A stretch of DNA of 64,000 nucleotides. Origin: Paenibacillus sp. FJAT-26967. Its GTDB lineage: Bacteria > Bacillota > Bacilli > Paenibacillales > NBRC-103111. Shown here one piece after another: positions 1 through 64,000 of this stretch. Position 1 is the stretch's first letter, and each line of letters begins with the position of its first letter. The DNA is taken from contig NZ_LMXH01000003.1 of the NCBI RefSeq assembly GCF_001541095.1, forward strand, positions 310,001-374,000. The letters run 5' to 3'. The notes under the pieces were generated by a model. That model saw nothing but the letters and a program-made list of their open reading frames with translations, searched no databases and had not been told where the DNA came from. A program made the translations under genes and the position numbers.

Positions 1-121
1 TCTCCCCCCTTACCACGAACAGTCCCCGGCTTCTGATTCATATGAAGAAAAAGCAGGATGCATAACTTGCACAAAGGCAGTTTAAGAGAGGGAAAATATC
101 CGATGGGCAGGGGGAGAACGA

Positions 122-484
122 GTGGATAACGTCAATAAGCACAAGCTGATCAAATGGGATGAAATGAAGTGGGAGCCCGGGATTTATGAGAATACGGAGA
201 TGAGTTATCTGTACGAAGATGAGCAGGGCCGGCTCTGTTTTCTGGTGAAGCTGCATCCGGGCAGTTTTATTCCGATGCACGATCACCCGCGCCGGGAATT
301 CGCCTACTTGATTAAGGGAGATTTGATTCTCAATGAGGATGAAGTGATGAAAGAAGGAGATTTTCTGACAGCGGGGCTGGCCGAATCCCATGACGTGCGT
401 ACAGAGAACGGGGCTCTTCTATACGTCTTTATTGACTACCATGTAATCCGGCAGCAAATCGTTGAAATCGAAGCTACTTCGTAG
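122..484 (+). CDS. Small single-domain cupin protein
   Basis: A 120-residue protein made of one conserved beta-barrel cupin domain. The metal-binding pattern is visible as H53-x-H55 with E59, and a second-motif histidine at H90. Such cupins bind one divalent metal and act as sensors, small oxygenases or isomerases; the reaction cannot be read from the sequence. It starts at GTG after a GGGGGAG ribosome-binding site and lies 12 bases before the methyltransferase. It is therefore the first visible gene of the KS/ACP/UnbV/UnbU series and probably a tailoring or regulatory member. The left edge of the window may hide upstream members. Confidence 0.8.
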   Translation: MDNVNKHKLIKWDEMKWEPGIYENTEMSYLYEDEQGRLCFLVKLHPGSFIPMHDHPRREFAYLIKGDLILNEDEVMKEGDFLTAGLAESHDVRTENGALLYVFIDYHVIRQQIVEIEATS

Positions 485-496
485 GCCGAGGAGGAA

Positions 497-1579
497 ATGG
501 AAGTGACCGGTGTTGCAACAGTCAAGACTGCTCTGTTCAATGAAGCCTATCATGCATCCTATGATTATGTGTCTGATTATACGGCCTATACCATTCTGAA
601 GATTTTGAAGGGGGAGGGCTTGCTCTCATCCGGTCCTGCCGGGGAGAAAGAAATCATCTTCCGGCTAGGCAGCACGGATGCCAACATCTCTTTGGTCCAG
701 TGGGCTCTGTTATTTCTGGAGCAGCAATTGTTTATCCGGAAGACGGATCGGGGCAATTGGGAAATGACGGACAAAGGAGAACACTGGAGGGATTGCGGCA
801 ATCCGTTCCCGGCCGTGCATGTCGCTCCTTCCCTGGATCTGATCCGGTATGCCGGCACGTTCTGGCTGAAGGCGCTGCAGGATGAAGTGGAGCCCCGGCA
901 AGTTCTTTTTAACCGGAGCGGAGCCGGTTTGTGGGAACATTATTTTCATAACGCCCATGATTTGTATGCGGTTCACAACCAATGGGCGGCTGAGGAATTG
1001 GCGGACCTGATGAGCGGCCCTTGCGAAGTCATGGAGCTGGGTACCGGCTTCGGATCGGCAACCAGGGCTCTTCTGACGGAGATGAGGCTCCGGGCTAAGA
1101 AGCTAATCCGCTACACGGTTACGGATGCCAGTACGCTGCTGGCCGTCAAAGCCAGAAGATCCCTGGAAACGGAGCTTGAACCCGACAAGCTGATCCACAA
1201 GAAGCTGGATCTTAACGATGTACCGGCCGGAGAAGGAGAGCATGATTTTATCTTCGCCGTGAATGTGATGCACTGCGCGGATCAGCCGGTCCGTGCTCTA
1301 AGCAGACTGCGCGAGCATCTGAAGCCCGGCGGCTCTATTCTCCTATCCGAATGCGTCCGGAGGGATTACAGGAGCAAGCTGCAGCAGGAATTTATCTTCT
1401 CCATGCTGCCGGACTTCAGGGAGATAAGTACCGGAAGTGGCGACCTCACCTGCTTCGGCTTGTTAAGGCCGGAAGACTGGTGGGAAATTATGCAGGCTGC
1501 CGGTTTCGGACAAGTTCAGGTCAAAGTCAACGAGGGGCCTGTTCGTGGCGCCATAATCACAGGAACCAGGGAGAAGTAG
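497..1579 (+). CDS. Class I SAM-dependent methyltransferase, polyketide C-MT-like
   Basis: A 360-residue protein. Residues about 25-100 look like a winged-helix or dimerisation region. A Rossmann methyltransferase domain follows, with motif I ELGTGFGS at 180-187, the acidic VTDAS segment, NVMHCAD, and a LKPGGSILLSE post-motif. The overall order resembles stand-alone polyketide C-methyltransferases more than O-methyltransferases, but substrate type is inference. The position between the cupin and the ketosynthase genes suggests it methylates an acyl or polyketide intermediate carried by the nearby ACP. Start is ATG after GAGGAGG. Confidence 0.8.
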   Translation: MEVTGVATVKTALFNEAYHASYDYVSDYTAYTILKILKGEGLLSSGPAGEKEIIFRLGSTDANISLVQWALLFLEQQLFIRKTDRGNWEMTDKGEHWRDCGNPFPAVHVAPSLDLIRYAGTFWLKALQDEVEPRQVLFNRSGAGLWEHYFHNAHDLYAVHNQWAAEELADLMSGPCEVMELGTGFGSATRALLTEMRLRAKKLIRYTVTDASTLLAVKARRSLETELEPDKLIHKKLDLNDVPAGEGEHDFIFAVNVMHCADQPVRALSRLREHLKPGGSILLSECVRRDYRSKLQQEFIFSMLPDFREISTGSGDLTCFGLLRPEDWWEIMQAAGFGQVQVKVNEGPVRGAIITGTREK

Positions 1580-1590
1580 GGGGCCTGCCG

Positions 1591-1710
1591 ATGATTATTG
1601 TTGTAGAGCTCCTTGTTCACTGTCTGGCCTCGATTCAGATTCATGTGATCTCCAGAACTGTATTTACCAGCCGGACAGTGAGGAGTGAAGACGGTACGGA
1701 TCTACCATGA
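1591..1710 (+). CDS. Possible 39-residue peptide
   Basis: A short ORF in the gap between the methyltransferase and the helical protein. It begins with ATG seven bases after an AGGGGG ribosome-binding site and ends just before the next leader. The peptide starts with a hydrophobic stretch (MIIVVELLVHCLASI) and ends polar. No family is recognised. It could be a genuine small membrane peptide of the cluster or chance reading; length and lack of homology leave this open. Confidence 0.3.
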   Translation: MIIVVELLVHCLASIQIHVISRTVFTSRTVRSEDGTDLP

Positions 1711-1790
1711 TTACAGCCTATTTATTCTGTAAATAACGCAGGACCAGGGAGAATCCCGTCCCTTCCTGATTCAAGCGAGAGGGGTGCTTT

Positions 1791-2639
1791 ATGAAAAAAA
1801 GATGGCAGTTCTTCCTTGCTTTGCTGATTACAGCGGGCCTGTTGACAGGAGTTTACTTGCACTGGAATAAACCTTATAAGCTTCCCCCTGTCTCGGATGA
1901 GATGAAGCTGGCTGAGTTCAACCTGGTCTTTGATCAGGAGAGAAGCGTGCAGATTGCAGGGGATGCTGCGGTCGACGAGCTGAAAAGGCTCGTAACGGGC
2001 GATCCCGATAATCTGGCTTACAGCAATGAGCTTCGTTTGAAAATGGGAAAAAGCGAGCAGACGGAGGCTTTTATTTCTTTTATGACAGAAATGAATAACC
2101 CGCCGGCGAGGGCAAAGCTTCAACTGGCATTGGGGTATATCGACAGGATGCAGAACCAGTCTCTGGGGACCGCTTCGCTCGGGCAGATTTCCGTACACTC
2201 CATCAACCAGTTGAATGAAATTCTGGAGAAGGATCCCTATGACTGGCTGGCACATTACGCCAGGGGTATCAACAATCTCTACTGGCCGGTCGGGCTGCAG
2301 CGGATCGACAAATCCATCCAGGATTTATCGTTCTGTCTGGCTGTTACCAAGAAATTCGAGCAAGAAACCCCTTTTTATATGTGGGCGATGGCTTACACGG
2401 CTCTTGGAGATGCACTGGTTAAAAAAGGGGAAGTCGGCGATGGAATGGACATCTGGAAACAGGGATACGAGTCGCATCCGGGTGACGCCGGTTTGAAAGA
2501 AAGAGCAGCCGCTTCCAGGGAGCAGGCGCTGGAGATCGTCATCCGTGACAGAGGAATGGATCAGTTCCAGCGGCCCGCTCCGGACATCGGAGATTTAAGC
2601 CCCATCTGGAAGTCTTCCAAAGAAGGGCAAAGTCAATGA
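1791..2639 (+). CDS. Membrane-anchored TPR-like helical protein
   Basis: A 282-residue protein with an N-terminal transmembrane anchor (residues about 5-23, preceded by KKR). A helical, outward-facing domain follows. The segment around residues 140-240 (DPYDWLAHYARGINNLY, then MAYTALGDALVKKGEVGDGMDIW, then YESHPGD) has the spacing of degenerate tetratricopeptide repeats. No catalytic motif is seen. TPR proteins often scaffold complexes. Since UnbV and UnbU in the same series are also exported or membrane proteins, it may assemble them at the membrane; this is inference. The stop overlaps an ATG of the next ORF (ATGA). Confidence 0.65.
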   Translation: MKKRWQFFLALLITAGLLTGVYLHWNKPYKLPPVSDEMKLAEFNLVFDQERSVQIAGDAAVDELKRLVTGDPDNLAYSNELRLKMGKSEQTEAFISFMTEMNNPPARAKLQLALGYIDRMQNQSLGTASLGQISVHSINQLNEILEKDPYDWLAHYARGINNLYWPVGLQRIDKSIQDLSFCLAVTKKFEQETPFYMWAMAYTALGDALVKKGEVGDGMDIWKQGYESHPGDAGLKERAAASREQALEIVIRDRGMDQFQRPAPDIGDLSPIWKSSKEGQSQ

Positions 2640-2695
2640 AGTCGGGGAGTGCAGGGATTGCCGGCAATACAAGTGCGGGGGAAAGGGGACTGATC

Positions 2696-3892
2696 ATGAA
2701 GACATCCGGCAGACAAGCAGTTGTAACCGGTCTGGGAGTCGTTACTTCTATCGGCAGCGGAGAAGAAACGTTCTTTCAGCACCTGCTGGAGGGTTCTACG
2801 GGGCTGAAGCCGGTCACGGTATTCGATACGAGCGGGCATACGAATAAGCTGGCCTGCCAGATTGATGAGATTCCGCTTTCGCTGTACAACCGGGAAGAGA
2901 TCCGCGCTTCAGGGAGAGCGACCCGGATTCTGGTTCCGGCAATCGAGCAGGCACTGAGAAATGCGGGTCTGGAACATGAAGCGTCCGCAGGCTGCCGGAT
3001 CGGTCTCTGCGTCGGCACCACGATGGGGGACATCGATCCGCTGGAGAACGCTTTGCACGGGCAGAGCAGCCGGGCGTTCGGCGGTCCTCACGAAATTACG
3101 GGGCAGATCCAGAGGATGATGCGCCTGCAAGGGCCCGCCTGGACGTTCACGAATGCCTGTGCCGCCGGTAACTTTGCCATTGCCAGAGCCGTGGACGAGA
3201 TTGCGGCAGGCCGGGCCGACATCATGATCGCCTGCGGAGTCGATTCGCTCTCCTGGGTCGCATTCACGGGCTTCAGCACCCTGCGGGCCATGGCGCCCGA
3301 CAAGTGCCGTCCCTTTGATGCGGCCCGCAAAGGGCTCATACTCGGCGAAGGCGCCGGCGTGCTTGTGATCGAATCGCTGGAGCATGCGATATTAAGAAAG
3401 GTCCGGCCCCGCGCCCGGCTGCTCGGATACGGGATGAGCTGCGACGCTCATCACATTACCCAGCCGGACCCGGAAGGCCGGGGCGCCGCCCGTGCCATGG
3501 AGGCTGCGCTGCGGATGGCGGGTCTGGCCCCTTGCGCTGTAGATTACGTGAGCCTGCACGGAACGGGCACGATGGCTAACGACAGGATGGAGGCCAGGGC
3601 GCAGGAGGCGGTATTCAGCGAAGGAAGCCTTCCGCCCGCCAGCTCCATCAAAGGTCATCTCGGCCATACCCTGGGGGCGGCCAGTGCGATTGAAGCCGTG
3701 ATGAGCGTCAAGTGTCTGGAGACAGGGATAGCTCCGATGACGCTCAATCTGGAGCAGGTGGACCCCGAATGCTCCATTCCTGTTATTAGGGGACAGTCTA
3801 AGCCCGGAAAGTACCGGACTATTCTTTCCAATTCGTATGCTTTCGGGGGCGTGAATTCCTCTATCCTGCTGGGCGCTTGTACTTCCGGCTGA
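2696..3892 (+). CDS. Beta-ketoacyl-ACP synthase, FabF-like (KS1)
   Basis: A 398-residue condensing enzyme with both thiolase-fold halves. All catalytic residues are visible: Cys155 in TNACAAG, His288 in LHGTGT, and Lys319/His324 in IKGHLGHT. It should catalyse decarboxylative Claisen condensation on an ACP-bound substrate. I chose the ATG at 2696 because an AAAGGGG site sits just upstream and the VVTGLG start of the fold follows within a few residues; an earlier ATG at 2636 overlaps the previous stop and would add 20 unlikely residues. It probably pairs with the cysteine-less KS-like protein encoded next. Confidence 0.92.
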   Translation: MKTSGRQAVVTGLGVVTSIGSGEETFFQHLLEGSTGLKPVTVFDTSGHTNKLACQIDEIPLSLYNREEIRASGRATRILVPAIEQALRNAGLEHEASAGCRIGLCVGTTMGDIDPLENALHGQSSRAFGGPHEITGQIQRMMRLQGPAWTFTNACAAGNFAIARAVDEIAAGRADIMIACGVDSLSWVAFTGFSTLRAMAPDKCRPFDAARKGLILGEGAGVLVIESLEHAILRKVRPRARLLGYGMSCDAHHITQPDPEGRGAARAMEAALRMAGLAPCAVDYVSLHGTGTMANDRMEARAQEAVFSEGSLPPASSIKGHLGHTLGAASAIEAVMSVKCLETGIAPMTLNLEQVDPECSIPVIRGQSKPGKYRTILSNSYAFGGVNSSILLGACTSG

Positions 3893-3971
3893 AGCCCGCC
3901 CGGCCTATGACTGGCAGCGGTACATTCACGGCAGTGAGCGGCCCACATCAAGCGAGTAAGGAGAGATTGGC

Positions 3972-4802
3972 ATGGAACCGGTGTATATAACGGGGGCAGG
4001 ATGTCTAACAGCCCCTGGCTTCAGAAGTCTAGCAGAGATGCTTGGGGGAGGCTTATCTCCTGAGCGCGAGAACAAATCACTGAGGATTGAAGACGTTCCG
4101 GAAGCTCCGCCGACCCTCAAAAGATTTAAAAGGCAGTCCAGAGCGGTACAGCTGGCCACTCTCGTGACAGGCGAGGCGCTGAGGGAGGCGGGGATACCTT
4201 TTCCCTGTACGGACGGGGATAAGATCGCCATGGTGGTGGGAACTGACGACGCAAATCTGGACGCCATATACAGGCTTAATCAGGAAGCGGAGGCCTATGG
4301 GGTCAACAACACGAGTCCGGGCTTGTTCCCGGATACCGTCTTGAACGTAACCGCCGGACAAACCGCCATTTATTATGGCCTGAGCGGTCCCAATGTGACG
4401 ATTTCGAGTGGCGGCGCAACGTCTGTCCGATCCTTGCAGTATGCTGTGGATCTGCTGGCTTCGGAGAATGTTTCTCATGTGGTCGTATGTGCCGTTCATC
4501 TCGCTGTACCTGAAATCTTCCGGGAAAATCTCCGGCATCAGGCGCATATAGAAACTGTCGCGAGCCTGCTACTCTCTAAGCAGCCTCTTAGCGGAACTTG
4601 CATCCGACTGAGCATGAAAACCAGAGTAAATGAGAGCAGGGCAGATATAATCGAGATAGAAGATGAAGAACTCATCGCCTTTGCGGCTCTTCTGCTGAAG
4701 GAGAATGATGGGGCCCGGCCTTGCCGGTTTAAGATCGGATCGGTGGCCGACCGCCAGTATACGGTAGAGCTTGATAACGACATACTGACGGAGGATGCAT
4801 AG
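3972..4802 (+). CDS. Truncated, cysteine-less ketosynthase-like protein (CLF-like)
   Basis: A 276-residue protein beginning like a ketosynthase (VYITGAGCLTAPG). At the nucleophile position it reads SSGGATS, so the Cys is Gly148. The C-terminal half with the two catalytic His residues is missing: after residue about 190 the sequence is short and unlike a KS. It therefore cannot condense by itself. The size and loss of Cys recall chain-length factors of type II PKS and the short KS-like partner (ApeC type, Ketoacyl-synt_2) of aryl polyene clusters. A heterodimer with KS1 or KS3 is likely but unproven. RBS is AAGGAGAG; the stop overlaps the next start by one base. Confidence 0.8.
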   Translation: MEPVYITGAGCLTAPGFRSLAEMLGGGLSPERENKSLRIEDVPEAPPTLKRFKRQSRAVQLATLVTGEALREAGIPFPCTDGDKIAMVVGTDDANLDAIYRLNQEAEAYGVNNTSPGLFPDTVLNVTAGQTAIYYGLSGPNVTISSGGATSVRSLQYAVDLLASENVSHVVVCAVHLAVPEIFRENLRHQAHIETVASLLLSKQPLSGTCIRLSMKTRVNESRADIIEIEDEELIAFAALLLKENDGARPCRFKIGSVADRQYTVELDNDILTEDA

Positions 4803-6058
4803 TGGGAAAAGGGGCTTTGGTAACAGGAACAAATATGCTTTGTTCACTGGGAGTGACGAACGAGGAAGTCTGGAAAGCAGCCCTTGCGGGAGCTGAGGGA
4901 CCCCGGAGGCGTTCATACCGCTTCTCTGACAGTTCCTGTGTGGAATACCCGGTCTACGCCCTCCCTGACTTACGCCCTGCCGAGTGGCTGGGGCGGCAGA
5001 CGGCTGCCTGGCTGTCTGAGAACCGGCTCCTTGAAGACGCAGATTTCTGTATGCTGCTGGTCTCAATCCGGCAGGCTCTGGAGGATGCCGGATTCAGTCC
5101 GGGAGGAACCTCGAGGGTCGGATTGGTTATTGGTCATGAGAATCTGGGCGTTGTACGGCTGACGGACAAATTTGTGCAGCATCAGCCTGAATTAGGGAGA
5201 AGAGAGCCGGAAATACCGCTTTTCAGGCAGTACCAGCACGAGTTTTTCAATCTTCAGACATTTCCGTATTTGTTCTACCTGGCCCAGCTGCTTGGCATTA
5301 ACGGTCCCAGCTATGCGGTTAACAATGCCTGTGCCTCCGGGCTCTATGCCTTGGAGCTGGGCAGGATGATGATCGAGACAGGGAGTGCAGATCTGGTGAT
5401 CGTCTCGTGCTCTGATTATGCCCATGTATCCGAGTACTTATGGCTGCAAGAGAAGGGATTTGTCTCCGGGCAGAATATCATCCGTCCGTTCGATCTGCAC
5501 CGGGACGGTTCCATTCTCGGGGACGGAGCGGCTACGATTGTGCTGGAATCGGAAGAGCATGCTGCAAGAAGAGCCGCCTCACCCATAAGCCTGTACAGGG
5601 GCGGACGTTTTGTACAGGACCACTGGCATATGACGCTGCCCGACGTATCCAGGCATTCCTATGCGGGTGTCATCAGCGGGGCTGCAGAGCTGGAGCCGGA
5701 TCGCGAGATTGATCTTCTGGTTCCTCACGGCTCGGGAAGTACGCTCTGGGACCGCTATGAGGCCGCCGAGATTCAGAGGGCCTTTGGCGGCCTGGAGCGT
5801 CCGCTTCCGGCAGTCACGGCGTTCAAGGGATATTTCGGCCACCTGCTGGGGGCGAGCGCCATGATTGAAACAGTGCTTATGCTTCACTGTATGAAGCATA
5901 ATATGCTGCTGCCTGCACTTAATCATGAGTATCCCGATCCGAAAATAAAGATACAGATTCAGACTCAGGCGGTGTCCCGGCCGATCCGCTCAGCAGTAAA
6001 ATCTGTACCCGCATATGGCGGGTTTCATGCGGCTGTTTTATTCAATAAGCTGGAATAG
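4802..6058 (+). CDS. Beta-ketoacyl synthase (KS3)
   Basis: A 418-residue condensing enzyme with an intact triad: Cys177 in NNACASG, His309 in VPHGSGS, and Lys342/His347 in FKGYFGHLLG. It differs from KS1 around the active site (NNACASG against TNACAAG), so the two are not recent duplicates and probably act at different steps, for example initiation and elongation. It starts at GTG overlapping the stop of the CLF-like gene by one base, which implies translational coupling of the three KS-family genes. Confidence 0.9.
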   Translation: MGKGALVTGTNMLCSLGVTNEEVWKAALAGAEGPRRRSYRFSDSSCVEYPVYALPDLRPAEWLGRQTAAWLSENRLLEDADFCMLLVSIRQALEDAGFSPGGTSRVGLVIGHENLGVVRLTDKFVQHQPELGRREPEIPLFRQYQHEFFNLQTFPYLFYLAQLLGINGPSYAVNNACASGLYALELGRMMIETGSADLVIVSCSDYAHVSEYLWLQEKGFVSGQNIIRPFDLHRDGSILGDGAATIVLESEEHAARRAASPISLYRGGRFVQDHWHMTLPDVSRHSYAGVISGAAELEPDREIDLLVPHGSGSTLWDRYEAAEIQRAFGGLERPLPAVTAFKGYFGHLLGASAMIETVLMLHCMKHNMLLPALNHEYPDPKIKIQIQTQAVSRPIRSAVKSVPAYGGFHAAVLFNKLE

Positions 6059-6068
6059 AGGGATGCAT

Positions 6069-6818
6069 GTGGGAGCAATCACATACGATTTTACCGGACG
6101 TACAGTCCTTGTAACCGGGGGTTCGCGGGGGATAGGACGCTCTGTGGTCAAGCAGCTGGCTGCGGCTGGTGCTCAGGTGATTTTTACTTATTCGAAGGAC
6201 CGGGCGGCTGCCGAGTCACTGCTGGACGAGACGGGTAGAGACGGGTGCTCCGTCTCCTGTATACAGACAGACTTTACCGATCCCGATTCGATCCGTCATC
6301 TGCTGGCTGCTGTGTCAGAGAACGGGCCCCTTCACGGGATTGTGAATAATGCCGGAATTATCCGGGATACACCGGTTTACAAAATGTCGGATGAACAGTG
6401 GGACAGTGTCATTCAAGTCAACCTGACATCTATGTTCGCGATCATACGGGGGTTGATCCGGCCGCTGGGGCTGAGCCGGGGCAGTATTGTGAATTTATCC
6501 TCCGTCTCAGGCATAGCCGGGGCTTCCGGCCAGGCGAATTATGCCGCCTCCAAGGCAGGAGTGATCGGCCTCACCAAGGCGCTGGCCAAAGAGCTGGGTC
6601 CGCTGGGTATCCGGGTAAACGCAGTGGCCCCGGGCTATATCGGAACCGAGATGCTGAATGATATGGCAGACCATCGGAAACTTGCTTTAGCGAAGAACAT
6701 TCCGCTCAAAAGGCTCGGGACTCCCGAAGAGGCGGCGGCCGCTGTATTGTTCCTGCTATCCGGTGAAGCCTCGTATGTGAACGGTTCCGTGCTGGTTGTG
6801 GATGGAGGATTACTATGA
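6069..6818 (+). CDS. 3-oxoacyl-ACP reductase, FabG-like SDR
   Basis: A short-chain dehydrogenase of about 249 residues. It shows the TGGSRGIG NADP-binding turn, the VNNAG motif, and the catalytic Ser145, Tyr158 and Lys162 with the usual 13 and 4 residue spacing (SVSGIAGAS...YAASK), ending in the FabG-typical VVDGG. It should reduce 3-ketoacyl-ACP made by the neighbouring KS enzymes. Start choice: GTG at 6069 has AGAGGG at a proper distance. The ATG at 6063 follows that site with no spacer, and an earlier ATG at 6015 lies inside the KS3 gene. The ATGA overlap at the end couples it to the ACP gene. Confidence 0.9.
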   Translation: MGAITYDFTGRTVLVTGGSRGIGRSVVKQLAAAGAQVIFTYSKDRAAAESLLDETGRDGCSVSCIQTDFTDPDSIRHLLAAVSENGPLHGIVNNAGIIRDTPVYKMSDEQWDSVIQVNLTSMFAIIRGLIRPLGLSRGSIVNLSSVSGIAGASGQANYAASKAGVIGLTKALAKELGPLGIRVNAVAPGYIGTEMLNDMADHRKLALAKNIPLKRLGTPEEAAAAVLFLLSGEASYVNGSVLVVDGGLL

Positions 6819-6832
6819 AAAGGAGGAAGGCT

Positions 6833-7093
6833 ATGAATCCGAAGCAGATTAAGTCGCGCATCATTGAAGTTACCCTAGATCTTATCGATTCTCCGGAAGT
6901 GATGGAGGAAGTGGACAAAGAGATCTTCTTAGACACGCCTCTGATGGATATCGGGATTGATTCCCTGGCCGTTCTTGAGCTTGTCGTTACCCTGGAGCGT
7001 GAGTATGGCGTACGCCTGTCGGAGGAAGAACTGGTTGAGATCACCTGCCTCCAGGACATCCTGAAGCTCCTGCTGGACAAGCAGGCAGGTTAG
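6833..7093 (+). CDS. Acyl carrier protein
   Basis: An 86-residue acidic four-helix carrier protein. Ser44 in DIGIDSLAVLEL is the phosphopantetheine attachment site. The ATG at 6833 has a perfect AAGGAGG site about 7 bases upstream; an alternative ATG at 6815 overlaps the ketoreductase stop and would place that site inside the gene. It is the only carrier protein in the series and so the presumed hub for KS1, KS3 and the reductase. No phosphopantetheinyl transferase, acyltransferase, dehydratase or thioesterase is seen nearby, so these would come from elsewhere in the genome. Confidence 0.93.
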   Translation: MNPKQIKSRIIEVTLDLIDSPEVMEEVDKEIFLDTPLMDIGIDSLAVLELVVTLEREYGVRLSEEELVEITCLQDILKLLLDKQAG

Positions 7094-7141
7094 GGGCAGA
7101 GAGCATTGTCTAAATCAGAAGGATGAGGAGATGAGAACTTC

Positions 7142-8872
7142 ATGCGGCTGCAATCAATTAGCCGAGCGTTCATCGGCGTCACCGCACTGCTTCTGGTCAC
7201 CGCTGGCTGCGGTAACCATGCCGTCCGGTCGGATTACGGTTTTACTTTGAAGGAAGCGACAGATGCCACCGGCATCACATTTACTCATACGAAACCGACT
7301 TTTGATGCCAAACTGACCAATATCATGCCATGGATGGCTTCTACGGGAGCCGGTGTTTTTACAGCGGATTATGATCAAGACGGGTTTATGGATCTGTACT
7401 TCGTCAATTCCGCCAAAGGATCCAAGAATGCACTCTACCATAACAACGGGGATGGCACCTACACGGAGACAGCCGGGAAGCTCGGCCTGGCGGATGTGAA
7501 TACGGAGGGCATCTCGGAAGCGGCCGTCTGGTTTGATTACAACAACAGCGGATACCCCAGTCTGTTCGTCGGGTCATGGGGCAAAAGCCGCCTGTTTCAT
7601 AACAATGGAGACGGGACGTTCAAAGAGATTACGGATCAGGCAGGAGTCGGGTACCGAGGATATGTGAATAAGGCGATCGTGCTGGATTACAACCGGGACG
7701 GGAACCTGGATTTGTATTTGTCGTGTTACTTTCATGAGAAGAACGACCTCTGGAATCTCACCACCACGAAAATCATGCACAATGATTTTGAAAGGGCGAG
7801 AAACGGTGGGCGCAACGTCCTCTACAAGAACAACGGGGACGGAACCTTCACTGATGTAACCCAAGAACTTGGGGTTGGCGATACAGGCTGGACCCTTGCT
7901 TCGGGCACCTGGGACGTAAATAATGACGGCTGGCCCGATATTTACAATGCCAATGATTTCGGACCGGATACGCTCTATTTGAATGAGGAAGGAAAGAAAT
8001 TCAAAGCTGTCGTTCAGCCCCGCGGAGTCGGCGATGATACCTTCAAGGGCATGAATGTCGATTTTGCGGATGTGTTCCATGACGGGAATCCCGCCATGTA
8101 TATCAGCAACGTAAGCAAATCGCAATACATTCTGGAAGGAAATCAATTATGGCACGAGAAAGACGGGCAGTTTGTAGACAGAGGCGAGGAAATGGGCGTT
8201 AATATCGCCGGCTTTTCCTGGGGAGCCAGGTTCGCGGATCTCGATAACAGCGGGAATCCGAGCTTAGTGGTGCAGACAGGCTTCGTCTCCGCGAGCAAGA
8301 AGCGGGATTACTGGTTTGATCTGGGCACACTGGCCACGACACCCGGCAATGTAGTGGAAGACGCGAAGAACTGGCCGGCTTTTGCGGATAAGAGTCTCTC
8401 CGGGTATGAGAAGAAATTTCTGTTCTTCCGGGAGGGCGACAAATTCAAGAATATCGCCGAGCAGGCCGGCCTTGATTTCGTAGAGGACGGACGCGGAATT
8501 GCGGCTGTCGACATCGACAATAAAGGGACGCTCGATCTGGTCTTTGCCAACCAGGGCGGGCCGGCGAAAGTGTATAAGAATGTGATCTCAAGCGGCAACA
8601 ATTGGATCAAACTCGACTTGACCGGAAGCGCGCCGAGCAGCCGGGATGCCGTCGGAGCGAGAGTCACTTTTGAAGTGAATGGCGTGAAGACGGTTATGGA
8701 AAAGGACGGGGCGAACAGTTTCGGCGGGCAGAGCGATCCGCGTCTGCATGTTGGACTGGGTCAGGCGGAGAAAGTCGATAAGATCACCATCCGCTGGCCG
8801 AGCGGACGAGTGGAAGAGCTCACGGATGTTCCGGGGAATGGGATCGTAAAGCTTGTGGAGAAAGCGGATTAG
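7142..8872 (+). CDS. unbV-like: FG-GAP/VCBS repeat lipoprotein with ASPIC/UnbV C-terminal domain
   Basis: A 576-residue protein with a lipoprotein signal (LLLVTAGC, Cys23). It contains a chain of FG-GAP/VCBS blades with Ca-binding loops such as DYDQDGFMDLYF, DYNRDGNLDLYL and DVNNDGWPDIY. A C-terminal ASPIC/UnbV domain (residues about 490-570, with GARVTFEVNG, LHVGLGQ and ITIRWPSG) closes the protein. It is probably a beta-propeller held on the outer face of the membrane. In enediyne clusters the homologue UNBV belongs to the conserved warhead cassette, with role unknown. It abuts the UnbU-type gene with no gap, so the two are probably made together and may form a complex. Confidence 0.88.
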   Translation: MRLQSISRAFIGVTALLLVTAGCGNHAVRSDYGFTLKEATDATGITFTHTKPTFDAKLTNIMPWMASTGAGVFTADYDQDGFMDLYFVNSAKGSKNALYHNNGDGTYTETAGKLGLADVNTEGISEAAVWFDYNNSGYPSLFVGSWGKSRLFHNNGDGTFKEITDQAGVGYRGYVNKAIVLDYNRDGNLDLYLSCYFHEKNDLWNLTTTKIMHNDFERARNGGRNVLYKNNGDGTFTDVTQELGVGDTGWTLASGTWDVNNDGWPDIYNANDFGPDTLYLNEEGKKFKAVVQPRGVGDDTFKGMNVDFADVFHDGNPAMYISNVSKSQYILEGNQLWHEKDGQFVDRGEEMGVNIAGFSWGARFADLDNSGNPSLVVQTGFVSASKKRDYWFDLGTLATTPGNVVEDAKNWPAFADKSLSGYEKKFLFFREGDKFKNIAEQAGLDFVEDGRGIAAVDIDNKGTLDLVFANQGGPAKVYKNVISSGNNWIKLDLTGSAPSSRDAVGARVTFEVNGVKTVMEKDGANSFGGQSDPRLHVGLGQAEKVDKITIRWPSGRVEELTDVPGNGIVKLVEKAD

Positions 8873-9652
8873 ATGCTCAAAGATCCGCGGATATATATCC
8901 TTGTTTTTCTGCTGTCTTTTGTAGCTGCCGGGCAGATCTTCCTCGGTTTTTTTCAGAAGTGGGATGCTTTCTTTATTTCCGTAGGCACAGCCGCAGGACT
9001 GGAGTTTCTTATCGTAGGTATACGGAAGAAACAGTGGGTGTTTCCCCTCAGCGCCCTGATTACCGGGATCGGCATCAGTCTGCTGCTAAGTTCTTATGCG
9101 GTATGGCCCTACGCGCTGACGGCCGCACTGGCTATATGCATCAAGCAGTTCGTGCGGCTTGGAGGCAGTCATGTTTTCAATCCCAACAATGTTGCCATGG
9201 TCATTATGCTGATCGGGCTGCCTGCTTATGCCGTCAGTACGCCGAAGCAGTGGACCAATGGAATCGAAGTGATGATTCTCATTATGGCGCTCGGACTCTT
9301 GGCGGCCTACAAGGCCAAGCGTCTGGACTCCGTACTGGCTTTTATCGGAGGCTTCGCGGTGTTCGCATGGCTGCGGGTGGAGTGGTTCGGCGAGCCTGTG
9401 TTCTATTCATTCGGCCCTATGATGGGGGCATCATTCCAATTGTTTACCTTCTTCATGATCACAGATCCCAAGACGACCCCGCCTACGAGGCGGGCGAGAA
9501 TCTTGTTCGCCTTCCTGATCGCATTTGCGGATGCCTGGCTTCGGATTCTCCATATTACGAACTCGCAGTTCTATGCCTCTTTCCTTATTACGCTGATGGT
9601 GGGAATCCCCTACAGGTTGAGGTACGGCAAGCAGATGAGGGAGTCCGGATGA
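8873..9652 (+). CDS. unbU-like: RnfD/NqrB-like multi-pass membrane protein, UnbU type (copy 1)
   Basis: A 259-residue, very hydrophobic protein with about eight transmembrane helices. The blocks GSHVFNPNNVAMV, VSTPKQWTNG and FFMITDPKTTP correspond to the RnfD/NqrB fold. No S/T-GAT flavinylation motif is seen, so covalent FMN is unlikely. This is the UNBU-like branch found in enediyne warhead cassettes, whose role is unknown; by fold it could move electrons or a small ligand across the membrane. Its ATG follows the UnbV stop directly. A paralogue at 14069 shares all these blocks. Last gene of the first series. Confidence 0.85.
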   Translation: MLKDPRIYILVFLLSFVAAGQIFLGFFQKWDAFFISVGTAAGLEFLIVGIRKKQWVFPLSALITGIGISLLLSSYAVWPYALTAALAICIKQFVRLGGSHVFNPNNVAMVIMLIGLPAYAVSTPKQWTNGIEVMILIMALGLLAAYKAKRLDSVLAFIGGFAVFAWLRVEWFGEPVFYSFGPMMGASFQLFTFFMITDPKTTPPTRRARILFAFLIAFADAWLRILHITNSQFYASFLITLMVGIPYRLRYGKQMRESG

Positions 9653-9653
9653 T

Positions 9654-9711
9654 GCAAAAGCCCGGCAGTACGGCTGAATGAACACATTTCAGCCGCCTGC
9701 CGGGCTTTTGC
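9654..9711. terminator. Strong bidirectional terminator after UnbU copy 1
   Basis: Two 25-base arms are complementary around a 9-base loop (arm begins GCAAAAGCCCGGCAG, partner ends CTGCCGGGCTTTTGC). A/T runs on both sides let it end the forward KS-UnbU series and the converging minus-strand gene. Confidence 0.9.
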
Positions 9712-9736
9712 CGGGCGTATAGCAGTTCTCTTTCGA

Positions 9737-9937
9737 TCACTGCGCATAACGCTTATAAGCACCCATGTGCCTGGCGATACAGGACGGGCTGCAGAACCAT
9801 TCCTGATCGAAATCCCAGTTCTTCTCGCCTTCGTAAATCGGATTCCTGCACCTGTCGTAGGTGCATTCGGCAATTTGGGCCGGATCGTCGGCCTGCGGGT
9901 CACGCGGTCCCGTTTCAAATCGGTCCAGCGATGGCAA
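9737..9937 (-). CDS. Small YqaI-like zinc-ribbon protein
   Basis: A 66-residue protein with a C-x4-C ... C-x3-C type pattern (CTYDRC, then FCSPSC) that should bind zinc. The TTG at 9937 is chosen because GGAGGAG lies just upstream; upstream Met codons have no ribosome-binding site. It resembles YqaI-type small proteins of the B. subtilis skin element, where yqaI is next to yqaJ. A YqaJ-fold gene is found 3.2 kb away here, so both may share a phage origin. Function unknown. Confidence 0.6.
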   Translation of the reverse strand: MPSLDRFETGPRDPQADDPAQIAECTYDRCRNPIYEGEKNWDFDQEWFCSPSCIARHMGAYKRYAQ

Positions 9938-10012
9938 AGTTAGCTCCTCCATTCGTCTGTTATGCAACCAGCATACGACGTTCTGAGAGGAGCCGACTCT
10001 TCTTTTGTTGCT

Positions 10013-10042
10013 GCCGATCCTGCAGGTTGTGACAGGATCGGC
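10013..10042. repeat. Hairpin downstream of the XRE-S24 gene
   Basis: A 10-base perfect stem (GCCGATCCTG / CAGGATCGGC) with a 10-base loop. The T-rich side is on the plus strand, so it is not a textbook terminator for the minus-strand repressor gene that ends at 10066. It may limit antisense read-through. Confidence 0.5.
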
Positions 10043-10065
10043 TGCGTTTTCTTTTCGTAGGGACT

Positions 10066-10902
10066 TTATTCCGCGTCCCTTAGCACACTGACTACTCTGC
10101 CGAGAATACTCACATTATTTACCGGAAGGAGCGGCTGAAAAGCATCGTTGGCAGGCTGCAGCCGTATATGATCCGCTTCTTTGTAGAACGTCTTTACGGT
10201 CGCTTCTTCGCCGTCGATCAGAGCTACGACCACATCGCCGTTATCTGCCGAGGACTGCTGGCGCACCAGAACGAGATCCCCGTTCTCGATTCCTTTATTC
10301 ACCATGCTCTCTCCCAGAATCCGCAGAATAAAATATTTACCCGCCCCCACGAGGCTTTTAGGGACGCTAAAATATTCTTCGATGTTCTCCGCGGCGAGAA
10401 TCGGACTGCCCGCCGTTACCTTGCCTAAGAGGGGCAGACGGACATAGTACTCGGCGGAAAGTGAAGCTTCGCGTATATGGCTGTTTTCTGCCGGAATAGA
10501 GGTCTGCCTGATTCTTCCTGTTCTATATGGATCACCGGTTGCGGCTTCTGTGTTCTTGCGGGCCAGGTGGTCGGCTAGTGTCTGAAGCATGAGCAGGTCA
10601 TCTTCCATCAGCCGCCCGGCTAAAACTTGTAACGCTTCCATATAAGGACTGTACGGAGCTTTGGATTTGGCTTGGGCATTTGTATGAGTGTCCGGTTCCG
10701 AACCGGTCATGAGCCAATCAAGGGACACATTGAATTGTTTGGAAATGGAAATTAGAGCTTTTGCGGTGGGGGTTGATTTTTTCTTTCCATTTTCCCAGTC
10801 ACTGATATTACCAGGAGAGACTCCGATCATAGCGGCCAGTTTGGCCATCGTTAATTTGTGTTTTAGCCGAAGCTCTTTGATGCGAATGTTAATTTCATTC
10901 AT
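10066..10902 (-). CDS. XRE-family repressor with S24 (LexA/CI-type) autocleavage domain
   Basis: A 278-residue regulator. Residues 5-62 are a Cro/CI helix-turn-helix (LAAMIGVSPGNISDWENGKK). A linker follows, then a peptidase S24 domain with the Ala164-Gly165 cleavage bond (KVTAGSP), nucleophile Ser199 (GESM) and general base Lys237 (ATVKTFY). All parts needed for RecA-stimulated self-cleavage are present, so it should lose its grip after DNA damage, as phage CI and ICE repressors do. Upstream lie tandem LexA-box-like repeats and a promoter with paired palindromes that drives the UnbL series. It is not the cellular LexA: the helix-turn-helix class differs. Confidence 0.88.
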   Translation of the reverse strand: MNEINIRIKELRLKHKLTMAKLAAMIGVSPGNISDWENGKKKSTPTAKALISISKQFNVSLDWLMTGSEPDTHTNAQAKSKAPYSPYMEALQVLAGRLMEDDLLMLQTLADHLARKNTEAATGDPYRTGRIRQTSIPAENSHIREASLSAEYYVRLPLLGKVTAGSPILAAENIEEYFSVPKSLVGAGKYFILRILGESMVNKGIENGDLVLVRQQSSADNGDVVVALIDGEEATVKTFYKEADHIRLQPANDAFQPLLPVNNVSILGRVVSVLRDAE

Positions 10903-10951
10903 TTGTTAGCCCCCAATCGGCATATTCCCGTCCAATTCAAACACTATAAGC

Positions 10952-10992
10952 AACAAACATACGTTCTAATAGTATAACAAACATTAGTTCTA
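10952..10992. promoter_or_regulatory. Tandem LexA-box-like operators
   Basis: The sequence AACAAACATNNGTTCTA occurs twice, at 10952-10968 and 10976-10992, 24 bases apart. The core of the first (CAAACATACGTTCT) matches 12 of 14 positions of the Bacillus LexA consensus CGAACRNRYGTTYC; the second matches 10. They lie 50-90 bases upstream of the repressor start, so they are candidate binding sites for LexA, for the XRE-S24 protein itself, or for both. Confidence 0.6.
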
Positions 10993-11020
10993 GATCATAG
11001 TCGTTTCCATTCGAAAAATA

Positions 11021-11069
11021 ACGCATATGCGTTTTGTTATTTGAATTTATACGCATATGCGTTTATAAT
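11021..11069 (+). promoter_or_regulatory. Promoter with two identical 12-base palindromic operators
   Basis: The perfect palindrome ACGCATATGCGT appears at 11021-11032 and 11051-11062, exactly 30 bases apart (about three helical turns). A promoter with -35 TTGAAT (11041-11046), a 17-base spacer and -10 TATAAT (11064-11069) runs through it, so the second palindrome fills the spacer. A bound repressor would block RNA polymerase directly. The forward orientation points at the AraC-UnbL-YqaJ-UnbU series. Confidence 0.7.
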
Positions 11070-11282
11070 GATGATACTAGATTTATCCATATATGTAATC
11101 AAGTATTTTTTTCCGAGGGTAAGCGCAATGACAAAAAAATATGAATAAGTGACAAGGTCAGCAGATCGAATATATATCTCCACGGTTACAATCAATAATA
11201 AGGATATTTATTTATCAATTTAATATAAATATACTTTTTGTAATTTTTTGTTTGTTATCTAATTTAAAAAGGGGATGAAGAA

Positions 11283-11924
11283 ATGATGAATTTGCTTGTT
11301 TTCGTCCACAAGGCTGACAAATGTAAGGACTATATTACCGAATTGCTGCTGCTTTCCAAAAAGGTCAAGCTAATCGAGTTCGTGGATTTGAGTGCGGCTA
11401 TTCGCATCGTCAAACAAACCCATTACAAACTGGTTGTCTTCCTTACTTTTGAACAGACGTTTCCGGAAAATTGGAATGTCCATAAGCTTAAGTTCAGCAG
11501 TCCTCTCATAGCACTGGCCGGAGCAGACCGGATCAGCTTCACCTCCTTGATCTCGCTCATCGATATGGTCGCCCAGAATCAGGAGCCATCCTGTGATAAC
11601 CGCCTGTTTGCAGAATCCCTCGCCTTTATTGATGAAAATCTTTGTGAAAACGATCTGAATCTGGAAAAAGTAGCTTCAACCATTTTTGTGAGCCGGTGTC
11701 ATTATTCCCGGATGTTCCAGAAGTATGTCGGTACAGGATTCAAAGAATATGTGATGAACAAACGTATCCAGAAAGCCAAGCTGCTGCTGCAAAAGGGAGA
11801 ACCGGTTACGGATGTCTGCTTCTCTGTCGGTTATAACGATTTGACCCATTTCGGCCGGGTGTTCAAAAGAAAGGTGGGGGTAAATCCATCGGTATATCGC
11901 CTGAACAGAGCTGCTTCTCAATAA
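11283..11924 (+). CDS. AraC-family regulator with receiver-like N-terminal domain
   Basis: A 213-residue protein. The last 100 residues are an AraC/XylS double helix-turn-helix (NLEKVASTIFVSRCHYSRMFQ, then VTDVCFSVGYNDLTHFGRVF). The first 110 residues have the alternating strand-helix pattern of a receiver domain (LLVFVHK, KLVVFLTF, PLIALAG), but no acidic phosphoacceptor pocket is seen. Control is therefore probably not by classical phosphorylation. It is the first gene of the UnbL series, with its own 200-base leader, and is the obvious pathway-specific activator candidate. Confidence 0.82.
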   Translation: MMNLLVFVHKADKCKDYITELLLLSKKVKLIEFVDLSAAIRIVKQTHYKLVVFLTFEQTFPENWNVHKLKFSSPLIALAGADRISFTSLISLIDMVAQNQEPSCDNRLFAESLAFIDENLCENDLNLEKVASTIFVSRCHYSRMFQKYVGTGFKEYVMNKRIQKAKLLLQKGEPVTDVCFSVGYNDLTHFGRVFKRKVGVNPSVYRLNRAASQ

Positions 11925-12023
11925 AACAGAAAAACGGGGGCCTAATGTGACATAAGCTGCCAATCGGCAAATTGAACTTATAAGCAGGAGCATTCCTGCC
12001 ACGAAAGCTGAGGGTTAAAGATC

Positions 12024-13046
12024 ATGATAACGAGTATAACGGCAGCCGGACTTATTGCTGGTACAGCTTTAATCTTTCCGTTTCTCTACCTTGGATTATT
12101 CAGGCAGAATATCTCCAAGACAATTAAAAGATTCAGCTTTTCGCAAAATCAAGAGTTTAACCGGAAGTTTCATCAGGTTCTGAAAGCGTTTTTAACGGGA
12201 AGCAACGGCGTCTTAAAACCGGTATTGAGAATGGCGCATGTAAGAGAGGAGCTGGCTCATCAATTCCCGCCTTTTTACAGAGGTTTTGCCTATGAAGGAG
12301 TGGGTCTGGGGCTCGGCGTGAGGGCTTCCTTGTCACTTGGCAAGGGCAGGCGGTTCGAATCGTATCTGCACGAATTGTCATCGGGTCATCTTTATCAATA
12401 TTATGTGGGCCTGGGCTGGTATCTCAGTATCCGGTACCGGTTTGATTATGAGGCAGCTGCAGGCTGGTTAAGGCAGCTTGATTCCAGATATGCGCCCATC
12501 GTGTTTGACGGAGTCGGATTCAAAACCGCTTTATATCATTATCGGCAAAATAAACAGATTATTCAGAAATTCAGCATCTTCCCGCACCCGTACCAGCGCG
12601 TTTGTTACCAGGGACTTGGACGCTCTTTATGGTTCCTGCACGAATTTGACCTTAAGGAAGTCAGTGCCGAGATCGAGACTCTGCCCACAGCCTTCCGTAA
12701 AGACACTTACAGCGGGGTGGGTATTGCGGTTGCTTACAGCATGTTCGATCAGGTAGCGCATACGGCAGAGGCAGACATTCAAATTCCGCTGGCTTACCAG
12801 GCTTCCTTCCGTCAGGGACTGGCCTTCGGCTGGGAGGCTCGTAAGCTGCAGGACCCGGCATATTGGCAGCGCCAAATGCAGAGTTGTTCCTCTTCTGTCA
12901 GCGCCAAAGTGAATCATTACGTAGATTGTGTGCACCAAGCCGAACAACGTATAGAGGCGGATGCAGCCGAATCTTACTATTTTAGATGGATAGAAGAGGC
13001 GCGCCGTATCCTGCAAGAGGAAGCAAGCGTGAAGGAGAAGCGATAG
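12024..13046 (+). CDS. unbL-like: DUF1702 / UnbL-type protein
   Basis: A 340-residue protein with an N-terminal membrane segment (residues about 5-26). The characteristic DUF1702 blocks then appear in order: FYRGFAYEGVGLGLG, HLYQYYVGLGWYLSIRY, VFDGVGFKTALYHYR, CYQGLGRSLWFLHEFD, YSGVGIAVAYSM and YQASFRQGLAFGWEA. DUF1702 is the family of UNBL, the third conserved unknown protein of enediyne warhead cassettes next to UNBV and UNBU. No catalytic motif is known to me. Here it lies in a different transcription unit from UnbV and is followed by a YqaJ-fold gene and a second UnbU. Confidence 0.85.
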   Translation: MITSITAAGLIAGTALIFPFLYLGLFRQNISKTIKRFSFSQNQEFNRKFHQVLKAFLTGSNGVLKPVLRMAHVREELAHQFPPFYRGFAYEGVGLGLGVRASLSLGKGRRFESYLHELSSGHLYQYYVGLGWYLSIRYRFDYEAAAGWLRQLDSRYAPIVFDGVGFKTALYHYRQNKQIIQKFSIFPHPYQRVCYQGLGRSLWFLHEFDLKEVSAEIETLPTAFRKDTYSGVGIAVAYSMFDQVAHTAEADIQIPLAYQASFRQGLAFGWEARKLQDPAYWQRQMQSCSSSVSAKVNHYVDCVHQAEQRIEADAAESYYFRWIEEARRILQEEASVKEKR

Positions 13047-13159
13047 TTGCGTCACAGGAGCAAGAAAGCATGAAAACGCAGCTATTTTCCACCGGGTAAG
13101 AAATCCGGATGTCAGGTTACGATAAGGTTGAAGAAATCCTGAATCGGAGGAGGGATACG

Positions 13160-14056
13160 ATGCCTGCCAAATTAGTAGTGAGCACCCGGGCTATTTCGCA
13201 TAAAGAATGGTTGTCCTGGCGCCGGAAAGGAGTCGGGGGGAGCGATGCGGCAGCGATATGTGGAGTGGACCGATGGAAGACTGCGATGGAGGTATACCTC
13301 GACAAAATCGGGGAACTGCCGGAGACGGAAGTGACAGAGTCTGCCCGTTTTGGAGGCAAGCTTAAGGATTTTATTGCCCGGGAGTTCTCGGAAGCGACCG
13401 GATTTAAAGTGATGCGCAGGAACTGGATCTTGCAGCACCGGGAGCATCCCTTTATGCTGGCCACCATTGACCGGTGGATTATCGGCAGCAGCGCCGGCCT
13501 GCTGTGCAAAACGACAGGCGAGTTTTTGAAGGACGAATGGAAGGACGGCCGGGTGCCGGATCGGGTGGCCTTCCAGTGTCAGCATTATATGGCGGTCACC
13601 GGCGCGGACCACTGGTGGGTGGCTGTTCTCATCGGCGGCAACAAATTCCGTACCGTACGGCTGGAGCGGGACGATAACCGGATCGAGCAGCTCATCAAGA
13701 CGGAGTCCAGCTTCTGGAACGAGCATGTGCTGCCGAGAACGCCGCCGTCCTTCGACGGGACGGAAGCGTCTGCGAGCCTGTTGAAGCGGATGTACCCTGC
13801 CGGAGATTCTCCGGGAACTCCTTTGAAGCTGCCGGGAAGCGCAGAGGAATGGATCCGCCAATACCTGGAGGGAACCCGGGATGAGAAGGAAGCCTTAGCG
13901 CGCAAGAAAGAGGCGGAGAACGTGCTCAAAGGCCTCTTGGGAACTAGCGAGCAGGGGATTCTGGGCAGCTATAAAGTGGAATGGAAGAGCATTCACCGCA
14001 AATCGGGCCGCCATGCTTCCTACAGACGATTTGATGTCGTAACCATGTCCAATTGA
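13160..14056 (+). CDS. YqaJ-fold (lambda exonuclease-like) protein with altered catalytic motif
   Basis: A 298-residue protein of the YqaJ viral recombinase family. It shows WLSWRRKGVGGSDAAAICG at the start, the metal-binding Asp104 in TIDRW, and a core strand. The family's E-x-K motif reads Leu115-Cys116-Lys117 (GLLCKTT), so the catalytic Glu is lost. The C-terminal region is intact and ends helical. I chose the ATG at 13160 because GGAGGAGG lies just upstream; an ATG at 13109 has no such site. In phages YqaJ is a 5'-3' exonuclease paired with RecT, and no RecT gene is present. Twelve bases separate it from UnbU copy 2. Confidence 0.8.
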   Translation: MPAKLVVSTRAISHKEWLSWRRKGVGGSDAAAICGVDRWKTAMEVYLDKIGELPETEVTESARFGGKLKDFIAREFSEATGFKVMRRNWILQHREHPFMLATIDRWIIGSSAGLLCKTTGEFLKDEWKDGRVPDRVAFQCQHYMAVTGADHWWVAVLIGGNKFRTVRLERDDNRIEQLIKTESSFWNEHVLPRTPPSFDGTEASASLLKRMYPAGDSPGTPLKLPGSAEEWIRQYLEGTRDEKEALARKKEAENVLKGLLGTSEQGILGSYKVEWKSIHRKSGRHASYRRFDVVTMSN

Positions 14057-14068
14057 CGGAGGGGTTTC

Positions 14069-14899
14069 ATGCGTAATGAAATAAGAACCGATCTGAGGCC
14101 AGTCGTTTCCTGGCGGGATTACCGCCTCGATCCCAGGTATTTTATTCTTCTGTTTCTGGGCAGCTTCGCGATTGCCGGACAAGTATATCTCGGTTTTTTT
14201 CAGAAATGGGACGCTATACTTGTATCGGTTGCCTGCACCATGATCACCGAGCTTATTTTGTGTCGTTGTACAGCTAAAACCTGGCGTTTTCCGCTCAGCG
14301 CAGTGATAACCGGGATTGGTATTTCCCTGCTTCTCAGCTCCAACCTGCTCTGGCCTTATGCGCTTGCCTCATTTTTGGCTATTTCTCTTAAGTACATGAT
14401 CCGTTTTAAAGGCGGTCATGTGTTTAATCCCAACAACGTGGCGATGGTTCTTATGCTGTTCTTTCTCCCTCAGTATGCGGTCAGCACACCCAAGCAGTGG
14501 ACGAACGGGATCGGTATTATGCTCGTTATTCTCTGTTTGGGGATTCTCGTCTGTTACATGGCGAACCGGTTGGATTCAGTGTTAGCCTTCCTGGGGAGTT
14601 TTACCTTGTTCGCACTGGTCAGGCACTTCCTGTTCGGGGCTCCACTCTTGGCGGCACTGGGACCCCTGATGGGAGCTTCGCTGCAGCTGTTTGCCTTTTT
14701 TATGATCACCGACCCCAAATCTACCCCTTCGACCCGGAAGGCCCGTATCCTGTTTGCCTTTCTGGTAGCTCTGCTGGATGCTGTCTTCCGGATTAACCGG
14801 ATTGCGAATCCGCAGTTCTACGCGTTGTTCCTGGTTTGTCTTGTCCTGGTAATTCCTTACCGGATATGGGCTTCCCGTCAAATCTCACTTGCACAGTAA
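14069..14899 (+). CDS. unbU-like: RnfD/NqrB-like membrane protein, UnbU type (copy 2)
   Basis: A 276-residue paralogue of the protein at 8873. It shares the same blocks almost word for word (YLGFFQKWDA, GGHVFNPNNVAMV, YAVSTPKQWTNGI, FFMITDPKSTPSTRKARILFAF, NPQFYA). It adds about 20 residues at the N-terminus (RTDLRPVVSWRDYRLDPRY). About eight membrane helices; again no S/T-GAT flavin-attachment motif. Having one copy beside UnbV and one beside UnbL suggests either a heteromeric membrane complex or two linked but separately controlled modules. Start ATG has GGAGGGG upstream. Confidence 0.85.
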   Translation: MRNEIRTDLRPVVSWRDYRLDPRYFILLFLGSFAIAGQVYLGFFQKWDAILVSVACTMITELILCRCTAKTWRFPLSAVITGIGISLLLSSNLLWPYALASFLAISLKYMIRFKGGHVFNPNNVAMVLMLFFLPQYAVSTPKQWTNGIGIMLVILCLGILVCYMANRLDSVLAFLGSFTLFALVRHFLFGAPLLAALGPLMGASLQLFAFFMITDPKSTPSTRKARILFAFLVALLDAVFRINRIANPQFYALFLVCLVLVIPYRIWASRQISLAQ

Positions 14900-14938
14900 C
14901 GCGTCCCTTCATCCAGCTGGAAATAGAGGTGAATTATT

Positions 14939-15262
14939 TTGTGTAAGAATGGAAATTGCAACGGTTTTGTGCCGGACGGCACAGAAAGAATGAAGGGAGA
15001 CTCGTGTCAGCCGTCTGTGAGGAATTCATGCGCCGGACGGGCTTCTGCCGGTCAATCGTGCGCTGAGCAGTCATGTGCTAAGCAATCAAATACCAAACGG
15101 TTGTGTGCCGGCAGCGGCCGGCATAAGTCTCCTGATGCAGACAACAGGTCCAAGGAAGTGGAGCAGGCGACGGATAAGTTGCCGCCGGATCACCTGCAGA
15201 TGCGTTATTTTCTGCGTACTCCTTACTCGAAGTATTGGGATTTTTGGGATCATTTCAACTAA
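14939..15262 (+). CDS. Cys/Ser-rich peptide with aromatic C-terminus
   Basis: A 107-residue protein starting at TTG after AGAGGTGA. The first 60 residues contain irregular repeats around SCA (SCAGRASAGQSCAEQSCAKQ), giving nine cysteines in all. A charged middle follows, and the tail is aromatic (MRYFLRTPYSKYWDFWDHF). No signal peptide or known family is recognised. It is the last gene of the UnbL series, 39 bases after UnbU copy 2. It could be a metal-binding protein, a partner for the membrane proteins, or a precursor-like peptide; there is no maturation enzyme nearby to support the last option. Confidence 0.6.
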   Translation: MCKNGNCNGFVPDGTERMKGDSCQPSVRNSCAGRASAGQSCAEQSCAKQSNTKRLCAGSGRHKSPDADNRSKEVEQATDKLPPDHLQMRYFLRTPYSKYWDFWDHFN

Positions 15263-15325
15263 TACATTCATCCGGGAGTAAAAGAACGGCCGGGAGAGCC
15301 GGCCGGAATACACGCTGAAACCGCA

Positions 15326-15379
15326 AAAACATAGCTGCCCGCACGGAAGCAGGTGCTTCTGTGCGGGCAGCTATGTTTT
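15326..15379. terminator. Long bidirectional terminator
   Basis: Two 26-base arms separated by only two bases, with one wobble pair (left arm starts AAAACATAGCTGCCCGCAC). A-rich before and T-rich after on each strand. It ends both the UnbL series and the converging opu operon. Confidence 0.9.
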
Positions 15380-15422
15380 CTTATTGGATATAGGCAGATT
15401 CCGTTCCCGCCCAAGGTGCCAA

Positions 15423-16319
15423 TTACTTGACTTCAATCCCTTTGGTCCAGGTATTCACTTTATCTGCGTTAGCTTCGACCCATTCCTTGGCGGCATCTTC
15501 GGGAGATTTGCCTTCCTGGATGGCTACCATGACCTGTGCCATGTCCTCTGCTGTCCATTCGAACTGGTCGAGGAATTGATGAGCGGCAGGCTGGTCTTCT
15601 TTGAGTTCTTTACGTACCATCGTATGGATTTGTTCGGCACCGCCGTATACGTTCTTCGGATCTTCAAGATATTTCAGATCCATCTTGGCGAATTTCCAGT
15701 GAGGTGTCCACCCGGTTACGACGATCGGTTTCTTCTGATCATAGGCTTTTTGAAGCTCTTGGGCCATGGCGGCCGATGAGCTCTCTACGAGCTTGTATTC
15801 GGACAGCGCATAATCTTTGACGGCTTGTTCCGTTGCCATCATAATACCTGCGCCGGGTTCAATCCCGATCAGCTGGTTGTTCAAAGATTTGGCAACCTCA
15901 GGTTTTTTCAAATCCTCGATGGACTTGATATCCATATAAGCCGGCACGGCTAATCCTGTCTTGGTTCCGTCCAGATTCGGGCCGAGGTCTTCCATGCTGC
16001 CCTTGTATTTCTCTACATAAGAGGCGTGTGTGCTCGGCAGCCAGGCGGCTACCATGGCATCCGCACTGCCGTCGGCAACACCGGCCCACATCGGCCCTGC
16101 GTCAACCTGAAGCATCTCCACTTTGTAGTTCATTTTAGTTTCCAGGACGTGCTTAACCACATTCGTACTCGCAATTTCAGAGTCCCAGGCAACGTAAGCA
16201 AGCTTAATCGTCTTTTGCTTCTCTCCGCTCCCTGTACCATTCGAACAGCCTGCCACGAGGAATACCGCTAACACGACGGACAACCATACACTCCACTTTT
16301 TAAAAGTAATCTTAAACAC
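15423..16319 (-). CDS. opuAC: Glycine betaine/proline ABC transporter substrate-binding lipoprotein
   Basis: A 298-residue protein with a lipoprotein signal (VFLVAGC). The OpuAC/ProX-type domain begins with KLAYVAWDSEIASTNV. Trp residues typical of the aromatic cage that holds the quaternary ammonium group are visible (AWDSE, GPMWAG, VTGWTPHWKF). It delivers osmoprotectants such as glycine betaine to the permease encoded 10 bases upstream. Last gene of a three-gene operon in the order ATPase, permease, binding protein, as in B. subtilis opuA. Confidence 0.93.
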   Translation of the reverse strand: MFKITFKKWSVWLSVVLAVFLVAGCSNGTGSGEKQKTIKLAYVAWDSEIASTNVVKHVLETKMNYKVEMLQVDAGPMWAGVADGSADAMVAAWLPSTHASYVEKYKGSMEDLGPNLDGTKTGLAVPAYMDIKSIEDLKKPEVAKSLNNQLIGIEPGAGIMMATEQAVKDYALSEYKLVESSSAAMAQELQKAYDQKKPIVVTGWTPHWKFAKMDLKYLEDPKNVYGGAEQIHTMVRKELKEDQPAAHQFLDQFEWTAEDMAQVMVAIQEGKSPEDAAKEWVEANADKVNTWTKGIEVK

Positions 16320-16329
16320 CCCTGTATGT

Positions 16330-17163
16330 TTAGTTGGTTTTATTCTTGAAAATATTTTGCGTCAAACGGTCGAGCAGGATGGCCATAATGACAATGGCGA
16401 TCCCGGCTTCAAAGCCTATGCCGGTCTTGGCTTGCGTGACTGCCCGGTATACATGGGCGCCGACACCTTGAGCGCCGATCATGGAAGAGATCACGACCAT
16501 GGACAGCGAGAGCATGATGGTCTGGTTCACACCGGCCATAATGGTAGGCATCGCTATCGGCAGCTGGAGCTTAAACAGCTTCTGCGCCGGTGTGGAGCCG
16601 AATGCGTCGGCAGCTTCCACAAGCTCTTCCGGCACTTGCCGGATGCCGAGATTGGTCAGGCGGATGGTCGGCGGAATCGCGAAAATAACAGATGCGATTA
16701 CACCGGGTACAACGCCGAGCGAGAAGAAAGAGACAGCCGGCAGCAAGTAAACGAATGCCGGCATCGTCTGCATGAAATCAAGCACGGGCGTGATGATATT
16801 CTGCATCAAAGTGTTGCGCGAACATAGAATTCCGATCGGCACGCCTATTACGATGGAGAGAATGGAGGCGGTGAGCACAAGCGCCAGCGATTGCATCGAG
16901 AGCTCCCAGAAGCCCAGGTTATCGATGAGCAGAAGTCCGATAAGCGCAAATAACGCGATTCTCCATCTGCCGATCCAGTAGGCCAGTGCGGTGATGATCA
17001 GAATGAGCACGAGAGCAGGAAGAGCCGTTAGCGCGGATTCAATGGTTCCGACCATGAATCCGATGACGGCTTTGATCGCATCAAATAATGGAGCGAAATT
17101 CGTAGTAAGCCAGTCCTCCAGCGCTTCGACCCAGCTGCCGAGCGGCAGTTTAGGGAAATTCAT
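16330..17163 (-). CDS. opuAB: Glycine betaine ABC transporter permease
   Basis: A 277-residue integral membrane protein of the BPD_transp_1 type with about seven helices. The EAA loop reads EAADAFGSTPAQKLFKLQLPIAMPTIMAG, the segment that docks on the ATPase. The preceding PAFVYLLPAVSFFSLG is typical of the OpuAB/ProW family. The start overlaps the ATPase stop by four bases (ATGA), giving tight coupling. Confidence 0.93.
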   Translation of the reverse strand: MNFPKLPLGSWVEALEDWLTTNFAPLFDAIKAVIGFMVGTIESALTALPALVLILIITALAYWIGRWRIALFALIGLLLIDNLGFWELSMQSLALVLTASILSIVIGVPIGILCSRNTLMQNIITPVLDFMQTMPAFVYLLPAVSFFSLGVVPGVIASVIFAIPPTIRLTNLGIRQVPEELVEAADAFGSTPAQKLFKLQLPIAMPTIMAGVNQTIMLSLSMVVISSMIGAQGVGAHVYRAVTQAKTGIGFEAGIAIVIMAILLDRLTQNIFKNKTN

Positions 17164-18359
17164 GATCCGTCACCTGCTCCCGGATCGGCATTGCCGGCCA
17201 GAGCGGATAGAACGGCGCCTTTAATGACAATTCCTTTTAATTTTTCATTCTCATCCACTACCGCAACCGGAAGCTTGGCTTCCCCCATCATTTCGAACAA
17301 TTCGTTGAGGTGGGTGTCCGGCTTTGCTTTGGGAATGGTGCGCTGCATAACAGCTTCCAGTGTCTGATTATCTTTAATGGCCTGGGATGCATCCTCTGCC
17401 GTAACGACGCCGAGAAGTTTCATCCCTTTATCGGTTATGTACAAGCTGGATACCCCGCTGTCGCGCATCAGCTGCAGGGCTACACGAGGTCCGCGCTCTA
17501 AGGCGATTGTCTCCGGCTTCTTCATGACATGAGAAGCGGTGAGTACCTTGGACAAATCCACGTCCTCCACAAACCGTTCCACATATCTGTTCGCGGGCTG
17601 AATCAAGATTTCTTCGGGCGTACCAATTTGTACGATCGCGCCATCTTTCATCAGTGCGATCCGGTCACCGATTCGCAGTGCTTCGTCCAGATCGTGCGTA
17701 ATGAACACGATGGTCTTCTTCAGGCGTGCCTGGAGCTCCAATAATTCGACCTGCATATCTCTGCGGATAAGCGGGTCCAGAGCGCTGAATGCTTCATCCA
17801 TGAGCAGAATCTCGGGATCATTGGCCAGCACACGTGCCAGACCTACGCGCTGCTGCATCCCTCCGCTTAGCTGATCGGGCTTGCTGTTCTCCCAGCCTTC
17901 CAGGCCGACTGATTTGAGTGCGGTCCGGGCCAGCTCCGTTCTTTTTTTCGATGCTATGCCTTGGATTTCCAAGCCGTATTCGGCATTCTCCAGGACGGTC
18001 CGATGGGGAAATAACCCGAATTTCTGAAATACCATACCGATATTCTTTCTTCTGAACTGGCGCAGCTGCTCTTGATTCATTTTCAGAACATCGGTCCCGT
18101 TAAACAGAATCTGACCCCCGGTCGGTTCGATCAATCGGTTCAACAAGCGAACCAGTGTAGACTTGCCACTTCCCGAGAGTCCCATAATGACAAAGATTTC
18201 TCCTTGTTCAATCGCAAACTCCGCCTTGTTCACTCCGACTGTCAGCTTATGTTCTTTCAGAATTTTCTCTTTAGACCAGCCGTCCTTCAGCAATGGCAAA
18301 GCTCGTTTGGGATCTTGCCCGAAAACTTTGGTAAGCTCTTTTACCTCAATAATAGGCAT
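17160..18359 (-). CDS. opuAA: Glycine betaine ABC transporter ATPase with CBS pair
   Basis: A 399-residue ATPase. It has a Walker A GLSGSGKST, the LSGGMQQRVGLARVLA signature, a Walker B ILLMDEAFSALD and the switch HDLDEA. A C-terminal pair of CBS domains (residues about 280-395) follows; in OpuA systems these sense ionic strength or nucleotides such as c-di-AMP. The N-terminal extension (KVFGQDPKRALPLLKDGWSKEKIL) is typical of OpuAA/ProV. First gene of the operon, transcribed away from the GbsR-like gene. Confidence 0.94.
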   Translation of the reverse strand: MPIIEVKELTKVFGQDPKRALPLLKDGWSKEKILKEHKLTVGVNKAEFAIEQGEIFVIMGLSGSGKSTLVRLLNRLIEPTGGQILFNGTDVLKMNQEQLRQFRRKNIGMVFQKFGLFPHRTVLENAEYGLEIQGIASKKRTELARTALKSVGLEGWENSKPDQLSGGMQQRVGLARVLANDPEILLMDEAFSALDPLIRRDMQVELLELQARLKKTIVFITHDLDEALRIGDRIALMKDGAIVQIGTPEEILIQPANRYVERFVEDVDLSKVLTASHVMKKPETIALERGPRVALQLMRDSGVSSLYITDKGMKLLGVVTAEDASQAIKDNQTLEAVMQRTIPKAKPDTHLNELFEMMGEAKLPVAVVDENEKLKGIVIKGAVLSALAGNADPGAGDGS

Positions 18360-18410
18360 GTGGACCTCCTTTCATGGGTCTATTGAACTTGTTTACTAAC
18401 TTCTCACAAG

Positions 18411-18438
18411 TGTATAGGGTTCACTTTTTAAACGTCAA
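18411..18438 (-). promoter_or_regulatory. opuA operon promoter
   Basis: Read on the minus strand: -35 TTGACG (18433-18438), 16-base spacer, -10 TATACA (18411-18416). It lies about 50 bases before the ATPase start, with AGGAGG in between. Confidence 0.65.
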
Positions 18439-18458
18439 ACTTCATATACGCTTATAAA

Positions 18459-18500
18459 TGTACGTACAGTTTTAACTTTACATACTATACGTATGGTATG
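18459..18500. promoter_or_regulatory. Palindromic operator candidates for the GbsR-like repressor
   Basis: TGTACGTACA (18459-18468) is a perfect 10-base palindrome. At 18481-18500 a 20-base palindrome, CATACTATAC followed by GTATGGTATG, has one mismatched pair. Both lie between the divergent opuA operon and the GbsR-like gene, the expected place for an operator. Confidence 0.55.
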
Positions 18501-18614
18501 CTCTGTATTCCTTGGAATCCCTTCCGGGCTTCTTCTTTACTTCTAAAGGGTAGTTTGATTACAATACAGAATAGAGGTTTGCAGGCTTAGACCTAATCCT
18601 CGGGAGGGAACCCC

Positions 18615-19196
18615 ATGAACGATCTTAATGGCTTTACAGCAGAGCAAATTCAAAGAATTCAAAAAAACCGCGAGCGGGTAATCGACTCCATCGGCAAAAA
18701 TATGGACCTATATGGAATTACCTTGTCCATCGGACATTTATACGGGTATATGTACTTTAACAACGGGCCGGTAACATTAGATGAACTGAGTCAATCGATG
18801 GGGATGAGCAAGACATCCATGAGCACGGGCGTGCGGACCTTGATGGATTTGAAAATGATCGATAAAGTATGGGGCAAAGGAACACGGAAAGACCTTTACG
18901 AAGTTGAACCGGACTGGTACCAGAACTTTAGTGATTATTTCTCGATTAAATGGCGCAAGGCCATTGAGGGGAATATGAATGTGTTAAATAAATCATTGCG
19001 CGAAATTGAGGAGATGAAGAAGGAGAACGAAGCGAATGAACCGCTTCTTGGCGTGCTGCAGGAGGATGAGCTCAAAATCACTCAGGCGCTTGATTATTAT
19101 AAGTGGCTGATCCGGCTGATTGAGACGCTGGAGACAGGCAGGATCTTCGATTTCATCCCCAAAGAGCAGCGAAGCGATGGCGTCAAGGAAGAGTAA
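18615..19196 (+). CDS. GbsR/OpcR-type MarR-family repressor
   Basis: A 193-residue regulator of the GbsR branch: a winged helix (VTLDELSQSMGMSKTSMSTGVRTL, then MIDKVWGKGTRKDLYEV) followed by a helical C-terminal half. In Bacillus, GbsR and OpcR sense choline and repress glycine-betaine synthesis or choline uptake genes. The divergent position next to opuA suggests it controls that operon. Start ATG follows GGGAGGG. Confidence 0.88.
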   Translation: MNDLNGFTAEQIQRIQKNRERVIDSIGKNMDLYGITLSIGHLYGYMYFNNGPVTLDELSQSMGMSKTSMSTGVRTLMDLKMIDKVWGKGTRKDLYEVEPDWYQNFSDYFSIKWRKAIEGNMNVLNKSLREIEEMKKENEANEPLLGVLQEDELKITQALDYYKWLIRLIETLETGRIFDFIPKEQRSDGVKEE

Positions 19197-19230
19197 TCCC
19201 GGCTGTCGTGTACATATATAAATCGGACAC

Positions 19231-19268
19231 AAAGACTGGCGTAAGCGTAGAGCTTACCCAGTCTTTTT
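19231..19268 (+). terminator. Terminator after the GbsR-like gene
   Basis: Stem AAAGACTGGCGTAAGC with GCTTACCCAGTCTTT around a 5-base loop, followed by a T-run. Confidence 0.85.
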
Positions 19269-19473
19269 AATTCGGGCGAATCTATAGGAACATGCCGTAG
19301 TTTCTGTGTCCAAGCGGCGAGTTTGCCGGTAAGCGGATTGAATAGATACGGGAACCTGAATTTTTTGTCGAAAAATAAACTTTTTATCCGTGCGCGATCA
19401 GGTTTTCACCCTATCCAAAATGGATTAAAATAATGGAAAAAGGTCTATTTTCCCGGGGTAGGAGTAGGTGCGT

Positions 19474-19845
19474 ATGTTGACTAATGAAAGACTTGCAGAT
19501 TATGTCGTGCTTATGAACGAGGCCAGAGAGCTCTCCAACAAGGCGAACAGCAAAGCGTACGCACTCCGGCAGGATGCTATTCGTCTTGGATTCGAAGCAA
19601 CCGCTGCAGCGGATCATGCGGTATTAATAGCGGATATCGTGCAAGAAAATAAAGATCCGTCGAGCATGCCTAAACTGATTCATGCCAGCCGGGACGCCGC
19701 CGCGAAAGCCGCTGAAGCCACTTTGAAGGCTCTCGAAGCGATTAAGAAGGCCAATGAGGCGGACCATGAATCGACCGAAGCTTTTGAACGTACACGTATC
19801 GCTGCCGAGAATTTAACGGAAGCTTTGAATAGGGAAGGCTATTGA
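19474..19845 (+). CDS. Small alanine-rich helical protein, function unknown
   Basis: A 123-residue protein, almost wholly helical and rich in Ala, Glu and Lys (SRDAAAKAAEATLKALEAIKKA), with a likely coiled-coil in its second half. No known domain or signal peptide. The ATG at 19474 has GGAG nine bases upstream; a GTG at 19468 is too close to it. Single-gene unit with its own terminator. Confidence 0.7.
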   Translation: MLTNERLADYVVLMNEARELSNKANSKAYALRQDAIRLGFEATAAADHAVLIADIVQENKDPSSMPKLIHASRDAAAKAAEATLKALEAIKKANEADHESTEAFERTRIAAENLTEALNREGY

Positions 19846-19863
19846 CAGCAGACGCGGATGCAG

Positions 19864-19886
19864 ACACCCCTATGGGGTGTTTTTTT
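19864..19886 (+). terminator. Terminator
   Basis: ACACCCC-TAT-GGGGTGT followed by seven T. Ends the small helical gene and faces the minus-strand regulator. Confidence 0.88.
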
Positions 19887-19897
19887 GTGGGCTGCTT

Positions 19898-22153
19898 TTA
19901 ATTTTCCCTCAGACGTGTATTTCTGCGGTATTCGCTCGGTGTTTTGCCGGTCCATTTCTTGAACATCCGGTTGAACGAAGTAATATTGCGGTAACCGATC
20001 TGCTGGCCGACATCGATAATATTCAGCTCTGTACCGGACAGCAGCTCCTGAGCCTTGTTGATCCGGATCACGTTCAGATGGTCGCTGAAATTATTACCGG
20101 TTTTCTCTTTAATATAGACGGACAAGTAAGCACTCGACATATGAAGCCGGTCCGCCAAATTCTCCAGAGAAAGATCCTCTCCGTATCTGGTGTGAAGTGA
20201 ATTCATGACGAACGTGATGATTGGATCATGTTCGTCTTTTTTCTCATGAATAAGAATTGCGGCCGTATACAAAAGCTCCTGGAACGCATGGGTATATTCA
20301 TCGAGTGTACAGCTTTCCCGCAGCCGCTGCATCAGCGGTTTAAGCGACCAGGAGGCGCCTTGATCAATTTTATAAATCTCCATAAACTTCCATACTTTGG
20401 TACAGACTGATTCTGCAAAATGCCGGAATTGGTGGATGCTCGCTTCCTTGACCATCATTTCATCAAGCTGACGGCGGACCAATTCCATGGCGCCTCCATC
20501 ATCGCCAGCCTGCAGGCAAGCGTTCAGCTCCTGATCTTGGGCAGGGTTCAGGGCGAACGTAGCATGAATCGGGCGGCTTCCGAGCATGATCTGGGTCTCG
20601 TCTTCCAGCTTGGCTTGACTTGCGAAGTCCAGTACCTGGCGATAGGCATGGCTGAACTGGGAAGAGTGCTCGAACCAGGAGCTGACCGCGACTGTAGCGA
20701 GGCAATACTCTTTGTTATGTTCGAAAATGGAACGGATTTCCTTTATACATTCATTTAGCGTTTCTTTATCACATGGGCCGTTAATGACGGTCAGGATCTG
20801 ATTTTTCTCCATTTGAAACGTATGAGAAGCCGGGATGCGCTCCGTCACAATCATATCCAGGTGATTCCGGTAATAGGAGGCCAGCCGGTCGTTAGACAAA
20901 GGGGCTTCTCCAGCCGGGTGGTTACGGAACCGAAGTTCATAGAGAATGACCATGAAGTTCTCATCACGGGCCAGAAATTCTTTCCATTCGTTAATGTCCG
21001 TATGTATGCTCTTCAATTTGTTGATGTAATTATACTGGGTCAGAATCGACTGTTTGCTCGCCAGCTCGCTGCGCACTTCATTCTTCTCGACATTAAGATC
21101 ACGGATTTTCTGCTGAATGACCGCAAATTCATGGAAAGCGCTCGGAGCTCCGGCGTTTTCTTCCTGCTCAATGGAGGAGATGAGCTGTTTGACCGGACGG
21201 CTGATCTTGCGGCTGCTGTAGAAAGACACGGCTAGCGCAATCCCGACCGAAATAAGAAAAATCACCAGCAAGGTGAAATTTAACTTGCGCAGCTGAGCAG
21301 CCATGCTGGCATCGGGAACCGCGGTGATGTAAGTTAGGCCTTCCTCGTCTTTCTGGCTGAAATAATAGATCCCTTCCTTCAGCATGACACCGGAACTGGC
21401 CAGATTCTGAGGTAGCTTATCCGCGTTTGAATCATAGGCAGACTGAATTAGAACGCTTCCATCTGTGTCCAGCACAAAAAAACGCAGCGATTCATCGGTC
21501 TCGCCCATAAAAGCCTGCTGGGTTTTCCCGATATCCATAAACGCAGTGATCAAATATCTGCTTCCGGGAAGTCTTAAGGAAACAGGAAGCAGCCGTTTAT
21601 GATCGGGCTGGCTAGGCTCATGCTGGAAGACGGATGCAGGCAGAATCGTGAAAGTCTTCATTTCGGTCAGCAGTTCTTCCCAGTAAGCGGCGGGATAGTC
21701 CCGGCTTGTGTAAAGAAGATCGAATTGTTCCTTGGCTGTGCTGCTTCCTTCTTTATCCAGGACGAGGGAGCCGGAGCCGAAATGGATCATGATATTATCC
21801 AGGAACAGCTGCGGATTCGTTACGTCGGAGCGAAGGGCGGGAATTATCGTTTTGGCCTGCAGGTAATTGATTTCGGACTCCGTTTTGGTCGTTAACTGCC
21901 GGTTAAAGCCCACCACATCCGAATGGTTATAATAATTGAAGAGAACGGTTTTGATCCGGGAGAAATGGGTGCTGTATCGTTCGGCCGTGTTTTTGAGCAC
22001 CAATTGGTTATTCGTAATGAGCTCACTTTGATACTTGGATTTGAAGAAAGCAAAGGCGGTCAGCGCAAACGTGACAAACAATAAAATGATGACCAGAAAA
22101 CTGAGCAGAGTGGTGAAGAAAAAAGAAGATCGTCTGGACTTTGTCAGATTCAT
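19898..22153 (-). CDS. YesN-like membrane-bound AraC-family regulator
   Basis: A 751-residue regulator. It has a transmembrane helix near residues 12-32, an extracellular sensing region (about 33-290), a second helix (about 293-312) and a HAMP-like linker. A cytoplasmic region ends in an AraC double helix-turn-helix (LSLENLADRLHMSSAYLSVYI, then IDVGQQIGYRNITSFNRMFKKWTGKTPSEYR). This is the common Paenibacillus type of one-component sugar sensor. It is divergent from a sugar ABC operon, which is its likely target. Confidence 0.88.
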   Translation of the reverse strand: MNLTKSRRSSFFFTTLLSFLVIILLFVTFALTAFAFFKSKYQSELITNNQLVLKNTAERYSTHFSRIKTVLFNYYNHSDVVGFNRQLTTKTESEINYLQAKTIIPALRSDVTNPQLFLDNIMIHFGSGSLVLDKEGSSTAKEQFDLLYTSRDYPAAYWEELLTEMKTFTILPASVFQHEPSQPDHKRLLPVSLRLPGSRYLITAFMDIGKTQQAFMGETDESLRFFVLDTDGSVLIQSAYDSNADKLPQNLASSGVMLKEGIYYFSQKDEEGLTYITAVPDASMAAQLRKLNFTLLVIFLISVGIALAVSFYSSRKISRPVKQLISSIEQEENAGAPSAFHEFAVIQQKIRDLNVEKNEVRSELASKQSILTQYNYINKLKSIHTDINEWKEFLARDENFMVILYELRFRNHPAGEAPLSNDRLASYYRNHLDMIVTERIPASHTFQMEKNQILTVINGPCDKETLNECIKEIRSIFEHNKEYCLATVAVSSWFEHSSQFSHAYRQVLDFASQAKLEDETQIMLGSRPIHATFALNPAQDQELNACLQAGDDGGAMELVRRQLDEMMVKEASIHQFRHFAESVCTKVWKFMEIYKIDQGASWSLKPLMQRLRESCTLDEYTHAFQELLYTAAILIHEKKDEHDPIITFVMNSLHTRYGEDLSLENLADRLHMSSAYLSVYIKEKTGNNFSDHLNVIRINKAQELLSGTELNIIDVGQQIGYRNITSFNRMFKKWTGKTPSEYRRNTRLREN

Positions 22154-22366
22154 GCCTCGTACTCCTTAAATTGTGTTAAGTCTATTGTACAGGGTGAATG
22201 TTAACCGAGTGTATGATCACATTTTTTGATCCTTGCCCTTTTTTTAGAAACGTACGTAAAGCCGCATAAATAAAGATAAGTGAATAGGCAGAGCACCTTC
22301 CCCCAGGTAAGATCGGAGTACGGAACGCAGGTTCTAACCCCATTACAGGAAGGAAGGTGAAACTCA

Positions 22367-23272
22367 TTGGGTATCGTACTCAGACGTATCCGGAAAAACG
22401 CGGATCTGTATCTTTTGTTTCTGCCTGTGGTTGTTTATTTCCTCGTTTTTGAATACGGGCCCATGTACGGAGTCCAAATCGCATTCAAGAACTTTGTAGC
22501 GACCAAAGGAATCTGGGGGAGTGAATGGGTAGGGCTCAAACATTTCCAGCGATTCTTTGACAGTTATTATTTCTGGAGACTGATTAAAAATACGCTCGGC
22601 ATCGGACTCTACCAATTAGCCGTCGGTTTTCCGATTCCGATTCTTCTTGCCCTCATGATCAATGAGGTCCGTTCCTCCGGTTACAGACGATTTGTTCAAA
22701 CGGTCACCTACGCGCCGCATTTTCTATCGACTGTCGTTGTAGCGGGTATGATCACCATGTTCCTTTCACCGCAGAGCGGTCTGGTCAATCTGCTGATTCA
22801 GGCATTCGGCGGCGAGCCGGTCTCATTCATGACGGAACCCGGATGGTTTAAATCCATTTATGTCTGGTCCGGTGTCTGGCAGCATATGGGCTGGAGCTCC
22901 ATTATTTACTTGGCGGCCCTGGCCGGAATCGATCCGCAGCTACATGAAGCTGCCAGAGTTGACGGAGCCAGCCGGCTGCGGCGGATCTGGCACATTAATT
23001 TACCGGGTATTATGCCGACTGTGGTGGTTCTGCTCATTCTGGAGGTAGGCACGGTACTCGGCGTCGGTTTTGAGAAAGTGTTTCTCCTGCAGAACTCGCT
23101 TAATACGGCATCCTCCGAGGTTATCTCTACGCATGTTTATAAAAGCGGGATACTGGGGGCCCAGTACAGCTTCTCGGCAGCCGTCGGTTTGTTTAATTCC
23201 GTTATTAATTTCATCCTGCTGATTCTCGTTAACCGGATCGCCCGTAGGGTTAATCAGACCAGCTTGTGGTAG
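22367..23272 (+). CDS. Sugar ABC transporter permease, LplB type
   Basis: A 301-residue membrane protein of the MalF/LplB class with six helices and the EAA loop HEAARVDGASRLRRIWHINLPGI. It begins at TTG after AGGAAGGTG. It forms a heterodimer with the permease encoded 15 bases downstream. The substrate is probably an oligosaccharide, judged only by family. No ATPase gene is present; such systems usually share an MsmX-like ATPase. Confidence 0.9.
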   Translation: MGIVLRRIRKNADLYLLFLPVVVYFLVFEYGPMYGVQIAFKNFVATKGIWGSEWVGLKHFQRFFDSYYFWRLIKNTLGIGLYQLAVGFPIPILLALMINEVRSSGYRRFVQTVTYAPHFLSTVVVAGMITMFLSPQSGLVNLLIQAFGGEPVSFMTEPGWFKSIYVWSGVWQHMGWSSIIYLAALAGIDPQLHEAARVDGASRLRRIWHINLPGIMPTVVVLLILEVGTVLGVGFEKVFLLQNSLNTASSEVISTHVYKSGILGAQYSFSAAVGLFNSVINFILLILVNRIARRVNQTSLW

Positions 23273-23287
23273 AAAGGGGACTTTGCT

Positions 23288-24169
23288 ATGCTCGAAACCC
23301 GTTCGGACAAATGGTTAACGGGCGTGATTGCCGTACTGCTGGCCTTCGTTTCCCTGCTCGTCCTGTATCCGCTAGTATATGTGTTCTCGGCATCGCTGAG
23401 CAACCCGGCAGCGGTATTTCAAGGGCAGATGTGGCTGTGGCCGGTCGATCTAACCTTAACCGGATATAAGCGGCTCTTCCAGAACTCCGAGATCTTGATC
23501 GGGTACAGGAATACGCTTCTCTACACGGTAGCAGGGACGGCCATTAATCTCGTCATGACGATTGCAGCCGCCTATCCGTTATCCCGGAGAGACTTCTACG
23601 GCCGGAACTTCTTCACCATGATGATCGTGTTTACGATGTTTTTCAGCGGCGGAATGATTCCGACCTATTTGCTGGTCAAGAACCTGGGGCTGCTGAACAC
23701 CTTCTGGGCCATGGTGCTTCCTTCCGCTTTATCGGTATGGAACATCCTGATCATGCGGACGTTTTTCCAGAACAGCATTCCGCATGAGATCGAGGAGGCC
23801 GCTTCGATGGATGGGTCTTCCAACCTTCAGACGCTTTGGCGGATTGTGCTCCCGTTATCGGTACCCATTCTTGCCGTCATGGTACTCTTCTATAGTGTCG
23901 GGCACTGGAATTCGTATTTCAGCGCTCTGGTCTATTTATCGGACCGGGACAAATATCCGCTGCAGCTTATTCTGCGCGAGATCCTGCTCCAGGGGGAGAT
24001 GCAGGAAATGGTGGACGTCCGGGAAGGGACGCTGTCCAACAGTCTGCTTGATGCGGAAGCGATCAAATATGCGTCTGTGATCGTGGCTAATCTGCCCATG
24101 CTCATTCTTTACCCCTTTCTACAAAAGTATTTCGTGAAAGGCGTCATGATTGGAGCCATCAAAGGTTAA
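23288..24169 (+). CDS. Sugar ABC transporter permease, YtcP type
   Basis: A 293-residue MalG-class permease with about six helices and the EAA loop EEAASMDGSSNLQTLWRIVLPLSVP. It is the second half of the permease pair. It has the long insertion typical of the YtcP/LplC subgroup (KYPLQLILREILLQGEMQEM) before the last helices. Start ATG after AAAGGGGA. Confidence 0.9.
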   Translation: MLETRSDKWLTGVIAVLLAFVSLLVLYPLVYVFSASLSNPAAVFQGQMWLWPVDLTLTGYKRLFQNSEILIGYRNTLLYTVAGTAINLVMTIAAAYPLSRRDFYGRNFFTMMIVFTMFFSGGMIPTYLLVKNLGLLNTFWAMVLPSALSVWNILIMRTFFQNSIPHEIEEAASMDGSSNLQTLWRIVLPLSVPILAVMVLFYSVGHWNSYFSALVYLSDRDKYPLQLILREILLQGEMQEMVDVREGTLSNSLLDAEAIKYASVIVANLPMLILYPFLQKYFVKGVMIGAIKG

Positions 24170-24233
24170 AGGAGGCCTCACGGCCGGATAGAAATGAACA
24201 TCCGATTATTTTACATTTGGGGAGGAAAAAAAG

Positions 24234-25850
24234 ATGTGGATGCGTACCAAAGGAATGGCACTCGTATTGACGCTGACCTTCACAGGTAGTTTGCTTGCCG
24301 GATGCAGCGGGAGCAGTGACGGGGAACAGGGAGTAAACTCGGCGAATGCCTCTAATGTAAACGAGACTGGTATGCCGATCGTCAAGGAACCGGTTAATTT
24401 GACTTTCTTTACCGGGAAATCACCCACCAACGGCAATAAATTTGAAGATGTGATGGTCTGGAAAGAATATGCCAAGATGACGAATGTAAACGTGAAGTTT
24501 GAGCTGGTTCCTTTTGAAAGTCTGGCGGAGAAGAAGAACTTGCTGCTGGCCGGCGGCGATTATCCCGATGGATTCTATTCGGCCCGGTTATCGGCAACTG
24601 AACTCGCCAAGTACGGGAAGGAAGGCGTGTTCATCAAGCTCAATGATCTGATCGATCAGCATGCTCCGAATTTCAAGAAACTGCTGGAGAAATACCCGGA
24701 TCTGAAGAAGGGCCTCACCATGCCGGACGGCAATATTTACTCTTTCCCGTCTTTCTACGATCCGTCCTTCCTGTCCATGCTCATTGGTACGCCGCTGTGG
24801 GTTAACAAGGATTGGCTGGCCAAACTGAATATGAAAGAGCCTGCAACGACCGAGGAATATTATCAATATCTCAAAGCAGTTAAAGAAACCGATCTGAACG
24901 GAAACGGCCAGAAGGATGAAATCCCGTACGGAGGCACGGGGATCGGGAATCTGATGAACCAGCTCAAAGGGGCGTGGGGACTCGGGAACCGGGGTCTGGG
25001 ACACCCGTATGTGGACATCGATCCGGGCACCCAAAAGCTTCGCTTTATTAAGACCGATCCGAAGTTCAAGGAACTTCTCCAGTATATGAACAAGCTGCAT
25101 GCAGAAGGGCTTTTTGATAAGGAAATCTTTACGATTAAGGATAGTGCCCTTTATGCTAGGGGACAGCAGGGACTGTACGGTTCCACCGTCATTCCGAATC
25201 CGGCCACTTTGATGAATCAGAAGAACTACATCGGTCTTGGCGCTCTTCAAGGTCCGGGCGGCGAACAGATGTATTCCCATATCAAAACGCCCATGGTTCA
25301 CACCGGAGCTTTTGCGATCACGAATAAAAACAAGAATCCGGAAGCGACCGTCCGCTGGATGGACTATTTCTTCAGTGAAGAAGGGGCCAAGTTCTACTTC
25401 CTGGGGCAGAAGGACGTTACCTATAAGGAAACGGACGGCAAGATCGAATACGTGCCGGACATTACGCAGAACCCTCAAGGCCTAACCCAGGATCAGGCTC
25501 TTGCCAAATATTTCACTTGGCTGGGCGGAAGCTATCCGGGCTACGTGCGCGGAGAATATTTCAAAGGCTCCGAAACCCTCCCTGAAGCTATGGCGACAGC
25601 GAAGAAAGCCGAGCCGCACGCGATTAAAGAGATCTGGAGCAGTTTTAGTTTCACGGAAGAGGAAACCGAGATCATGTCTTCCTTGGGCAAAGACATCACC
25701 ACCTATATAACAGAGATGGAAGCGAAGTTTATTAACGGAACCGTTCCTTTTAGCGAGTGGGATAAGTATGTGGCTACTATTCAGAAAATGGGTCTCGATT
25801 CCTATATGAAGACCTACCAGTCCGCTTACGACCGTTACAGCACAAAGTAA
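24234..25850 (+). CDS. Sugar ABC transporter extracellular binding lipoprotein, LplA/YtcQ type
   Basis: A 538-residue lipoprotein (signal ending SLLAGCSGSS). It has a solute-binding protein family 1 fold of the long Paenibacillus type (FTGKSPTNGN, FYSARLSATELAKYG, LNGNGQKDEIPYGG). It captures an oligosaccharide for the two permeases upstream. Start ATG after GGGGAGG. Last gene of the operon, followed by a clear terminator. Confidence 0.9.
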   Translation: MWMRTKGMALVLTLTFTGSLLAGCSGSSDGEQGVNSANASNVNETGMPIVKEPVNLTFFTGKSPTNGNKFEDVMVWKEYAKMTNVNVKFELVPFESLAEKKNLLLAGGDYPDGFYSARLSATELAKYGKEGVFIKLNDLIDQHAPNFKKLLEKYPDLKKGLTMPDGNIYSFPSFYDPSFLSMLIGTPLWVNKDWLAKLNMKEPATTEEYYQYLKAVKETDLNGNGQKDEIPYGGTGIGNLMNQLKGAWGLGNRGLGHPYVDIDPGTQKLRFIKTDPKFKELLQYMNKLHAEGLFDKEIFTIKDSALYARGQQGLYGSTVIPNPATLMNQKNYIGLGALQGPGGEQMYSHIKTPMVHTGAFAITNKNKNPEATVRWMDYFFSEEGAKFYFLGQKDVTYKETDGKIEYVPDITQNPQGLTQDQALAKYFTWLGGSYPGYVRGEYFKGSETLPEAMATAKKAEPHAIKEIWSSFSFTEEETEIMSSLGKDITTYITEMEAKFINGTVPFSEWDKYVATIQKMGLDSYMKTYQSAYDRYSTK

Positions 25851-25853
25851 AAT

Positions 25854-25896
25854 AAAAAGAGCAAACGGAGCTAACACGCTTTGTTTGCTCTTTTTT
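25854..25896 (+). terminator. Terminator of the sugar ABC operon
   Basis: AAAAAGAGCAAAC-GGAGC pairs with GCT-TTGTTTGCTCTTTTT, ending in a T-run. Confidence 0.88.
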
Positions 25897-26198
25897 ATGC
25901 CCTTATGTCGTTTCTTGTATTTTTAACTATTTCCAAAATTTACAAGATAGTTTATACTAGGATTTGAGACTTACCCCTCCAGCAATATTCCGCAATATCT
26001 TTCGCAGTTCATGCTTCTCCATTTTTATCGCCTTCTTATTTTCCCATCCTTACAAGCCATTCTTAGTACCCCTCTCTGTCAGAAAATCGTTTTCTCATTT
26101 CAAAAACAACCGTGGAAGGAGTTGTCGCCAGGTTTATTTGGATTTCCGTAAAACAATAATTTTATGAACATTCCATTCCAGTAAGGAGAACTCTACAT
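25897..26198. other. Gene-free stretch before the SLH gene
   Basis: About 300 bases, pyrimidine-rich on the plus strand. A 67-codon reading frame crosses it but has no ribosome-binding site and a low-complexity product. The only clear signal is the AAGGAGAA ribosome-binding site of the SLH gene at its end. Confidence 0.5.
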
Positions 26199-27452
26199 AT
26201 GAAAAAACGGATTTTAAGTACAATTATCACCGGACTTATTTGCGGGGGAGCGATTGCATTCGGATTAGAGGCAGGTCCGGCACCCCATGTAACGAATGCG
26301 GCGAGCAGCCATTCATCTACAAAAGCCTCATTCAGCGATATATCCAGTGATTACTGGGCAGCGGCTGAGATTAAGAAAGCCAGGGAACAGGGCTATATTG
26401 ACGGCTATGCTGACGGAACTTTCCTGCCAGGCCGGAACGTATCGCGTGCTGAATTTGTCAAAATGGCTGTGGCCGCGCTTGGGATTGATGCGGGTCAAGC
26501 TGATGGTGCGCAGTGGTATGCGCCTGCTATGGATGCTGCGGCTGCGGCGGGTATATACCGGGACGGAGACTTCGCGGATGACGACCTCAATGCTCCCATG
26601 AGCCGTCAGGAAATGGCGAAAGTCGCCGTGCGGGCTATCGGACAGGATACTCCCATTGAGGAGAAGTGGATGTACCTGGCAACCAAGGCAGGATTGATTC
26701 AGGGGATGGATCACGCCGGAAAGCTTGGCCTCGAGGAGAATACGAATCGGGCACAATCCGTCACCGTTATCAGCCGTATTCAAACCGTACGAAGCGGAGG
26801 CACCCTGCCGGCGGATAAGTACGCGATATCGAGCGCAGAGATTGCTTGGCATAAGACGAATATTGTGACGATGCTTCCGCGGTATTTTAGTGCGGCACAG
26901 TCATACTCGGATATCGACTACAAAAATCTAAAAGTTTCGGGCGGGGACGGTAACTTTACTTGTGAAGTGGAGAAGTTCGTAGTGATAGATATGGAGGATC
27001 CTAATGATCCGAACCGTCATTTGCTGCCGGACGGGACTAAGTGGTTTGATGCAATAGATCGGAAAACTTATCCAATTCCTAACGAATCATTTGTTGTTTT
27101 GTCATTGAATAAGTTGGTGGTTAAAGATAACCCTTATGGGATTACTAGAGCTAGAGCATGTACATTGGCGCTCCGTAACCAGACTCTAAAGGATCCTAGC
27201 CTAACTCCAAAAGCTGGAGTACTCTATCAACTAACGGCATTAAATATTAAAGATACCTACGGTTATGACACTGGATCTTCTGGGGTAGTAACTATAAATG
27301 GGGTAGGAGTTTATGAATATGTAAATGGTCATATACTCCCAAAAGGAAACTTGGTTAGCTCTGAAATAAATCCGATTACTTTCTATAGATTAGCGGATTT
27401 TGGTATATCTCCAATCAAAGTTTACGGATCTAAAATTGATGAAAGTATTTAA
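26199..27452 (+). CDS. S-layer homology (SLH) domain protein
   Basis: A 417-residue exported protein with an N-terminal signal peptide (cleavage near residue 33). Three SLH repeats follow: FSDISSDYWAAAEIKKARE, WYAPAMDAAAAAGI and a weaker third (EKWMYLATKAGLIQGM). These bind pyruvylated cell-wall polymer. Residues about 210-417 form a domain of unknown function. The nucleotide composition turns sharply AT-rich from about 27050, inside this gene. Its end overlaps the start of the next gene. Confidence 0.85.
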   Translation: MKKRILSTIITGLICGGAIAFGLEAGPAPHVTNAASSHSSTKASFSDISSDYWAAAEIKKAREQGYIDGYADGTFLPGRNVSRAEFVKMAVAALGIDAGQADGAQWYAPAMDAAAAAGIYRDGDFADDDLNAPMSRQEMAKVAVRAIGQDTPIEEKWMYLATKAGLIQGMDHAGKLGLEENTNRAQSVTVISRIQTVRSGGTLPADKYAISSAEIAWHKTNIVTMLPRYFSAAQSYSDIDYKNLKVSGGDGNFTCEVEKFVVIDMEDPNDPNRHLLPDGTKWFDAIDRKTYPIPNESFVVLSLNKLVVKDNPYGITRARACTLALRNQTLKDPSLTPKAGVLYQLTALNIKDTYGYDTGSSGVVTINGVGVYEYVNGHILPKGNLVSSEINPITFYRLADFGISPIKVYGSKIDESI

Positions 27453-30400
27453 ATATAAGATTTGGAAACAGTATTTAAGTTTATCGATTATAATATTGTC
27501 ACTTTTCAATATTATAATTACTCCTGCGCAAGCAAATACCACGCCAACTGAAAAGATATTAGGAGACTTTTGGTTTGATACTTCAACTTCTATTGCAAAT
27601 GAAGGAAGCGCACAGACAAAAGATTTAATTTACTACTTTTCAATAAATAAAATGGATTACGGATTACAAAAAGTAGAGACCCCCTTCGGGAAAATATTAA
27701 AGAGGGTTGTTCTAAGAAATAAATTTGATAAGCAAGAAATTAGAGATTTAACAATAACATCTCCGAATACATATCATTTGAAGGTCGGGGGAGAAGTATT
27801 TGATCTTAAAGAAGTGGAAGAAAGTGAACTAGGATATTTCGAGTGGTTTCGTGCACCTCAGCGAAAGCGTTTATGGCAATATGATTATGATGGGATCCGA
27901 TTTTATCACTGGAATAAAGATATCAATGATACTCCGCAACCCGAAGCATTAATACATTCGGTACCTTTTTTAGGTGCTAATCCTCCTAGATATCCTACTG
28001 ATAATGAATTAAACAACGGACTTTCTTCAACGGAAGGTCATATTGCTTGGGATATAAGAAAAATCAATATTCATATTAACTCACTCTTGTTTGCTGATAG
28101 TTCAAAAAATCAAAACATCCAATTTCCGATAGATAAGGTCGCAGCCTTAACAGCGGATGTTGAATATTTTGATCCACTTCAGGGTGGATCTCTACGTTCA
28201 ATAGATATTCTTGATATTCCCGAAGATAGAAAGAAATTTGATCTTCAAAACAAATTATTCAACTTTTCCTATAAAGCTCAGTATGTTATTCCACCAGAAC
28301 AACCGCCTAGAAAGAGTCCTGATGGCGATTTAGTTATTAGATACTATAACCAGTGGAACATCACCTACAAAGCCAAAGCCTACGGCTATCCGCAGATGGA
28401 ACTGGTCGCCTACTTTGATGATGACGGTGGCGGTACTCCGCCGACTACAACCGATTGCGATATCAGAATAGGCGTACCTGTCAAAGGAACCGTTAACTCG
28501 GGAGGTGTAATGGACCCGGCCGCTTCGGCTGTACTGCTTGCAGACCGGCGCGGAGCAGAAGCGTTTAATATCCGGCAGGGAATTCCCACTTCGGAGAGCC
28601 TTTACGCGAATGTCTTTGGGATAAGCTATTTGTTTCAGAACAAGTTCGCCAATATGACGGGCGAAGTGACTTATAAGGTCAACGTCCGGCAAACGTATGT
28701 CATTTTCGTTCCTCCAGCCCCTGGCGGTCCCGCCCCTCCTCCGATCCGAATTCCAGTTGAACGCATGATGACAGTTAAAAGGCCGTATTCCTATTGGCAG
28801 ATTGACAACCTCGAAGTCTATCGGCTTCAGCAGGCCACTCTCCGAAATTACGCATTGGGCGGCTATGGAGGCGCAGTCACTTTACAACCTAACGGTTACG
28901 ATGTTCCTACTCTGCAAACTGACAACAAAGACAGTGTGGAGCAGCATGTCAGGGCCGCTCCCTGCCAAAATATTAATTTGCCGGATGCATCGGGACCTGT
29001 GCCCAATCATGTGGAGCAGATTTTTCAATCCGCTGCCGAATCCGTTGTAGGCGCGAACCAAGTAAACAATGACCTCGTTATTTTCAACAAAACGACGATT
29101 ATGGACAACAAGCCCCAGAATGCGGCTGCTCCGGCGCCGATATCCATACCCAATCCGAACGCCATTTCCCCGGATACTCTATATGGAAGCGGCTATATCG
29201 TCAACAAATCCCTCGTGAATCAAGCCAATCAGCCCACAACCGGGCAAATCAACTACAACCTGCTCCCGGGAAATATCAAAGGCGGCGCCGATAAGGAATT
29301 CGGCATCTCCGGCATCAACCCCGTTACTGTTCATACGCCAGTCGTAATGTATGCATCCGTATCGGATGACCGCGAGCACAATCAGAAAACCGCGCCAGCC
29401 TATGATCGTTCTGCTCTCATACTGGATCGCCCTTTCACCGTAACGCTTCCGACTACAGGACAGCACCGGGATTTTCCCGGCTACGGAAATCGTGACTATG
29501 CGAAATATACCCGGCTTAAGCAGGTTTGGTTCCCATTCGACGTTTATGATGCTGCTATGAAGTTTATCCCCAAACAGACTTGGGTGGACATTCCGTCGGG
29601 CCAGCTGACAACAACCTTTTATATGCCGGTTTGGGTAGAGGAAGGATTCTATGAGGTTATGTTCAGATCCATTGCGGAGAATGCCCCCGGATCATTCACA
29701 ACAGAGCGTGATGCGAATCTCACCTTACTGAATCATGTAGCGGCCGATATCATCCCGGTAGATGTAATCGGACGTGTGTATGATTTCAAGATTACGGACA
29801 TCGCAGATTATAATTGGGAAACCGTATTCCGTAAGGGAACAAGGAGTGCCGTACCGACCGGCACGAAATATTGGGTAGGTAATCAGAGGATTGACGGTCA
29901 GCCGCGCTCTACCGGGTATCCCTTTACCCTGCCGATCCATCCCGGCAGCCATACGGAGAAGGGCTACCAGAATATTGTGATCAAAACCGGCTACCATTTC
30001 AAGTTTGACTTGAAAACAAAAGGCAATATGTTTGATCTTCGGGACGGCATCCGTATAACACCGACTTTTACCTTTGTGAACAAAGACGGCTCCCGGCGCC
30101 AGCCGATTGATCTCTACTATCATGCCCAAGAGCGGCCATTCATCCGGATTGGCTCTCCGGAGGATCAAGAGAAACGGTTTGTCATTCTGAATGAACGGCT
30201 GCGCAATGTGACGAAGCAGGAGATAGAGCAGACAGCAGGTTATATTTACGATCAAGACTCTTCTGCTCAAACGGGAGGTCTTAGCCGTGCCGGCTTCATC
30301 GCCGATTACCTCAAGAAAGCGGGTCAGCCGGTCCGAGTGGGTAAGTATGACTGGATGATGCTTCCTTACACCTTGCGGACGCTGATTGGCAGCACACAGA

Positions 30401-30798
30401 ATATCCCGCAGGAGGTTAATAAAGCACGCGTGCTTGCCTCGGATCAAAAGTGGTACGGAGAATACAGTCTGCCTTCAGCCGTGTATGCAGTGCCGAAGGG
30501 GACCAATCTCGCCGAGTACGGCCGGAAGCATACGCTCGACGACCAGTCGTCAATTTTTTTGCGGAACGGATATATCATCGTGAACTTCAATATAGAGACA
30601 ATCCGTAACGCTGATGTCAATCAGCCACATTTGCAGTACATCAACGGACCGCTCAACAACCAATGGCGGATGGAAGGCTTCCAGTCCAGGATTCAAGACA
30701 GCCAAGGGAACCTGTTCCAATTGATGGATGGTGATGTTGTTTTTTACCACGGAGATCGGTCCAGTTATGATGATTTCAGTTCAAATGGAACCCACTGA
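27439..30798 (+). CDS. Large secreted protein, function unknown
   Basis: A 1119-residue protein. The ATG at 27439 puts a signal peptide at the N-terminus (KIWKQYLSLSIIILSLFNIIITPAQA). The body is beta-rich. It holds a Pro-rich segment near residue 430 (FVPPAPGGPAPPPIRIPVER), a run PNAISPDTLYGSGY, and a tail of mixed strands. No enzyme motif is recognised. It overlaps the SLH gene end by 14 bases, so the two probably work together at the cell surface. The first 300 residues are encoded by AT-rich DNA; at about 28340 the composition returns to that of the window, which hints at a recombined 5' half. Confidence 0.75.
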   Translation: MKVFKYKIWKQYLSLSIIILSLFNIIITPAQANTTPTEKILGDFWFDTSTSIANEGSAQTKDLIYYFSINKMDYGLQKVETPFGKILKRVVLRNKFDKQEIRDLTITSPNTYHLKVGGEVFDLKEVEESELGYFEWFRAPQRKRLWQYDYDGIRFYHWNKDINDTPQPEALIHSVPFLGANPPRYPTDNELNNGLSSTEGHIAWDIRKINIHINSLLFADSSKNQNIQFPIDKVAALTADVEYFDPLQGGSLRSIDILDIPEDRKKFDLQNKLFNFSYKAQYVIPPEQPPRKSPDGDLVIRYYNQWNITYKAKAYGYPQMELVAYFDDDGGGTPPTTTDCDIRIGVPVKGTVNSGGVMDPAASAVLLADRRGAEAFNIRQGIPTSESLYANVFGISYLFQNKFANMTGEVTYKVNVRQTYVIFVPPAPGGPAPPPIRIPVERMMTVKRPYSYWQIDNLEVYRLQQATLRNYALGGYGGAVTLQPNGYDVPTLQTDNKDSVEQHVRAAPCQNINLPDASGPVPNHVEQIFQSAAESVVGANQVNNDLVIFNKTTIMDNKPQNAAAPAPISIPNPNAISPDTLYGSGYIVNKSLVNQANQPTTGQINYNLLPGNIKGGADKEFGISGINPVTVHTPVVMYASVSDDREHNQKTAPAYDRSALILDRPFTVTLPTTGQHRDFPGYGNRDYAKYTRLKQVWFPFDVYDAAMKFIPKQTWVDIPSGQLTTTFYMPVWVEEGFYEVMFRSIAENAPGSFTTERDANLTLLNHVAADIIPVDVIGRVYDFKITDIADYNWETVFRKGTRSAVPTGTKYWVGNQRIDGQPRSTGYPFTLPIHPGSHTEKGYQNIVIKTGYHFKFDLKTKGNMFDLRDGIRITPTFTFVNKDGSRRQPIDLYYHAQERPFIRIGSPEDQEKRFVILNERLRNVTKQEIEQTAGYIYDQDSSAQTGGLSRAGFIADYLKKAGQPVRVGKYDWMMLPYTLRTLIGSTQNIPQEVNKARVLASDQKWYGEYSLPSAVYAVPKGTNLAEYGRKHTLDDQSSIFLRNGYIIVNFNIETIRNADVNQPHLQYINGPLNNQWRMEGFQSRIQDSQGNLFQLMDGDVVFYHGDRSSYDDFSSNGTH

Positions 30799-31099
30799 TG
30801 TAGCAAAAAGAGAAAAATCGTCTGAGGTAAGTGCGGCACTTGCAGAGGAGGAACGTAAAGATGTCCTGGCTCAGGTTCTGCCTGCCATCCACAGAGGCGG
30901 GTGCGACAGAGGTGTAACCTCCAGTGACACCGAAAAAAGCATCTCCTCATACAAAACCGATGGAAGGGCAAAATGGAAGGAGAAGGAAGCTTTCTTACAT
31001 TTGCCCAACTGAACAAAAGTTGATAATTCCTTGAGAAAGGCATGCTACGATGGCTCCAGCCAGCATTTTATTTAGTCAGCATAGAAAGGGGAGCATAAA
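30799..31099. other. Gene-free stretch before the two-component genes
   Basis: 301 bases. A reading frame at 30728-31012 overlaps the 3' end of the large secreted protein gene and has no ribosome-binding site or recognisable product. I see no clear terminator. The AAAGGGGAG site for the response regulator is at the end. Confidence 0.5.
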
Positions 31100-31774
31100 G
31101 TGCAGCATAAGATACTCATTGTGGATGACGAACAAGGAATTCTGACCTTGCTGAAAGATTACTTTGAGATCAACGGATATACGGTGTACACAGCGGCAAG
31201 TGGAGCGGAAGCATTAGAGAAAGCGGCTTTGAATCCGGATCTTATCCTTCTGGATATCAATATGCCGGATCTGGATGGGGTCGAGGTTTGCGCGCGGATC
31301 AGGAATCACGTGTCCTGTCCGATTCTTTTCCTGACGGCCAAAGTGGAAGACACCGATAAAATAAACGGTTTTCGCGTAGGAGGAGATGATTATATTGTAA
31401 AGCCGTTCAGTATAGACGAGCTCGGAGCCAGAGTCGCGGCCCATTTGAGGCGCGAGCAGAGAAGTGTTACCCGGACGACGGCGAAGTTTGCGGACGAGCT
31501 TGTGATCGAATATGCCCAGCGCAGCTTATTTTATAAGAATCATCCGGTACTGCTTGCGAGAAAAGAGTTTGACATTGTGGAACTCCTCTCCATGAATGCG
31601 GGACAGATTTTTGATAAAGAGAGAATTTACGAGAAGATTTGGGGCTATGACGGAAACGGGGACAGCACTGTGGTCGCGGAGCATATCCGCAGAATTCGGG
31701 CCAAACTAGCGCAGCATACGAGCCGTGTTTGGATTGAAACCGTCTGGGGTGTAGGGTACAAATGGCTCCGTTAA
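31100..31774 (+). CDS. OmpR/PhoB-family response regulator (VanR-like)
   Basis: A 224-residue regulator. The receiver domain has the DDE pocket, the phosphoacceptor Asp in LILLDINMPD and Lys in YIVKPFS. A winged-helix DNA-binding domain follows (LLARKEFDIVELLSMN, then WGYDGNGDSTVVAEHIRRIRAKL). It starts at GTG after AAAGGGGAG and overlaps the kinase gene by 13 bases. It probably controls the ABC exporter genes downstream. Confidence 0.92.
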   Translation: MQHKILIVDDEQGILTLLKDYFEINGYTVYTAASGAEALEKAALNPDLILLDINMPDLDGVEVCARIRNHVSCPILFLTAKVEDTDKINGFRVGGDDYIVKPFSIDELGARVAAHLRREQRSVTRTTAKFADELVIEYAQRSLFYKNHPVLLARKEFDIVELLSMNAGQIFDKERIYEKIWGYDGNGDSTVVAEHIRRIRAKLAQHTSRVWIETVWGVGYKWLR

Positions 31775-32931
31775 AGAAGATGTCGCTTAAAAATGCCTTC
31801 TTTCTATTGACGTTTATTTGTCTGATTACTGCTGCTTTGCTCACAGTGCTGTCTAATTGGGGATTGCAAATGATAAGAACTGAAATCCTGGACAAGTATT
31901 TGATTCATACGCCAATAACCGATGATCATATGATCCGCATAGGCAAATATGCACCGATTTCGCCAAGAGACCAGGGGTTCCTGAATCTGATCTCCGTTCT
32001 AAACGTTCTCCTGCCACTTGTTTTTTTTGGAGGTTCGATTCTTAGTGCGGTCACGATTTTTTACCGGAGCAGGCTGAAGCAGCCCATCGAGCTGCTGATG
32101 GCAGGGGCCGACAAAATTTCGGCCCATGATTTGGATTTTAGAATCAACTATGAACCAAACGATGAGATGGGGCGTTTGTGCGATTCTTTCGAGCGGATGA
32201 GAACAGAGCTTGATGCAGGCAACCGGAAGATGTGGAGAATGATGGAGGAGCGGAAAAGGCTGAATGCGGCCTTTGCCCATGACCTGCGTACCCCCCTGAC
32301 GGTGCTGAAGGGATATACGGATTTTCTGATCCGGTACGTCCCAAGCGGTAAAATAAGCCCGGAGAAGCTGCTCGCTACGGTATCTTTTATGTCGGATTAT
32401 GTCCAGAGGCTGGAGATGTATGTGGACACGATGACGACGATACAAAATCTCGAAGATACGTTTGTCACGCCTTCCAAACGGAGTACCGACGATTTGATAA
32501 GACAACTCAAGAGTTCAATGGAAATCTTGTCCGAACGGTACGGTAAATCGTCCGGTCTTAACAGTACGATTACGGCACCCGTCCTTTATACCGATGACAC
32601 TATCGTGTTTCGTGTGGTTGAGAATATGCTTGCGAATGCGTTCCGTTATGCCGCTAATCAGGTGACTGCCTACTGCCGCGTCCAGCATCAAGCGCTTGTC
32701 ATTGAGGTTACGGACGATGGCCCGGGATTTAGCCCGGAGGCTTTACAGTTGGCCGCAGAGCCATTCTACCGGGGGAGCGGCAGGGCAGACGGAAGTCATC
32801 ATCTCGGACTCGGTCTGCACATCTGCCGGATCCTGTGCGAGAAGCACGGTGGCCTGCTTCGTGTGGAGAACAGGCCGGAGGGCGGTGCAAACGTAACTGC
32901 TTCATTCTTTCTCGAAGTTGATAAAAAGTAG
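31762..32931 (+). CDS. Sensor histidine kinase
   Basis: A 389-residue kinase with two transmembrane helices (residues about 12-34 and 78-98). A HAMP linker, the H-box FAHDLRTPLTVLKGY and an ATPase domain (N-box MLANAFRYA, G-boxes DDGPGF and GLGLHICR) follow. The extracellular loop is only about 40 residues, as in intramembrane or transporter-sensing kinases. Partner of the response regulator. Confidence 0.92.
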   Translation: MAPLKKMSLKNAFFLLTFICLITAALLTVLSNWGLQMIRTEILDKYLIHTPITDDHMIRIGKYAPISPRDQGFLNLISVLNVLLPLVFFGGSILSAVTIFYRSRLKQPIELLMAGADKISAHDLDFRINYEPNDEMGRLCDSFERMRTELDAGNRKMWRMMEERKRLNAAFAHDLRTPLTVLKGYTDFLIRYVPSGKISPEKLLATVSFMSDYVQRLEMYVDTMTTIQNLEDTFVTPSKRSTDDLIRQLKSSMEILSERYGKSSGLNSTITAPVLYTDDTIVFRVVENMLANAFRYAANQVTAYCRVQHQALVIEVTDDGPGFSPEALQLAAEPFYRGSGRADGSHHLGLGLHICRILCEKHGGLLRVENRPEGGANVTASFFLEVDKK

Positions 32932-32944
32932 AGGTTTGTCCGGT

Positions 32945-32977
32945 ACACTCTCTTTAGACCAAGTCTAAGGAGAGTGT
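32945..32977 (+). promoter_or_regulatory. Hairpin that contains the ribosome-binding site of the ABC ATPase gene
   Basis: Two 15-base arms (ACACTCTCTTTAGAC and GTCTAAGGAGAGTGT) with a CAA loop and one mismatch. The AAGGAG of the next gene (32967-32972) is inside the right arm, so folding would hide it. It could act as a translational switch or as a weak terminator after the kinase gene. Confidence 0.7.
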
Positions 32978-32983
32978 TTGTAT

Positions 32984-33889
32984 ATGAGGCAGCGGGCAGA
33001 ATCTATTTCCGCAAGAACGGAAATCACCATCCGTCAGTTAAATAAATTTTATGGTCAGAAGCAAGCGTTGAGGGAGGTGTCTCTTCAAATCGGCAAGGGG
33101 ATGTTCGGGCTTCTGGGACGCAATGGCGCAGGGAAAACTACGCTTATGAAAATCCTGTCCTCTCTCAGCGCCAAAAGCAGCGGAGAAATCAGCATCTGCG
33201 GTACGCCTGTGGAAAAGGCCGCAGAGATCCGCCGCTTGATCGGGTATCTTCCGCAGGATTTCTCCATGTATCCCCATATGACCGTCTATGAAGCGATGGA
33301 CTATCTGGGTGTGCTGTCGGGACTGGGCAGAGCGGAGAGAAAGAAGCGGATAGCCGCACTGCTAGAGCGGGTTAATCTAGGCGACTGCCACAAGGTAAAG
33401 GTCAAGGCGCTGTCCGGCGGCATGAAGCGCAGGCTCGGGATTGCCCAGGCGATTCTCCACGATCCCAAAGTGCTTATCGTGGATGAGCCGACAGCGGGTC
33501 TGGACCCCGAGGAGCGCATCCGGTTCCGGAATCTTCTCTGCGAAATCGCCGAAGACCGGATTGTGATCCTGTCGACACATATCGTCGGGGATGTGGAAGC
33601 GACCTGCGAGAACATCGCCATCCTGGATGGCGGGCGGCTGCTCTATCAGGGGACGGCCAAAGCGCTTACGGATACGGCCGCAGGCAAGGTGTATAATTTG
33701 AAGGTTTCCAAGCGCGAGCTGGACAGCATTAAAGCGTCCTACATTGTGACGGGCATGCTGACGCTGGGCGATGAGGTCACCGTCCGGATTCTTGCCGATG
33801 AGAAGCCCTGCCCGAATGCGGTTCTTTGCGAGCCGAATATTGAGGATGCTTATATGCTGAAGATGGGAGGGAGCAGCAATGTTCATTAG
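32984..33889 (+). CDS. ABC-2 type transporter ATPase (CcmA-like)
   Basis: A 301-residue ATPase with Walker A GRNGAGKTTLMK, signature LSGGMKRRLGIAQ, Walker B VLIVDEPTAGLD and switch His in STHIVGD. It powers the two membrane proteins encoded next. ATG at 32984 is preferred, with the TTG at 32978 possible. Clustered with a two-component system, this pattern is common for antimicrobial-peptide sensing and export or immunity; the substrate is unknown. Confidence 0.9.
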   Translation: MRQRAESISARTEITIRQLNKFYGQKQALREVSLQIGKGMFGLLGRNGAGKTTLMKILSSLSAKSSGEISICGTPVEKAAEIRRLIGYLPQDFSMYPHMTVYEAMDYLGVLSGLGRAERKKRIAALLERVNLGDCHKVKVKALSGGMKRRLGIAQAILHDPKVLIVDEPTAGLDPEERIRFRNLLCEIAEDRIVILSTHIVGDVEATCENIAILDGGRLLYQGTAKALTDTAAGKVYNLKVSKRELDSIKASYIVTGMLTLGDEVTVRILADEKPCPNAVLCEPNIEDAYMLKMGGSSNVH

Positions 33890-35195
33890 TCTCCTTCTTA
33901 AAGAATGCAGGCTAATATCCAAAAGCCTCATTTATTTTGCGTTTGCCGGTATCCTTGTCCTGTTCTATGCCGCCCAGATCGGCACTTCTGTAAGCGGCAG
34001 CCTCCAAGATGCGAAGAATCATACAGAGGGAACCCCGAGTTTTAACCCGCTGATCAAGCCTGAACCGGGATGGGACAACTACGGGATGAAGACAGCTGAG
34101 GCGCCTCAGGTCATCATGCCTGCGGCCGCGCAGAGTCTGTATACGGAGTATGCGGCCAATCGGTATGCCACTTATCCGATCGGTTTTTACAAAGGTGTGA
34201 AGCTGAAGGAAAAGGAACAGGAGCGGATCGGGAGCATTCTTCAAGAACTCACCGGTCTGTCCGCAGACTCTCTCGAACGGAAGCTGCCAGAAGCGACACC
34301 TTCTCAGGATACGGTTCAAGGCAGGGTGACTCCTTCTGGAAAGGCATTTCCGATCGTAGTTTCGTATGAGCGCTTCAAGGAATTGATGGGTGAAGTAGAG
34401 TCTATGCTGGGAAGCAGCTCCAACTATTCTCTCGACTCAATGATCAGCAGGCACGGTCATGTTCCGATGACCTACGAAGAGAGATTGGCGGAATACAAGC
34501 TGCTTGTTGAAAAAGACAAGATCAGCGGCGCCTATGCCAGGGAATTCAGCGATTACATGGGAATCCTGCTTGGATTCCTTCCAGTCTTTGTCGCTGTATT
34601 CCAAGGAGGAAGAGACCGGCGTGCTCATATGCAGGAGCTGATTTACAGCCGTAAGGCCTTTTCCTCCACCCTGGTTCTGGCCCGTTATACGGCACTTGTT
34701 GTTATGCTGATTGTGCCTGTTCTTCTGTTGTCCTTGCATGCAGTTCTTCAGTTTGCCGCGTACTCGGAGACAAGCGCAGCAGAGATTGATCTGCTGGCTT
34801 ACGGCAAGTACATTCTGGGATGGCTCTTGCCGACTCTGATGGTATCTACCGCCGTCGGTGTCTGCCTGACAGAGCTGACCGATTCCCCGATTGCAATCGT
34901 GGTCCAGGGATTATGGTGGTTCATCGGTCTGAATGCCGGAATGCAGCTGATGAAAGGCGGTTATGGCTCTCTGCTGGTGATTCGGCATAATACGGTGGGC
35001 AACCGCCAGATTCTGGAGGAGCATTTCCGTACGCTTGTTCTTAACCGTATCGGCTACTCGCTTCTGGCTCTACTGCTGGTGGCATCTGCTATGGTAATCT
35101 ACGAGCTCAAAAGGAGGGGGAAGCTGGATGCCGGAAAGTATATGGGTAAAATACGCAGCCGTTTTAAAAGTAAACCTAAGACTCGCGTGGCTTAA
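33879..35195 (+). CDS. ABC exporter membrane subunit 1
   Basis: A 438-residue protein. It has one N-terminal helix (residues about 18-36), a large outward domain (about 40-225) and then about five helices. The arrangement fits ABC-2 type permeases with an extracellular domain between the first two helices. It overlaps the ATPase gene by 11 bases and the next gene by 68 bases, so all three are coupled. Confidence 0.75.
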   Translation: MFISLLLKECRLISKSLIYFAFAGILVLFYAAQIGTSVSGSLQDAKNHTEGTPSFNPLIKPEPGWDNYGMKTAEAPQVIMPAAAQSLYTEYAANRYATYPIGFYKGVKLKEKEQERIGSILQELTGLSADSLERKLPEATPSQDTVQGRVTPSGKAFPIVVSYERFKELMGEVESMLGSSSNYSLDSMISRHGHVPMTYEERLAEYKLLVEKDKISGAYAREFSDYMGILLGFLPVFVAVFQGGRDRRAHMQELIYSRKAFSSTLVLARYTALVVMLIVPVLLLSLHAVLQFAAYSETSAAEIDLLAYGKYILGWLLPTLMVSTAVGVCLTELTDSPIAIVVQGLWWFIGLNAGMQLMKGGYGSLLVIRHNTVGNRQILEEHFRTLVLNRIGYSLLALLLVASAMVIYELKRRGKLDAGKYMGKIRSRFKSKPKTRVA

Positions 35196-35772
35196 TCCTG
35201 CTCTTATGGCGGCCGGATGGCTGTTCCTGACCCCGCTTATTTTCAGTATCGGCAATCTGGACCAGGCAGGTTCCGCGCTGGTGCTGGAGCAGTTCGTTTC
35301 TCTTGCAGGAGTCATGCTGATTACTCCGCTATTCCTGCCGGAGCAAGACAAGGAGATCCGGGAGCTGATCGAATCCAAATACACGGATTCGACCGGGATT
35401 TACCTGCTTAGAATTCTGCTGGCTGCACTTACTTTGCTCGTGTATATCTGTGTGTTTGCAGGCACGATGCTGGCTCTGGATAGTGAATTTGAAGGGCTGG
35501 CTTATATCGCTGGAACCTTTGCTACGGCGTTTTTTATGGGAAGTTTGGGTCTGTTGGCTTATGCCGTCAGCAACCAGGTCACGATCGGATATCTAATTCC
35601 GCTTGGCTGGTACTTATTTAACTTGTTTACAGGCAGTAAATATGTTCAGAAGCTCGATCTGTTCTCACTTGCCAAGGGCAGTTTTGAAGAGAAATACGGG
35701 CTGCTGGCGGTAGGCTTCTGCTTTGTTGTGGCTGCGTTACTGGTCAAAAAAATGCAGCGTTCCCGCAGGTAA
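35128..35772 (+). CDS. ABC exporter membrane subunit 2
   Basis: A 214-residue hydrophobic protein with about six helices and no recognisable catalytic motif. The ATG at 35128 has a strong AAGGAGGGGG site although it lies inside the preceding gene; this supports the 68-base overlap as real. It is probably the smaller permease partner of the exporter. Confidence 0.75.
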   Translation: MPESIWVKYAAVLKVNLRLAWLNPALMAAGWLFLTPLIFSIGNLDQAGSALVLEQFVSLAGVMLITPLFLPEQDKEIRELIESKYTDSTGIYLLRILLAALTLLVYICVFAGTMLALDSEFEGLAYIAGTFATAFFMGSLGLLAYAVSNQVTIGYLIPLGWYLFNLFTGSKYVQKLDLFSLAKGSFEEKYGLLAVGFCFVVAALLVKKMQRSRR

Positions 35773-36126
35773 TGCGACCTCAGGAGAAAAGTGCGGATTA
35801 CAGAAAGCACATGGCGGGCGTTTCAATCAACGCCGCCGGCTCTGGCGTCCAGCCACACCCCGGCCAGCTTGCGGATGCCGGGTCGGCAAAATTCCGGATG
35901 GAAGCAAGACGTGTCTGTTCAGGCAGATTCCCGTGAGCGATTTCTTGCTTGATATGTTCATACAACTGGACATAATGGGATGTTTTGCTGTTGAAGTGAA
36001 GCTTAGGAATATGAGGCACAGGCGGCCATCTCCAATCTGTCCTTTACAAAAAGAGGAATCTGTCTATTTTAGACTATACAAATATCCGCTATAGTAAAGT
36101 CAGTAAAGAAACTGGAGGTACATGAT
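35773..36126. other. Intergenic region holding a regulator remnant
   Basis: 354 bases between the exporter and the acetyltransferase. It contains the MocR-type remnant (listed separately) and, near 36080-36120, the AT-rich promoter region and TGGAGG site of the acetyltransferase gene. Confidence 0.6.
35798..36019 (-). pseudogene. Remnant of a MocR/GntR-type regulator
   Basis: The first 45 residues read like the start of a MocR-family winged helix (HYVQLYEHIKQEIAHGN, then LASIRNFA). After that the frame becomes Pro/Ala-rich and unlike the family (DPASASWPGCGWTPEP), and it stops after 73 residues where a full protein has about 470. This is most simply the 5' stub of a gene broken by deletion or frameshift. 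Confidence 0.6.
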
Positions 36127-36699
36127 ATGAAGCAGACCAAAGGCAGCTCCCCTGTCAGATTCCGGGAAGGAGCAGCCGTTTACTTACGTCCCATTGAGCT
36201 GGAAGACGCCGAATTGTATCATGCCAGTTTGTATCATTCCGCGATCCGCGAGTTAACGGGGACCCAGAAAATCTATTCCAAAGAACAAATCCGCCAATAT
36301 CTTGAAGGGAAGATGCAGGATTCATCGAGCCTGCTTCTGCTGATTGCCCTGAGGGATACGGATGAGGTTATAGGTGACATTGCCCTGCAGGATATCGATT
36401 TGCTGAACCGGAGCGCGAATCTCCGGATTGCTTTGTTCGGAGACGAGGTGCTGGGCAAAGGCTACGGCAGTGAAGCCATTACGCTTCTGCTGGATTACGG
36501 ATTCGGTATTCTTCAATTGCACCGTATTGAGCTGAATGTGTTTGACTTCAATCCGCGCGCGCAGCATGTCTATGAGAAGCTTGGCTTCCGCAAAGAGGGT
36601 GTGCAGCGAGATGCGCTGTTCTACAATCACAAGTACCATGACTCGATCACGATGAGCATTCTGGAAGAAGAATACAGAGCGATCTATTGCGCGAAGTAA
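36127..36699 (+). CDS. GNAT family N-acetyltransferase, RimJ/RimL-like
   Basis: A 190-residue acetyltransferase. It shows the GNAT strand pattern and the acetyl-CoA loop GKGYGSEAITLLLDYGF, and YEKLGFRKEGVQRDALF at the end, as in the RimL/spermidine-type group. It transfers an acetyl group to an amine, often a protein N-terminus; the substrate is not known. Start ATG after TGGAGG. Followed by a strong terminator. Confidence 0.87.
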   Translation: MKQTKGSSPVRFREGAAVYLRPIELEDAELYHASLYHSAIRELTGTQKIYSKEQIRQYLEGKMQDSSSLLLLIALRDTDEVIGDIALQDIDLLNRSANLRIALFGDEVLGKGYGSEAITLLLDYGFGILQLHRIELNVFDFNPRAQHVYEKLGFRKEGVQRDALFYNHKYHDSITMSILEEEYRAIYCAK

Positions 36700-36736
36700 A
36701 AAAGCGGAGATGGGGCGTTGACCCTAAAGAAGAAAA

Positions 36737-36771
36737 GAAGCCGGCTATCCCTTGGGGGGATAGCCGGCTTC
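36737..36771. terminator. Bidirectional terminator
   Basis: GAAGCCGGCTATCCC pairs with GGGATAGCCGGCTTC around a short loop. It lies between two converging genes. Confidence 0.85.
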
Positions 36772-36785
36772 TGTCGTTAGCCGTA

Positions 36786-37652
36786 TTAGTTAGAGACAGC
36801 GGTTGAATTAAAATATTCTTCCAAAGTCGTGTTCTTGCTGTGAATTTCTTTGGCAGTCTTCGTACCCACATAGCGCATGTGCCACGGCTCATACTGGTAG
36901 CCTGTAATATTTTCTTTTCCCTTAGGGTAACGCACGATAAAACCGTAGTTCTGCGCGTTGTCTGCCAGCCACTTTGCTTCCGGTGTACCGGCGAAGCAGT
37001 CATCGGCGGCACAGGCGCCTGTGCTTCCCGAGATGTCGATGGACAGGCCGGTTTCATGCTCGCTGTGTCCCGGAACGGCGCTGTATTTCTTGGCGGCTTC
37101 TTCCCCGTCTTTTTGCACATAGCGGTTAAACAGGGTGGTCTGAGTAGCGTGCGAGCGATAAGCCGAGACACCGGCCAGATTAATACCGTCTTTTTTAGCT
37201 CCGGCAAACATCTTCTCAAGTGCAGTAGCCGCCTCCTGACGCATCATCCGCTTCTCGATTTTTTCTTTGAAAAGAAAAGGGACATCGGGGTAGGTAAGAT
37301 CGGTAGGCTTATAGTTGTCAGGCAGTTTATATTCTTTGTTGACGAGAACAGATACACTCTGCGGATCGGCTGACCCCGGGGTAGAACCGCCGCCGGCAGC
37401 AGGTGCGGTTGCTTTGGGTGAAGCGGTAGCAGCAGGCTTGCCCGATTCTGATGGTGAAGTGCTTGGTTTGTCAGATGGCGAAGGTGAAGGTGTTGGTGAA
37501 GCCGAGGCCGAGGCTGTTGTGTCCGGCGTGGCTGACGGATTAGCAGAAGATGATGCGGTTCCACCCGTTTCCTTATTGTCGGAGCAACCTGCGAATAGAG
37601 CGATTGCAGCGGTAAGCAGCAGGGTACGAACCATGATTTTTCCTGATTTCAT
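36786..37652 (-). CDS. D-alanyl-D-alanine carboxypeptidase, VanY-like M15 lipoprotein
   Basis: A 288-residue lipoprotein (LFAGCSDN) with a low-complexity Ser/Thr/Pro linker (residues about 30-95) and a peptidase M15B domain. Zinc ligands are visible in SEHETGLSIDIS (His, Asp) and YEPWHMRYVG (His). It trims the terminal D-Ala from peptidoglycan stem peptides. The start at 37652 has AAGGAGG just upstream; the longer frame to 37733 would bury the signal peptide. Confidence 0.9.
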   Translation of the reverse strand: MKSGKIMVRTLLLTAAIALFAGCSDNKETGGTASSSANPSATPDTTASASASPTPSPSPSDKPSTSPSESGKPAATASPKATAPAAGGGSTPGSADPQSVSVLVNKEYKLPDNYKPTDLTYPDVPFLFKEKIEKRMMRQEAATALEKMFAGAKKDGINLAGVSAYRSHATQTTLFNRYVQKDGEEAAKKYSAVPGHSEHETGLSIDISGSTGACAADDCFAGTPEAKWLADNAQNYGFIVRYPKGKENITGYQYEPWHMRYVGTKTAKEIHSKNTTLEEYFNSTAVSN

Positions 37653-37830
37653 CGTATTTCCTCCTTGATTGCAAAGCTGGTCTGGCATGAATAGGATAGC
37701 TATGTAACTGGCAACTCTTCTATTATACCCCATGAGGGTCTTCGATGCATTTGTGACTAAGCAGTGACAGCACTATTAACTTCTTGAATGATTCGTTACA
37801 ATGTGAGTAATCGAGAGGAGGCAGCGCACA

Positions 37831-37947
37831 ATGATGATTGCATCTTTGCTAATCGGGCTGGCATTAGCCGGGCTCATATTATGGGCTACGATATGGATCA
37901 CCAACAAGGCATACTCCAGAAAATGGGACAATCCGGATCAGGATTAA
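37831..37947 (+). CDS. 38-residue single-span membrane protein
   Basis: A short ORF: MMIASLLIGLALAGLILWAT starts it, then a basic and acidic tail (NKAYSRKWDNPDQD). It has one transmembrane helix and a strong GAGGAGG site nine bases before the ATG. It is similar in plan to small conserved membrane proteins of Bacillota, but no family name is certain. Confidence 0.65.
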   Translation: MMIASLLIGLALAGLILWATIWITNKAYSRKWDNPDQD

Positions 37948-38200
37948 CCGCGGATAATCATGTAATTGTTTTACTTCCCGAACTTAATTTCCGTTATAAG
38001 GGTTATAAACCACTGGTATAACTAGTTTTAGGAAAAAAATTCCCTGAAGTGGTTTCGATTTCGGATGAACGGGTTAATCTCAACTGGGATATGATTTCAT
38101 CATTTTCCTGCATTATACAAATCACTCCTTTGCTTCAGATACGATTTGTATTATAATGGTTCTTCGTGCTCCACTAAAAAGAAGGTTAGAGAGAGGGGAA

Positions 38201-39280
38201 ATGGGTTTGAGTAAGAAAGTATGGATGTCCTTATTTGTTATTATGCTGGCGATTTCCGTAGTGTTAACGGGTTGCGGAAGCAAAGAAACTCCGAAGCAGG
38301 CTATGGAGGAAGCAACAACTACGGCCGCGGCAATGACTTCTGCTGATTTTAACATGAAGATGACGCTGAATCTTGAATTCCCGGAAGCCGCCGTCAAAGC
38401 GGATCCAAGCTTGAACATGGCTGCCAATCTCATGAAGAACATGGAATTGACCGCTAAAGGTGTTTACCAGGCTGACCCTATGCAGACGGAAATGACCCTG
38501 GAGGCTCATATTAAAGGCGATATGCAGACTACAATCACCGTTCCTATGGTAATGACTGCAGATAAGATTTACATTAAAGTTCCCAAAACGCCATTTTTGC
38601 CGCTACCGGAAGACGTGACGAGCAAATACCTGGTGATGGATATGAACGAACTCAACAAGAACAGCGATGTGAAAGTCGATATTAAATCGCTTGATATGAA
38701 GAAACAGCAGGAATTCAGCCAAGATGCCATGAAAATCTTTACAGCTAACTTTGACGAGAAGACTTATTTCGTTGATGTAGACAAGAAAGATGCGGGCATT
38801 CCGGATACCGCTGACGCTAAGCAGGTTGTTAAGTTCCAGATCACGAACGAGACACTGGAGCCGGCACTGATGGCTATTATCGAGAAAGTGGCTCCTCAGA
38901 TTCTTGATCTTGTAGGCAGCGACAAATATAAAGACATGTTCCAAATCGACCCGGCAGAGCTTGAGAAAGCGAAGAAAGAAGTGGCGGCAACCGATACAGA
39001 ACAAGCAAAGAAAGATATTGCTGAAATCAAGAAAGCTCTGAACATCAATGAAATGAACATCATCACAGCGATTAATAAAGATAACTACCCGACTTATCAA
39101 GCTATCAACGCTAATCTTGATATCAAAGACGAGAAGTCCGGTAACTTTAAAGTCGGCACCAAAATAACCAATGAGTATACGAACATCAACCAGAAGGCTA
39201 ATTTCAAAATTGGCATTCCGGCTGAAACCCTTACTATGGAAGAGTTTAATAAAAAAATGCAGGGATCCGGTCTTCAGTAA
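38201..39280 (+). CDS. Large lipoprotein, LppX/DUF6612-like
   Basis: A 359-residue lipoprotein (VVLTGCGSKE). The mature part resembles the LolA/LppX-like fold of cell-envelope lipoproteins: long Met- and Lys-rich strands such as MTLNLEFPEAAVKAD, MQTTITVPMVMTADKIYIKV and FKVGTKITNEYTNI. The role is unknown, perhaps handling lipid or polymer at the membrane. ATG at 38201 after GAGAGGGGAA; the upstream frame would add a basic stretch before the signal. Followed by a terminator. Confidence 0.75.
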   Translation: MGLSKKVWMSLFVIMLAISVVLTGCGSKETPKQAMEEATTTAAAMTSADFNMKMTLNLEFPEAAVKADPSLNMAANLMKNMELTAKGVYQADPMQTEMTLEAHIKGDMQTTITVPMVMTADKIYIKVPKTPFLPLPEDVTSKYLVMDMNELNKNSDVKVDIKSLDMKKQQEFSQDAMKIFTANFDEKTYFVDVDKKDAGIPDTADAKQVVKFQITNETLEPALMAIIEKVAPQILDLVGSDKYKDMFQIDPAELEKAKKEVAATDTEQAKKDIAEIKKALNINEMNIITAINKDNYPTYQAINANLDIKDEKSGNFKVGTKITNEYTNINQKANFKIGIPAETLTMEEFNKKMQGSGLQ

Positions 39281-39301
39281 CCGGCCTGCATGATCATACG
39301 A

Positions 39302-39345
39302 AGAAATCCCAGGCATGCTCTAACAGCCTGGGATTTCTTCTTTTT
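39302..39345 (+). terminator. Terminator
   Basis: AGAAATCCCAGGC pairs with GCCTGGGATTTCT across an 11-base loop, then a T-rich run. Confidence 0.87.
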
Positions 39346-39381
39346 ATTCGGCAATGCACACCCAAATAGCCGCCCGAAGTA

Positions 39382-39424
39382 ACAATAAGCGTTCCGGAGA
39401 TATAAAATCCGGAACGCTTATTGT
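39382..39424. repeat. 17-base perfect inverted repeat
   Basis: ACAATAAGCGTTCCGGA and its reverse complement with a 9-base centre. There is no T-run, so it may be a stem in an RNA 3' end or a repeated element. It stands between the lipoprotein terminator and the minus-strand gene end at 39485. Confidence 0.7.
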
Positions 39425-39484
39425 GAAGATTTCGGGTATTTTTATAGGAACATCCTAATAGGATGTTGGTAGATAAACAAGAGA

Positions 39485-39718
39485 TCAGCAATTAAACAAC
39501 AGCCGGGCGTATTGCATGATGAGCTGCATGACGGCCGTTTGTTCCTCTGTCTTGGCCAGAAGGCAGTGGCGGCGCCAATCGAGAAGTCGGATGGCTGCAT
39601 CGGGATTTCCGCTGCGGGCAGCCTGCCAGGTTTGCTCCACCTCTGTCATAGTAGGGATTACCTGATGTCTGCGGTAAAAGCCGACTTGTCTGGAAAGAGC
39701 GGCAAAATCGTCTTTCAT
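39485..39718 (-). CDS. Small protein of unknown function
   Basis: A 77-residue helical protein without recognisable motif (EQTWQAARSGNPDAAIRLLDWRRHCLLAK). The ribosome-binding site is weak. It lies 17 bases after the small membrane protein gene on the same strand and may be co-transcribed with it. Confidence 0.55.
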   Translation of the reverse strand: MKDDFAALSRQVGFYRRHQVIPTMTEVEQTWQAARSGNPDAAIRLLDWRRHCLLAKTEEQTAVMQLIMQYARLLFNC

Positions 39719-39735
39719 TGTGAATGGACCCGTCC

Positions 39736-39954
39736 TTAGCTGCTTTTCTTGTGGGCATTGGTTTCTTCAAATCCCGACCAGAAGAAAAATGTGCCGCTTA
39801 TAACGATTAGCAGAGGACCCCACTGCAGAAGCTGATTCCAGCCCTCTGAGGATATCAAATACACGCCATATCCGGAGAGCAGGATTCCATATACCAGAAG
39901 AAGATAGCCCAGCAGCAGCTTTGTTTTCAGTTTTTTGACGGCCCAATTCGGCAT
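39736..39954 (-). CDS. Small two-helix membrane protein
   Basis: A 72-residue protein with two transmembrane helices (LLLGYLLLVYGILLSGYGVYL and WGPLLIVISGTFFFW) joined by a short loop. AGGGGGAAG precedes the ATG. Function unknown. Confidence 0.7.
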   Translation of the reverse strand: MPNWAVKKLKTKLLLGYLLLVYGILLSGYGVYLISSEGWNQLLQWGPLLIVISGTFFFWSGFEETNAHKKSS

Positions 39955-40173
39955 TGTTTTCTTCCCCCTGTTTCCTTATGACTACTCTTTATTACCTCGT
40001 TCTTTTTCAAAGGAATCACCTATTTCTATAAATTTAGTCACGAATAGCGAGAAAGAAGAAACCCGAGTGGAAAGAATGTCCAACATTAGCCGTAAGCGGG
40101 ATGATAAGGGGCTAAAAAAGCGCATTTAGGGGGATATACGCGAATTATGCTGAATTATGCGAAATCAAGGAGG

Positions 40174-40202
40174 TTGCTTCTTGCTGAGGGGTTTTCTATG
40201 AT
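40174..40202 (+). promoter_or_regulatory. Promoter candidate for the isomerase gene
   Basis: -35 TTGCTT (40174-40179), 17-base spacer, -10 TATGAT (40197-40202), about 45 bases before the TTG start. Confidence 0.5.
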
Positions 40203-40247
40203 ACAGGTGTAGTTATTTCATTCATACAGAGAAACGAGGCGGCCCAA

Positions 40248-41105
40248 TTGAAAATCGGCTTAAGCTCCTACAGTTTGTACCGCGCGATTACGGCAGGAGA
40301 ATTGGACTATGTCAGTGCACTCGAATGGATCGCAGCTAACGGCGGCGAGCACATGGAAGTGGTTCCGCTTGGAATCGATTTCACCCAGGAACCCCAGCTT
40401 GTGCAGAGCATTCGCGAGAAAGCGGCTGAGCTGGGCATAGAGCTGTCCAACTATGCTGTCGGCGCCAACTTCCTGACAGAAAATGATGAAGCATACCAGC
40501 AGGAGATCGAACGTGTAAAACGTGAAGTGGATGTGGCTAACGCCCTTGGCGTTAAACTGATGCGTCATGATGTTGCCCGTCACGAAGATGTGTCCATGCG
40601 TACTTTCAATGCAAATGTGGACCGGATGATCGAAGCCTGCCGCACAATTGCAGACTATGCAGCCCAGTATGGCATTACGACGAGCATCGAGAACCACGGT
40701 TTTCTCGTTCAGGCAAGCGATCGTGTCCTGACAGTTGTACAAGGAGTAGACCGTCCTAATTTCAAAACGACTTTGGATATCGGAAACTTCATGTGTGCCG
40801 ACGAGAATCCGGTTGCATCGGTGAAGAAAAACTTGCCGCTGGCATCGATTGTGCACATTAAAGACTTCTACCTCCGTCCTTCCTACCGGAATCCGGGTGA
40901 AGGCTGGTTCAAGACAACGGCCGGCAATTACCTGCGCGGCGCCATTGCGGGACAAGGCGATATTGATATGTGGGAAGTGCTTCGTGTTGTGAAGGAATCC
41001 GGCTATGACGGTTACCTTTCGATAGAATTCGAGGGCATGGAGGAGTGCAAGCAGGGCTCCCGCATCGCTATGGATAATGTGAAGCGCATCTGGTCCGAAG
41101 TGTAA
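40248..41105 (+). CDS. Sugar phosphate isomerase/epimerase (xylose isomerase-like TIM barrel)
   Basis: A 285-residue protein of the AP endonuclease family 2 / IolE-like TIM-barrel group. Metal-binding positions appear in TSIENHG, TTLDIGNFM, IVHIKDF and LSIEFEG. It probably isomerises a keto-sugar or inositol derivative. It starts at TTG (TTGAAAATCGGC); no other start is closer to the fold. A single gene with its own promoter and terminator. Confidence 0.85.
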   Translation: MKIGLSSYSLYRAITAGELDYVSALEWIAANGGEHMEVVPLGIDFTQEPQLVQSIREKAAELGIELSNYAVGANFLTENDEAYQQEIERVKREVDVANALGVKLMRHDVARHEDVSMRTFNANVDRMIEACRTIADYAAQYGITTSIENHGFLVQASDRVLTVVQGVDRPNFKTTLDIGNFMCADENPVASVKKNLPLASIVHIKDFYLRPSYRNPGEGWFKTTAGNYLRGAIAGQGDIDMWEVLRVVKESGYDGYLSIEFEGMEECKQGSRIAMDNVKRIWSEV

Positions 41106-41145
41106 ACAGCATGAATTATTTCCGTACACAATAATAAACAGATAA

Positions 41146-41183
41146 GCCCGTAAGAGGAGAAAACAATCCCTTGCGGGTTTTTT
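41146..41183 (+). terminator. Terminator
   Basis: CCCGTAAG and CTTGCGGG with a 15-base loop and six T. Confidence 0.7.
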
Positions 41184-41261
41184 GCGTCCCCTGCTAATGA
41201 ATTCTTGATGGAACCAGGGAACTAACTTATACTAATAAGGATGTTTTTCCGGAGGTGTGTA

Positions 41262-42056
41262 ATGAACAGTTATTTGAACTTGCTGCGTGATGTAAGGGAC
41301 AATGGAGTCCGCAAAGAGGACCGTACGGGTACGGGGACGATCTCGGTATTCGGGCGCCAGATGCGGATGAATTTAGCGGAAGGATTTCCGCTTCTGACTA
41401 CGAAGAAGCTCCATACACGATCCATTATTCACGAACTGCTGTGGTTTCTTAAAGGCGAGACGAACGTACAATATCTGCATGACAATAAAGTAACGATCTG
41501 GGATGAGTGGGCCGACGAGAACGGCAATCTCGGGCGTGTATATGGCGCTCAGTGGCGTACATGGCTCGCGCCGGACGGCCGCACCATCGACCAGATCTCT
41601 AAGCTGATCGACCAGATCAGGAACAATCCGGACTCACGCCGGCATATGGTCAGTGCCTGGAATGTTGCGGAAGTGGATTCGATGGCTCTGCCTCCGTGCC
41701 ACTATGCGTTCCAGTTCTATGTAGCGGACGGGAAGCTGTCCTGCATGTTCCAGATGAGATCCGTAGACACATTCCTTGGTCTGCCGTTCAATCTGGCCTC
41801 CTACGCCCTCCTGACGCACATGATCGCACAGCAATGTGATCTTGAAGTGGGGGATCTGGTGTGGACAGGCGGCGACGTACACATCTACTTGAACCACCTG
41901 GAGCAAGTAGAGACGCAGCTCGCCAGAGAACCGTTCCCGCTTCCCAAGCTCGTAATAAAGCGCAAGCCGGAATCGATCTTTGATTATACTTTCGAAGATT
42001 TCGAATTTACCGGCTATGAATCTCATCCGGGAATCAAGGCTCCGATTGCGATTTAG
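41262..42056 (+). CDS. thyA: Thymidylate synthase
   Basis: A 264-residue ThyA. It contains [20 protein letters not shown], the catalytic Cys in [13 protein letters not shown], the Arg pair in [13 protein letters not shown] and the [11 protein letters not shown] motif. It makes dTMP from dUMP using methylenetetrahydrofolate. The ATG at 41262 has GGAGGTGTG just before it. The dihydrofolate reductase gene follows, so dihydrofolate made here is recycled by the neighbour. Confidence 0.97.
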
Positions 42057-42080
42057 CTCCGCTGCATTTACCGACATTTT

Positions 42081-42120
42081 ATTGCCAGGGAGGATCGTTT
42101 AACTCCATGGCAATTTTTAT
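42081..42120 (+). terminator. Terminator after thyA
   Basis: ATTGCCAGGGAG pairs with CTCCATGGCAAT with one mismatch, followed by a T-rich run. Read-through may still serve the reductase gene. Confidence 0.75.
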
Positions 42121-42223
42121 TTTGGGGTGTTATGCTAAGATGGAATTTTCCAACCGGACAACAAGAAGTCAACACGGGCCGACTTCACGTATGGGCCCAA
42201 AATTTGAATAATGAGGTGAGAGT

Positions 42224-42712
42224 ATGAGCGTATCATTCCTATTTGCTATGGATCGCCAGAATGCGATTGGCATCGATAACAAGCTTCCCTGGCACCTGCC
42301 TGCAGATCTTAAGTTTTTTAAAAAAATGACAACCGGTCATTCCGTCTTGATGGGGCGCAAGACTTATGATTCGATCGGACGGCCGCTGCCGAACCGGAGG
42401 AATATCGTGCTGACCAGACAGCCGGATTATAAGCTGGAGGGCTGCGAGGTTGTTCATAGTGTGGAAGAGGCGCTTGCCGGTTTCCAGGAGGAAGAAGTCT
42501 TTGTAATCGGTGGCACGGAAGTGTTCAAATTGTTCTGGCCCTATGCAGATAAGCTATATGTAACGTTTATCGACGATATTTTCGAAGCGGATACGTATTT
42601 TCCGGTCATTGAGCCGCAGGAATGGTCGCTTGTTTCAGAGGAACAAGGAATCAAGGACGACAAGAATCCCTACGACTATTATTTCCGTACTTATGAACGC
42701 ACAGGGAAATAG
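42224..42712 (+). CDS. dfrA: Dihydrofolate reductase
   Basis: A 162-residue reductase with the typical start FLFAMDRQNAIGIDNKLPWHLPADLKFFKK, NADPH-binding MGRKTYDSIGRPLPNR, and FVIGGTEVFKLF. It converts dihydrofolate to tetrahydrofolate after thymidylate synthesis. Start ATG follows GAGGTGAGAG. Confidence 0.97.
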   Translation: MSVSFLFAMDRQNAIGIDNKLPWHLPADLKFFKKMTTGHSVLMGRKTYDSIGRPLPNRRNIVLTRQPDYKLEGCEVVHSVEEALAGFQEEEVFVIGGTEVFKLFWPYADKLYVTFIDDIFEADTYFPVIEPQEWSLVSEEQGIKDDKNPYDYYFRTYERTGK

Positions 42713-42872
42713 AAACGGAAGATACGCTAATCATTCAGGAACACGGCAGCCGGACGAGGGTAAGCTTCATCTACATAGAAAGACTGTACTTACACAACTA
42801 CAGGGCTTTGAGGAATAGAGGAAATGGCATCGCGATTGTGCTCATGAAGCCTATGGGGAGCGGGGAACGTTG

Positions 42873-43778
42873 ATGGACAAGGTGTTGCGTATTGGGATGA
42901 TCGGCCTGGATACATCACATGCCGTAGAATTTACGAAGCTGCTGAATGATCCGGCCAATCCATATCATGTACCAGGCGGCAAGGTCGTTATCGCTTATCC
43001 GGGCGGTTCGGATGATTTCGAGCTCAGCCGCTCGCGGGTCGAAGGGTTCACGAATAAGCTGCGGGACGATTTCGGTATCGAGATTGCCCATTCCCCTGCT
43101 GCGGTTGCGGCGGCGTGTGATGCCATTCTGCTGGAATCGGCGGATGGACGGGTACATGCAGAGCAGTTTCGCCAGATCGCCCCTTTCGGCAAGCCGGTCT
43201 TTATCGACAAGCCGTTTGCGGTATCTTCCCGGGATGCCGCTGACATCGCCGCTTTAGCGAAATCCGAAGGGATAGCGCTTATGAGCAGCTCATCGCTCCG
43301 CTTCGCCGAAGAAGTGACACGGGCGCTTGCGGACACCTCCAGAGGCGCGCTGCTTGGCGCGGACTGTTACGGTCCGATGGCGCTGGAGCCTACGCAGCCG
43401 GGGCTATTCTGGTACGGCATCCACATGGTGGAGATGCTGTACGCTGCACTGGGCCCGGGCTGCATGCAGGTCACCGCGTTCACGCGGGATGCGCATGACG
43501 TGGTGGTCGGCGTCTGGGCGGACGGACGCATCGGCACTGTCCGTGGCAACCGCGCCGGAAGCTTCGGCTTCGGCGCCCAGATACACCGCGAGAAGGGCAC
43601 GACCGCGGTAGACGTGGCCGCTTCGGCGAAGCCTTTCTACGCGAGCCTGCTCGAGCGCGTAATGGAGATGTTCGCCGGAGGCAGCGCCGCTGTCGGGCTG
43701 GAGGAGACGCTGGAAGTAATCCGCTTCATCGAAGCGGCCAACGAGAGCCGTGAGACGGGGCTGCCGGTACGCTTGTAG
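42873..43778 (+). CDS. Gfo/Idh/MocA family oxidoreductase
   Basis: A 301-residue dehydrogenase with an N-terminal Rossmann domain (RIGMIGLDTSH) and the motif VFIDKPFAVS that carries the conserved Lys. The C-terminal alpha/beta domain follows. NAD(P)-linked oxidation of a sugar or cyclitol is likely. The ATG at 42873 is preferred over the TTG three bases before. The codon usage is GC-rich compared with neighbours, mostly in the second half. Confidence 0.85.
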   Translation: MDKVLRIGMIGLDTSHAVEFTKLLNDPANPYHVPGGKVVIAYPGGSDDFELSRSRVEGFTNKLRDDFGIEIAHSPAAVAAACDAILLESADGRVHAEQFRQIAPFGKPVFIDKPFAVSSRDAADIAALAKSEGIALMSSSSLRFAEEVTRALADTSRGALLGADCYGPMALEPTQPGLFWYGIHMVEMLYAALGPGCMQVTAFTRDAHDVVVGVWADGRIGTVRGNRAGSFGFGAQIHREKGTTAVDVAASAKPFYASLLERVMEMFAGGSAAVGLEETLEVIRFIEAANESRETGLPVRL

Positions 43779-44099
43779 CCGCTGCTGACTTGCTGGGGCG
43801 GCTCTTGCAGCGGGTTAACGAAGAGACTTGCCCCAAGTAAGCCCCGAAGTCAGGCGGCTTTCGACTGCCCGCAATCCTGCTGAGAAAAGCGGCAGTGGAT
43901 GCCAATAACAAAGGAGCTAAGCAGATTTAAGCCGCTTAGCTCCTTTTCGTTTAAACGATCACTTTATCTAATCATGGATAGTGTCCCGTACCTCTACAAA
44001 TTATTGCTTTTGGGACAGCTTTGACAGCCTCAGATTCGGACCCGCAGCCTATCAGGAGGCGGCGCTAGTTGCCGGGATCCTAGATCGGTCGGTGTGTTC
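43779..44099. other. Intergenic stretch between converging genes
   Basis: 321 bases. It holds a clear terminator (43910-43947) and a short inverted pair TGTCCC/GGGACA at 43981-44020 that recalls an IS-end fragment. No gene is supported: a frame crossing 43981-44229 mainly overlaps the YcnI gene on the other strand. Confidence 0.5.
43910..43947. terminator. Bidirectional terminator
   Basis: AAAGGAGCTAAGC and GCTTAGCTCCTTT with an 11-base loop. Confidence 0.85.
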
Positions 44100-44744
44100 C
44101 TACGTACGCTTACGGAAAAGTGTGAGCAAGAGTGATGCTGCGCTCAGAACTACCGCTGCGATGGACAGGATCAGGGGCGTGCTGCTAGTTTCCGCACCGG
44201 CGGCTGCTTTAGGAGCTTCGGCTGCCTGATTAGGCGCAGCCGCTGTATTGCCGTGACTGTCTTTGGCCCCTTCGGCAGGCTTGGCGCTTATTTTCGTAAC
44301 GGAAGCGGGCTTGTCGGAACCTTCGGCTCCGGTCCATTCGACGACGCTGCCGTCTTTGTAGGTCTGGTAAGCTTTCCATACGATGCTGGAAGCATTGTCG
44401 GCCACTTTGCCCTGCATGCTGAACTCGGCAAATTCTGTTTTGCTGAGTCCTTCGCCTTCGGAAGTCCAGGTGACGCCGGTTATTTTCTCGGCGGCATCCT
44501 TGGCGATCTCGTATTTCCAGCCCGGTTTCGGTTCGAATCTGGAAACAGCTACCGAATCGATTGGGAATTTCACTTCGACTTTGACAGTCGGGATGTCCTT
44601 TTCAACCGGAACGCGGACGGTAAACTTCTGATAAGAGCCGGCAGGCGCTTCAGCCGGATTTACGGTTACGTGTGCGCTGGCGACTCCTGCAAAGAGCATC
44701 ATCCCCGCCATTAAAGCGGCAGCTTTGACTGCGATTTTTTTCAT
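44100..44744 (-). CDS. ycnI: YcnI-type copper-binding envelope protein (DUF1775)
   Basis: A 214-residue exported protein. The signal peptide is cut before His25, so the mature protein begins HVTVNP, the N-terminal His brace used for Cu(II) in YcnI. The DUF1775 domain (VRVPVEKDIPTVKVEVKFP...) follows. Then come a low-complexity linker and a C-terminal transmembrane helix with a basic anchor (LFRKRT). It is a copper chaperone on the outer face. The CopC-CopD partner lies 13 kb away. Confidence 0.93.
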   Translation of the reverse strand: MKKIAVKAAALMAGMMLFAGVASAHVTVNPAEAPAGSYQKFTVRVPVEKDIPTVKVEVKFPIDSVAVSRFEPKPGWKYEIAKDAAEKITGVTWTSEGEGLSKTEFAEFSMQGKVADNASSIVWKAYQTYKDGSVVEWTGAEGSDKPASVTKISAKPAEGAKDSHGNTAAAPNQAAEAPKAAAGAETSSTPLILSIAAVVLSAASLLLTLFRKRT

Positions 44745-44847
44745 TATTAAACATCCTCTCTCCTGCGTTTTCTATACTTCTACTGTATCTAATCTGCGCG
44801 GGAGAAAGAATGACTCAGGTGGGCTATTTTTATACAGAATTTGTAGA

Positions 44848-45516
44848 TTAGTTATGTAAATTTCGTGTCAAACCCTGTTTGACGGCATAGGCAGTGAGCT
44901 GAACGCGGTTATCGATCTGAAGTTTCTCGAAAATATTCTTCATGTGATTCTTAACGGTATTCTCGGAAATCAGCAGCTTGCCCGCGATTTGACGGTTGTT
45001 ATACCCTTCGGCAACATGCAGGACGATTTCGTGTTCCCTGTTGGTCAGCGGGGGAAGGGACTGGCTGGAGTGAGGCGGAGTCCCCGACATACGGAAGCGC
45101 TGCATCAGCCTGTCGGCCATTTGCCGGGCAACCTGTGAATCGTCGTCGAGAAGGGCATGTAAATACTGCATCCACTCGTCGGGGTCCATATTCTTCAGAA
45201 GATAGCCCTGGGCACCGAACTGAATAGCCGTGAACAAATCCGCGACATCATCGGATACCGTAAGCATAACGATCCGAATATGCGGGTAGAGCTGTTTAAT
45301 CTGCCGGGTAGCTTCAAGTCCGTTCACCGGGCTCATATGGATGTCCATCAGAACTACATCCGGCTGCAGGTCTCCGCACATGGGTACGACTTCCTCGCCG
45401 TTATAGGCTTCACCTACTACAGTAAAAGACGGATCGTCCTCCAGCAGGCTCTGCACGGCTTGCCGTGCCAGCGGATGATCATCCGCGATGATGACGCGGT
45501 ATGGGGTCTTTGCCAT
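44848..45516 (-). CDS. NarL/FixJ-family response regulator
   Basis: A 222-residue regulator with a receiver (DDHPLARQAVQ, phospho-Asp in VVLMDIHMSP) and a LuxR-type helix-turn-helix (LTNREHEIVLHVAEGYNNRQIA, then SENTVKNHMKNIFEKL). The kinase gene overlaps its start by 38 bases. Targets unknown; copper or envelope stress is possible from the neighbour but not shown. Confidence 0.92.
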   Translation of the reverse strand: MAKTPYRVIIADDHPLARQAVQSLLEDDPSFTVVGEAYNGEEVVPMCGDLQPDVVLMDIHMSPVNGLEATRQIKQLYPHIRIVMLTVSDDVADLFTAIQFGAQGYLLKNMDPDEWMQYLHALLDDDSQVARQMADRLMQRFRMSGTPPHSSQSLPPLTNREHEIVLHVAEGYNNRQIAGKLLISENTVKNHMKNIFEKLQIDNRVQLTAYAVKQGLTRNLHN

Positions 45517-46315
45517 TTGACTTCCTCCTTACTGAATGAACGGACAGCTCTGTCCCGCCTTCAGGCGGAGATTGGAACTTCCAGACTGCGTTCAATTCCG
45601 CTGCCCGTTTCTGCATCATGGCGAGGCCATAACGGTATCTGCCCGGATCCCCTTCAGCGAATCCGAGCCCGTTATCCGATATTCTCAGGGACCAGCTTGT
45701 CCCCGAAGCTTCCAGCTCGATCGAAGCCTGGCTGGCGCGGGAGTGCTTGCGTATATTCGTGAACGCCTCCTGGATAATCGCGAATAGCTGGACTTCCTCC
45801 CCGGGCGTGAATACTTTGTCTGCGATGCTGAGATCCTGCAAGGTTTCGATCCCGGTCAGCAGCTCCCAATCCTGAAGCCATTTCACAGCACGCAGCGTGA
45901 AGGTGCTTCCTTCTTCGGGAAGGGTGCGCAGATTATAGATCGCCTGCCTCAGGTGGTGATCTATCTCCGATACAGCAGCGGTGGCCTCTTCGGTCTTGCC
46001 CTGCTTTAACTTTACATGGATAAAAAACAACGTTTGCGCCAAGTTATCATGAAGTTCTCTGGCAAGTCTCTCGCGTTCTTCGTAAACGGCCCGTTTGGAT
46101 GTTTCCCTTGCGAGCCGGTCGTTGGTCCTCTCGATGTTGCGGAACATCCAGGTTGCGAAGAAATAAGAGAGGAGCAGGGTCAGCAGCGTAATGTACCAGT
46201 TGCCCGCTTCCATGGATAAATAGCTTAGGATAAGCTCGTGGCGGATAAACTCGAATCCTCCGATAATAAGGGCAGGCGTAATCACTGCGAGCCATTTTAA
46301 TGTTTTGAGCGACAT
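45479..46315 (-). CDS. NarL-type sensor histidine kinase (HisKA_3)
   Basis: A 278-residue kinase with two membrane helices in the first 60 residues. The H-box is RLARELHDNLAQTLFFI (HisKA_3), and the ATPase domain has the N-box EAFTNIRKHSRAS and the G-box DNGLGF. Only a few residues lie outside the membrane, so it may sense the membrane itself or a partner protein. It pairs with the overlapping response regulator. Confidence 0.9.
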   Translation of the reverse strand: MSLKTLKWLAVITPALIIGGFEFIRHELILSYLSMEAGNWYITLLTLLLSYFFATWMFRNIERTNDRLARETSKRAVYEERERLARELHDNLAQTLFFIHVKLKQGKTEEATAAVSEIDHHLRQAIYNLRTLPEEGSTFTLRAVKWLQDWELLTGIETLQDLSIADKVFTPGEEVQLFAIIQEAFTNIRKHSRASQASIELEASGTSWSLRISDNGLGFAEGDPGRYRYGLAMMQKRAAELNAVWKFQSPPEGGTELSVHSVRRKSNGKDPIPRHHRG

Positions 46316-46551
46316 AAAAGTTCCGTCCTTTACCTCCGACTCAATCTGTTCCCACTATACCCCAACAGGCAGCTGTCAACAAGGCGGGGGGCAGTAAGAC
46401 ATCAGCTTGCCGCCCCGTAGTGAATTTACTGGCAGATTTCCGGGCATAGTTCTTTTTACTTTACGGTAAACGCTTACAAAACTCTTGGGCTTACAGACTC
46501 CGCAGATAGAAAATAAGCCGGCCTGTAATCGCGCTGGCCGACTTCTTCTTA
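46316..46551. other. Intergenic region with a cre-like site
   Basis: 236 bases. GGTAAACGCTTACA at 46465-46478 matches the CcpA cre consensus TGWNANCGNTNWCA at 13 of 14 positions. A second cre-like sequence, TGTAAACGTTTGCT, is at 46934-46947. At 46511-46548 a weak minus-strand terminator follows the Sm-like gene. Confidence 0.45.
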
Positions 46552-46794
46552 TTAATAGAGCATTTCCGAGTAGGAAGCTCCTTTATTCGGATGATGCAGC
46601 GGTAAAGCAGCGTGATCGAACGGATCATGACCTTCTATGATTTCAATCATGCGGACATGCTCTAAAGGAAGCAATACGTTATTCACTTTAATTAAACCGA
46701 ATTGTTCATAATGATTGGTGATGGTACCCGTAATCGTATCTTTGCCGCAGCTGACTTTAACTTTTTTCTTTTGATAGATAAGAATATCGAACAT
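46552..46794 (-). CDS. Small Sm-like/DUF2642-like protein
   Basis: An 80-residue protein with a short beta-barrel pattern (KVKVSCGKDTITGTITNHYEQFGLIKVNNVLLPLEHVRMIEI) similar to Sm-like or DUF2642 spore-associated proteins. It ends with a flexible tail. Function unknown. Confidence 0.6.
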   Translation of the reverse strand: MFDILIYQKKKVKVSCGKDTITGTITNHYEQFGLIKVNNVLLPLEHVRMIEIIEGHDPFDHAALPLHHPNKGASYSEMLY

Positions 46795-47014
46795 GAACTC
46801 ACCTCTCTAATAAGTTATGACATGTCTGCAAGGATATTCGTCACACGTTTGATAAAAAAAAGTTAATATATTTTAACATAAGGACAATTTAAGGACTTGT
46901 CTGTAATAGGAGCGTTAGGTAAAATGTGTAGTGTGTAAACGTTTGCTGAAAAACGCCGTGCACCTTCCGGCACATTCGCTTACTAAGGAGTAGAATCGGA
47001 AAAGGGGATGCAAG

Positions 47015-48358
47015 ATGGAACTGAATATGGCGGGCAGCCGGGATGAGATACCGATTGGACTTATCGGTCCCGAAGAACTTCTGGATAAATTATTGGAAGC
47101 TGTTAAAGCGTTTCCCTCCTTTCGTCCGCTGCCGTTAGTCTGGCGTGGAGAAGGACACGATGTTGCTCAAACTCTGCAAATTATGGAGCAGGCAGAAGTA
47201 TTGCTTTTTACGGATCCGATTACGTTCAAATGGGCTAAGAAAAAAATAATGTTCCGTATCCCGGTTCATTATGTCCCTCTTACGGGAACGGGGCTGTACC
47301 GTGCCCTTTACTTTGCGCGCAGCGGAGGGGCTCCCGTATGCTTGACGGTTGACGGTCTTAACGAGCCGGCGGCGGCCAAGGCGCTCCGAGAGCTGGGGGA
47401 GAGCAGCATGGAAGTTGTATGCTACAACGGTCCCAGTGATGATCCGGTCCCGGATCTTGTCAAATTCCATAGAGAAGCGGCTCAGAAGCCGGGCACGATT
47501 GCTTTGACGGGGATGAAGGCCGTATACGATGAGTTGACCGCGGCCGGGCTTCGGACAGAATGGCTTTCACCAACGGAGCACGATATGACTTTGTCGCTGC
47601 AGCGCGCGCTATTGTCTACAGAGACAAGGCGCAGCAAGGAAGGCCAGATCGTGATCGGCTTTATTAATATAGACGGATTTCAGCGTCTTACCGAGCGCTC
47701 CGGATCGGAGCATGAGGTGCAGAGGATGAAGCTTGATCTTCACCGGATGGTTCTTGATTACGTTGAGCATCTGGACGGATATATGAATACGCTTGGCGGG
47801 GATGAATTCTTATTCATGACGACCCGGGGAATATTCGAGCGCGAGACGGGCGGCTACAAATCTATCCCGCTTGCCAGAGATATCTCGGCTATGCACGATT
47901 TGACGATGAGCATCGGTATCGGATTCGGACGCTCGGCGAATGAAGCGGGTACGCATGCTCGACTGGCGCTTAGACGCGCCAAAGAAGCCGGGGGCAACAT
48001 CACGTTCATTGTCCGCGAAGACCGCAGTGTCATCGGACCTTTGGAGATGACGGAGCCGAACCGCTTTGACTTGTCCCTGATTGATGCGGAACTTATCGGA
48101 GAAGCAAGCCGGGCCGGCATGACGCCTGCATACTTGAGCAGGCTTGTCGCTTATGTGACGCGCTTCGGCAAGCTCGATTACACGGCCCAGGAGCTTTCCT
48201 CTGTCCTGGATGTGACCGTCCGCAGCACGCACCGTTTCCTGCTTGCCTGGCAGGACGCAGGTCTGGTCGATGTGATCGGGGAGGAGCGTGGCGTGTCCAA
48301 GGGCAGGCCGAAGCAGATTTTCCGGTTGTCTTTTCTGGAAGAAAGACTACGAACTTAG
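47015..48358 (+). CDS. GGDEF-like domain regulator with C-terminal winged helix
   Basis: A 447-residue protein: an N-terminal receptor-like alpha/beta domain (residues 12-185), a GGDEF-fold domain with GGDEF at 261-265, and a C-terminal winged helix (LSSVLDVTVRSTHRFLLAWQDAGLVDVIGEERG). The metal-binding Asp of active cyclases is Asn (FINIDGF) and no RxxD inhibitory site precedes GGDEF, so it probably senses a nucleotide rather than making c-di-GMP. It looks like a transcription factor with a nucleotide-sensing middle domain. Confidence 0.75.
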   Translation: MELNMAGSRDEIPIGLIGPEELLDKLLEAVKAFPSFRPLPLVWRGEGHDVAQTLQIMEQAEVLLFTDPITFKWAKKKIMFRIPVHYVPLTGTGLYRALYFARSGGAPVCLTVDGLNEPAAAKALRELGESSMEVVCYNGPSDDPVPDLVKFHREAAQKPGTIALTGMKAVYDELTAAGLRTEWLSPTEHDMTLSLQRALLSTETRRSKEGQIVIGFINIDGFQRLTERSGSEHEVQRMKLDLHRMVLDYVEHLDGYMNTLGGDEFLFMTTRGIFERETGGYKSIPLARDISAMHDLTMSIGIGFGRSANEAGTHARLALRRAKEAGGNITFIVREDRSVIGPLEMTEPNRFDLSLIDAELIGEASRAGMTPAYLSRLVAYVTRFGKLDYTAQELSSVLDVTVRSTHRFLLAWQDAGLVDVIGEERGVSKGRPKQIFRLSFLEERLRT

Positions 48359-48454
48359 AAGACATCGGCAATTTGACGCATAAGCGGCCATAAAAAGGCA
48401 AACAATGTATACGAATCGTTTTAACACTATCAAATTCAGCTCTTAAACCAATAA

Positions 48455-48488
48455 AGAAAAAAGCCCCGTAAGGAGCTTTTTTCTTTAT
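48455..48488. terminator. Bidirectional terminator
   Basis: AAAGAAAAAAGC and GCTTTTTTCTTT, a 12-base perfect stem with a 10-base loop, between converging genes. Confidence 0.85.
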
Positions 48489-48525
48489 ATCGGGGTGCGA
48501 TGGGGAGCGGCAGTTCAAAACCGGT

Positions 48526-49119
48526 CTAATCGCGGTGCATGCGGTTCTCCACCTTTTTGCCTAGAAGCCACAGAATGAGAATGACGACTAACATAACGAG
48601 GAACTTCCAGGGCTGCCGTACAAACGACATGATGTCGTAACCGACGAAAGCCATCATAAAGACCATAACGGCTTTGCCGGATATGATGGCGGGGAGGAAC
48701 ACCCATTTATCCATTCGGGAAAGCGCCGCTACAATTACGACCAGGGATGAGGGCGTGAACGGGAAGCAGCTTAGCAGGAAGATCGTACCGAACCCGTGGT
48801 TGTGAATCCATTTCATGCCGTTGCTTACTTTGGGCCGTTGTACGAATCGCAGCATGAAAGGGACATTGGAGAGCTTGCGGAACAAGAGGAACAAGGAAGT
48901 TGCCCCGAGGCTAGTCCCCAGCCAAGAGTAAAGAAAGCCCAATCCTAAGCCGTAGGCGGCCGCATTTCCGACTACAATGGCAAACAGCGGCAGGATCGGG
49001 AGGAACGCTTCTATGAAAGTCATGAAGATTCCGGGCAGCGGTCCAAGTGATTCGTACTGGGACAACAGCTGCATGATTTTTTCTTCGGTAAGCATATTTT
49101 TTAGCGATTCCCAGTTCAC
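48526..49119 (-). CDS. TVP38/TMEM64 (VTT/DedA-like) membrane protein
   Basis: A 197-residue membrane protein of the VTT/SNARE-associated family with about five helices. It has the reentrant motif FLPILPLFAIVVGNAAAYGLGLG and the later FPFTPSSLVVIVAALS. Such proteins scramble or flip lipids, including undecaprenyl phosphate in some members. Start ATG at 49119. Confidence 0.88.
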   Translation of the reverse strand: MNWESLKNMLTEEKIMQLLSQYESLGPLPGIFMTFIEAFLPILPLFAIVVGNAAAYGLGLGFLYSWLGTSLGATSLFLLFRKLSNVPFMLRFVQRPKVSNGMKWIHNHGFGTIFLLSCFPFTPSSLVVIVAALSRMDKWVFLPAIISGKAVMVFMMAFVGYDIMSFVRQPWKFLVMLVVILILWLLGKKVENRMHRD

Positions 49120-49353
49120 GATAGTTTCAAGGGCTCCTTTTTCGGGTAGTGATGTTCAATTGGATTTTTTATTCTAGATGGAAAAGGATTTCTTCTATAG
49201 TATAACGAATGAAAATCACAATGGTTTCTTGCACCCGGATAAATCCATTGTTGAATGTACATGCGTTACTCCTTTTACATCAAATTATACTTTCGGCCGC
49301 ATGGAAGGAGAATGGGATTTATGTTGAACCGCAATCATAACGGAGGTGGCCCT

Positions 49354-49935
49354 TTGAAAGCTGACCTGACTCGTATGCAAGATTATCTCGAATGGCTCAA
49401 AACGAAAATCTATCTGGACTCTTTGTCCGACAAAGCGAAGACGCGATCTTTACGCCGCGGTGAAGTATACAAATGTAATCTGGGTAAAGGAATTGGCAGT
49501 GAAGAGGAGAAGGAGCGTCCTTGTATCGTTCTGCAGAATGATGTAGGCAATAAACATTCAGGAAATACGATTATTGCACCGATCACCCATACAGCCGGCA
49601 TTCCTAGTGTATCCGTAGAGCTTAAGGGAGAATACACTTATCTGGAAGCAGGCAAAGAAAAAAAGCTTTCCGGTTACGTGCTGCTGGCCAACGTGATGAC
49701 AATCAGCAAATCTCGTATCTCTGGAAGCTGTCTGGCTAATATCCGCAGCGAGATGGATGAAATTGAAGAAAAATTAATGGTTTCGCTGGGAATGTATAAG
49801 AAATACAAAGATCTGCTCGACAAAAAAGAACGGGATAAAGCGTTCATCAAACGTCTGCTGCAGGAAAATTACGCTCTCAAAGAAAAGCTGGATTTGTATG
49901 AGCGTCCGGACAGCGCTTCGGAAATACATGGTTGA
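49354..49935 (+). CDS. PemK/MazF-like toxin-fold protein, no adjacent antitoxin
   Basis: A 193-residue protein. Residues about 30-150 form a PemK/MazF fold (LRRGEVYKCNLGKGIGSEEEKERPCIVLQND, then NTIIAPITHT, then LLANVMTISKSRI). A helical C-terminal extension is rich in Lys/Glu (KKYKDLLDKKERDKAF...). The TTG at 49354 has GGAGGTG at a good distance; upstream ATG codons do not. MazF proteins cut mRNA, but no antitoxin gene lies nearby; the N-terminal helix (residues 1-28) or the C-terminal extension could hold the antidote role. Confidence 0.82.
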   Translation: MKADLTRMQDYLEWLKTKIYLDSLSDKAKTRSLRRGEVYKCNLGKGIGSEEEKERPCIVLQNDVGNKHSGNTIIAPITHTAGIPSVSVELKGEYTYLEAGKEKKLSGYVLLANVMTISKSRISGSCLANIRSEMDEIEEKLMVSLGMYKKYKDLLDKKERDKAFIKRLLQENYALKEKLDLYERPDSASEIHG

Positions 49936-50064
49936 CAACTTTTATTTGGTATGGTTTAATTGGTTTAACGACTTACAAATATGTTTGGTCGGTCGATCGA
50001 ATCGTACTGATAGGTCCATTACAAGTTCAAATATAAGGAGTCCGTTGATTCCTTCGCTTCTTTC

Positions 50065-50097
50065 GAAAAAAGATCTCCCGCCAGAGGTCTTTTTTTC
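50065..50097 (+). terminator. Terminator
   Basis: AAAAAAGATCTC and GAGGTCTTTTTT with a short loop and a T-run. Ends the MazF-like unit. Confidence 0.8.
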
Positions 50098-50152
50098 ATG
50101 TCTACATACTAATAAACGTTACAGATATTTTTGAAACCGGGAGGCACAAAAA

Positions 50153-50938
50153 GTGGGTACGTTTCCAAAGTTCTTGCTGGAACCATTGGGAGATCAAGCT
50201 CTACTCATAAGATTCGGTGAATCCTTCTCGGAGGAACTGAGCCGGCAGGTACTTGCGGCAGAATCGGTGCTGACACGGAACCCGTTCCCCGGACTGGTGG
50301 AGACAGTTCCTGCTTACCACACGCTGACGATCTGGTACAGTGTGCCCGAAGTACACGCTGCGCAGTCTGCGGAGCTGGCGAGAAACGTTGGGAATGGTTT
50401 ATTCCATCAAGAAGTGACGGTCTTCGAATGGGTCAGCGGACAAGTTGAGAAGCTTCTGACGCCCGATCTGCTGGAGAAGAATTACCCGGAAGCTAGTATC
50501 GGAGCGGCTGCAGGAAGAGTCAAGATCATCCCGGTGTGTTACGGAGGCGAATACGGACCTGACCTTGAAGAAGTTGCCAAGATCCATGGGCTTACAGCAG
50601 AAGAAGTAATCCGGCTGCACAGCGGTGCCTGCTACCGGGTCTATATGATCGGTTTCATTCCGGGATTTCCTTACATGGGGGGCCTTCCATCTGCTCTGGC
50701 CACGCCAAGGCGCAGCAATCCGCGGGTGCGGATCCCCGCCGGCTCAGTCGGCATCGGGGGTACGCAGACCGGTGTGTATCCGCTTGCGTCACCGGGAGGA
50801 TGGCATCTTATCGGTCGCACTCCTTATGAATTATTTACGCCTCGCCGCGATATCCCGGCTCTGCTTCAAGCCGGAGACGATGTCCGTTTTCAGCCGATTA
50901 CAGCAGCGGATTATGAGCGGATACGGCGCACTCTATAA
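50153..50938 (+). CDS. pxpB: 5-oxoprolinase subunit B (KipI-like)
   Basis: A 261-residue protein with a first-half domain (PLGDQALLIRFG) and the typical second-half motifs GFIPGFPYMGGLP and GGTQTGVYPLASPGGWHLIGRTP. With PxpC and PxpA it forms the ATP-dependent 5-oxoprolinase that opens 5-oxoproline to glutamate. It starts at GTG after GGGAGG. Named KipI in Bacillus, where it can inhibit a sporulation kinase. Confidence 0.93.
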   Translation: MGTFPKFLLEPLGDQALLIRFGESFSEELSRQVLAAESVLTRNPFPGLVETVPAYHTLTIWYSVPEVHAAQSAELARNVGNGLFHQEVTVFEWVSGQVEKLLTPDLLEKNYPEASIGAAAGRVKIIPVCYGGEYGPDLEEVAKIHGLTAEEVIRLHSGACYRVYMIGFIPGFPYMGGLPSALATPRRSNPRVRIPAGSVGIGGTQTGVYPLASPGGWHLIGRTPYELFTPRRDIPALLQAGDDVRFQPITAADYERIRRTL

Positions 50939-50959
50939 AGGAGAAGAGGTGGAATTACG

Positions 50960-52018
50960 ATGACTCTCCTGGTGAATCAGGCAGGTTTGTATACGACGGT
51001 GCAGGACCAGGGGCGAATCGGCCTGCGCCGGTACGGCATGGTACAAAGCGGAGCTATGGACCGGAGGTCTGCCAGAATAGCCAATATGCTGGTAGGTAAT
51101 CCTAGCGATGCGGCTTTATTGGAATGGACTCTCCGCGGCCCGAAGCTGACAGTCGGCAGGGATATGCTGATGGCCTTCTGCGGGGCACAGTCCGTTATCA
51201 AGGCGGACGGTCATCCCGTGAAGGGGTGGCAGGCCGTATACATTCCGGCCGGTACGGTGCTGGACCTGGGCAATGCGTCCGAAGGATGCCGCGGCTATCT
51301 TGCTGCAGCAGGCGGCATAGACGTGCCTGAGGTGCTCGGCAGCCGCAGCACGTACGTACGCGCGGCCCTTGGCGGCTTGGAGGGCCGGCCGCTTGCAGCG
51401 GGGGATAGACTGCCGATTGGCGAGCCTGGCCTGGCAGCCAATCGGCTGCTGAGGCTTCTCGCGAGAGATGGAAGCGGCGAGCGTACTGCGATGCCCGCAA
51501 GTCCGGCTGTCAAGGCGGCGCAGTGGAGTGTATCGCACACTCTGAGACCCGCCTCAGCCAAGGCAGCGGTGCTTCGTATGGTCCGCGGACACGAAGCGGA
51601 CCAGTTCGTGCCCGGGCCTCACGGCCTTGCCGGACTGCTGGGCAGCGTATACCGCGTGCTTCCGCAGTCCGACCGGATGGGCTGCAGGCTGCTGGGCACC
51701 GAGCTGCAGTTGGCAGAGCGGACCCAGATGGTGTCGGAGAGTGTAGTTCCCGGCACCATCCAAGTGCCGCCGGACGGACAGCCTATCGTACTTGGAGCAG
51801 ACAGCCAGACGACAGGCGGGTACCCCCGGATCGGCCATGTGATCTCGGCCGATCTGCCTATACTTGCGCAGCTGCCGCCGGGAGCATCGGTGAGGTTCAG
51901 CGAAGTAACACTGGAGGAAGCTCATGCTGCTATTAGAGATGAGGAGACGGATCTGCGCTGGCTTCAGGCTGCTCTGTACATGCGGATGGTAGGAATCGGA
52001 AGGAGTAGCATGTCATGA
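50960..52018 (+). CDS. pxpC: 5-oxoprolinase subunit C (KipA-like)
   Basis: A 352-residue biotin-dependent carboxyltransferase-fold protein. It shows TTVQDQGRIGLRRYGMVQSGAMD, the GGIDVPEVLGSRSTYVRAALGG block and QTTGGYPRIGHV. It works with PxpB in 5-oxoproline hydrolysis. Its stop overlaps the pxpA start by four bases. Confidence 0.93.
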   Translation: MTLLVNQAGLYTTVQDQGRIGLRRYGMVQSGAMDRRSARIANMLVGNPSDAALLEWTLRGPKLTVGRDMLMAFCGAQSVIKADGHPVKGWQAVYIPAGTVLDLGNASEGCRGYLAAAGGIDVPEVLGSRSTYVRAALGGLEGRPLAAGDRLPIGEPGLAANRLLRLLARDGSGERTAMPASPAVKAAQWSVSHTLRPASAKAAVLRMVRGHEADQFVPGPHGLAGLLGSVYRVLPQSDRMGCRLLGTELQLAERTQMVSESVVPGTIQVPPDGQPIVLGADSQTTGGYPRIGHVISADLPILAQLPPGASVRFSEVTLEEAHAAIRDEETDLRWLQAALYMRMVGIGRSSMS

Positions 52019-52785
52019 CTTCTATTAAAAGAATCGATTTGAATTGCGATATGGGCGAGAGCTTCGGGGCTTACCGGTTCGGTTCAGACGAGGCGCTGCT
52101 GGACTGCATAAGCTCAGCCAATATTGCTTGCGGATTTCACGCAGGAGACCCTGGCGTCATGCGCCGTACTGTCCACCTTTGTCTAAGCAAAGGTGTTGCA
52201 ATTGGCGCACACCCGGGCCTGCCCGACCTTGCAGGTTTCGGGCGGCGTGAGCTTGCGGTCAGCGCGGACGAGACGTACGAGCTGACGCTGTATCAGCTCG
52301 GCGCGCTGCATGCTTTCGTACGCGCCGAGGGGGGGAGCATGCGGCATGTGAAGCCGCACGGAGCGCTTTACCATATGGCGTCGGTGCGTCCGGAGCTAGC
52401 CGAAGCCATTGCCCTCGCCGCCTCGCGTGTCAGCGGCGAGCTCGTGCTGCTGGGCCCGCCGGGGAGCGAGCTGCTCCGTGCCGGCAGGGCTCACGGCCTG
52501 CAAGTGGCGGCGGAAGCTTTTGCCGACCGCACATACCGGCCGGACGGCAGCCTGACGCCGCGAATGCAGCCAGGCGCGCTGCTGGCCGATCCGGCCCAGG
52601 CTTGCGAGCAGGTGCTCCGCCTCGTTCAAGACGGGGCGGTACCCGTCGAGGGAGGCGGGGCGCTGCCGCTTGCGGCAGACACCGTCTGCATTCACGGCGA
52701 TGGGCCGCATGCCTCCGCGATCGCCCGTGCGGTACGCGATGCGCTCGAACGCAGCGGTGTAAGCGTGCGGCCCGTCGGCAGCTGA
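52015..52785 (+). CDS. pxpA: 5-oxoprolinase subunit A (LamB/YcsF family)
   Basis: A 256-residue LamB/YcsF protein with IDLNCDMGESFGAYRFG, SANIACGFHAGDPGVM, GAHPGLPDLAGFGRREL and VKPHGALYHM. Together with PxpB and PxpC it completes the enzyme. The 3' half is GC-rich. No pxp-linked transporter or regulator is seen. Confidence 0.94.
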   Translation: MTSIKRIDLNCDMGESFGAYRFGSDEALLDCISSANIACGFHAGDPGVMRRTVHLCLSKGVAIGAHPGLPDLAGFGRRELAVSADETYELTLYQLGALHAFVRAEGGSMRHVKPHGALYHMASVRPELAEAIALAASRVSGELVLLGPPGSELLRAGRAHGLQVAAEAFADRTYRPDGSLTPRMQPGALLADPAQACEQVLRLVQDGAVPVEGGGALPLAADTVCIHGDGPHASAIARAVRDALERSGVSVRPVGS

Positions 52786-53001
52786 CGATCTGCCGCCGCA
52801 GTGACCCGCCCTCGCTACTCTGACAAAGCGGGCGTACCAGGTGCTTGCATCTTGATGGCCTTATGTGTCTGCTGTCTTTTCTTAACTGCTGGAAAGAACG
52901 ACTATAACGAATCTTCCCCTTGTGAATGCGTGTTCATATATGCGTTAATAGAGTTGTAGCCGGCCGGCTTCACTCTCTAAGGAAAGGAGTGATTCGGAAC
53001 A

Positions 53002-53034
53002 ATGAACACAACTATGGAGGTGGCTTCCGCATAG
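53002..53034 (+). CDS. Possible 10-residue leader peptide
   Basis: MNTTMEVASA encoded after GGAAAGGAGTG (12 bases before ATG). It is followed at once by a hairpin (GGCTTCCGC/GCGGAGCC) and then a terminator. The order resembles an attenuator leader, but no regulated gene lies directly after the terminator. Confidence 0.35.
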   Translation: MNTTMEVASA

Positions 53035-53047
53035 CGGAGCCCGTCTG

Positions 53048-53080
53048 ACCGGAGGCCGCAGTGCCTCCGGTTTTTATTTT
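53048..53080 (+). terminator. Terminator after the tiny ORF
   Basis: ACCGGAGGC and GCCTCCGGT with a 6-base loop and a T-rich run. Confidence 0.8.
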
Positions 53081-53106
53081 TCCTAATGAAGAGACGCAAA
53101 TTGGGC

Positions 53107-53136
53107 GTGACAAGAAGAGGCCGACTCCCATATAAT
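53107..53136 (+). promoter_or_regulatory. Promoter for the 17-codon ORF
   Basis: -35 GTGACA (53107-53112), 18-base spacer, perfect -10 TATAAT (53131-53136), about 50 bases before the small ORF. Confidence 0.6.
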
Positions 53137-53185
53137 TGAAAAATAGCAACTTAAAAAAAACTTTGGTGAAAGGAGATGCTTTTCC

Positions 53186-53239
53186 ATGCAAAAAAAATTA
53201 AGAATTGTGAACGTCACCGTAGAGGTGCTCATTTCTTAA
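53186..53239 (+). CDS. Possible 17-residue peptide
   Basis: MQKKLRIVNVTVEVLIS with a strong GAAAGGAGATG site upstream of the ATG and a good promoter. Basic N-terminus and hydrophobic C-terminus. It could be a true small peptide or a leader for the CD3324-family gene that follows 180 bases later. No family is known to me. Confidence 0.4.
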   Translation: MQKKLRIVNVTVEVLIS

Positions 53240-53417
53240 CTGCATATCATTCATGGAAGTACCAATCACCTGTTTGTATATACATACAAGCTGCGCGATA
53301 GAGCTTATCGTGCTTTTTCTTTCCTCTGAATGATAGCAGGTGCGGAGATGAAGACCCTCTACGGTAGACGATGCGGTACGGAACACACACGACCAAATCG
53401 AGGAGGTATTCAATCCG

Positions 53418-53714
53418 ATGAGTTATAAGAACGGCAAGGACATTCTTCCGGCTCACTTGCTACAAGAACTGCAAAAGTACATCCAGGGAGAAATCATATA
53501 TGTACCTAAGAAAGAAAAGAAGCGTGCAGGCTGGGGCGAAAATAACGGCACAAGGCTGATTATCGAGCGCCGCAACCGGGAAATCTTCCGGCTGTATCAG
53601 AACGGCTCTTCTGTTATGGAGCTGATCCGGACGTTCCATCTTTCTGAGGACAGCATACGCAAAATCATCGGCAAAACCCGCGAACGGCTCAAACAAGCCG
53701 CAGCGACCCCATAA
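53418..53714 (+). CDS. CD3324-family (Mor-like) DNA-binding protein
   Basis: A 98-residue protein that fits the CD3324 family, related to the Mor/Mu C activators. It has a basic segment (VPKKEKKRAGWGENNGTR) and a helix-turn-helix (SVMELIRTFHLSEDSIRKIIGKTRERL). Probable small transcription factor; target unknown. Start ATG follows GAGGAGG. Confidence 0.78.
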   Translation: MSYKNGKDILPAHLLQELQKYIQGEIIYVPKKEKKRAGWGENNGTRLIIERRNREIFRLYQNGSSVMELIRTFHLSEDSIRKIIGKTRERLKQAAATP

Positions 53715-53742
53715 AACGGCGGCCCAACAGGTCGCCGTTTTT
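53713..53742 (+). terminator. Terminator
   Basis: AAAACGGCGGCC and GGTCGCCGTTTT with a 5-base loop and T-run. Confidence 0.85.
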
Positions 53743-53995
53743 CTGCATTTATGACTAGGGTTGGTGTTTCAATCCAACATAGTATGATAACATAGGTTAA
53801 TTATACGAAATGTGCCTTTTGAAGCAGGATTCTAAGAAGTTAAAAGAGAAAATGAAGCTACAGAAATAGTAAACGGAACGGCTGTGCGCGAAGTTACGTA
53901 GTGTCAGGGAACTAATCCCGGATGCCCGGAGGCCGTGAAGGTGAGTATCCGGTAAGCTGCTCGCCTTTCGTACAGACAAGACAGGAGGAAGAAGC

Positions 53996-54397
53996 TTGAA
54001 TCCCTATCGTATTCTACTGGCGGATGATGAAGCCGCGCTCCGGTTTTTGCTGACCGAAACACTTGTGGATGAGGGTTATGAGATTACGGAAGTCATGGAT
54101 GGCCTAGAAGCTATCCGTAAGCTTCAGCTGGAAACTTATGACCTGATTATACTGGATTATATGATGCCGGAGAAAACCGGCGTAGAAGTGTGCGAATGGC
54201 TGCGATCGGAAGGGGTGGCGAACCGGGACGTCCCCGTTATCCTGCTCACGGCCAAGGCGCTGGAGAAGGACCGGGAGAAAGCAAATGCTGCCGGTGTCAC
54301 TACTTATATCGTGAAGCCGTTTAGCCCCCTGCAGCTTGTGGACACCGTGGAGGAATTAATCCGTGTACACAACAAGACTGTATATAACTCGCAATAA
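53996..54397 (+). CDS. Stand-alone receiver (CheY-like) protein
   Basis: A 133-residue single receiver domain: ADDEAAL acidic pocket, phospho-Asp in LIILDYMMPE, Thr/Ala switch in LLTAKA and Lys in YIVKPFSP. No output domain, so it works by binding a partner, most likely the HPt-REC-GGDEF-REC protein encoded 22 bases downstream. It starts at TTG after AGGAGG. Confidence 0.9.
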   Translation: MNPYRILLADDEAALRFLLTETLVDEGYEITEVMDGLEAIRKLQLETYDLIILDYMMPEKTGVEVCEWLRSEGVANRDVPVILLTAKALEKDREKANAAGVTTYIVKPFSPLQLVDTVEELIRVHNKTVYNSQ

Positions 54398-54419
54398 CGA
54401 ACGGATGTGAATCTGAGCT

Positions 54420-56183
54420 ATGAATCAATCGGGTTCCCGATGGCAGGGCGACAAGGCCCAGGGAAAGGATGAGCGGCTTCTAAAGCAGGGCAGGAAGCTG
54501 TTTATTAAAGAGCTAGGTAACCAAATTAAGCAAATGGACGAGCTGCTGGTCCTCATTGCCTCTTCGTCCCCTGTACAGGATCTTCAGGATATGTACAGGA
54601 TTGTTCATATGCTCAAAGGCAGTGCTCCCATGTTCCAGTTCGCCAGAGTCGGTAAAATTGCCGAAGAATTGGTGCGGATATGGGAATGGACGCAGGCTTT
54701 ACAGCCTTCTGTATCCTTAAGCGAAGATTTTGCCCCGCTTGTGAATGAAAGTGTGAATCAGACAAGTCTCTATTTAAGACATTTACGTATGGAGCATGAT
54801 GTGTCCGTCATTGAGCTTGAAGTGGATGATCAGAAAGAGCAGGGCATTGTTCTTAACTTGGGTACCAGACGAAGACTGCTCATCATTGACGACGACGATG
54901 TGCTGCGTTCTTACCTTGTACGTCGTTTGGAGCTTGATGGTTATACGGTGGATGAAGCGAACAATGTTTCATCGGCCCAGCTTCTTCTGCGTGAGCATGT
55001 GTATGATCTGGTGACTTTGGATTTGATGATGTATCCCCAATCCGGATACGAATTGTTTGACTTTCTCAAAGACGATCCTACCCTGAAATGGGTTCCTCTG
55101 ATCGTACTCTCCGGACGGGATGATTTGAGTGACAAAGTCCGTTGCTTTCATCTGGGTGCGGATGACTATGTGACGAAGCCTTTCCAGTATGAGGAGCTGG
55201 CTGCGCGTATTTACGGGATCGTCAAACGGACCAAGAATTTCGAAGAAATGGCGTTTCGTGATCCGCTGACGGCCGTCTTCAACCGGAGATATTTCGATCA
55301 TCAGATTCAACTGGAGCTGGAGAGGGTGCAGCGGTATCCTTCGTCTATTTCGCTTGCCTTCATTGATATCGACGGTTTCAAAAAAATTAACGATGTCTAT
55401 GGTCACCATATTGGCGATCTGGTTCTCCAAGGGCTATCCCATCTGCTTCAGACCCGGATGCGTTCTACAGATCTTGTTTTCCGTTTCGGCGGAGAAGAAT
55501 TCGTCGTCGTTATGCCCGGAACGGATGCGGACGGAGCGGCAGAGTCTGTACAGTCTCTGCTGGAGATAGCCCGCAGTCAGCCGATTGTGTCGGATGAAGG
55601 CAAGAACTATTGGATCACCTTCTCTGCAGGAATCTCCGCCTGGAACGCCGGACTTACCATCGATGAGTGGATTCTCCGTGCGGACAAAACGATGTACCGG
55701 GCCAAGCAGGAAGGCAAAGACCGGGTATTGGTCTCGGAAGAATCATGCCAGAGTCCGGCTCTTCCTGATGCGGATACACGGGGGCGGTATAAGCTGCTGG
55801 TTGTCGATGATGATAAAATTCTGCGAGCGATCGTCATGTCAGGTCTTAATCATCTTAATCTTCTCATCGAAGAAGCCCAGGATGGTGAAGAGGCGTATCA
55901 CCGGCTGATGGAAGGGGATATCGATTTGTGCATCCTCGACGGAATTATGCCTAGAATGAGTGGTATGGAGCTGCTGGAGCGGATTAAAGCCGAGCCTCCT
56001 CAAACCCGTCCCATGTGTAAGGTTATGATGCTGTCCGGCCGCCGCAAGGATGAGAATATGGAGAGACTCCAGGAGCTTGGAGTCAGTGAGTATATGACCA
56101 AACCGTTCTCCATGGTAGAGCTGGAGATGAACGTAAAGAGGCTGCTTGGTATGGAGCAGCCCAGCGCAAAGGTTACCTCGTAA
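54420..56183 (+). CDS. HPt-REC-GGDEF-REC diguanylate cyclase
   Basis: A 587-residue signalling protein. Residues about 25-120 form an HPt domain (His63 in IVHMLKGS). A receiver follows (about 155-275), then a GGDEF domain with GGEEF at 357-361. An RSTD inhibitory site lies five residues before GGEEF. A second receiver (about 458-575, with LCILDGIMPRMS) ends it. All cyclase motifs are intact, so it should make c-di-GMP under control of phosphorelay from its HPt or the CheY-like neighbour. Four-domain order of this type is unusual. Confidence 0.9.
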   Translation: MNQSGSRWQGDKAQGKDERLLKQGRKLFIKELGNQIKQMDELLVLIASSSPVQDLQDMYRIVHMLKGSAPMFQFARVGKIAEELVRIWEWTQALQPSVSLSEDFAPLVNESVNQTSLYLRHLRMEHDVSVIELEVDDQKEQGIVLNLGTRRRLLIIDDDDVLRSYLVRRLELDGYTVDEANNVSSAQLLLREHVYDLVTLDLMMYPQSGYELFDFLKDDPTLKWVPLIVLSGRDDLSDKVRCFHLGADDYVTKPFQYEELAARIYGIVKRTKNFEEMAFRDPLTAVFNRRYFDHQIQLELERVQRYPSSISLAFIDIDGFKKINDVYGHHIGDLVLQGLSHLLQTRMRSTDLVFRFGGEEFVVVMPGTDADGAAESVQSLLEIARSQPIVSDEGKNYWITFSAGISAWNAGLTIDEWILRADKTMYRAKQEGKDRVLVSEESCQSPALPDADTRGRYKLLVVDDDKILRAIVMSGLNHLNLLIEEAQDGEEAYHRLMEGDIDLCILDGIMPRMSGMELLERIKAEPPQTRPMCKVMMLSGRRKDENMERLQELGVSEYMTKPFSMVELEMNVKRLLGMEQPSAKVTS

Positions 56184-56502
56184 CCGTATCCTGAGCATTT
56201 CGATCCCGGGGGATTGAAATGCTTTTTTATTATGAATTTGTCGGTTGTATAAATAGCTTCGGCAGGGACGGACCAAAGGACTGCTTGTTTCCCGTCCCGA
56301 TTTTCGGGGTAAATTCCCTGTGCATATGGAGCGTACAGATGCCAATGCTTCCAGGGAGCCCTATCAGCCTGGTATTATTCGAATAATTGTAAGGCTAATA
56401 ACGACCGTTTAGTCCGCGCTGTCTTATACTATAGGAAGTAGCAGAGGCGGCACGTTCGATTGAACGGTTATTTTCTGATACACTCAAAAGGGGGTGGAGT
56501 CG
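56184..56502. other. Intergenic stretch with terminator
   Basis: 319 bases. The terminator (56194-56228) ends the cyclase gene. The rest is gene-free and ends with the GGGGGTGGAG site of the DUF2203 gene. Confidence 0.6.
56194..56228 (+). terminator. Terminator of the diguanylate cyclase unit
   Basis: GCATTTCGATCCC and GGGATTGAAATGC around a short G-rich loop, then six T. Confidence 0.87.
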
Positions 56503-56910
56503 ATGTCCAAACGGTATTTTACAATCCAAGAGGCCAATGCCCTGCTGCCTACGGTTGAAGATCAGCTTGATCGCTTGCAGGATATCAAGACGGACTTTGA
56601 ATTCAAGTACATCGAATTGCGGGAGAAAAGGCAGCAAATCCGCCAACAGATGCAAAGCGGCAAGCGTGACCCTCTGTTTGAACTGGAATGCGAGCTGGAA
56701 TTTATGCAGATTGAAGCACGCGGGATTATTCATCATTTTTACCATCAAGGCATTGAACTCAAGAATATCGAACATGGTTTAGTTGATTTTCCATCGATAA
56801 TCGGTGGAGAGGAAGTACTTCTGTGCTGGCGCAGCGGTGAAGAACGGGTAAGCTTCTATCACAGCAGGCAGGATGGTTTCCAAGGCCGCAGACCGCTCCC
56901 GGAGGATTAA
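56503..56910 (+). CDS. DUF2203 family protein
   Basis: A 135-residue protein that fits DUF2203: RYFTIQEANALLPTVEDQL at the start, a long helical middle and the conserved LKNIEHGLVDFPS followed by EEVLLCWRSGEERVSFYH. Function unknown. The ATG at 56503 is better placed after GGGGGTGGAG than the GTG at 56494, which lies inside that site. Confidence 0.85.
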   Translation: MSKRYFTIQEANALLPTVEDQLDRLQDIKTDFEFKYIELREKRQQIRQQMQSGKRDPLFELECELEFMQIEARGIIHHFYHQGIELKNIEHGLVDFPSIIGGEEVLLCWRSGEERVSFYHSRQDGFQGRRPLPED

Positions 56911-56970
56911 GAGTGTCTGAGTGTCTTTTGCATATGCCCGGATTACGGGGAGCCCCTCATTGGCAAATCT

Positions 56971-57006
56971 CCTGGCAGCCTCTTTGCTGGCTGCCAGGCT
57001 TAAGTT
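56971..57006 (+). terminator. Weak terminator
   Basis: CCTGGCAGCC and GGCTGCCAGG with an 8-base loop; the following run is only partly T. Confidence 0.55.
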
Positions 57007-57065
57007 TGTCGTAGGCCGGCCGGACGCTGCACAGAAAGATTAACATTTGAGGGAGAGTAGAATAG

Positions 57066-58703
57066 GTGGCCATTGTCTTAAAGCGTTACGGCCGTGTATT
57101 GGCCGGCATATTCATGATTCTGAGCTTGCTTGTCGGGCTGTTTCCGCGAGAAGCATCCGCTCATGCGGCTCTGATTAACACCGAACCGGCTCCGAACAGC
57201 AGGATGGAGCAAGGGCCGGAACAAATCCGTCTCACCTTTAATGAAGCGCTGGAGGAAAGTGTTTTTTACATTCATGTGCTGGATCAGAGCGGTAACAAGA
57301 TAACAGATGAAGAGGCAAGCATGACTCAAGACCGCTCGGCGATTGTGCTGAAGCTGCCGAAGCTCGGCGAGGGTTTGTATCTGGTTTCGTATCACGTCAT
57401 CTCGGGGGATGGGCATCCTGTCGGAGGCAGTTATCCGATTACAGTCGGGGACCCGCCTGCTTCGGGAGATTCGGCTGCCGGAGAGGCGCCGCATGAACAC
57501 GGAATCGGGAGCTCGGGCGTTGACGGGCTGCTCCAGTTCATTGCCCGCGGCTTCTGGTATGCGGCGATGCTGTCGCTGACAGGCTGGCTGTTCTGGAGGC
57601 GGACCGCTTCTATCCGGAAGCTTCCTGAGGCTGTATCGTCCAAATGGACGAGAATGCTGCAGCTGTTCTATCTGATTACGCTGCTTTTTGTAGTCGCTAC
57701 ACATTTGGAGTCTCTGCTGGGCGGGGGCGGTCTTTCGCAGCTCGGCAATCTCCTGACCCGTACGGGCATCGGAATATCATGGCTGGTATCATTGGCGCTT
57801 TCACTGCTGGGCTTTATGCTGCTCACCCGCAGGGCATGGCTCGATTATGCCTGGGCCGCGGCGCTGCTGCTAACCAAGAGTCTATCGGGACACGCGGTAA
57901 CATTCTCGCCGGAATGGGCAAGCGTTCTCTCCGATGCGGTCCATTTGGCAGCTTCTGCATTATGGGTGGGCGGACTGATTGCCGCGTGGGTTCTTTACAC
58001 AAAGAAAAGGGATGAGTTTACCGGTTTCTTGAAGGCCTTCTCAAAGGCAGCGCTAGGGTCCATCGTTGTTCTGGCCGTCAGCGGGTCTGTTCTTGTGCTG
58101 CTCTTCCTGCCGGATCTGACCTATATTTTCGATACGCAGTGGGGTATCCTTCTACTTATTAAGTTAGGATTGGTGCTTGTCGTTGCAGGAACAGGAGCAC
58201 TTCTTCGTTATTATATGAAAAAGAACAACGAGCAGGCCGTTCGCAGCTTGTACAAGGTTGATTTCAGCGCGATGCTGCTTATCTTGTTGGCTGTGGGCTT
58301 TCTGACTTATTTGTCGCCTGCGCCGCCTAACCAGCCGCTTAACTGGCACGAAATGGGCAAGACGGCGCATATGACCGCTGTCGTTACCCCTAATGCGCCA
58401 GGAACCAATTCGTTCGCGGTAACGGTGTGGCTGCCTGAGAATACGGGCGCTCCCAAACATGTTCAAATGAACGTCCAATATCAGCCCGCAGCAGGGGATG
58501 ATTCGGCTTTGGCTCCTATTCAGATACCTTTGGAGCTGCAAAGCGGATCTAAGAACGAAATGAAGATAGCAGACTTTACTGCTTACAGTTATACCGCGCA
58601 GGGCCCATTCCTTCCGCTCCCGGGCAATTGTGTGCTTGAAGTAAGGATTATGGACAGCAATGACGATGAGACTGTATTTAAAAAAGAAATGAAGCTGTAT
58701 TGA
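57066..58703 (+). CDS. ycnJ: CopC-CopD fusion copper protein (YcnJ-like)
   Basis: A 545-residue protein. After the signal peptide the mature protein starts at His33 (HAALINTEPAPNS). A CopC domain (to about 128) with H in SYHVISGDGHPV follows. The membrane part is CopD (residues about 150-425, eight helices), and an extracellular tail ends the protein. It imports copper in Bacillus together with YcnI. Starts at GTG after GGGAGAG. Confidence 0.92.
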   Translation: MAIVLKRYGRVLAGIFMILSLLVGLFPREASAHAALINTEPAPNSRMEQGPEQIRLTFNEALEESVFYIHVLDQSGNKITDEEASMTQDRSAIVLKLPKLGEGLYLVSYHVISGDGHPVGGSYPITVGDPPASGDSAAGEAPHEHGIGSSGVDGLLQFIARGFWYAAMLSLTGWLFWRRTASIRKLPEAVSSKWTRMLQLFYLITLLFVVATHLESLLGGGGLSQLGNLLTRTGIGISWLVSLALSLLGFMLLTRRAWLDYAWAAALLLTKSLSGHAVTFSPEWASVLSDAVHLAASALWVGGLIAAWVLYTKKRDEFTGFLKAFSKAALGSIVVLAVSGSVLVLLFLPDLTYIFDTQWGILLLIKLGLVLVVAGTGALLRYYMKKNNEQAVRSLYKVDFSAMLLILLAVGFLTYLSPAPPNQPLNWHEMGKTAHMTAVVTPNAPGTNSFAVTVWLPENTGAPKHVQMNVQYQPAAGDDSALAPIQIPLELQSGSKNEMKIADFTAYSYTAQGPFLPLPGNCVLEVRIMDSNDDETVFKKEMKLY

Positions 58704-58794
58704 ACACGGAATGCGGCTTCACGCAGTTATTCGGCATTATGTGCGAATGAATATCAACACTGCATTTATGATGTGTGATAAGTTCAGCACATCC

Positions 58795-58835
58795 AAAAAG
58801 GACCTTCTGTCTGGAGAGACAGAAGGTCCTTTTTG
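58795..58835. terminator. Bidirectional terminator
   Basis: AAAAAGGACCTTCTGTCT and AGACAGAAGGTCCTTTTT, an 18-base stem with a 4-base loop, between converging genes. Confidence 0.9.
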
Positions 58836-58858
58836 TACGGAGATACAGGCTGCGGCGG

Positions 58859-60055
58859 CTAAGACTGCTGTTTGCCGGGTTGGTCTGCCATACCGGCGTA
58901 AGTAAGGCGCCGCCACACCCATTCTGCCGGTCCATAGCGGTGACGTCGCAGCCAGAATGCGGAGTAGGCAATCTGGACCGGGTAAATCGCAAGGCAGATC
59001 AGGGCTCCTTGCCATACATTCACATGGCCGTACAGCCGAAAGCCCAGGAACAGGACTACGCACAGGACCGTCTGGGTCAAATAGTTGGTCAGCGCCATAC
59101 GGCCGTACGGCTGCAGGAAGCGGAGCCTGCGCTGCCACACGGGCTTCTCAAGCAGCAGAGCCAACTGGGAGATGTATACAAAAGCAAGCGTGTAGCCGCT
59201 TATGTAAGTGATGAAATAGACGACAGCGCTGAGGCTGGATTCCATTCCGAATGCATAGATGATTGCGGTGCATGCCAGAAGCGGCACGCTTGCAGCCAGA
59301 TTCCGGCGGCGGAGCCGCTTCCACTGGGAACGGTGGGCTTCCACGTTCTGAAGCATGCCGCTTTTGCCGACCGCAAGTCCCAGCAGGAACATGCCGAGAA
59401 TAATAGGCAGCATCGTCAGCTGGTTGGCAAGCGATTCGAAAACTTCCACTTGCCAGTGCCAAGCAAGCCATTCGGTCCATGGAAGTGTCCGGAAAGCCTG
59501 GAGGGCGCTCTGTATCTCGCTGGCGGTAAACAAGGGGCCGCCAAAAGCCGGATTAATGCGGCCTTCCAGGAGCGCATCAACTAGAACGATTATGGCGGAG
59601 AGTCCCAGAGTCAGCAGCAGGTAGCCGATTACCAGCAGACGTCCCCAGAACCATAAGGCTTCGGTGCGCATCGGATAGAAAGCGGGCAGCAGTAATCCGG
59701 TGATGGCATACAGCGTCAGGATATCCCCCTTCCAGAGGAAGATAAGATGCGCAAGTCCGATCACAAGAAGAATAAATAATCTTCGGAAGAACAAGCTCTT
59801 GCCGTATCCTTTCTGTTCCGCGCGTGACATGAAAAGATAGAAGCCGAGTCCGAATAAAAAAGAAAAGATCAGGTAAAATTTTCCTTGAACGAATAGATCG
59901 AAAAACATCCGTATGTACCGGTCCGCTCCGTCATAGGTTCTAAATTCGCTGCCGCTGAAGGTCGGCATGTTCACGAGGAAGATGCCCAGAAGAGCAAATC
60001 CGCGGATGATATCAATACTGACAATGCGTTCTTTTCCGTCGGCCGGGCCGATCAT
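58859..60055 (-). CDS. DUF418 / YeiB-like membrane protein
   Basis: A 398-residue membrane protein with about ten helices. It has the family start RIVSIDIIRGFALLGIFLVNMP and the DUF418 block GRMALTNYLTQTVLC ... GPAEWVWRRLTY. It probably carries out a transport or acyl-transfer step at the membrane; role unknown. Confidence 0.88.
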   Translation of the reverse strand: MIGPADGKERIVSIDIIRGFALLGIFLVNMPTFSGSEFRTYDGADRYIRMFFDLFVQGKFYLIFSFLFGLGFYLFMSRAEQKGYGKSLFFRRLFILLVIGLAHLIFLWKGDILTLYAITGLLLPAFYPMRTEALWFWGRLLVIGYLLLTLGLSAIIVLVDALLEGRINPAFGGPLFTASEIQSALQAFRTLPWTEWLAWHWQVEVFESLANQLTMLPIILGMFLLGLAVGKSGMLQNVEAHRSQWKRLRRRNLAASVPLLACTAIIYAFGMESSLSAVVYFITYISGYTLAFVYISQLALLLEKPVWQRRLRFLQPYGRMALTNYLTQTVLCVVLFLGFRLYGHVNVWQGALICLAIYPVQIAYSAFWLRRHRYGPAEWVWRRLTYAGMADQPGKQQS

Positions 60056-60243
60056 ATGTGGAAAACTCCTTCCGGTTGGGCAATGTACACCTCATCATAC
60101 CGGGAAAAAGAATCCCGTGCAATAAACGCATACCAGGCTCAGATTCTATGAATCAAGCCGGGTCCGGATCACATAAACAAAGGGGTGTTTGTACGATATG
60201 ATTTCCCCAGACGGTAATAAAAATCAATGATTTGCCGAGAATT

Positions 60244-61068
60244 CTAATACAAGGAAAGCGTCCAGCGTATAAATGCGGCGGCGGGAACAAGCAGCACTTG
60301 TGCAAGAATCGTCCCGGCAAGGCGGGAGAGCATCAGCAGACCGAACATTTTGTTCATGGATTCCTGGCTTGCTTTGCCGCTCATCGCCCGGTCCGTCAAG
60401 AGAGCCACCCGCGGATCAAGGAAAAGCGTCATGATGATTGTCGCAACGCCATTGATCAGGGCGGAAGACATCGTCGCCTGCGATTTGCCGTCTGGTGTAA
60501 ATGCCGAAGCGTACAGGGCAGCCAGCACACCGACGGTATATATAGCGGTAACGGCTACATTCAGCACAATCAGACGTTTGGGCACACCCCCGACTCGGAG
60601 GCGGGACAGCATATCTAATCGGGGCAGGCGGATATGGCGCTTGGCTCTTTTGACGCTATGAATATTCGCGGTTGCTTTGAGCATCAGAGGAATAGAGCCT
60701 GTCACTTCAAAATGGGCAATCATCCGCGCGGACAAAGCTACTAGTGTCGGGAAGAGCAGGATTGCGACAGCCGTTCCGATGGAGGAGGAAATGAGTACAT
60801 AGCGAAACGGCGCCAAAGCCAGATGAGGATCAGTCAGACCTGCGTTGTCGGCTATTCCTGCCGTCAGCATCCCTTGAAACATATTGGAAGTACGGGATAC
60901 GAGAACAATCATTCCGGCAAGCGATAGCGCCACAGCGAGCTTGCCTATCCGGATACCGGCTAGCCGGACCGCATAGGCAGCCGTTTCGGATGCGTGGATC
61001 AATAGAGTGAACATGCATGCGAGAAGCAGCATAGACAAGGATATCGACGCTCCTTTGGTTTTAATCAA
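60244..61068 (-). CDS. amj: Lipid II flippase Amj (YdaH-like)
   Basis: A 274-residue membrane protein of the Amj family. The diagnostic segment is IHASETAAYAVRLAGIRIGKLAVALSLAGMIVLVSRTSNMFQG, with seven or so helices in total. Amj flips lipid II as an alternative to MurJ. In B. subtilis it is induced by cell-wall stress through SigM. No MurJ gene is seen in this window. Confidence 0.9.
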   Translation of the reverse strand: MIKTKGASISLSMLLLACMFTLLIHASETAAYAVRLAGIRIGKLAVALSLAGMIVLVSRTSNMFQGMLTAGIADNAGLTDPHLALAPFRYVLISSSIGTAVAILLFPTLVALSARMIAHFEVTGSIPLMLKATANIHSVKRAKRHIRLPRLDMLSRLRVGGVPKRLIVLNVAVTAIYTVGVLAALYASAFTPDGKSQATMSSALINGVATIIMTLFLDPRVALLTDRAMSGKASQESMNKMFGLLMLSRLAGTILAQVLLVPAAAFIRWTLSLY

Positions 61069-61233
61069 TGAACAGCTAAGAGGAGAATATAGCCGGTTGT
61101 AATGAAACTATATAAGTGCTTGATCTTGTCCGTCACTTTAAATGTATATGCGGAGATATTCTGCCGGAAACCAGCTTTGATTTAAAAGCAAGAGAGAAAA
61201 TGGAAGCAGCGGGGGAGAAACTGAATGTAATGG

Positions 61234-61288
61234 TTGACAAGCAGGCTTCTAAAAGGTATATTTCTTTGGTGAATGATAATCATTATCA
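61234..61288 (+). promoter_or_regulatory. Promoter with perfect Fur box
   Basis: -35 TTGACA (61234-61239), 17-base spacer, -10 TATATT (61257-61262). The Fur box TGATAATCATTATCA at 61274-61288 matches the 7-1-7 consensus TGATAATNATTATCA fully and overlaps the transcription start, so iron should repress the gene that follows. Confidence 0.88.
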
Positions 61289-61333
61289 TTCGTTGTCATC
61301 TAGAATACATACAAGACAGGAGAGAATAGATCG

Positions 61334-62311
61334 ATGAAATCAGCAGCACGTAAAGTATACGTACTCGGAATGATCGTTCTTGCCATGGTGCTGGTACTGG
61401 CGGCATGCGGCAAGAATACGGATACTTCTAATGGGGGTGCGGCAACCCCTGGAGCGGGAGAAACAGCGTCAACCGTTAAGATTAAGCATGCCATGGGCGA
61501 ATCCGATGTACCGGCCGCTCCCAAGCGCGTCGTTATTTTGACGAATGAAGGGACGGAAGCTCTTCTGGCACTAGGCATTAAGCCGGTTGGTGCGGTTAAA
61601 TCATTTACAGGCAACCCTTGGTATGATCATATTAAAGCAGATATGGAAGGCGTAACAGTCGTCGGGGACGAGCAGCAGCCCAATCTTGAGCTGATTGCCA
61701 GCCTGAAGCCGGATCTTATTATCGGGAATAAAATGCGTCAGGAAAAAGTATATGAGCAGCTTAAAGCAATCGCTCCTACGGTCTTCTCGGAGACGCTGCG
61801 CGGGGAATGGAAGAACAACTTCAGTCTGTATGCGGATGCGCTCGGCAAAAAATCAGACGGCGAGAAAGTAATTGCCGACTTCGACAAACGTATTGAGGAT
61901 TTCAAAGGTAAAGCCGGAGACAAGCTGAAGGAGAAAGTATCGGTTGTCCGCTTTATGGCAGGGAAGACACGTATTTACTTGGAAGATACCTTTACCGGAA
62001 TCATTTTCAAACAGATCGGCATTGCCCGGACTCCGGTGAAAGCGAAGGATACATTCGTGGAGGAAATCACCAAGGAGCGTGTTCCTGAGGTGGATGCGGA
62101 CCGTCTGTTCTACTTTACGTATGAAACCGGTAACGGGGATGGAGTCAAGCAGGAGGAAGCGATCACCCAAGATCCGCTTTGGCAGAACCTTAATGTAGTG
62201 AAGAACGGCAAGACCCAGAAGGTCAACGACGCAATTTGGAATACGGCCGGCGGCGTGAAAGCAGCTAATCTGCTGCTGGACGATCTGTATAAGTTCTACG
62301 AAGTTAAATAA
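61334..62311 (+). CDS. Iron-siderophore ABC transporter binding lipoprotein
   Basis: A 325-residue lipoprotein (VLAACGKNTD) of the FecB/FhuD class: VVILTNEGTEALLALGIKPVG, then NLELIASLKPDLIIGN, then VSVVRFMAGKTRIYLED. It binds a ferric siderophore, with a carboxylate or catecholate type not deducible. No permease or ATPase genes follow, so it must share those of another system. Controlled by the Fur box just upstream. Confidence 0.92.
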   Translation: MKSAARKVYVLGMIVLAMVLVLAACGKNTDTSNGGAATPGAGETASTVKIKHAMGESDVPAAPKRVVILTNEGTEALLALGIKPVGAVKSFTGNPWYDHIKADMEGVTVVGDEQQPNLELIASLKPDLIIGNKMRQEKVYEQLKAIAPTVFSETLRGEWKNNFSLYADALGKKSDGEKVIADFDKRIEDFKGKAGDKLKEKVSVVRFMAGKTRIYLEDTFTGIIFKQIGIARTPVKAKDTFVEEITKERVPEVDADRLFYFTYETGNGDGVKQEEAITQDPLWQNLNVVKNGKTQKVNDAIWNTAGGVKAANLLLDDLYKFYEVK

Positions 62312-62322
62312 GCCGGAGAATC

Positions 62323-62368
62323 AACAACTCCGCTTTCCTGGCAGCAGCCGGGGAAGCGGAGTTGTTTT
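62323..62368 (+). terminator. Terminator
   Basis: AACAACTCCGCTTTCC and GGGAAGCGGAGTTGTT with a short loop, then T. Confidence 0.87.
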
Positions 62369-62575
62369 GCCTCGTTTATCTGCGGCATATGCCGGGATGA
62401 AGCTGGCAGCGGACAGGCTGGCGGGACAGTCTAGCTTAAACCTGCGATAACAGTTAAAAAGAATGATTACAACCAAAAAAATAAATAGTAGACAGTTATA
62501 TTTTGATTTTTTGAAATATAGTTAGAATTATGGTAATATATTCATGTAATTAAATCCCTTATAAGGAGGTTTATT

Positions 62576-62968
62576 ATGAAAAAGAAAATTGTATCACTCG
62601 CCCTGACCGGTATTATGTCTCTTACGATGGCTGCTTCCGCCTTTGCTTATCCGGAGAGCAACAACCGGTTCGTAACGGAATCCGGCCAGCGGACCGGGTC
62701 CATAAACGGTGATCACCAGTATGGGCGGATGACTTTGAAGTTGGATACGATTGTGTGGTACGACAATTACGCTTATGCAAGTCTATATGAGGTCTGCCCG
62801 GGCAAGTCGAGGAATAATTTGGGGACGGTAAATGTAGGTATGTATAACCGCGAGGCTTCGAATAATTTCTATATGAGCGGAGCTTGTACGTATTATGCGG
62901 AGTATACGAAGGTCAGTCCGGAGGGCGCGGCCGTCTTTTCAAATCTGAGGATTCAGAACTTTCCTTAA
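62576..62968 (+). CDS. Small secreted protein
   Basis: A 130-residue protein with a clear signal peptide (KKKIVSLALTGIMSLTMAASAFA). The mature part of about 105 residues is rich in Tyr and Asn. Two Cys (CPGKS and ACTYY) could form a disulfide. No family recognised. Strong TAAGGAGG site before the ATG, and an AT-rich promoter region upstream. Confidence 0.7.
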   Translation: MKKKIVSLALTGIMSLTMAASAFAYPESNNRFVTESGQRTGSINGDHQYGRMTLKLDTIVWYDNYAYASLYEVCPGKSRNNLGTVNVGMYNREASNNFYMSGACTYYAEYTKVSPEGAAVFSNLRIQNFP

Positions 62969-63360
62969 AAAAGCGAAGCAAGGTCTGATAAGAAAGCAGA
63001 ACAGTAAGATAGTTTGATTCTAAACGGCCCCTAAAGACTTACACTTCCGGAAAATGCGGTTGTGTCCAGGGGGATATGTTTGACAGCGGCGCTGATATGA
63101 CTAAATGAGCTGTCTCAAAAGGGTGAAACTGGTGAGGCAATCCTATAATATGTGCAAAAGAACCTTCAAAACCACTATAAAGTGGATCTGAAGGTTCTTT
63201 TTTAACCGAATATCACGTGAAAAGTGGGACTGATTTTCTTGAAATGACTCTTGGGACAGCCCCTTTGTCGTCAGTCTGCTAAATTCTATTTGTGCTCTCG
63301 TTAAGGCAGTCACTATTACCCTCGCGGTAGAGCGCTGAGCTTTGCGGTCCACATGCCGAT
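62969..63360. other. Intergenic stretch with a MITE-like element
   Basis: 392 bases between the small secreted protein and the aldo/keto reductase. The interior is occupied by the inverted-repeat element listed separately; the flanks show nothing else. Confidence 0.6.
63103..63266. mobile_element. MITE-like element with imperfect terminal inverted repeats
   Basis: The ends AAATGAGCTGTCTCAAAAG and, in reverse complement, AAAGGGGCTGTCCCAAGAG match at about 15 of 19 positions. The shared GCTGTCYCAA core is typical of IS ends. The 164-base interior has no transposase. It holds a long hairpin (63156-63203, arms AAAAGAACCTTC and GAAGGTTCTTTT, with an inner CCACT/AGTGG stem). Confidence 0.6.
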
Positions 63361-64000
63361 TTAGCCGGCCTGCTCCTCTGTCCACGCCTGCACGTGGTTG
63401 CTGCTCAAGTAATCCGCCGCTTTGGCGTTGCTTTCCACTTGAGCGGTGTTCTTGCAGCCTGGAATGACGGCGGTAACCGCGTCATGCTTCAGGCACCAGG
63501 CGAGCGCCCATGTCGCCATGTCCATGCCTTCGGGCACCTCATGCGCCTGAATGCGCTGCACTTCCTCCAGCTTGCGCAGCGTAGCCTCGGGATCGTGGCG
63601 GTGCCGCGTATCCGTCTGGGCGAAAGTTGCGCCCGGCTTGTACTTGCCGCTGAGGTAACCGCTTGCCAGCGGGACGCGGGCCAGTACGCCGAGATTCTGC
63701 TCCAGGCAGGAATCGAATACGCCCTGCTCCGGCGCGCGGTCCAGGCGGTTGTAGACGACTTGAATGACTTCAGAGCCGACACTGCTTGAAGCGGCTACCT
63801 GGTGGAGATTGTCATTCTTAGCGATGGATGTGCCGATGTGACGGATCTTGCCCGCTTGCTTCTGCTTATCCAGCGCCGTCCACAATGCATCGCTGTCAAA
63901 GGCGGAGTCCGGGCCTGAATGAAATTGATAGAGGTCGACATAATCCACACGAAGCGCTTTGAGTGAAGCGTCCAGCTGGGTCAGCACGTCTTCAGCGGAG
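63361..64000 (-). CDS. Aldo/keto reductase, partial
   Basis: The C-terminal 213 or so residues of an NADPH-linked aldo/keto reductase; the start lies beyond the right edge. Visible motifs are VDYVDLYQFH, IGTSIAKN, LARVPLASGYLSGKY and AWCLKHDAVTAVIPGCKN. The last binds the cofactor phosphate. The substrate-binding N-terminal half, including the catalytic Tyr and Lys, is outside the window. Confidence 0.88.
   Translation of the reverse strand, partial: SAEDVLTQLDASLKALRVDYVDLYQFHSGPDSAFDSDALWTALDKQKQAGKIRHIGTSIAKNDNLHQVAASSSVGSEVIQVVYNRLDRAPEQGVFDSCLEQNLGVLARVPLASGYLSGKYKPGATFAQTDTRHRHDPEATLRKLEEVQRIQAHEVPEGMDMATWALAWCLKHDAVTAVIPGCKNTAQVESNAKAADYLSSNHVQAWTEEQAG

Follow-up and report, generated by a model that had tools for sequence, protein, structure and literature searches.

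The genes at the start of the window (the 64,000-nucleotide stretch of the Paenibacillus sp. FJAT-26967 genome analyzed here) are best read as a type II-like polyketide cassette of dissociated enzymes, with UnbL, UnbV, and UnbU in place of an enediyne PKSE/TEBC pair. The encoded set comprises a TPR membrane protein, an intact ketosynthase (KS1), a short KS-like protein without the active-site Cys, a second intact ketosynthase (KS2), a ketoreductase (KR), an acyl carrier protein (ACP), UnbV, two copies of UnbU, and UnbL (DUF1702). It forms the downstream end of a much larger cluster in this Paenibacillus-type genome; the window begins inside that cluster, which is estimated at ~75 kb and lies mostly upstream. 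UnbL, UnbV, and UnbU (together, UnbLVU) are membrane-linked companions of the enzyme that starts the enediyne antitumor drugs, and to our knowledge their role has been open since the first comparison of enediyne cassettes. We take the labels E3/E4/E5/E/E10 to denote UnbL/UnbV/UnbU/PKSE/TEBC. The enediyne PKS cassette is laid out as E3/E4/E5/E/E10 in PMC5181780. The window locus resembles that cassette in bringing homologs of the three proteins together with an iterative polyketide synthase, but differs in that neither PKSE nor a TEBC-type gene was found and in the dissociation of its synthase. Going by the result listings, a search of the open-access literature, with subscription papers mostly outside its scope, showed no paper joining UnbL/UnbV/UnbU or DUF1702 to a non-PKSE synthase; the single DUF1702 paper listed was PMC7692728.

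The synthase genes all lie on the forward strand. KS1 (2636..3892; Pfam 124 and 108 bits for its two halves) carries C175, H308, and H344, and is followed by the KS-like gene (3972..4802; 276 aa), whose product matches only the N-terminal half of the Pfam ketosynthase. The best solved-structure match is 9s5h_B for KS1 (305 bits) and chain C of 9s5h for the KS-like protein, so the two match two chains of one solved entry; the second-best solved match for the ACP is 9s5i E. The top Foldseek match to an AF2 model of the KS-like protein is ApeC (15% identity), the chain-length factor of the aryl polyene ketosynthase, with FabF chains close behind in the list and VIA-align rows tied. The KS-like protein is thus likely the chain-length-factor partner of KS1, and together they resemble the KS/chain-length-factor pairs of type II systems that make polyenes. 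KS2 (4802..6058; Pfam 78 and 54 bits; C177, H309, H347) joins a Serratia ketosynthase, KSb, in the gene tree with 100/99 support, though on a long branch. The preliminary description had proposed two intact ketosynthases and a Cys-less relative, and the active-site residues agree: Cys-His-His is found in the KS, and the Cys is missing from the KS-like partner, in 13/13 aligned rows each. The set continues with an SDR/FabG-like ketoreductase (6015..6818; PF13561, 220 bits), whose true start is probably later, and the ACP (6815..7093; PF00550, 47.7 bits). Genes for both dehydratases (DH) occur in the window's own cluster and in 8 of 22 comparison stretches of unequal length, with a Pfam match for the second DH only.

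Among known systems, the aryl polyene and ishigamide type II PKSs (ApeO/ApeC, 6qsp; 6kxf) share with the window a KS with a Cys-less partner, a KR, and an ACP, as well as, in several loci, DH; the likeness to ApeC is a fold-model match. The aryl polyene gene set also includes a second KS. The window locus differs from these systems in its addition of UnbLVU and the TPR protein. In the cispentacin KS-CYF (AmcF/AmcG), an intact KS is likewise paired with a neighbor that has no known motifs (PMC10698177), as the window pairs an intact KS with a Cys-less partner; however, the AmcF and AmcG NCBIfam models score 243.1 and 17.8 bits, below their equivalog cut-offs of 325 and 80.

UnbV (7142..8872, forward strand) contains FG-GAP repeats and an UnbV_ASPIC domain (67 bits; cut-off 23.4), and its N-terminus is a lipoprotein-type signal, a hydrophobic stretch ending in VTAGC, which we take to be a lipobox. 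The first copy of the membrane protein UnbU (8873..9652, forward; NQR2_RnfD_RnfE, 55 bits) starts immediately 3′ of the end of UnbV, and the second (14069..14899, forward) scores 59 bits with the same family (PF03116; cut-off 27.7 for both). Though UnbU shares this Pfam family with RnfD/NqrB, the NCBIfam rnfD model gives only 39 and 37.5 bits against a cut-off of 207, and UnbU reads H-x-[FML]-NP-[NS]-N where E. coli RsxD has N-P-F-NPA. The SQATPLD loop of RsxD, presumably its FMN-attachment site, is present in RsxD and missing from 13/13 aligned UnbU rows, which weakens the earlier suggestion of an RnfD-type redox job for UnbU. UnbL (12024..13046, forward; PF08012, 122 bits, cut-off 25) is an all-helical repeat protein with a period of 34 residues and, in the window copy, an N-terminal membrane helix; its AF2 model (pLDDT 90.4, pTM 0.89) had no clear match in fold searches. 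The TPR-like protein (1791..2639, forward) has one N-terminal membrane helix by hydropathy and scores 21.8 bits with TPR_14, under the cut-off of 23.5. It recurs at 40%–48% identity in 17/22 stretches; of the five stretches without it, four begin at or inside the TPR gene and one reaches a contig end.

Several accessory genes accompany this set. A ChrR-like cupin (122..484, forward; PF12973, 46.6 bits) recurs at 40%–62% in 15/22 stretches, and a 360-aa SAM methyltransferase (497..1579, forward; PF08242, 46 bits) in nine of the 22. The latter had been called C-MT-like; its matches are to generic methyltransferases only. An AraC-type regulator (11283..11924, forward; PF12833, 74.6 bits) has a match at 43%–98% in 21/22 stretches, with paralogs pooled. 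A small forward ORF (14939..15262) is conserved in the genus, at 73.8% in P. lutrae and 31%–37% in three others. The minus-strand stretch described between two forward series is present and contains a LexA/CI-type repressor (10066..10902). Pfam matches likewise confirm the DUF1702, FG-GAP/ASPIC-UnbV, two RnfD/NqrB-like UnbU, KS, KR, ACP, and cupin proteins that the preliminary description had named; it had overlooked the TPR protein, the AraC regulator, a YqaJ-like gene (13109..14056), and the larger cluster upstream.

The stated absence of PKSE and TEBC from the locus held: searches across 124 kb of the window's own contig detected neither PKSE nor a thioesterase of the TEBC type, while positive controls on other loci gave strong matches. 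A tblastn search of those 124 kb with the S. clavuligerus thioesterase gave a best E of 0.4, compared with 1.1e-42 to 2.5e-80 at three control loci, and none of the 22 comparison stretches contained a TEBC-type thioesterase. Querying 23 genomes (13 + 10) with SgcE did not identify a full-length PKSE. Among the matches listed (at most 34 candidates per genome, without the weakest, in the 13-genome set; E < 1e-60 in the 10-genome set), the best scored 274 bits over residues 3–621 of 1939, whereas three positive-control loci scored 882–2800 bits.

The comparison stretches come from other genomes, differ in length, and were every one picked by a DUF1702 match, so that the UnbL count among them is given by construction while those of other genes are not. 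KR, ACP, and UnbV are present in 22/22 and KS1 and KS-like in 21/22; UnbU is found in 23/23 genomes (13/13 + 10/10), and KS2 is missing in one genome, G769. The 300-base test stretches of G665 and G730 are identical to those of P. sambharensis and P. tarimensis, and these genomes were counted once. Across the order (392 genomes), DUF1702 and UnbV_ASPIC mark one identical set of 21 genomes, spread across 9 of 49 genera, and in the family an identical 9 of 104. Only those nine family genomes gave KS-like alignments with E < 1e-100, a tenth genome reaching 2.5e-22. KS1 and the Cys-less KS-like protein are, as judged by sequence, a conserved neighboring pair. In a sample of the phylum, DUF1702 appeared in 1/398 genomes, the window's own; sampling outside Bacillota was uneven.

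In phylogenetic trees, UnbV and UnbU of the window do not belong to the enediyne clade (27%–31% identity), and the UnbL tree separates the seven Bacillota rows (97/98), with Serratia on a long branch. The preliminary description had made the module idea depend on enediyne-clade placement and on co-occurrence; UnbV and UnbU do lie outside that clade, but DUF1702, UnbV_ASPIC, and UnbU are found together, and with KS/ACP genes, in related genomes.

A plasmid cluster of Serratia proteamaculans AGR_495 (L037/L039) shows the association of UnbLVU with a dissociated synthase in another phylum. It encodes an ACP, a KS-KS-like fusion, KR, KS, UnbL, UnbV, UnbU, and a methyltransferase to which the window enzyme is 28% identical over 252 aa. 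While this dissociated set with UnbLVU and a methyltransferase resembles the window locus, its KS and KS-like proteins are fused, the annotation of the stretches covered shows no TPR gene, and the Serratia UnbV and UnbU are nearer to the enediyne proteins, falling inside the enediyne clade. NDP-hexose and aminotransferase genes lie nearby. In the KS tree, the closest partner of Serratia KSa is not KS1 but a Priestia KS (91/97) from a cluster without UnbLVU, so a KS/KS-like unit is not bound to these proteins. DUF1702 was found in 50 plasmid records, and among the neighborhoods of six records (five from the 50, one other), PKSE stands beside UnbLVU in five but not in the sixth, that of Serratia. 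The C-1027 locus contains, in a row, two DUF1702 genes, a CRTAC1 gene, an RnfD-like gene, and a type I PKS. Since UnbLVU co-occur with KS/KS-like/KS/KR/ACP genes without PKSE, and the Serratia plasmid repeats this link, UnbLVU are separable from PKSE. Of the module proposed earlier, the co-occurring unit and this separability thus stand, and the redox role is the part that lost ground; separability from enediyne formation itself, export, and a shared intermediate are candidate proposals.

We consider it somewhat probable (roughly 55%) that UnbLVU, with the TPR protein, are a membrane module handling a polyene intermediate and not tied to PKSE. A conjugated polyene is made by the aryl polyene and ishigamide systems, and the enediyne PKSE makes one in a single protein. 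In the proposed pathway, KS1 and KS-like would act as a KS/chain-length-factor pair and, with KR and dehydratase, build a conjugated polyene on the ACP; the signals and folds suggest that it would then be handed to a membrane-bound station. UnbL, probably facing the cytoplasm, may be a scaffold of helical repeats that binds the acyl-ACP or the chain; UnbU would be the multi-helix membrane protein of the station, and UnbV would be a lipoprotein on the outside, partnered by the TPR protein. The station would modify or move the polyene, and what the two settings have in common would be the substrate class of the station, not PKSE. Remaining cluster genes may hydroxylate, aminate, glycosylate, and carbamoylate the product. 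As both dehydratases occur in 8/22 stretches, gene content does not prove a polyene everywhere; some loci would have to rely on FabZ from fatty acid synthesis. The function of UnbV and UnbU could also have shifted, given that the window proteins lie outside the enediyne clade.

A less likely reading is that a type II route, without PKSE, leads to a DNA-damaging warhead, either enediyne-like or with other alkyne/diradical chemistry, with UnbLVU performing the same core-forming step as in enediyne clusters. The retention of UnbLVU as a set without PKSE is consistent with such a route, as are the enediyne-clade UnbV and UnbU of Serratia, which have a synthase of this kind next to them and sugar genes close by; however, neither a TEBC-type thioesterase nor PKSE was found, and the window UnbV and UnbU fall outside that clade. 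A DNA-damaging product might also be suggested by two retained genes. The minus-strand repressor (HTH + S24 peptidase; PF00717, 114.7 bits) has the HTH, the S24 Ser/Lys, and an Ala-Gly cleavage site, which we take to be LexA/CI autocleavage motifs, in an alignment of 10 rows from 8 distinct genomes. The YqaJ-like exonuclease-fold protein (forward strand; PF09588, 111.6 bits) is aligned in 11 rows, 9 of them distinct, but these lack the Glu that is presumably a YqaJ motif residue. Moreover, the repressor and the YqaJ-like gene were not seen in 15 and 14, respectively, of the 22 stretches of unequal length, and the 49 ORFs scanned with Pfam included no counterpart to the P450/flavin reductase pair of the C-1027 locus. 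PMC9956331 reports an antiSMASH call of kedarcidin as a possible product of P. mucilaginosus G78; a link from this Paenibacillus call to the present cluster is a candidate one. A doubtful extension holds that Paenibacillales and a Serratia have a second, type II way to an enediyne-like, alkyne-bearing and DNA-damaging warhead, in which a KS/mini-CLF polyene passes through the UnbL-UnbV-UnbU membrane station, with the locus switched on through a LexA-type repressor in part of Bacillota. If true, the KS/mini-CLF would supply the polyene for which actinomycetes use PKSE, with the same station in both.

Also improbable in our estimation is a noncatalytic device that would serve lipophilic polyketides in export or self-protection, in which UnbU would move the product and UnbV/TPR would bind it outside. 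The extracytoplasmic, lipoprotein-type UnbV, the anchored TPR protein, and the missing FMN-attachment loop of UnbU fit this device, as do occurrences outside polyketide settings: a Metabacillus UnbU-like protein adjoins a redoxin, and Acidobacteria encode UnbV-like CRTAC1 proteins adjacent to TPR genes. The gene next to UnbL in S. clavuligerus, on the opposite strand, encodes an MFS transporter. However, three upstream cluster ORFs, read by eye, are putative ABC exporters, so export seems already provided for, and UnbU lies immediately before PKSE in the four Streptomyces loci, a position in keeping with a step close to the synthase. Finally, a chance neighborhood of unrelated genes in one lineage is very improbable: gene order does vary between lineages, and one genus has UnbU ~45–60 kb away, but the set recurs, with the exceptions given above, in 22 further genomes, and the identical sets of genomes with UnbL and UnbV across genera and the Serratia counterpart contradict this reading.

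In these soil bacteria, UnbLVU accompany a polyketide enzyme set of another kind, divided among many proteins. As this natural system keeps all three proteins with separate small enzymes, it allows their role to be examined independently of PKSE, with each part expressible, removable, and exchangeable singly, in bacteria other than actinomycetes. The cluster also points to a candidate family of compounds, represented in at least 23 genomes and invisible to a PKSE-based search.

The proteins named in the preliminary description (UnbL, UnbV, UnbU and a dissociated synthase) are all present in the window by Pfam, and the cassette they form is real, recurrent, and other than the cassette built on PKSE, the iterative synthase of enediyne loci. 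On the plus strand, genes for TPR (1791-2639), KS1 (2636-3892), a KS-like protein (3972-4802), KS2 (4802-6058), KR (6015-6818), and ACP (6815-7093) follow one another at spacings of −4, 79, −1, −44, and −4 bases; 48 bases separate ACP from UnbV (7142-8872), and UnbU1 (8873-9652) follows with a gap of 0. Across 13 rows (12 loci, the window among them, plus Serratia), KS1 and KS2 each retain Cys-His-His in 13/13; in all 13, the Cys position of the KS-like protein is taken by Ser, Gly, Asp, or Asn.

The co-occurrence search that had been called for returned DUF1702 (UnbL) and UnbV_ASPIC in the identical 21 of 392 genomes of the order (9/49 genera) and the identical 9 of 104 of the family; in the phylum sample, DUF1702 occurred in 1/398, this genome itself. 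A pattern scan based on the DUF1702 alignment, covering one genome per species for 84,980 species, yielded 12 loci, Paenibacillus or Brevibacillus throughout; two of these bring the distinct genomes with DUF1702 to 23. Among 22 stretches other than the window's own, every one picked by DUF1702, KR, ACP, and UnbV occur in 22, KS1 and the KS-like gene in 21 (the exception being a contig end whose KS-like gene lies on another contig), and KS2 in 20 (the exceptions being that contig end and L113 of genome G769, where the cassette lacks KS2). TPR occurs in 17/22, the other five starting at or inside TPR or being a contig end, and partial TPR copies are found in four named relatives. UnbU is present in 13/13 and 10/10 genomes. 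KS-like alignments at E < 1e-100 are confined, within the family of 104, to the nine DUF1702 genomes; at 1e-20 a tenth genome appears, of another genus and without DUF1702 (2.5e-22).

Gene order varies. Paenibacillus sambharensis, P. cellulosilyticus, and P. tarimensis have a single run of AraC, TPR, KS1, KS-like, KS2, KR, ACP, UnbL, UnbV, UnbU, and YqaJ. In the genus of the window this run is broken up into UnbV-UnbU1, a minus-strand repressor (10066-10902), and then AraC (11283-11924), UnbL (12024-13046), a YqaJ-like gene, and UnbU2 (14069-14899). In a second genus ACP leads directly into UnbL and UnbV; two of its four genomes (G071 and G083) carry two UnbU genes about 45 and 60 kb off on the same contig, and G085 carries one 45 kb away, with the genus's other UnbU genes on other contigs. 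Two UnbU genes separate KS1 from the KS-like gene in a Brevibacillus MAG.

The reported absence of PKSE and of its thioesterase TEBC held up. SgcE, the C-1027 PKSE, found only partial matches in the 13 and 10 genomes, the highest, covering residues 3-621 of 1939 at 274 bits, coming from P. cellulosilyticus and a contig other than the cassette's; three true PKSE loci used as positive controls scored 882 to 2800 bits, the Sinorhizobium meliloti one at 35% identity. The PKSE-adjoining Streptomyces clavuligerus thioesterase, a query that detects 3/3 control loci, matched nothing in 124 kb of the window's contig (best E 0.4). On S. meliloti T073 pSymA (L036:11806-21925), unannotated ORFs for UnbL, UnbV, UnbU, PKSE, and thioesterase are an enediyne-type cassette in a rhizobium.

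A Serratia proteamaculans plasmid carries, in order, aminotransferase, ACP, a 630-aa KS, KR, KS, FAD enzyme, glycosyltransferase, UnbL, LuxR, UnbV, UnbU, and methyltransferase genes. The 630-aa KS is KS-like in its C-terminal part (39% identity to KS1 over 398 aa; tail to KS-like, 30% over 129 aa), and the KR and methyltransferase are 36% and 28% identical to those of the window. In the KS tree the second Serratia KS groups with KS2 (100/99, long branch), but the first pairs with a Priestia KS (91/97), from a cluster without UnbLVU, rather than with KS1. Serratia UnbV and UnbU share 36-42% and 43-49% identity with enediyne homologues and 29-30% with the window's, and cluster with the enediyne proteins (100/100 and 98/97); enediyne-type UnbV and UnbU therefore also occur beside a dissociated synthase. 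The strongest single argument that UnbLVU is not defined by PKSE comes from this one record. Separately, a Priestia megaterium plasmid (L096:4740-12370) holds a small reducing type II set of KS/KS-like protein, FabZ, malonyltransferase, and PPTase, with no UnbL, UnbV, or UnbU gene annotated in that stretch.

The predicted UnbL structure is all-helical and confident (pLDDT 90.4, pTM 0.89), with no clear match when the model was compared with solved folds. The sequence has a 34-residue repeat whose Gly-rich signature stands at positions 90, 127, 161, 195, 229, and 263, and 0/500 shuffles of the window UnbL, the one protein so controlled, matched its autocorrelation; the period-34 peak is also seen in S. 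clavuligerus UnbL, with none in C-1027 E3 or Serratia UnbL. An N-terminal membrane helix occurs in the window and P. sambharensis proteins and is absent from those of P. oleatilyticus, the Brevibacillus MAG, Serratia, S. meliloti, and the tested Streptomyces rows. UnbV has FG-GAP repeats after a lipoprotein-type start. All 13 UnbU rows (Paenibacillus, Brevibacillus, Metabacillus, Serratia, and enediyne loci; one scored by eye) lack the FMN-bearing SQATPLD loop of the E. coli RnfD homologue RsxD and carry H-x-[FML]-NP-[NS]-N, absent from RsxD. The missing loop speaks against an Rnf-like flavin relay through that site. In Metabacillus, one plasmid has an UnbU-like gene that overlaps one for a redoxin (L041:7435-8822); the surrounding stretch bears no annotated polyketide gene.

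In trees rooted for drawing only, enediyne and Serratia UnbV separate at 100/100, with Paenibacillus UnbV and the UnbV_ASPIC-type CRTAC1 rows on the opposite side; the topology thus does not set Paenibacillus UnbV nearest enediyne UnbV among CRTAC1 proteins, and acidobacterial CRTAC1 proteins outscore Streptomyces ones against the window UnbV. The UnbU tree is poorly resolved among Bacillota rows, with RsxD and Metabacillus on long branches, as is Serratia in the UnbL tree. On acidobacterial plasmids (L091, L092) TPR genes adjoin CRTAC1 genes, a pairing reminiscent of the TPR gene that the window's cassette retains.

The window spans bases 310001-374000 of contig 12 in a 5.46 Mb genome, and P. 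lutrae UnbL is 92% identical to its UnbL. Cluster genes continue upstream of the window's first gene, so the genes studied are the downstream end of an estimated 75 kb cluster. On the same strand, the upstream 20 kb encodes PhyH-type oxygenases, a class II tRNA-synthetase-like protein, two further ACPs, an FAD enzyme, a PDZ protein, a FabA-like dehydratase (with a second dehydratase-like ORF lacking a Pfam match), hydrolases, an M29 peptidase, a glycosyltransferase, an AMP ligase, and a class III aminotransferase. Transporter-like, heptose-type, and carbamoyltransferase genes lie beyond, several named by sequence reading alone. Among the upstream part's most conserved proteins is one of 181 aa (contig 293115-293660; L002:3115-3660), 57-83% identical in 7/22 stretches and without a match in a Pfam scan. 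Four tandem short ORFs with similar signal-like starts lie at contig 258958-260307 (L006:8958-10307); a Pfam scan of one gave no match.

The minus-strand repressor retains the S24 Ser, Lys, and Ala-Gly pair in 10/10 rows (8 distinct), as in LexA-type repressors. The YqaJ-like protein (13109-14056) neighbours UnbU wherever found, in several lineages, and keeps its fold match, with the Glu of the E-x-K motif missing in 11/11 rows (9 distinct). The repressor occurs in 7/22 stretches and the YqaJ-like gene in 8/22; together they are weak evidence, compatible with a DNA-linked product.

A membrane station of UnbLVU and TPR may form alkynes, move the chain, or shield it. The most likely function of the cassette is that of a dissociated polyene-type synthase that would supply such a putative UnbLVU/TPR station.
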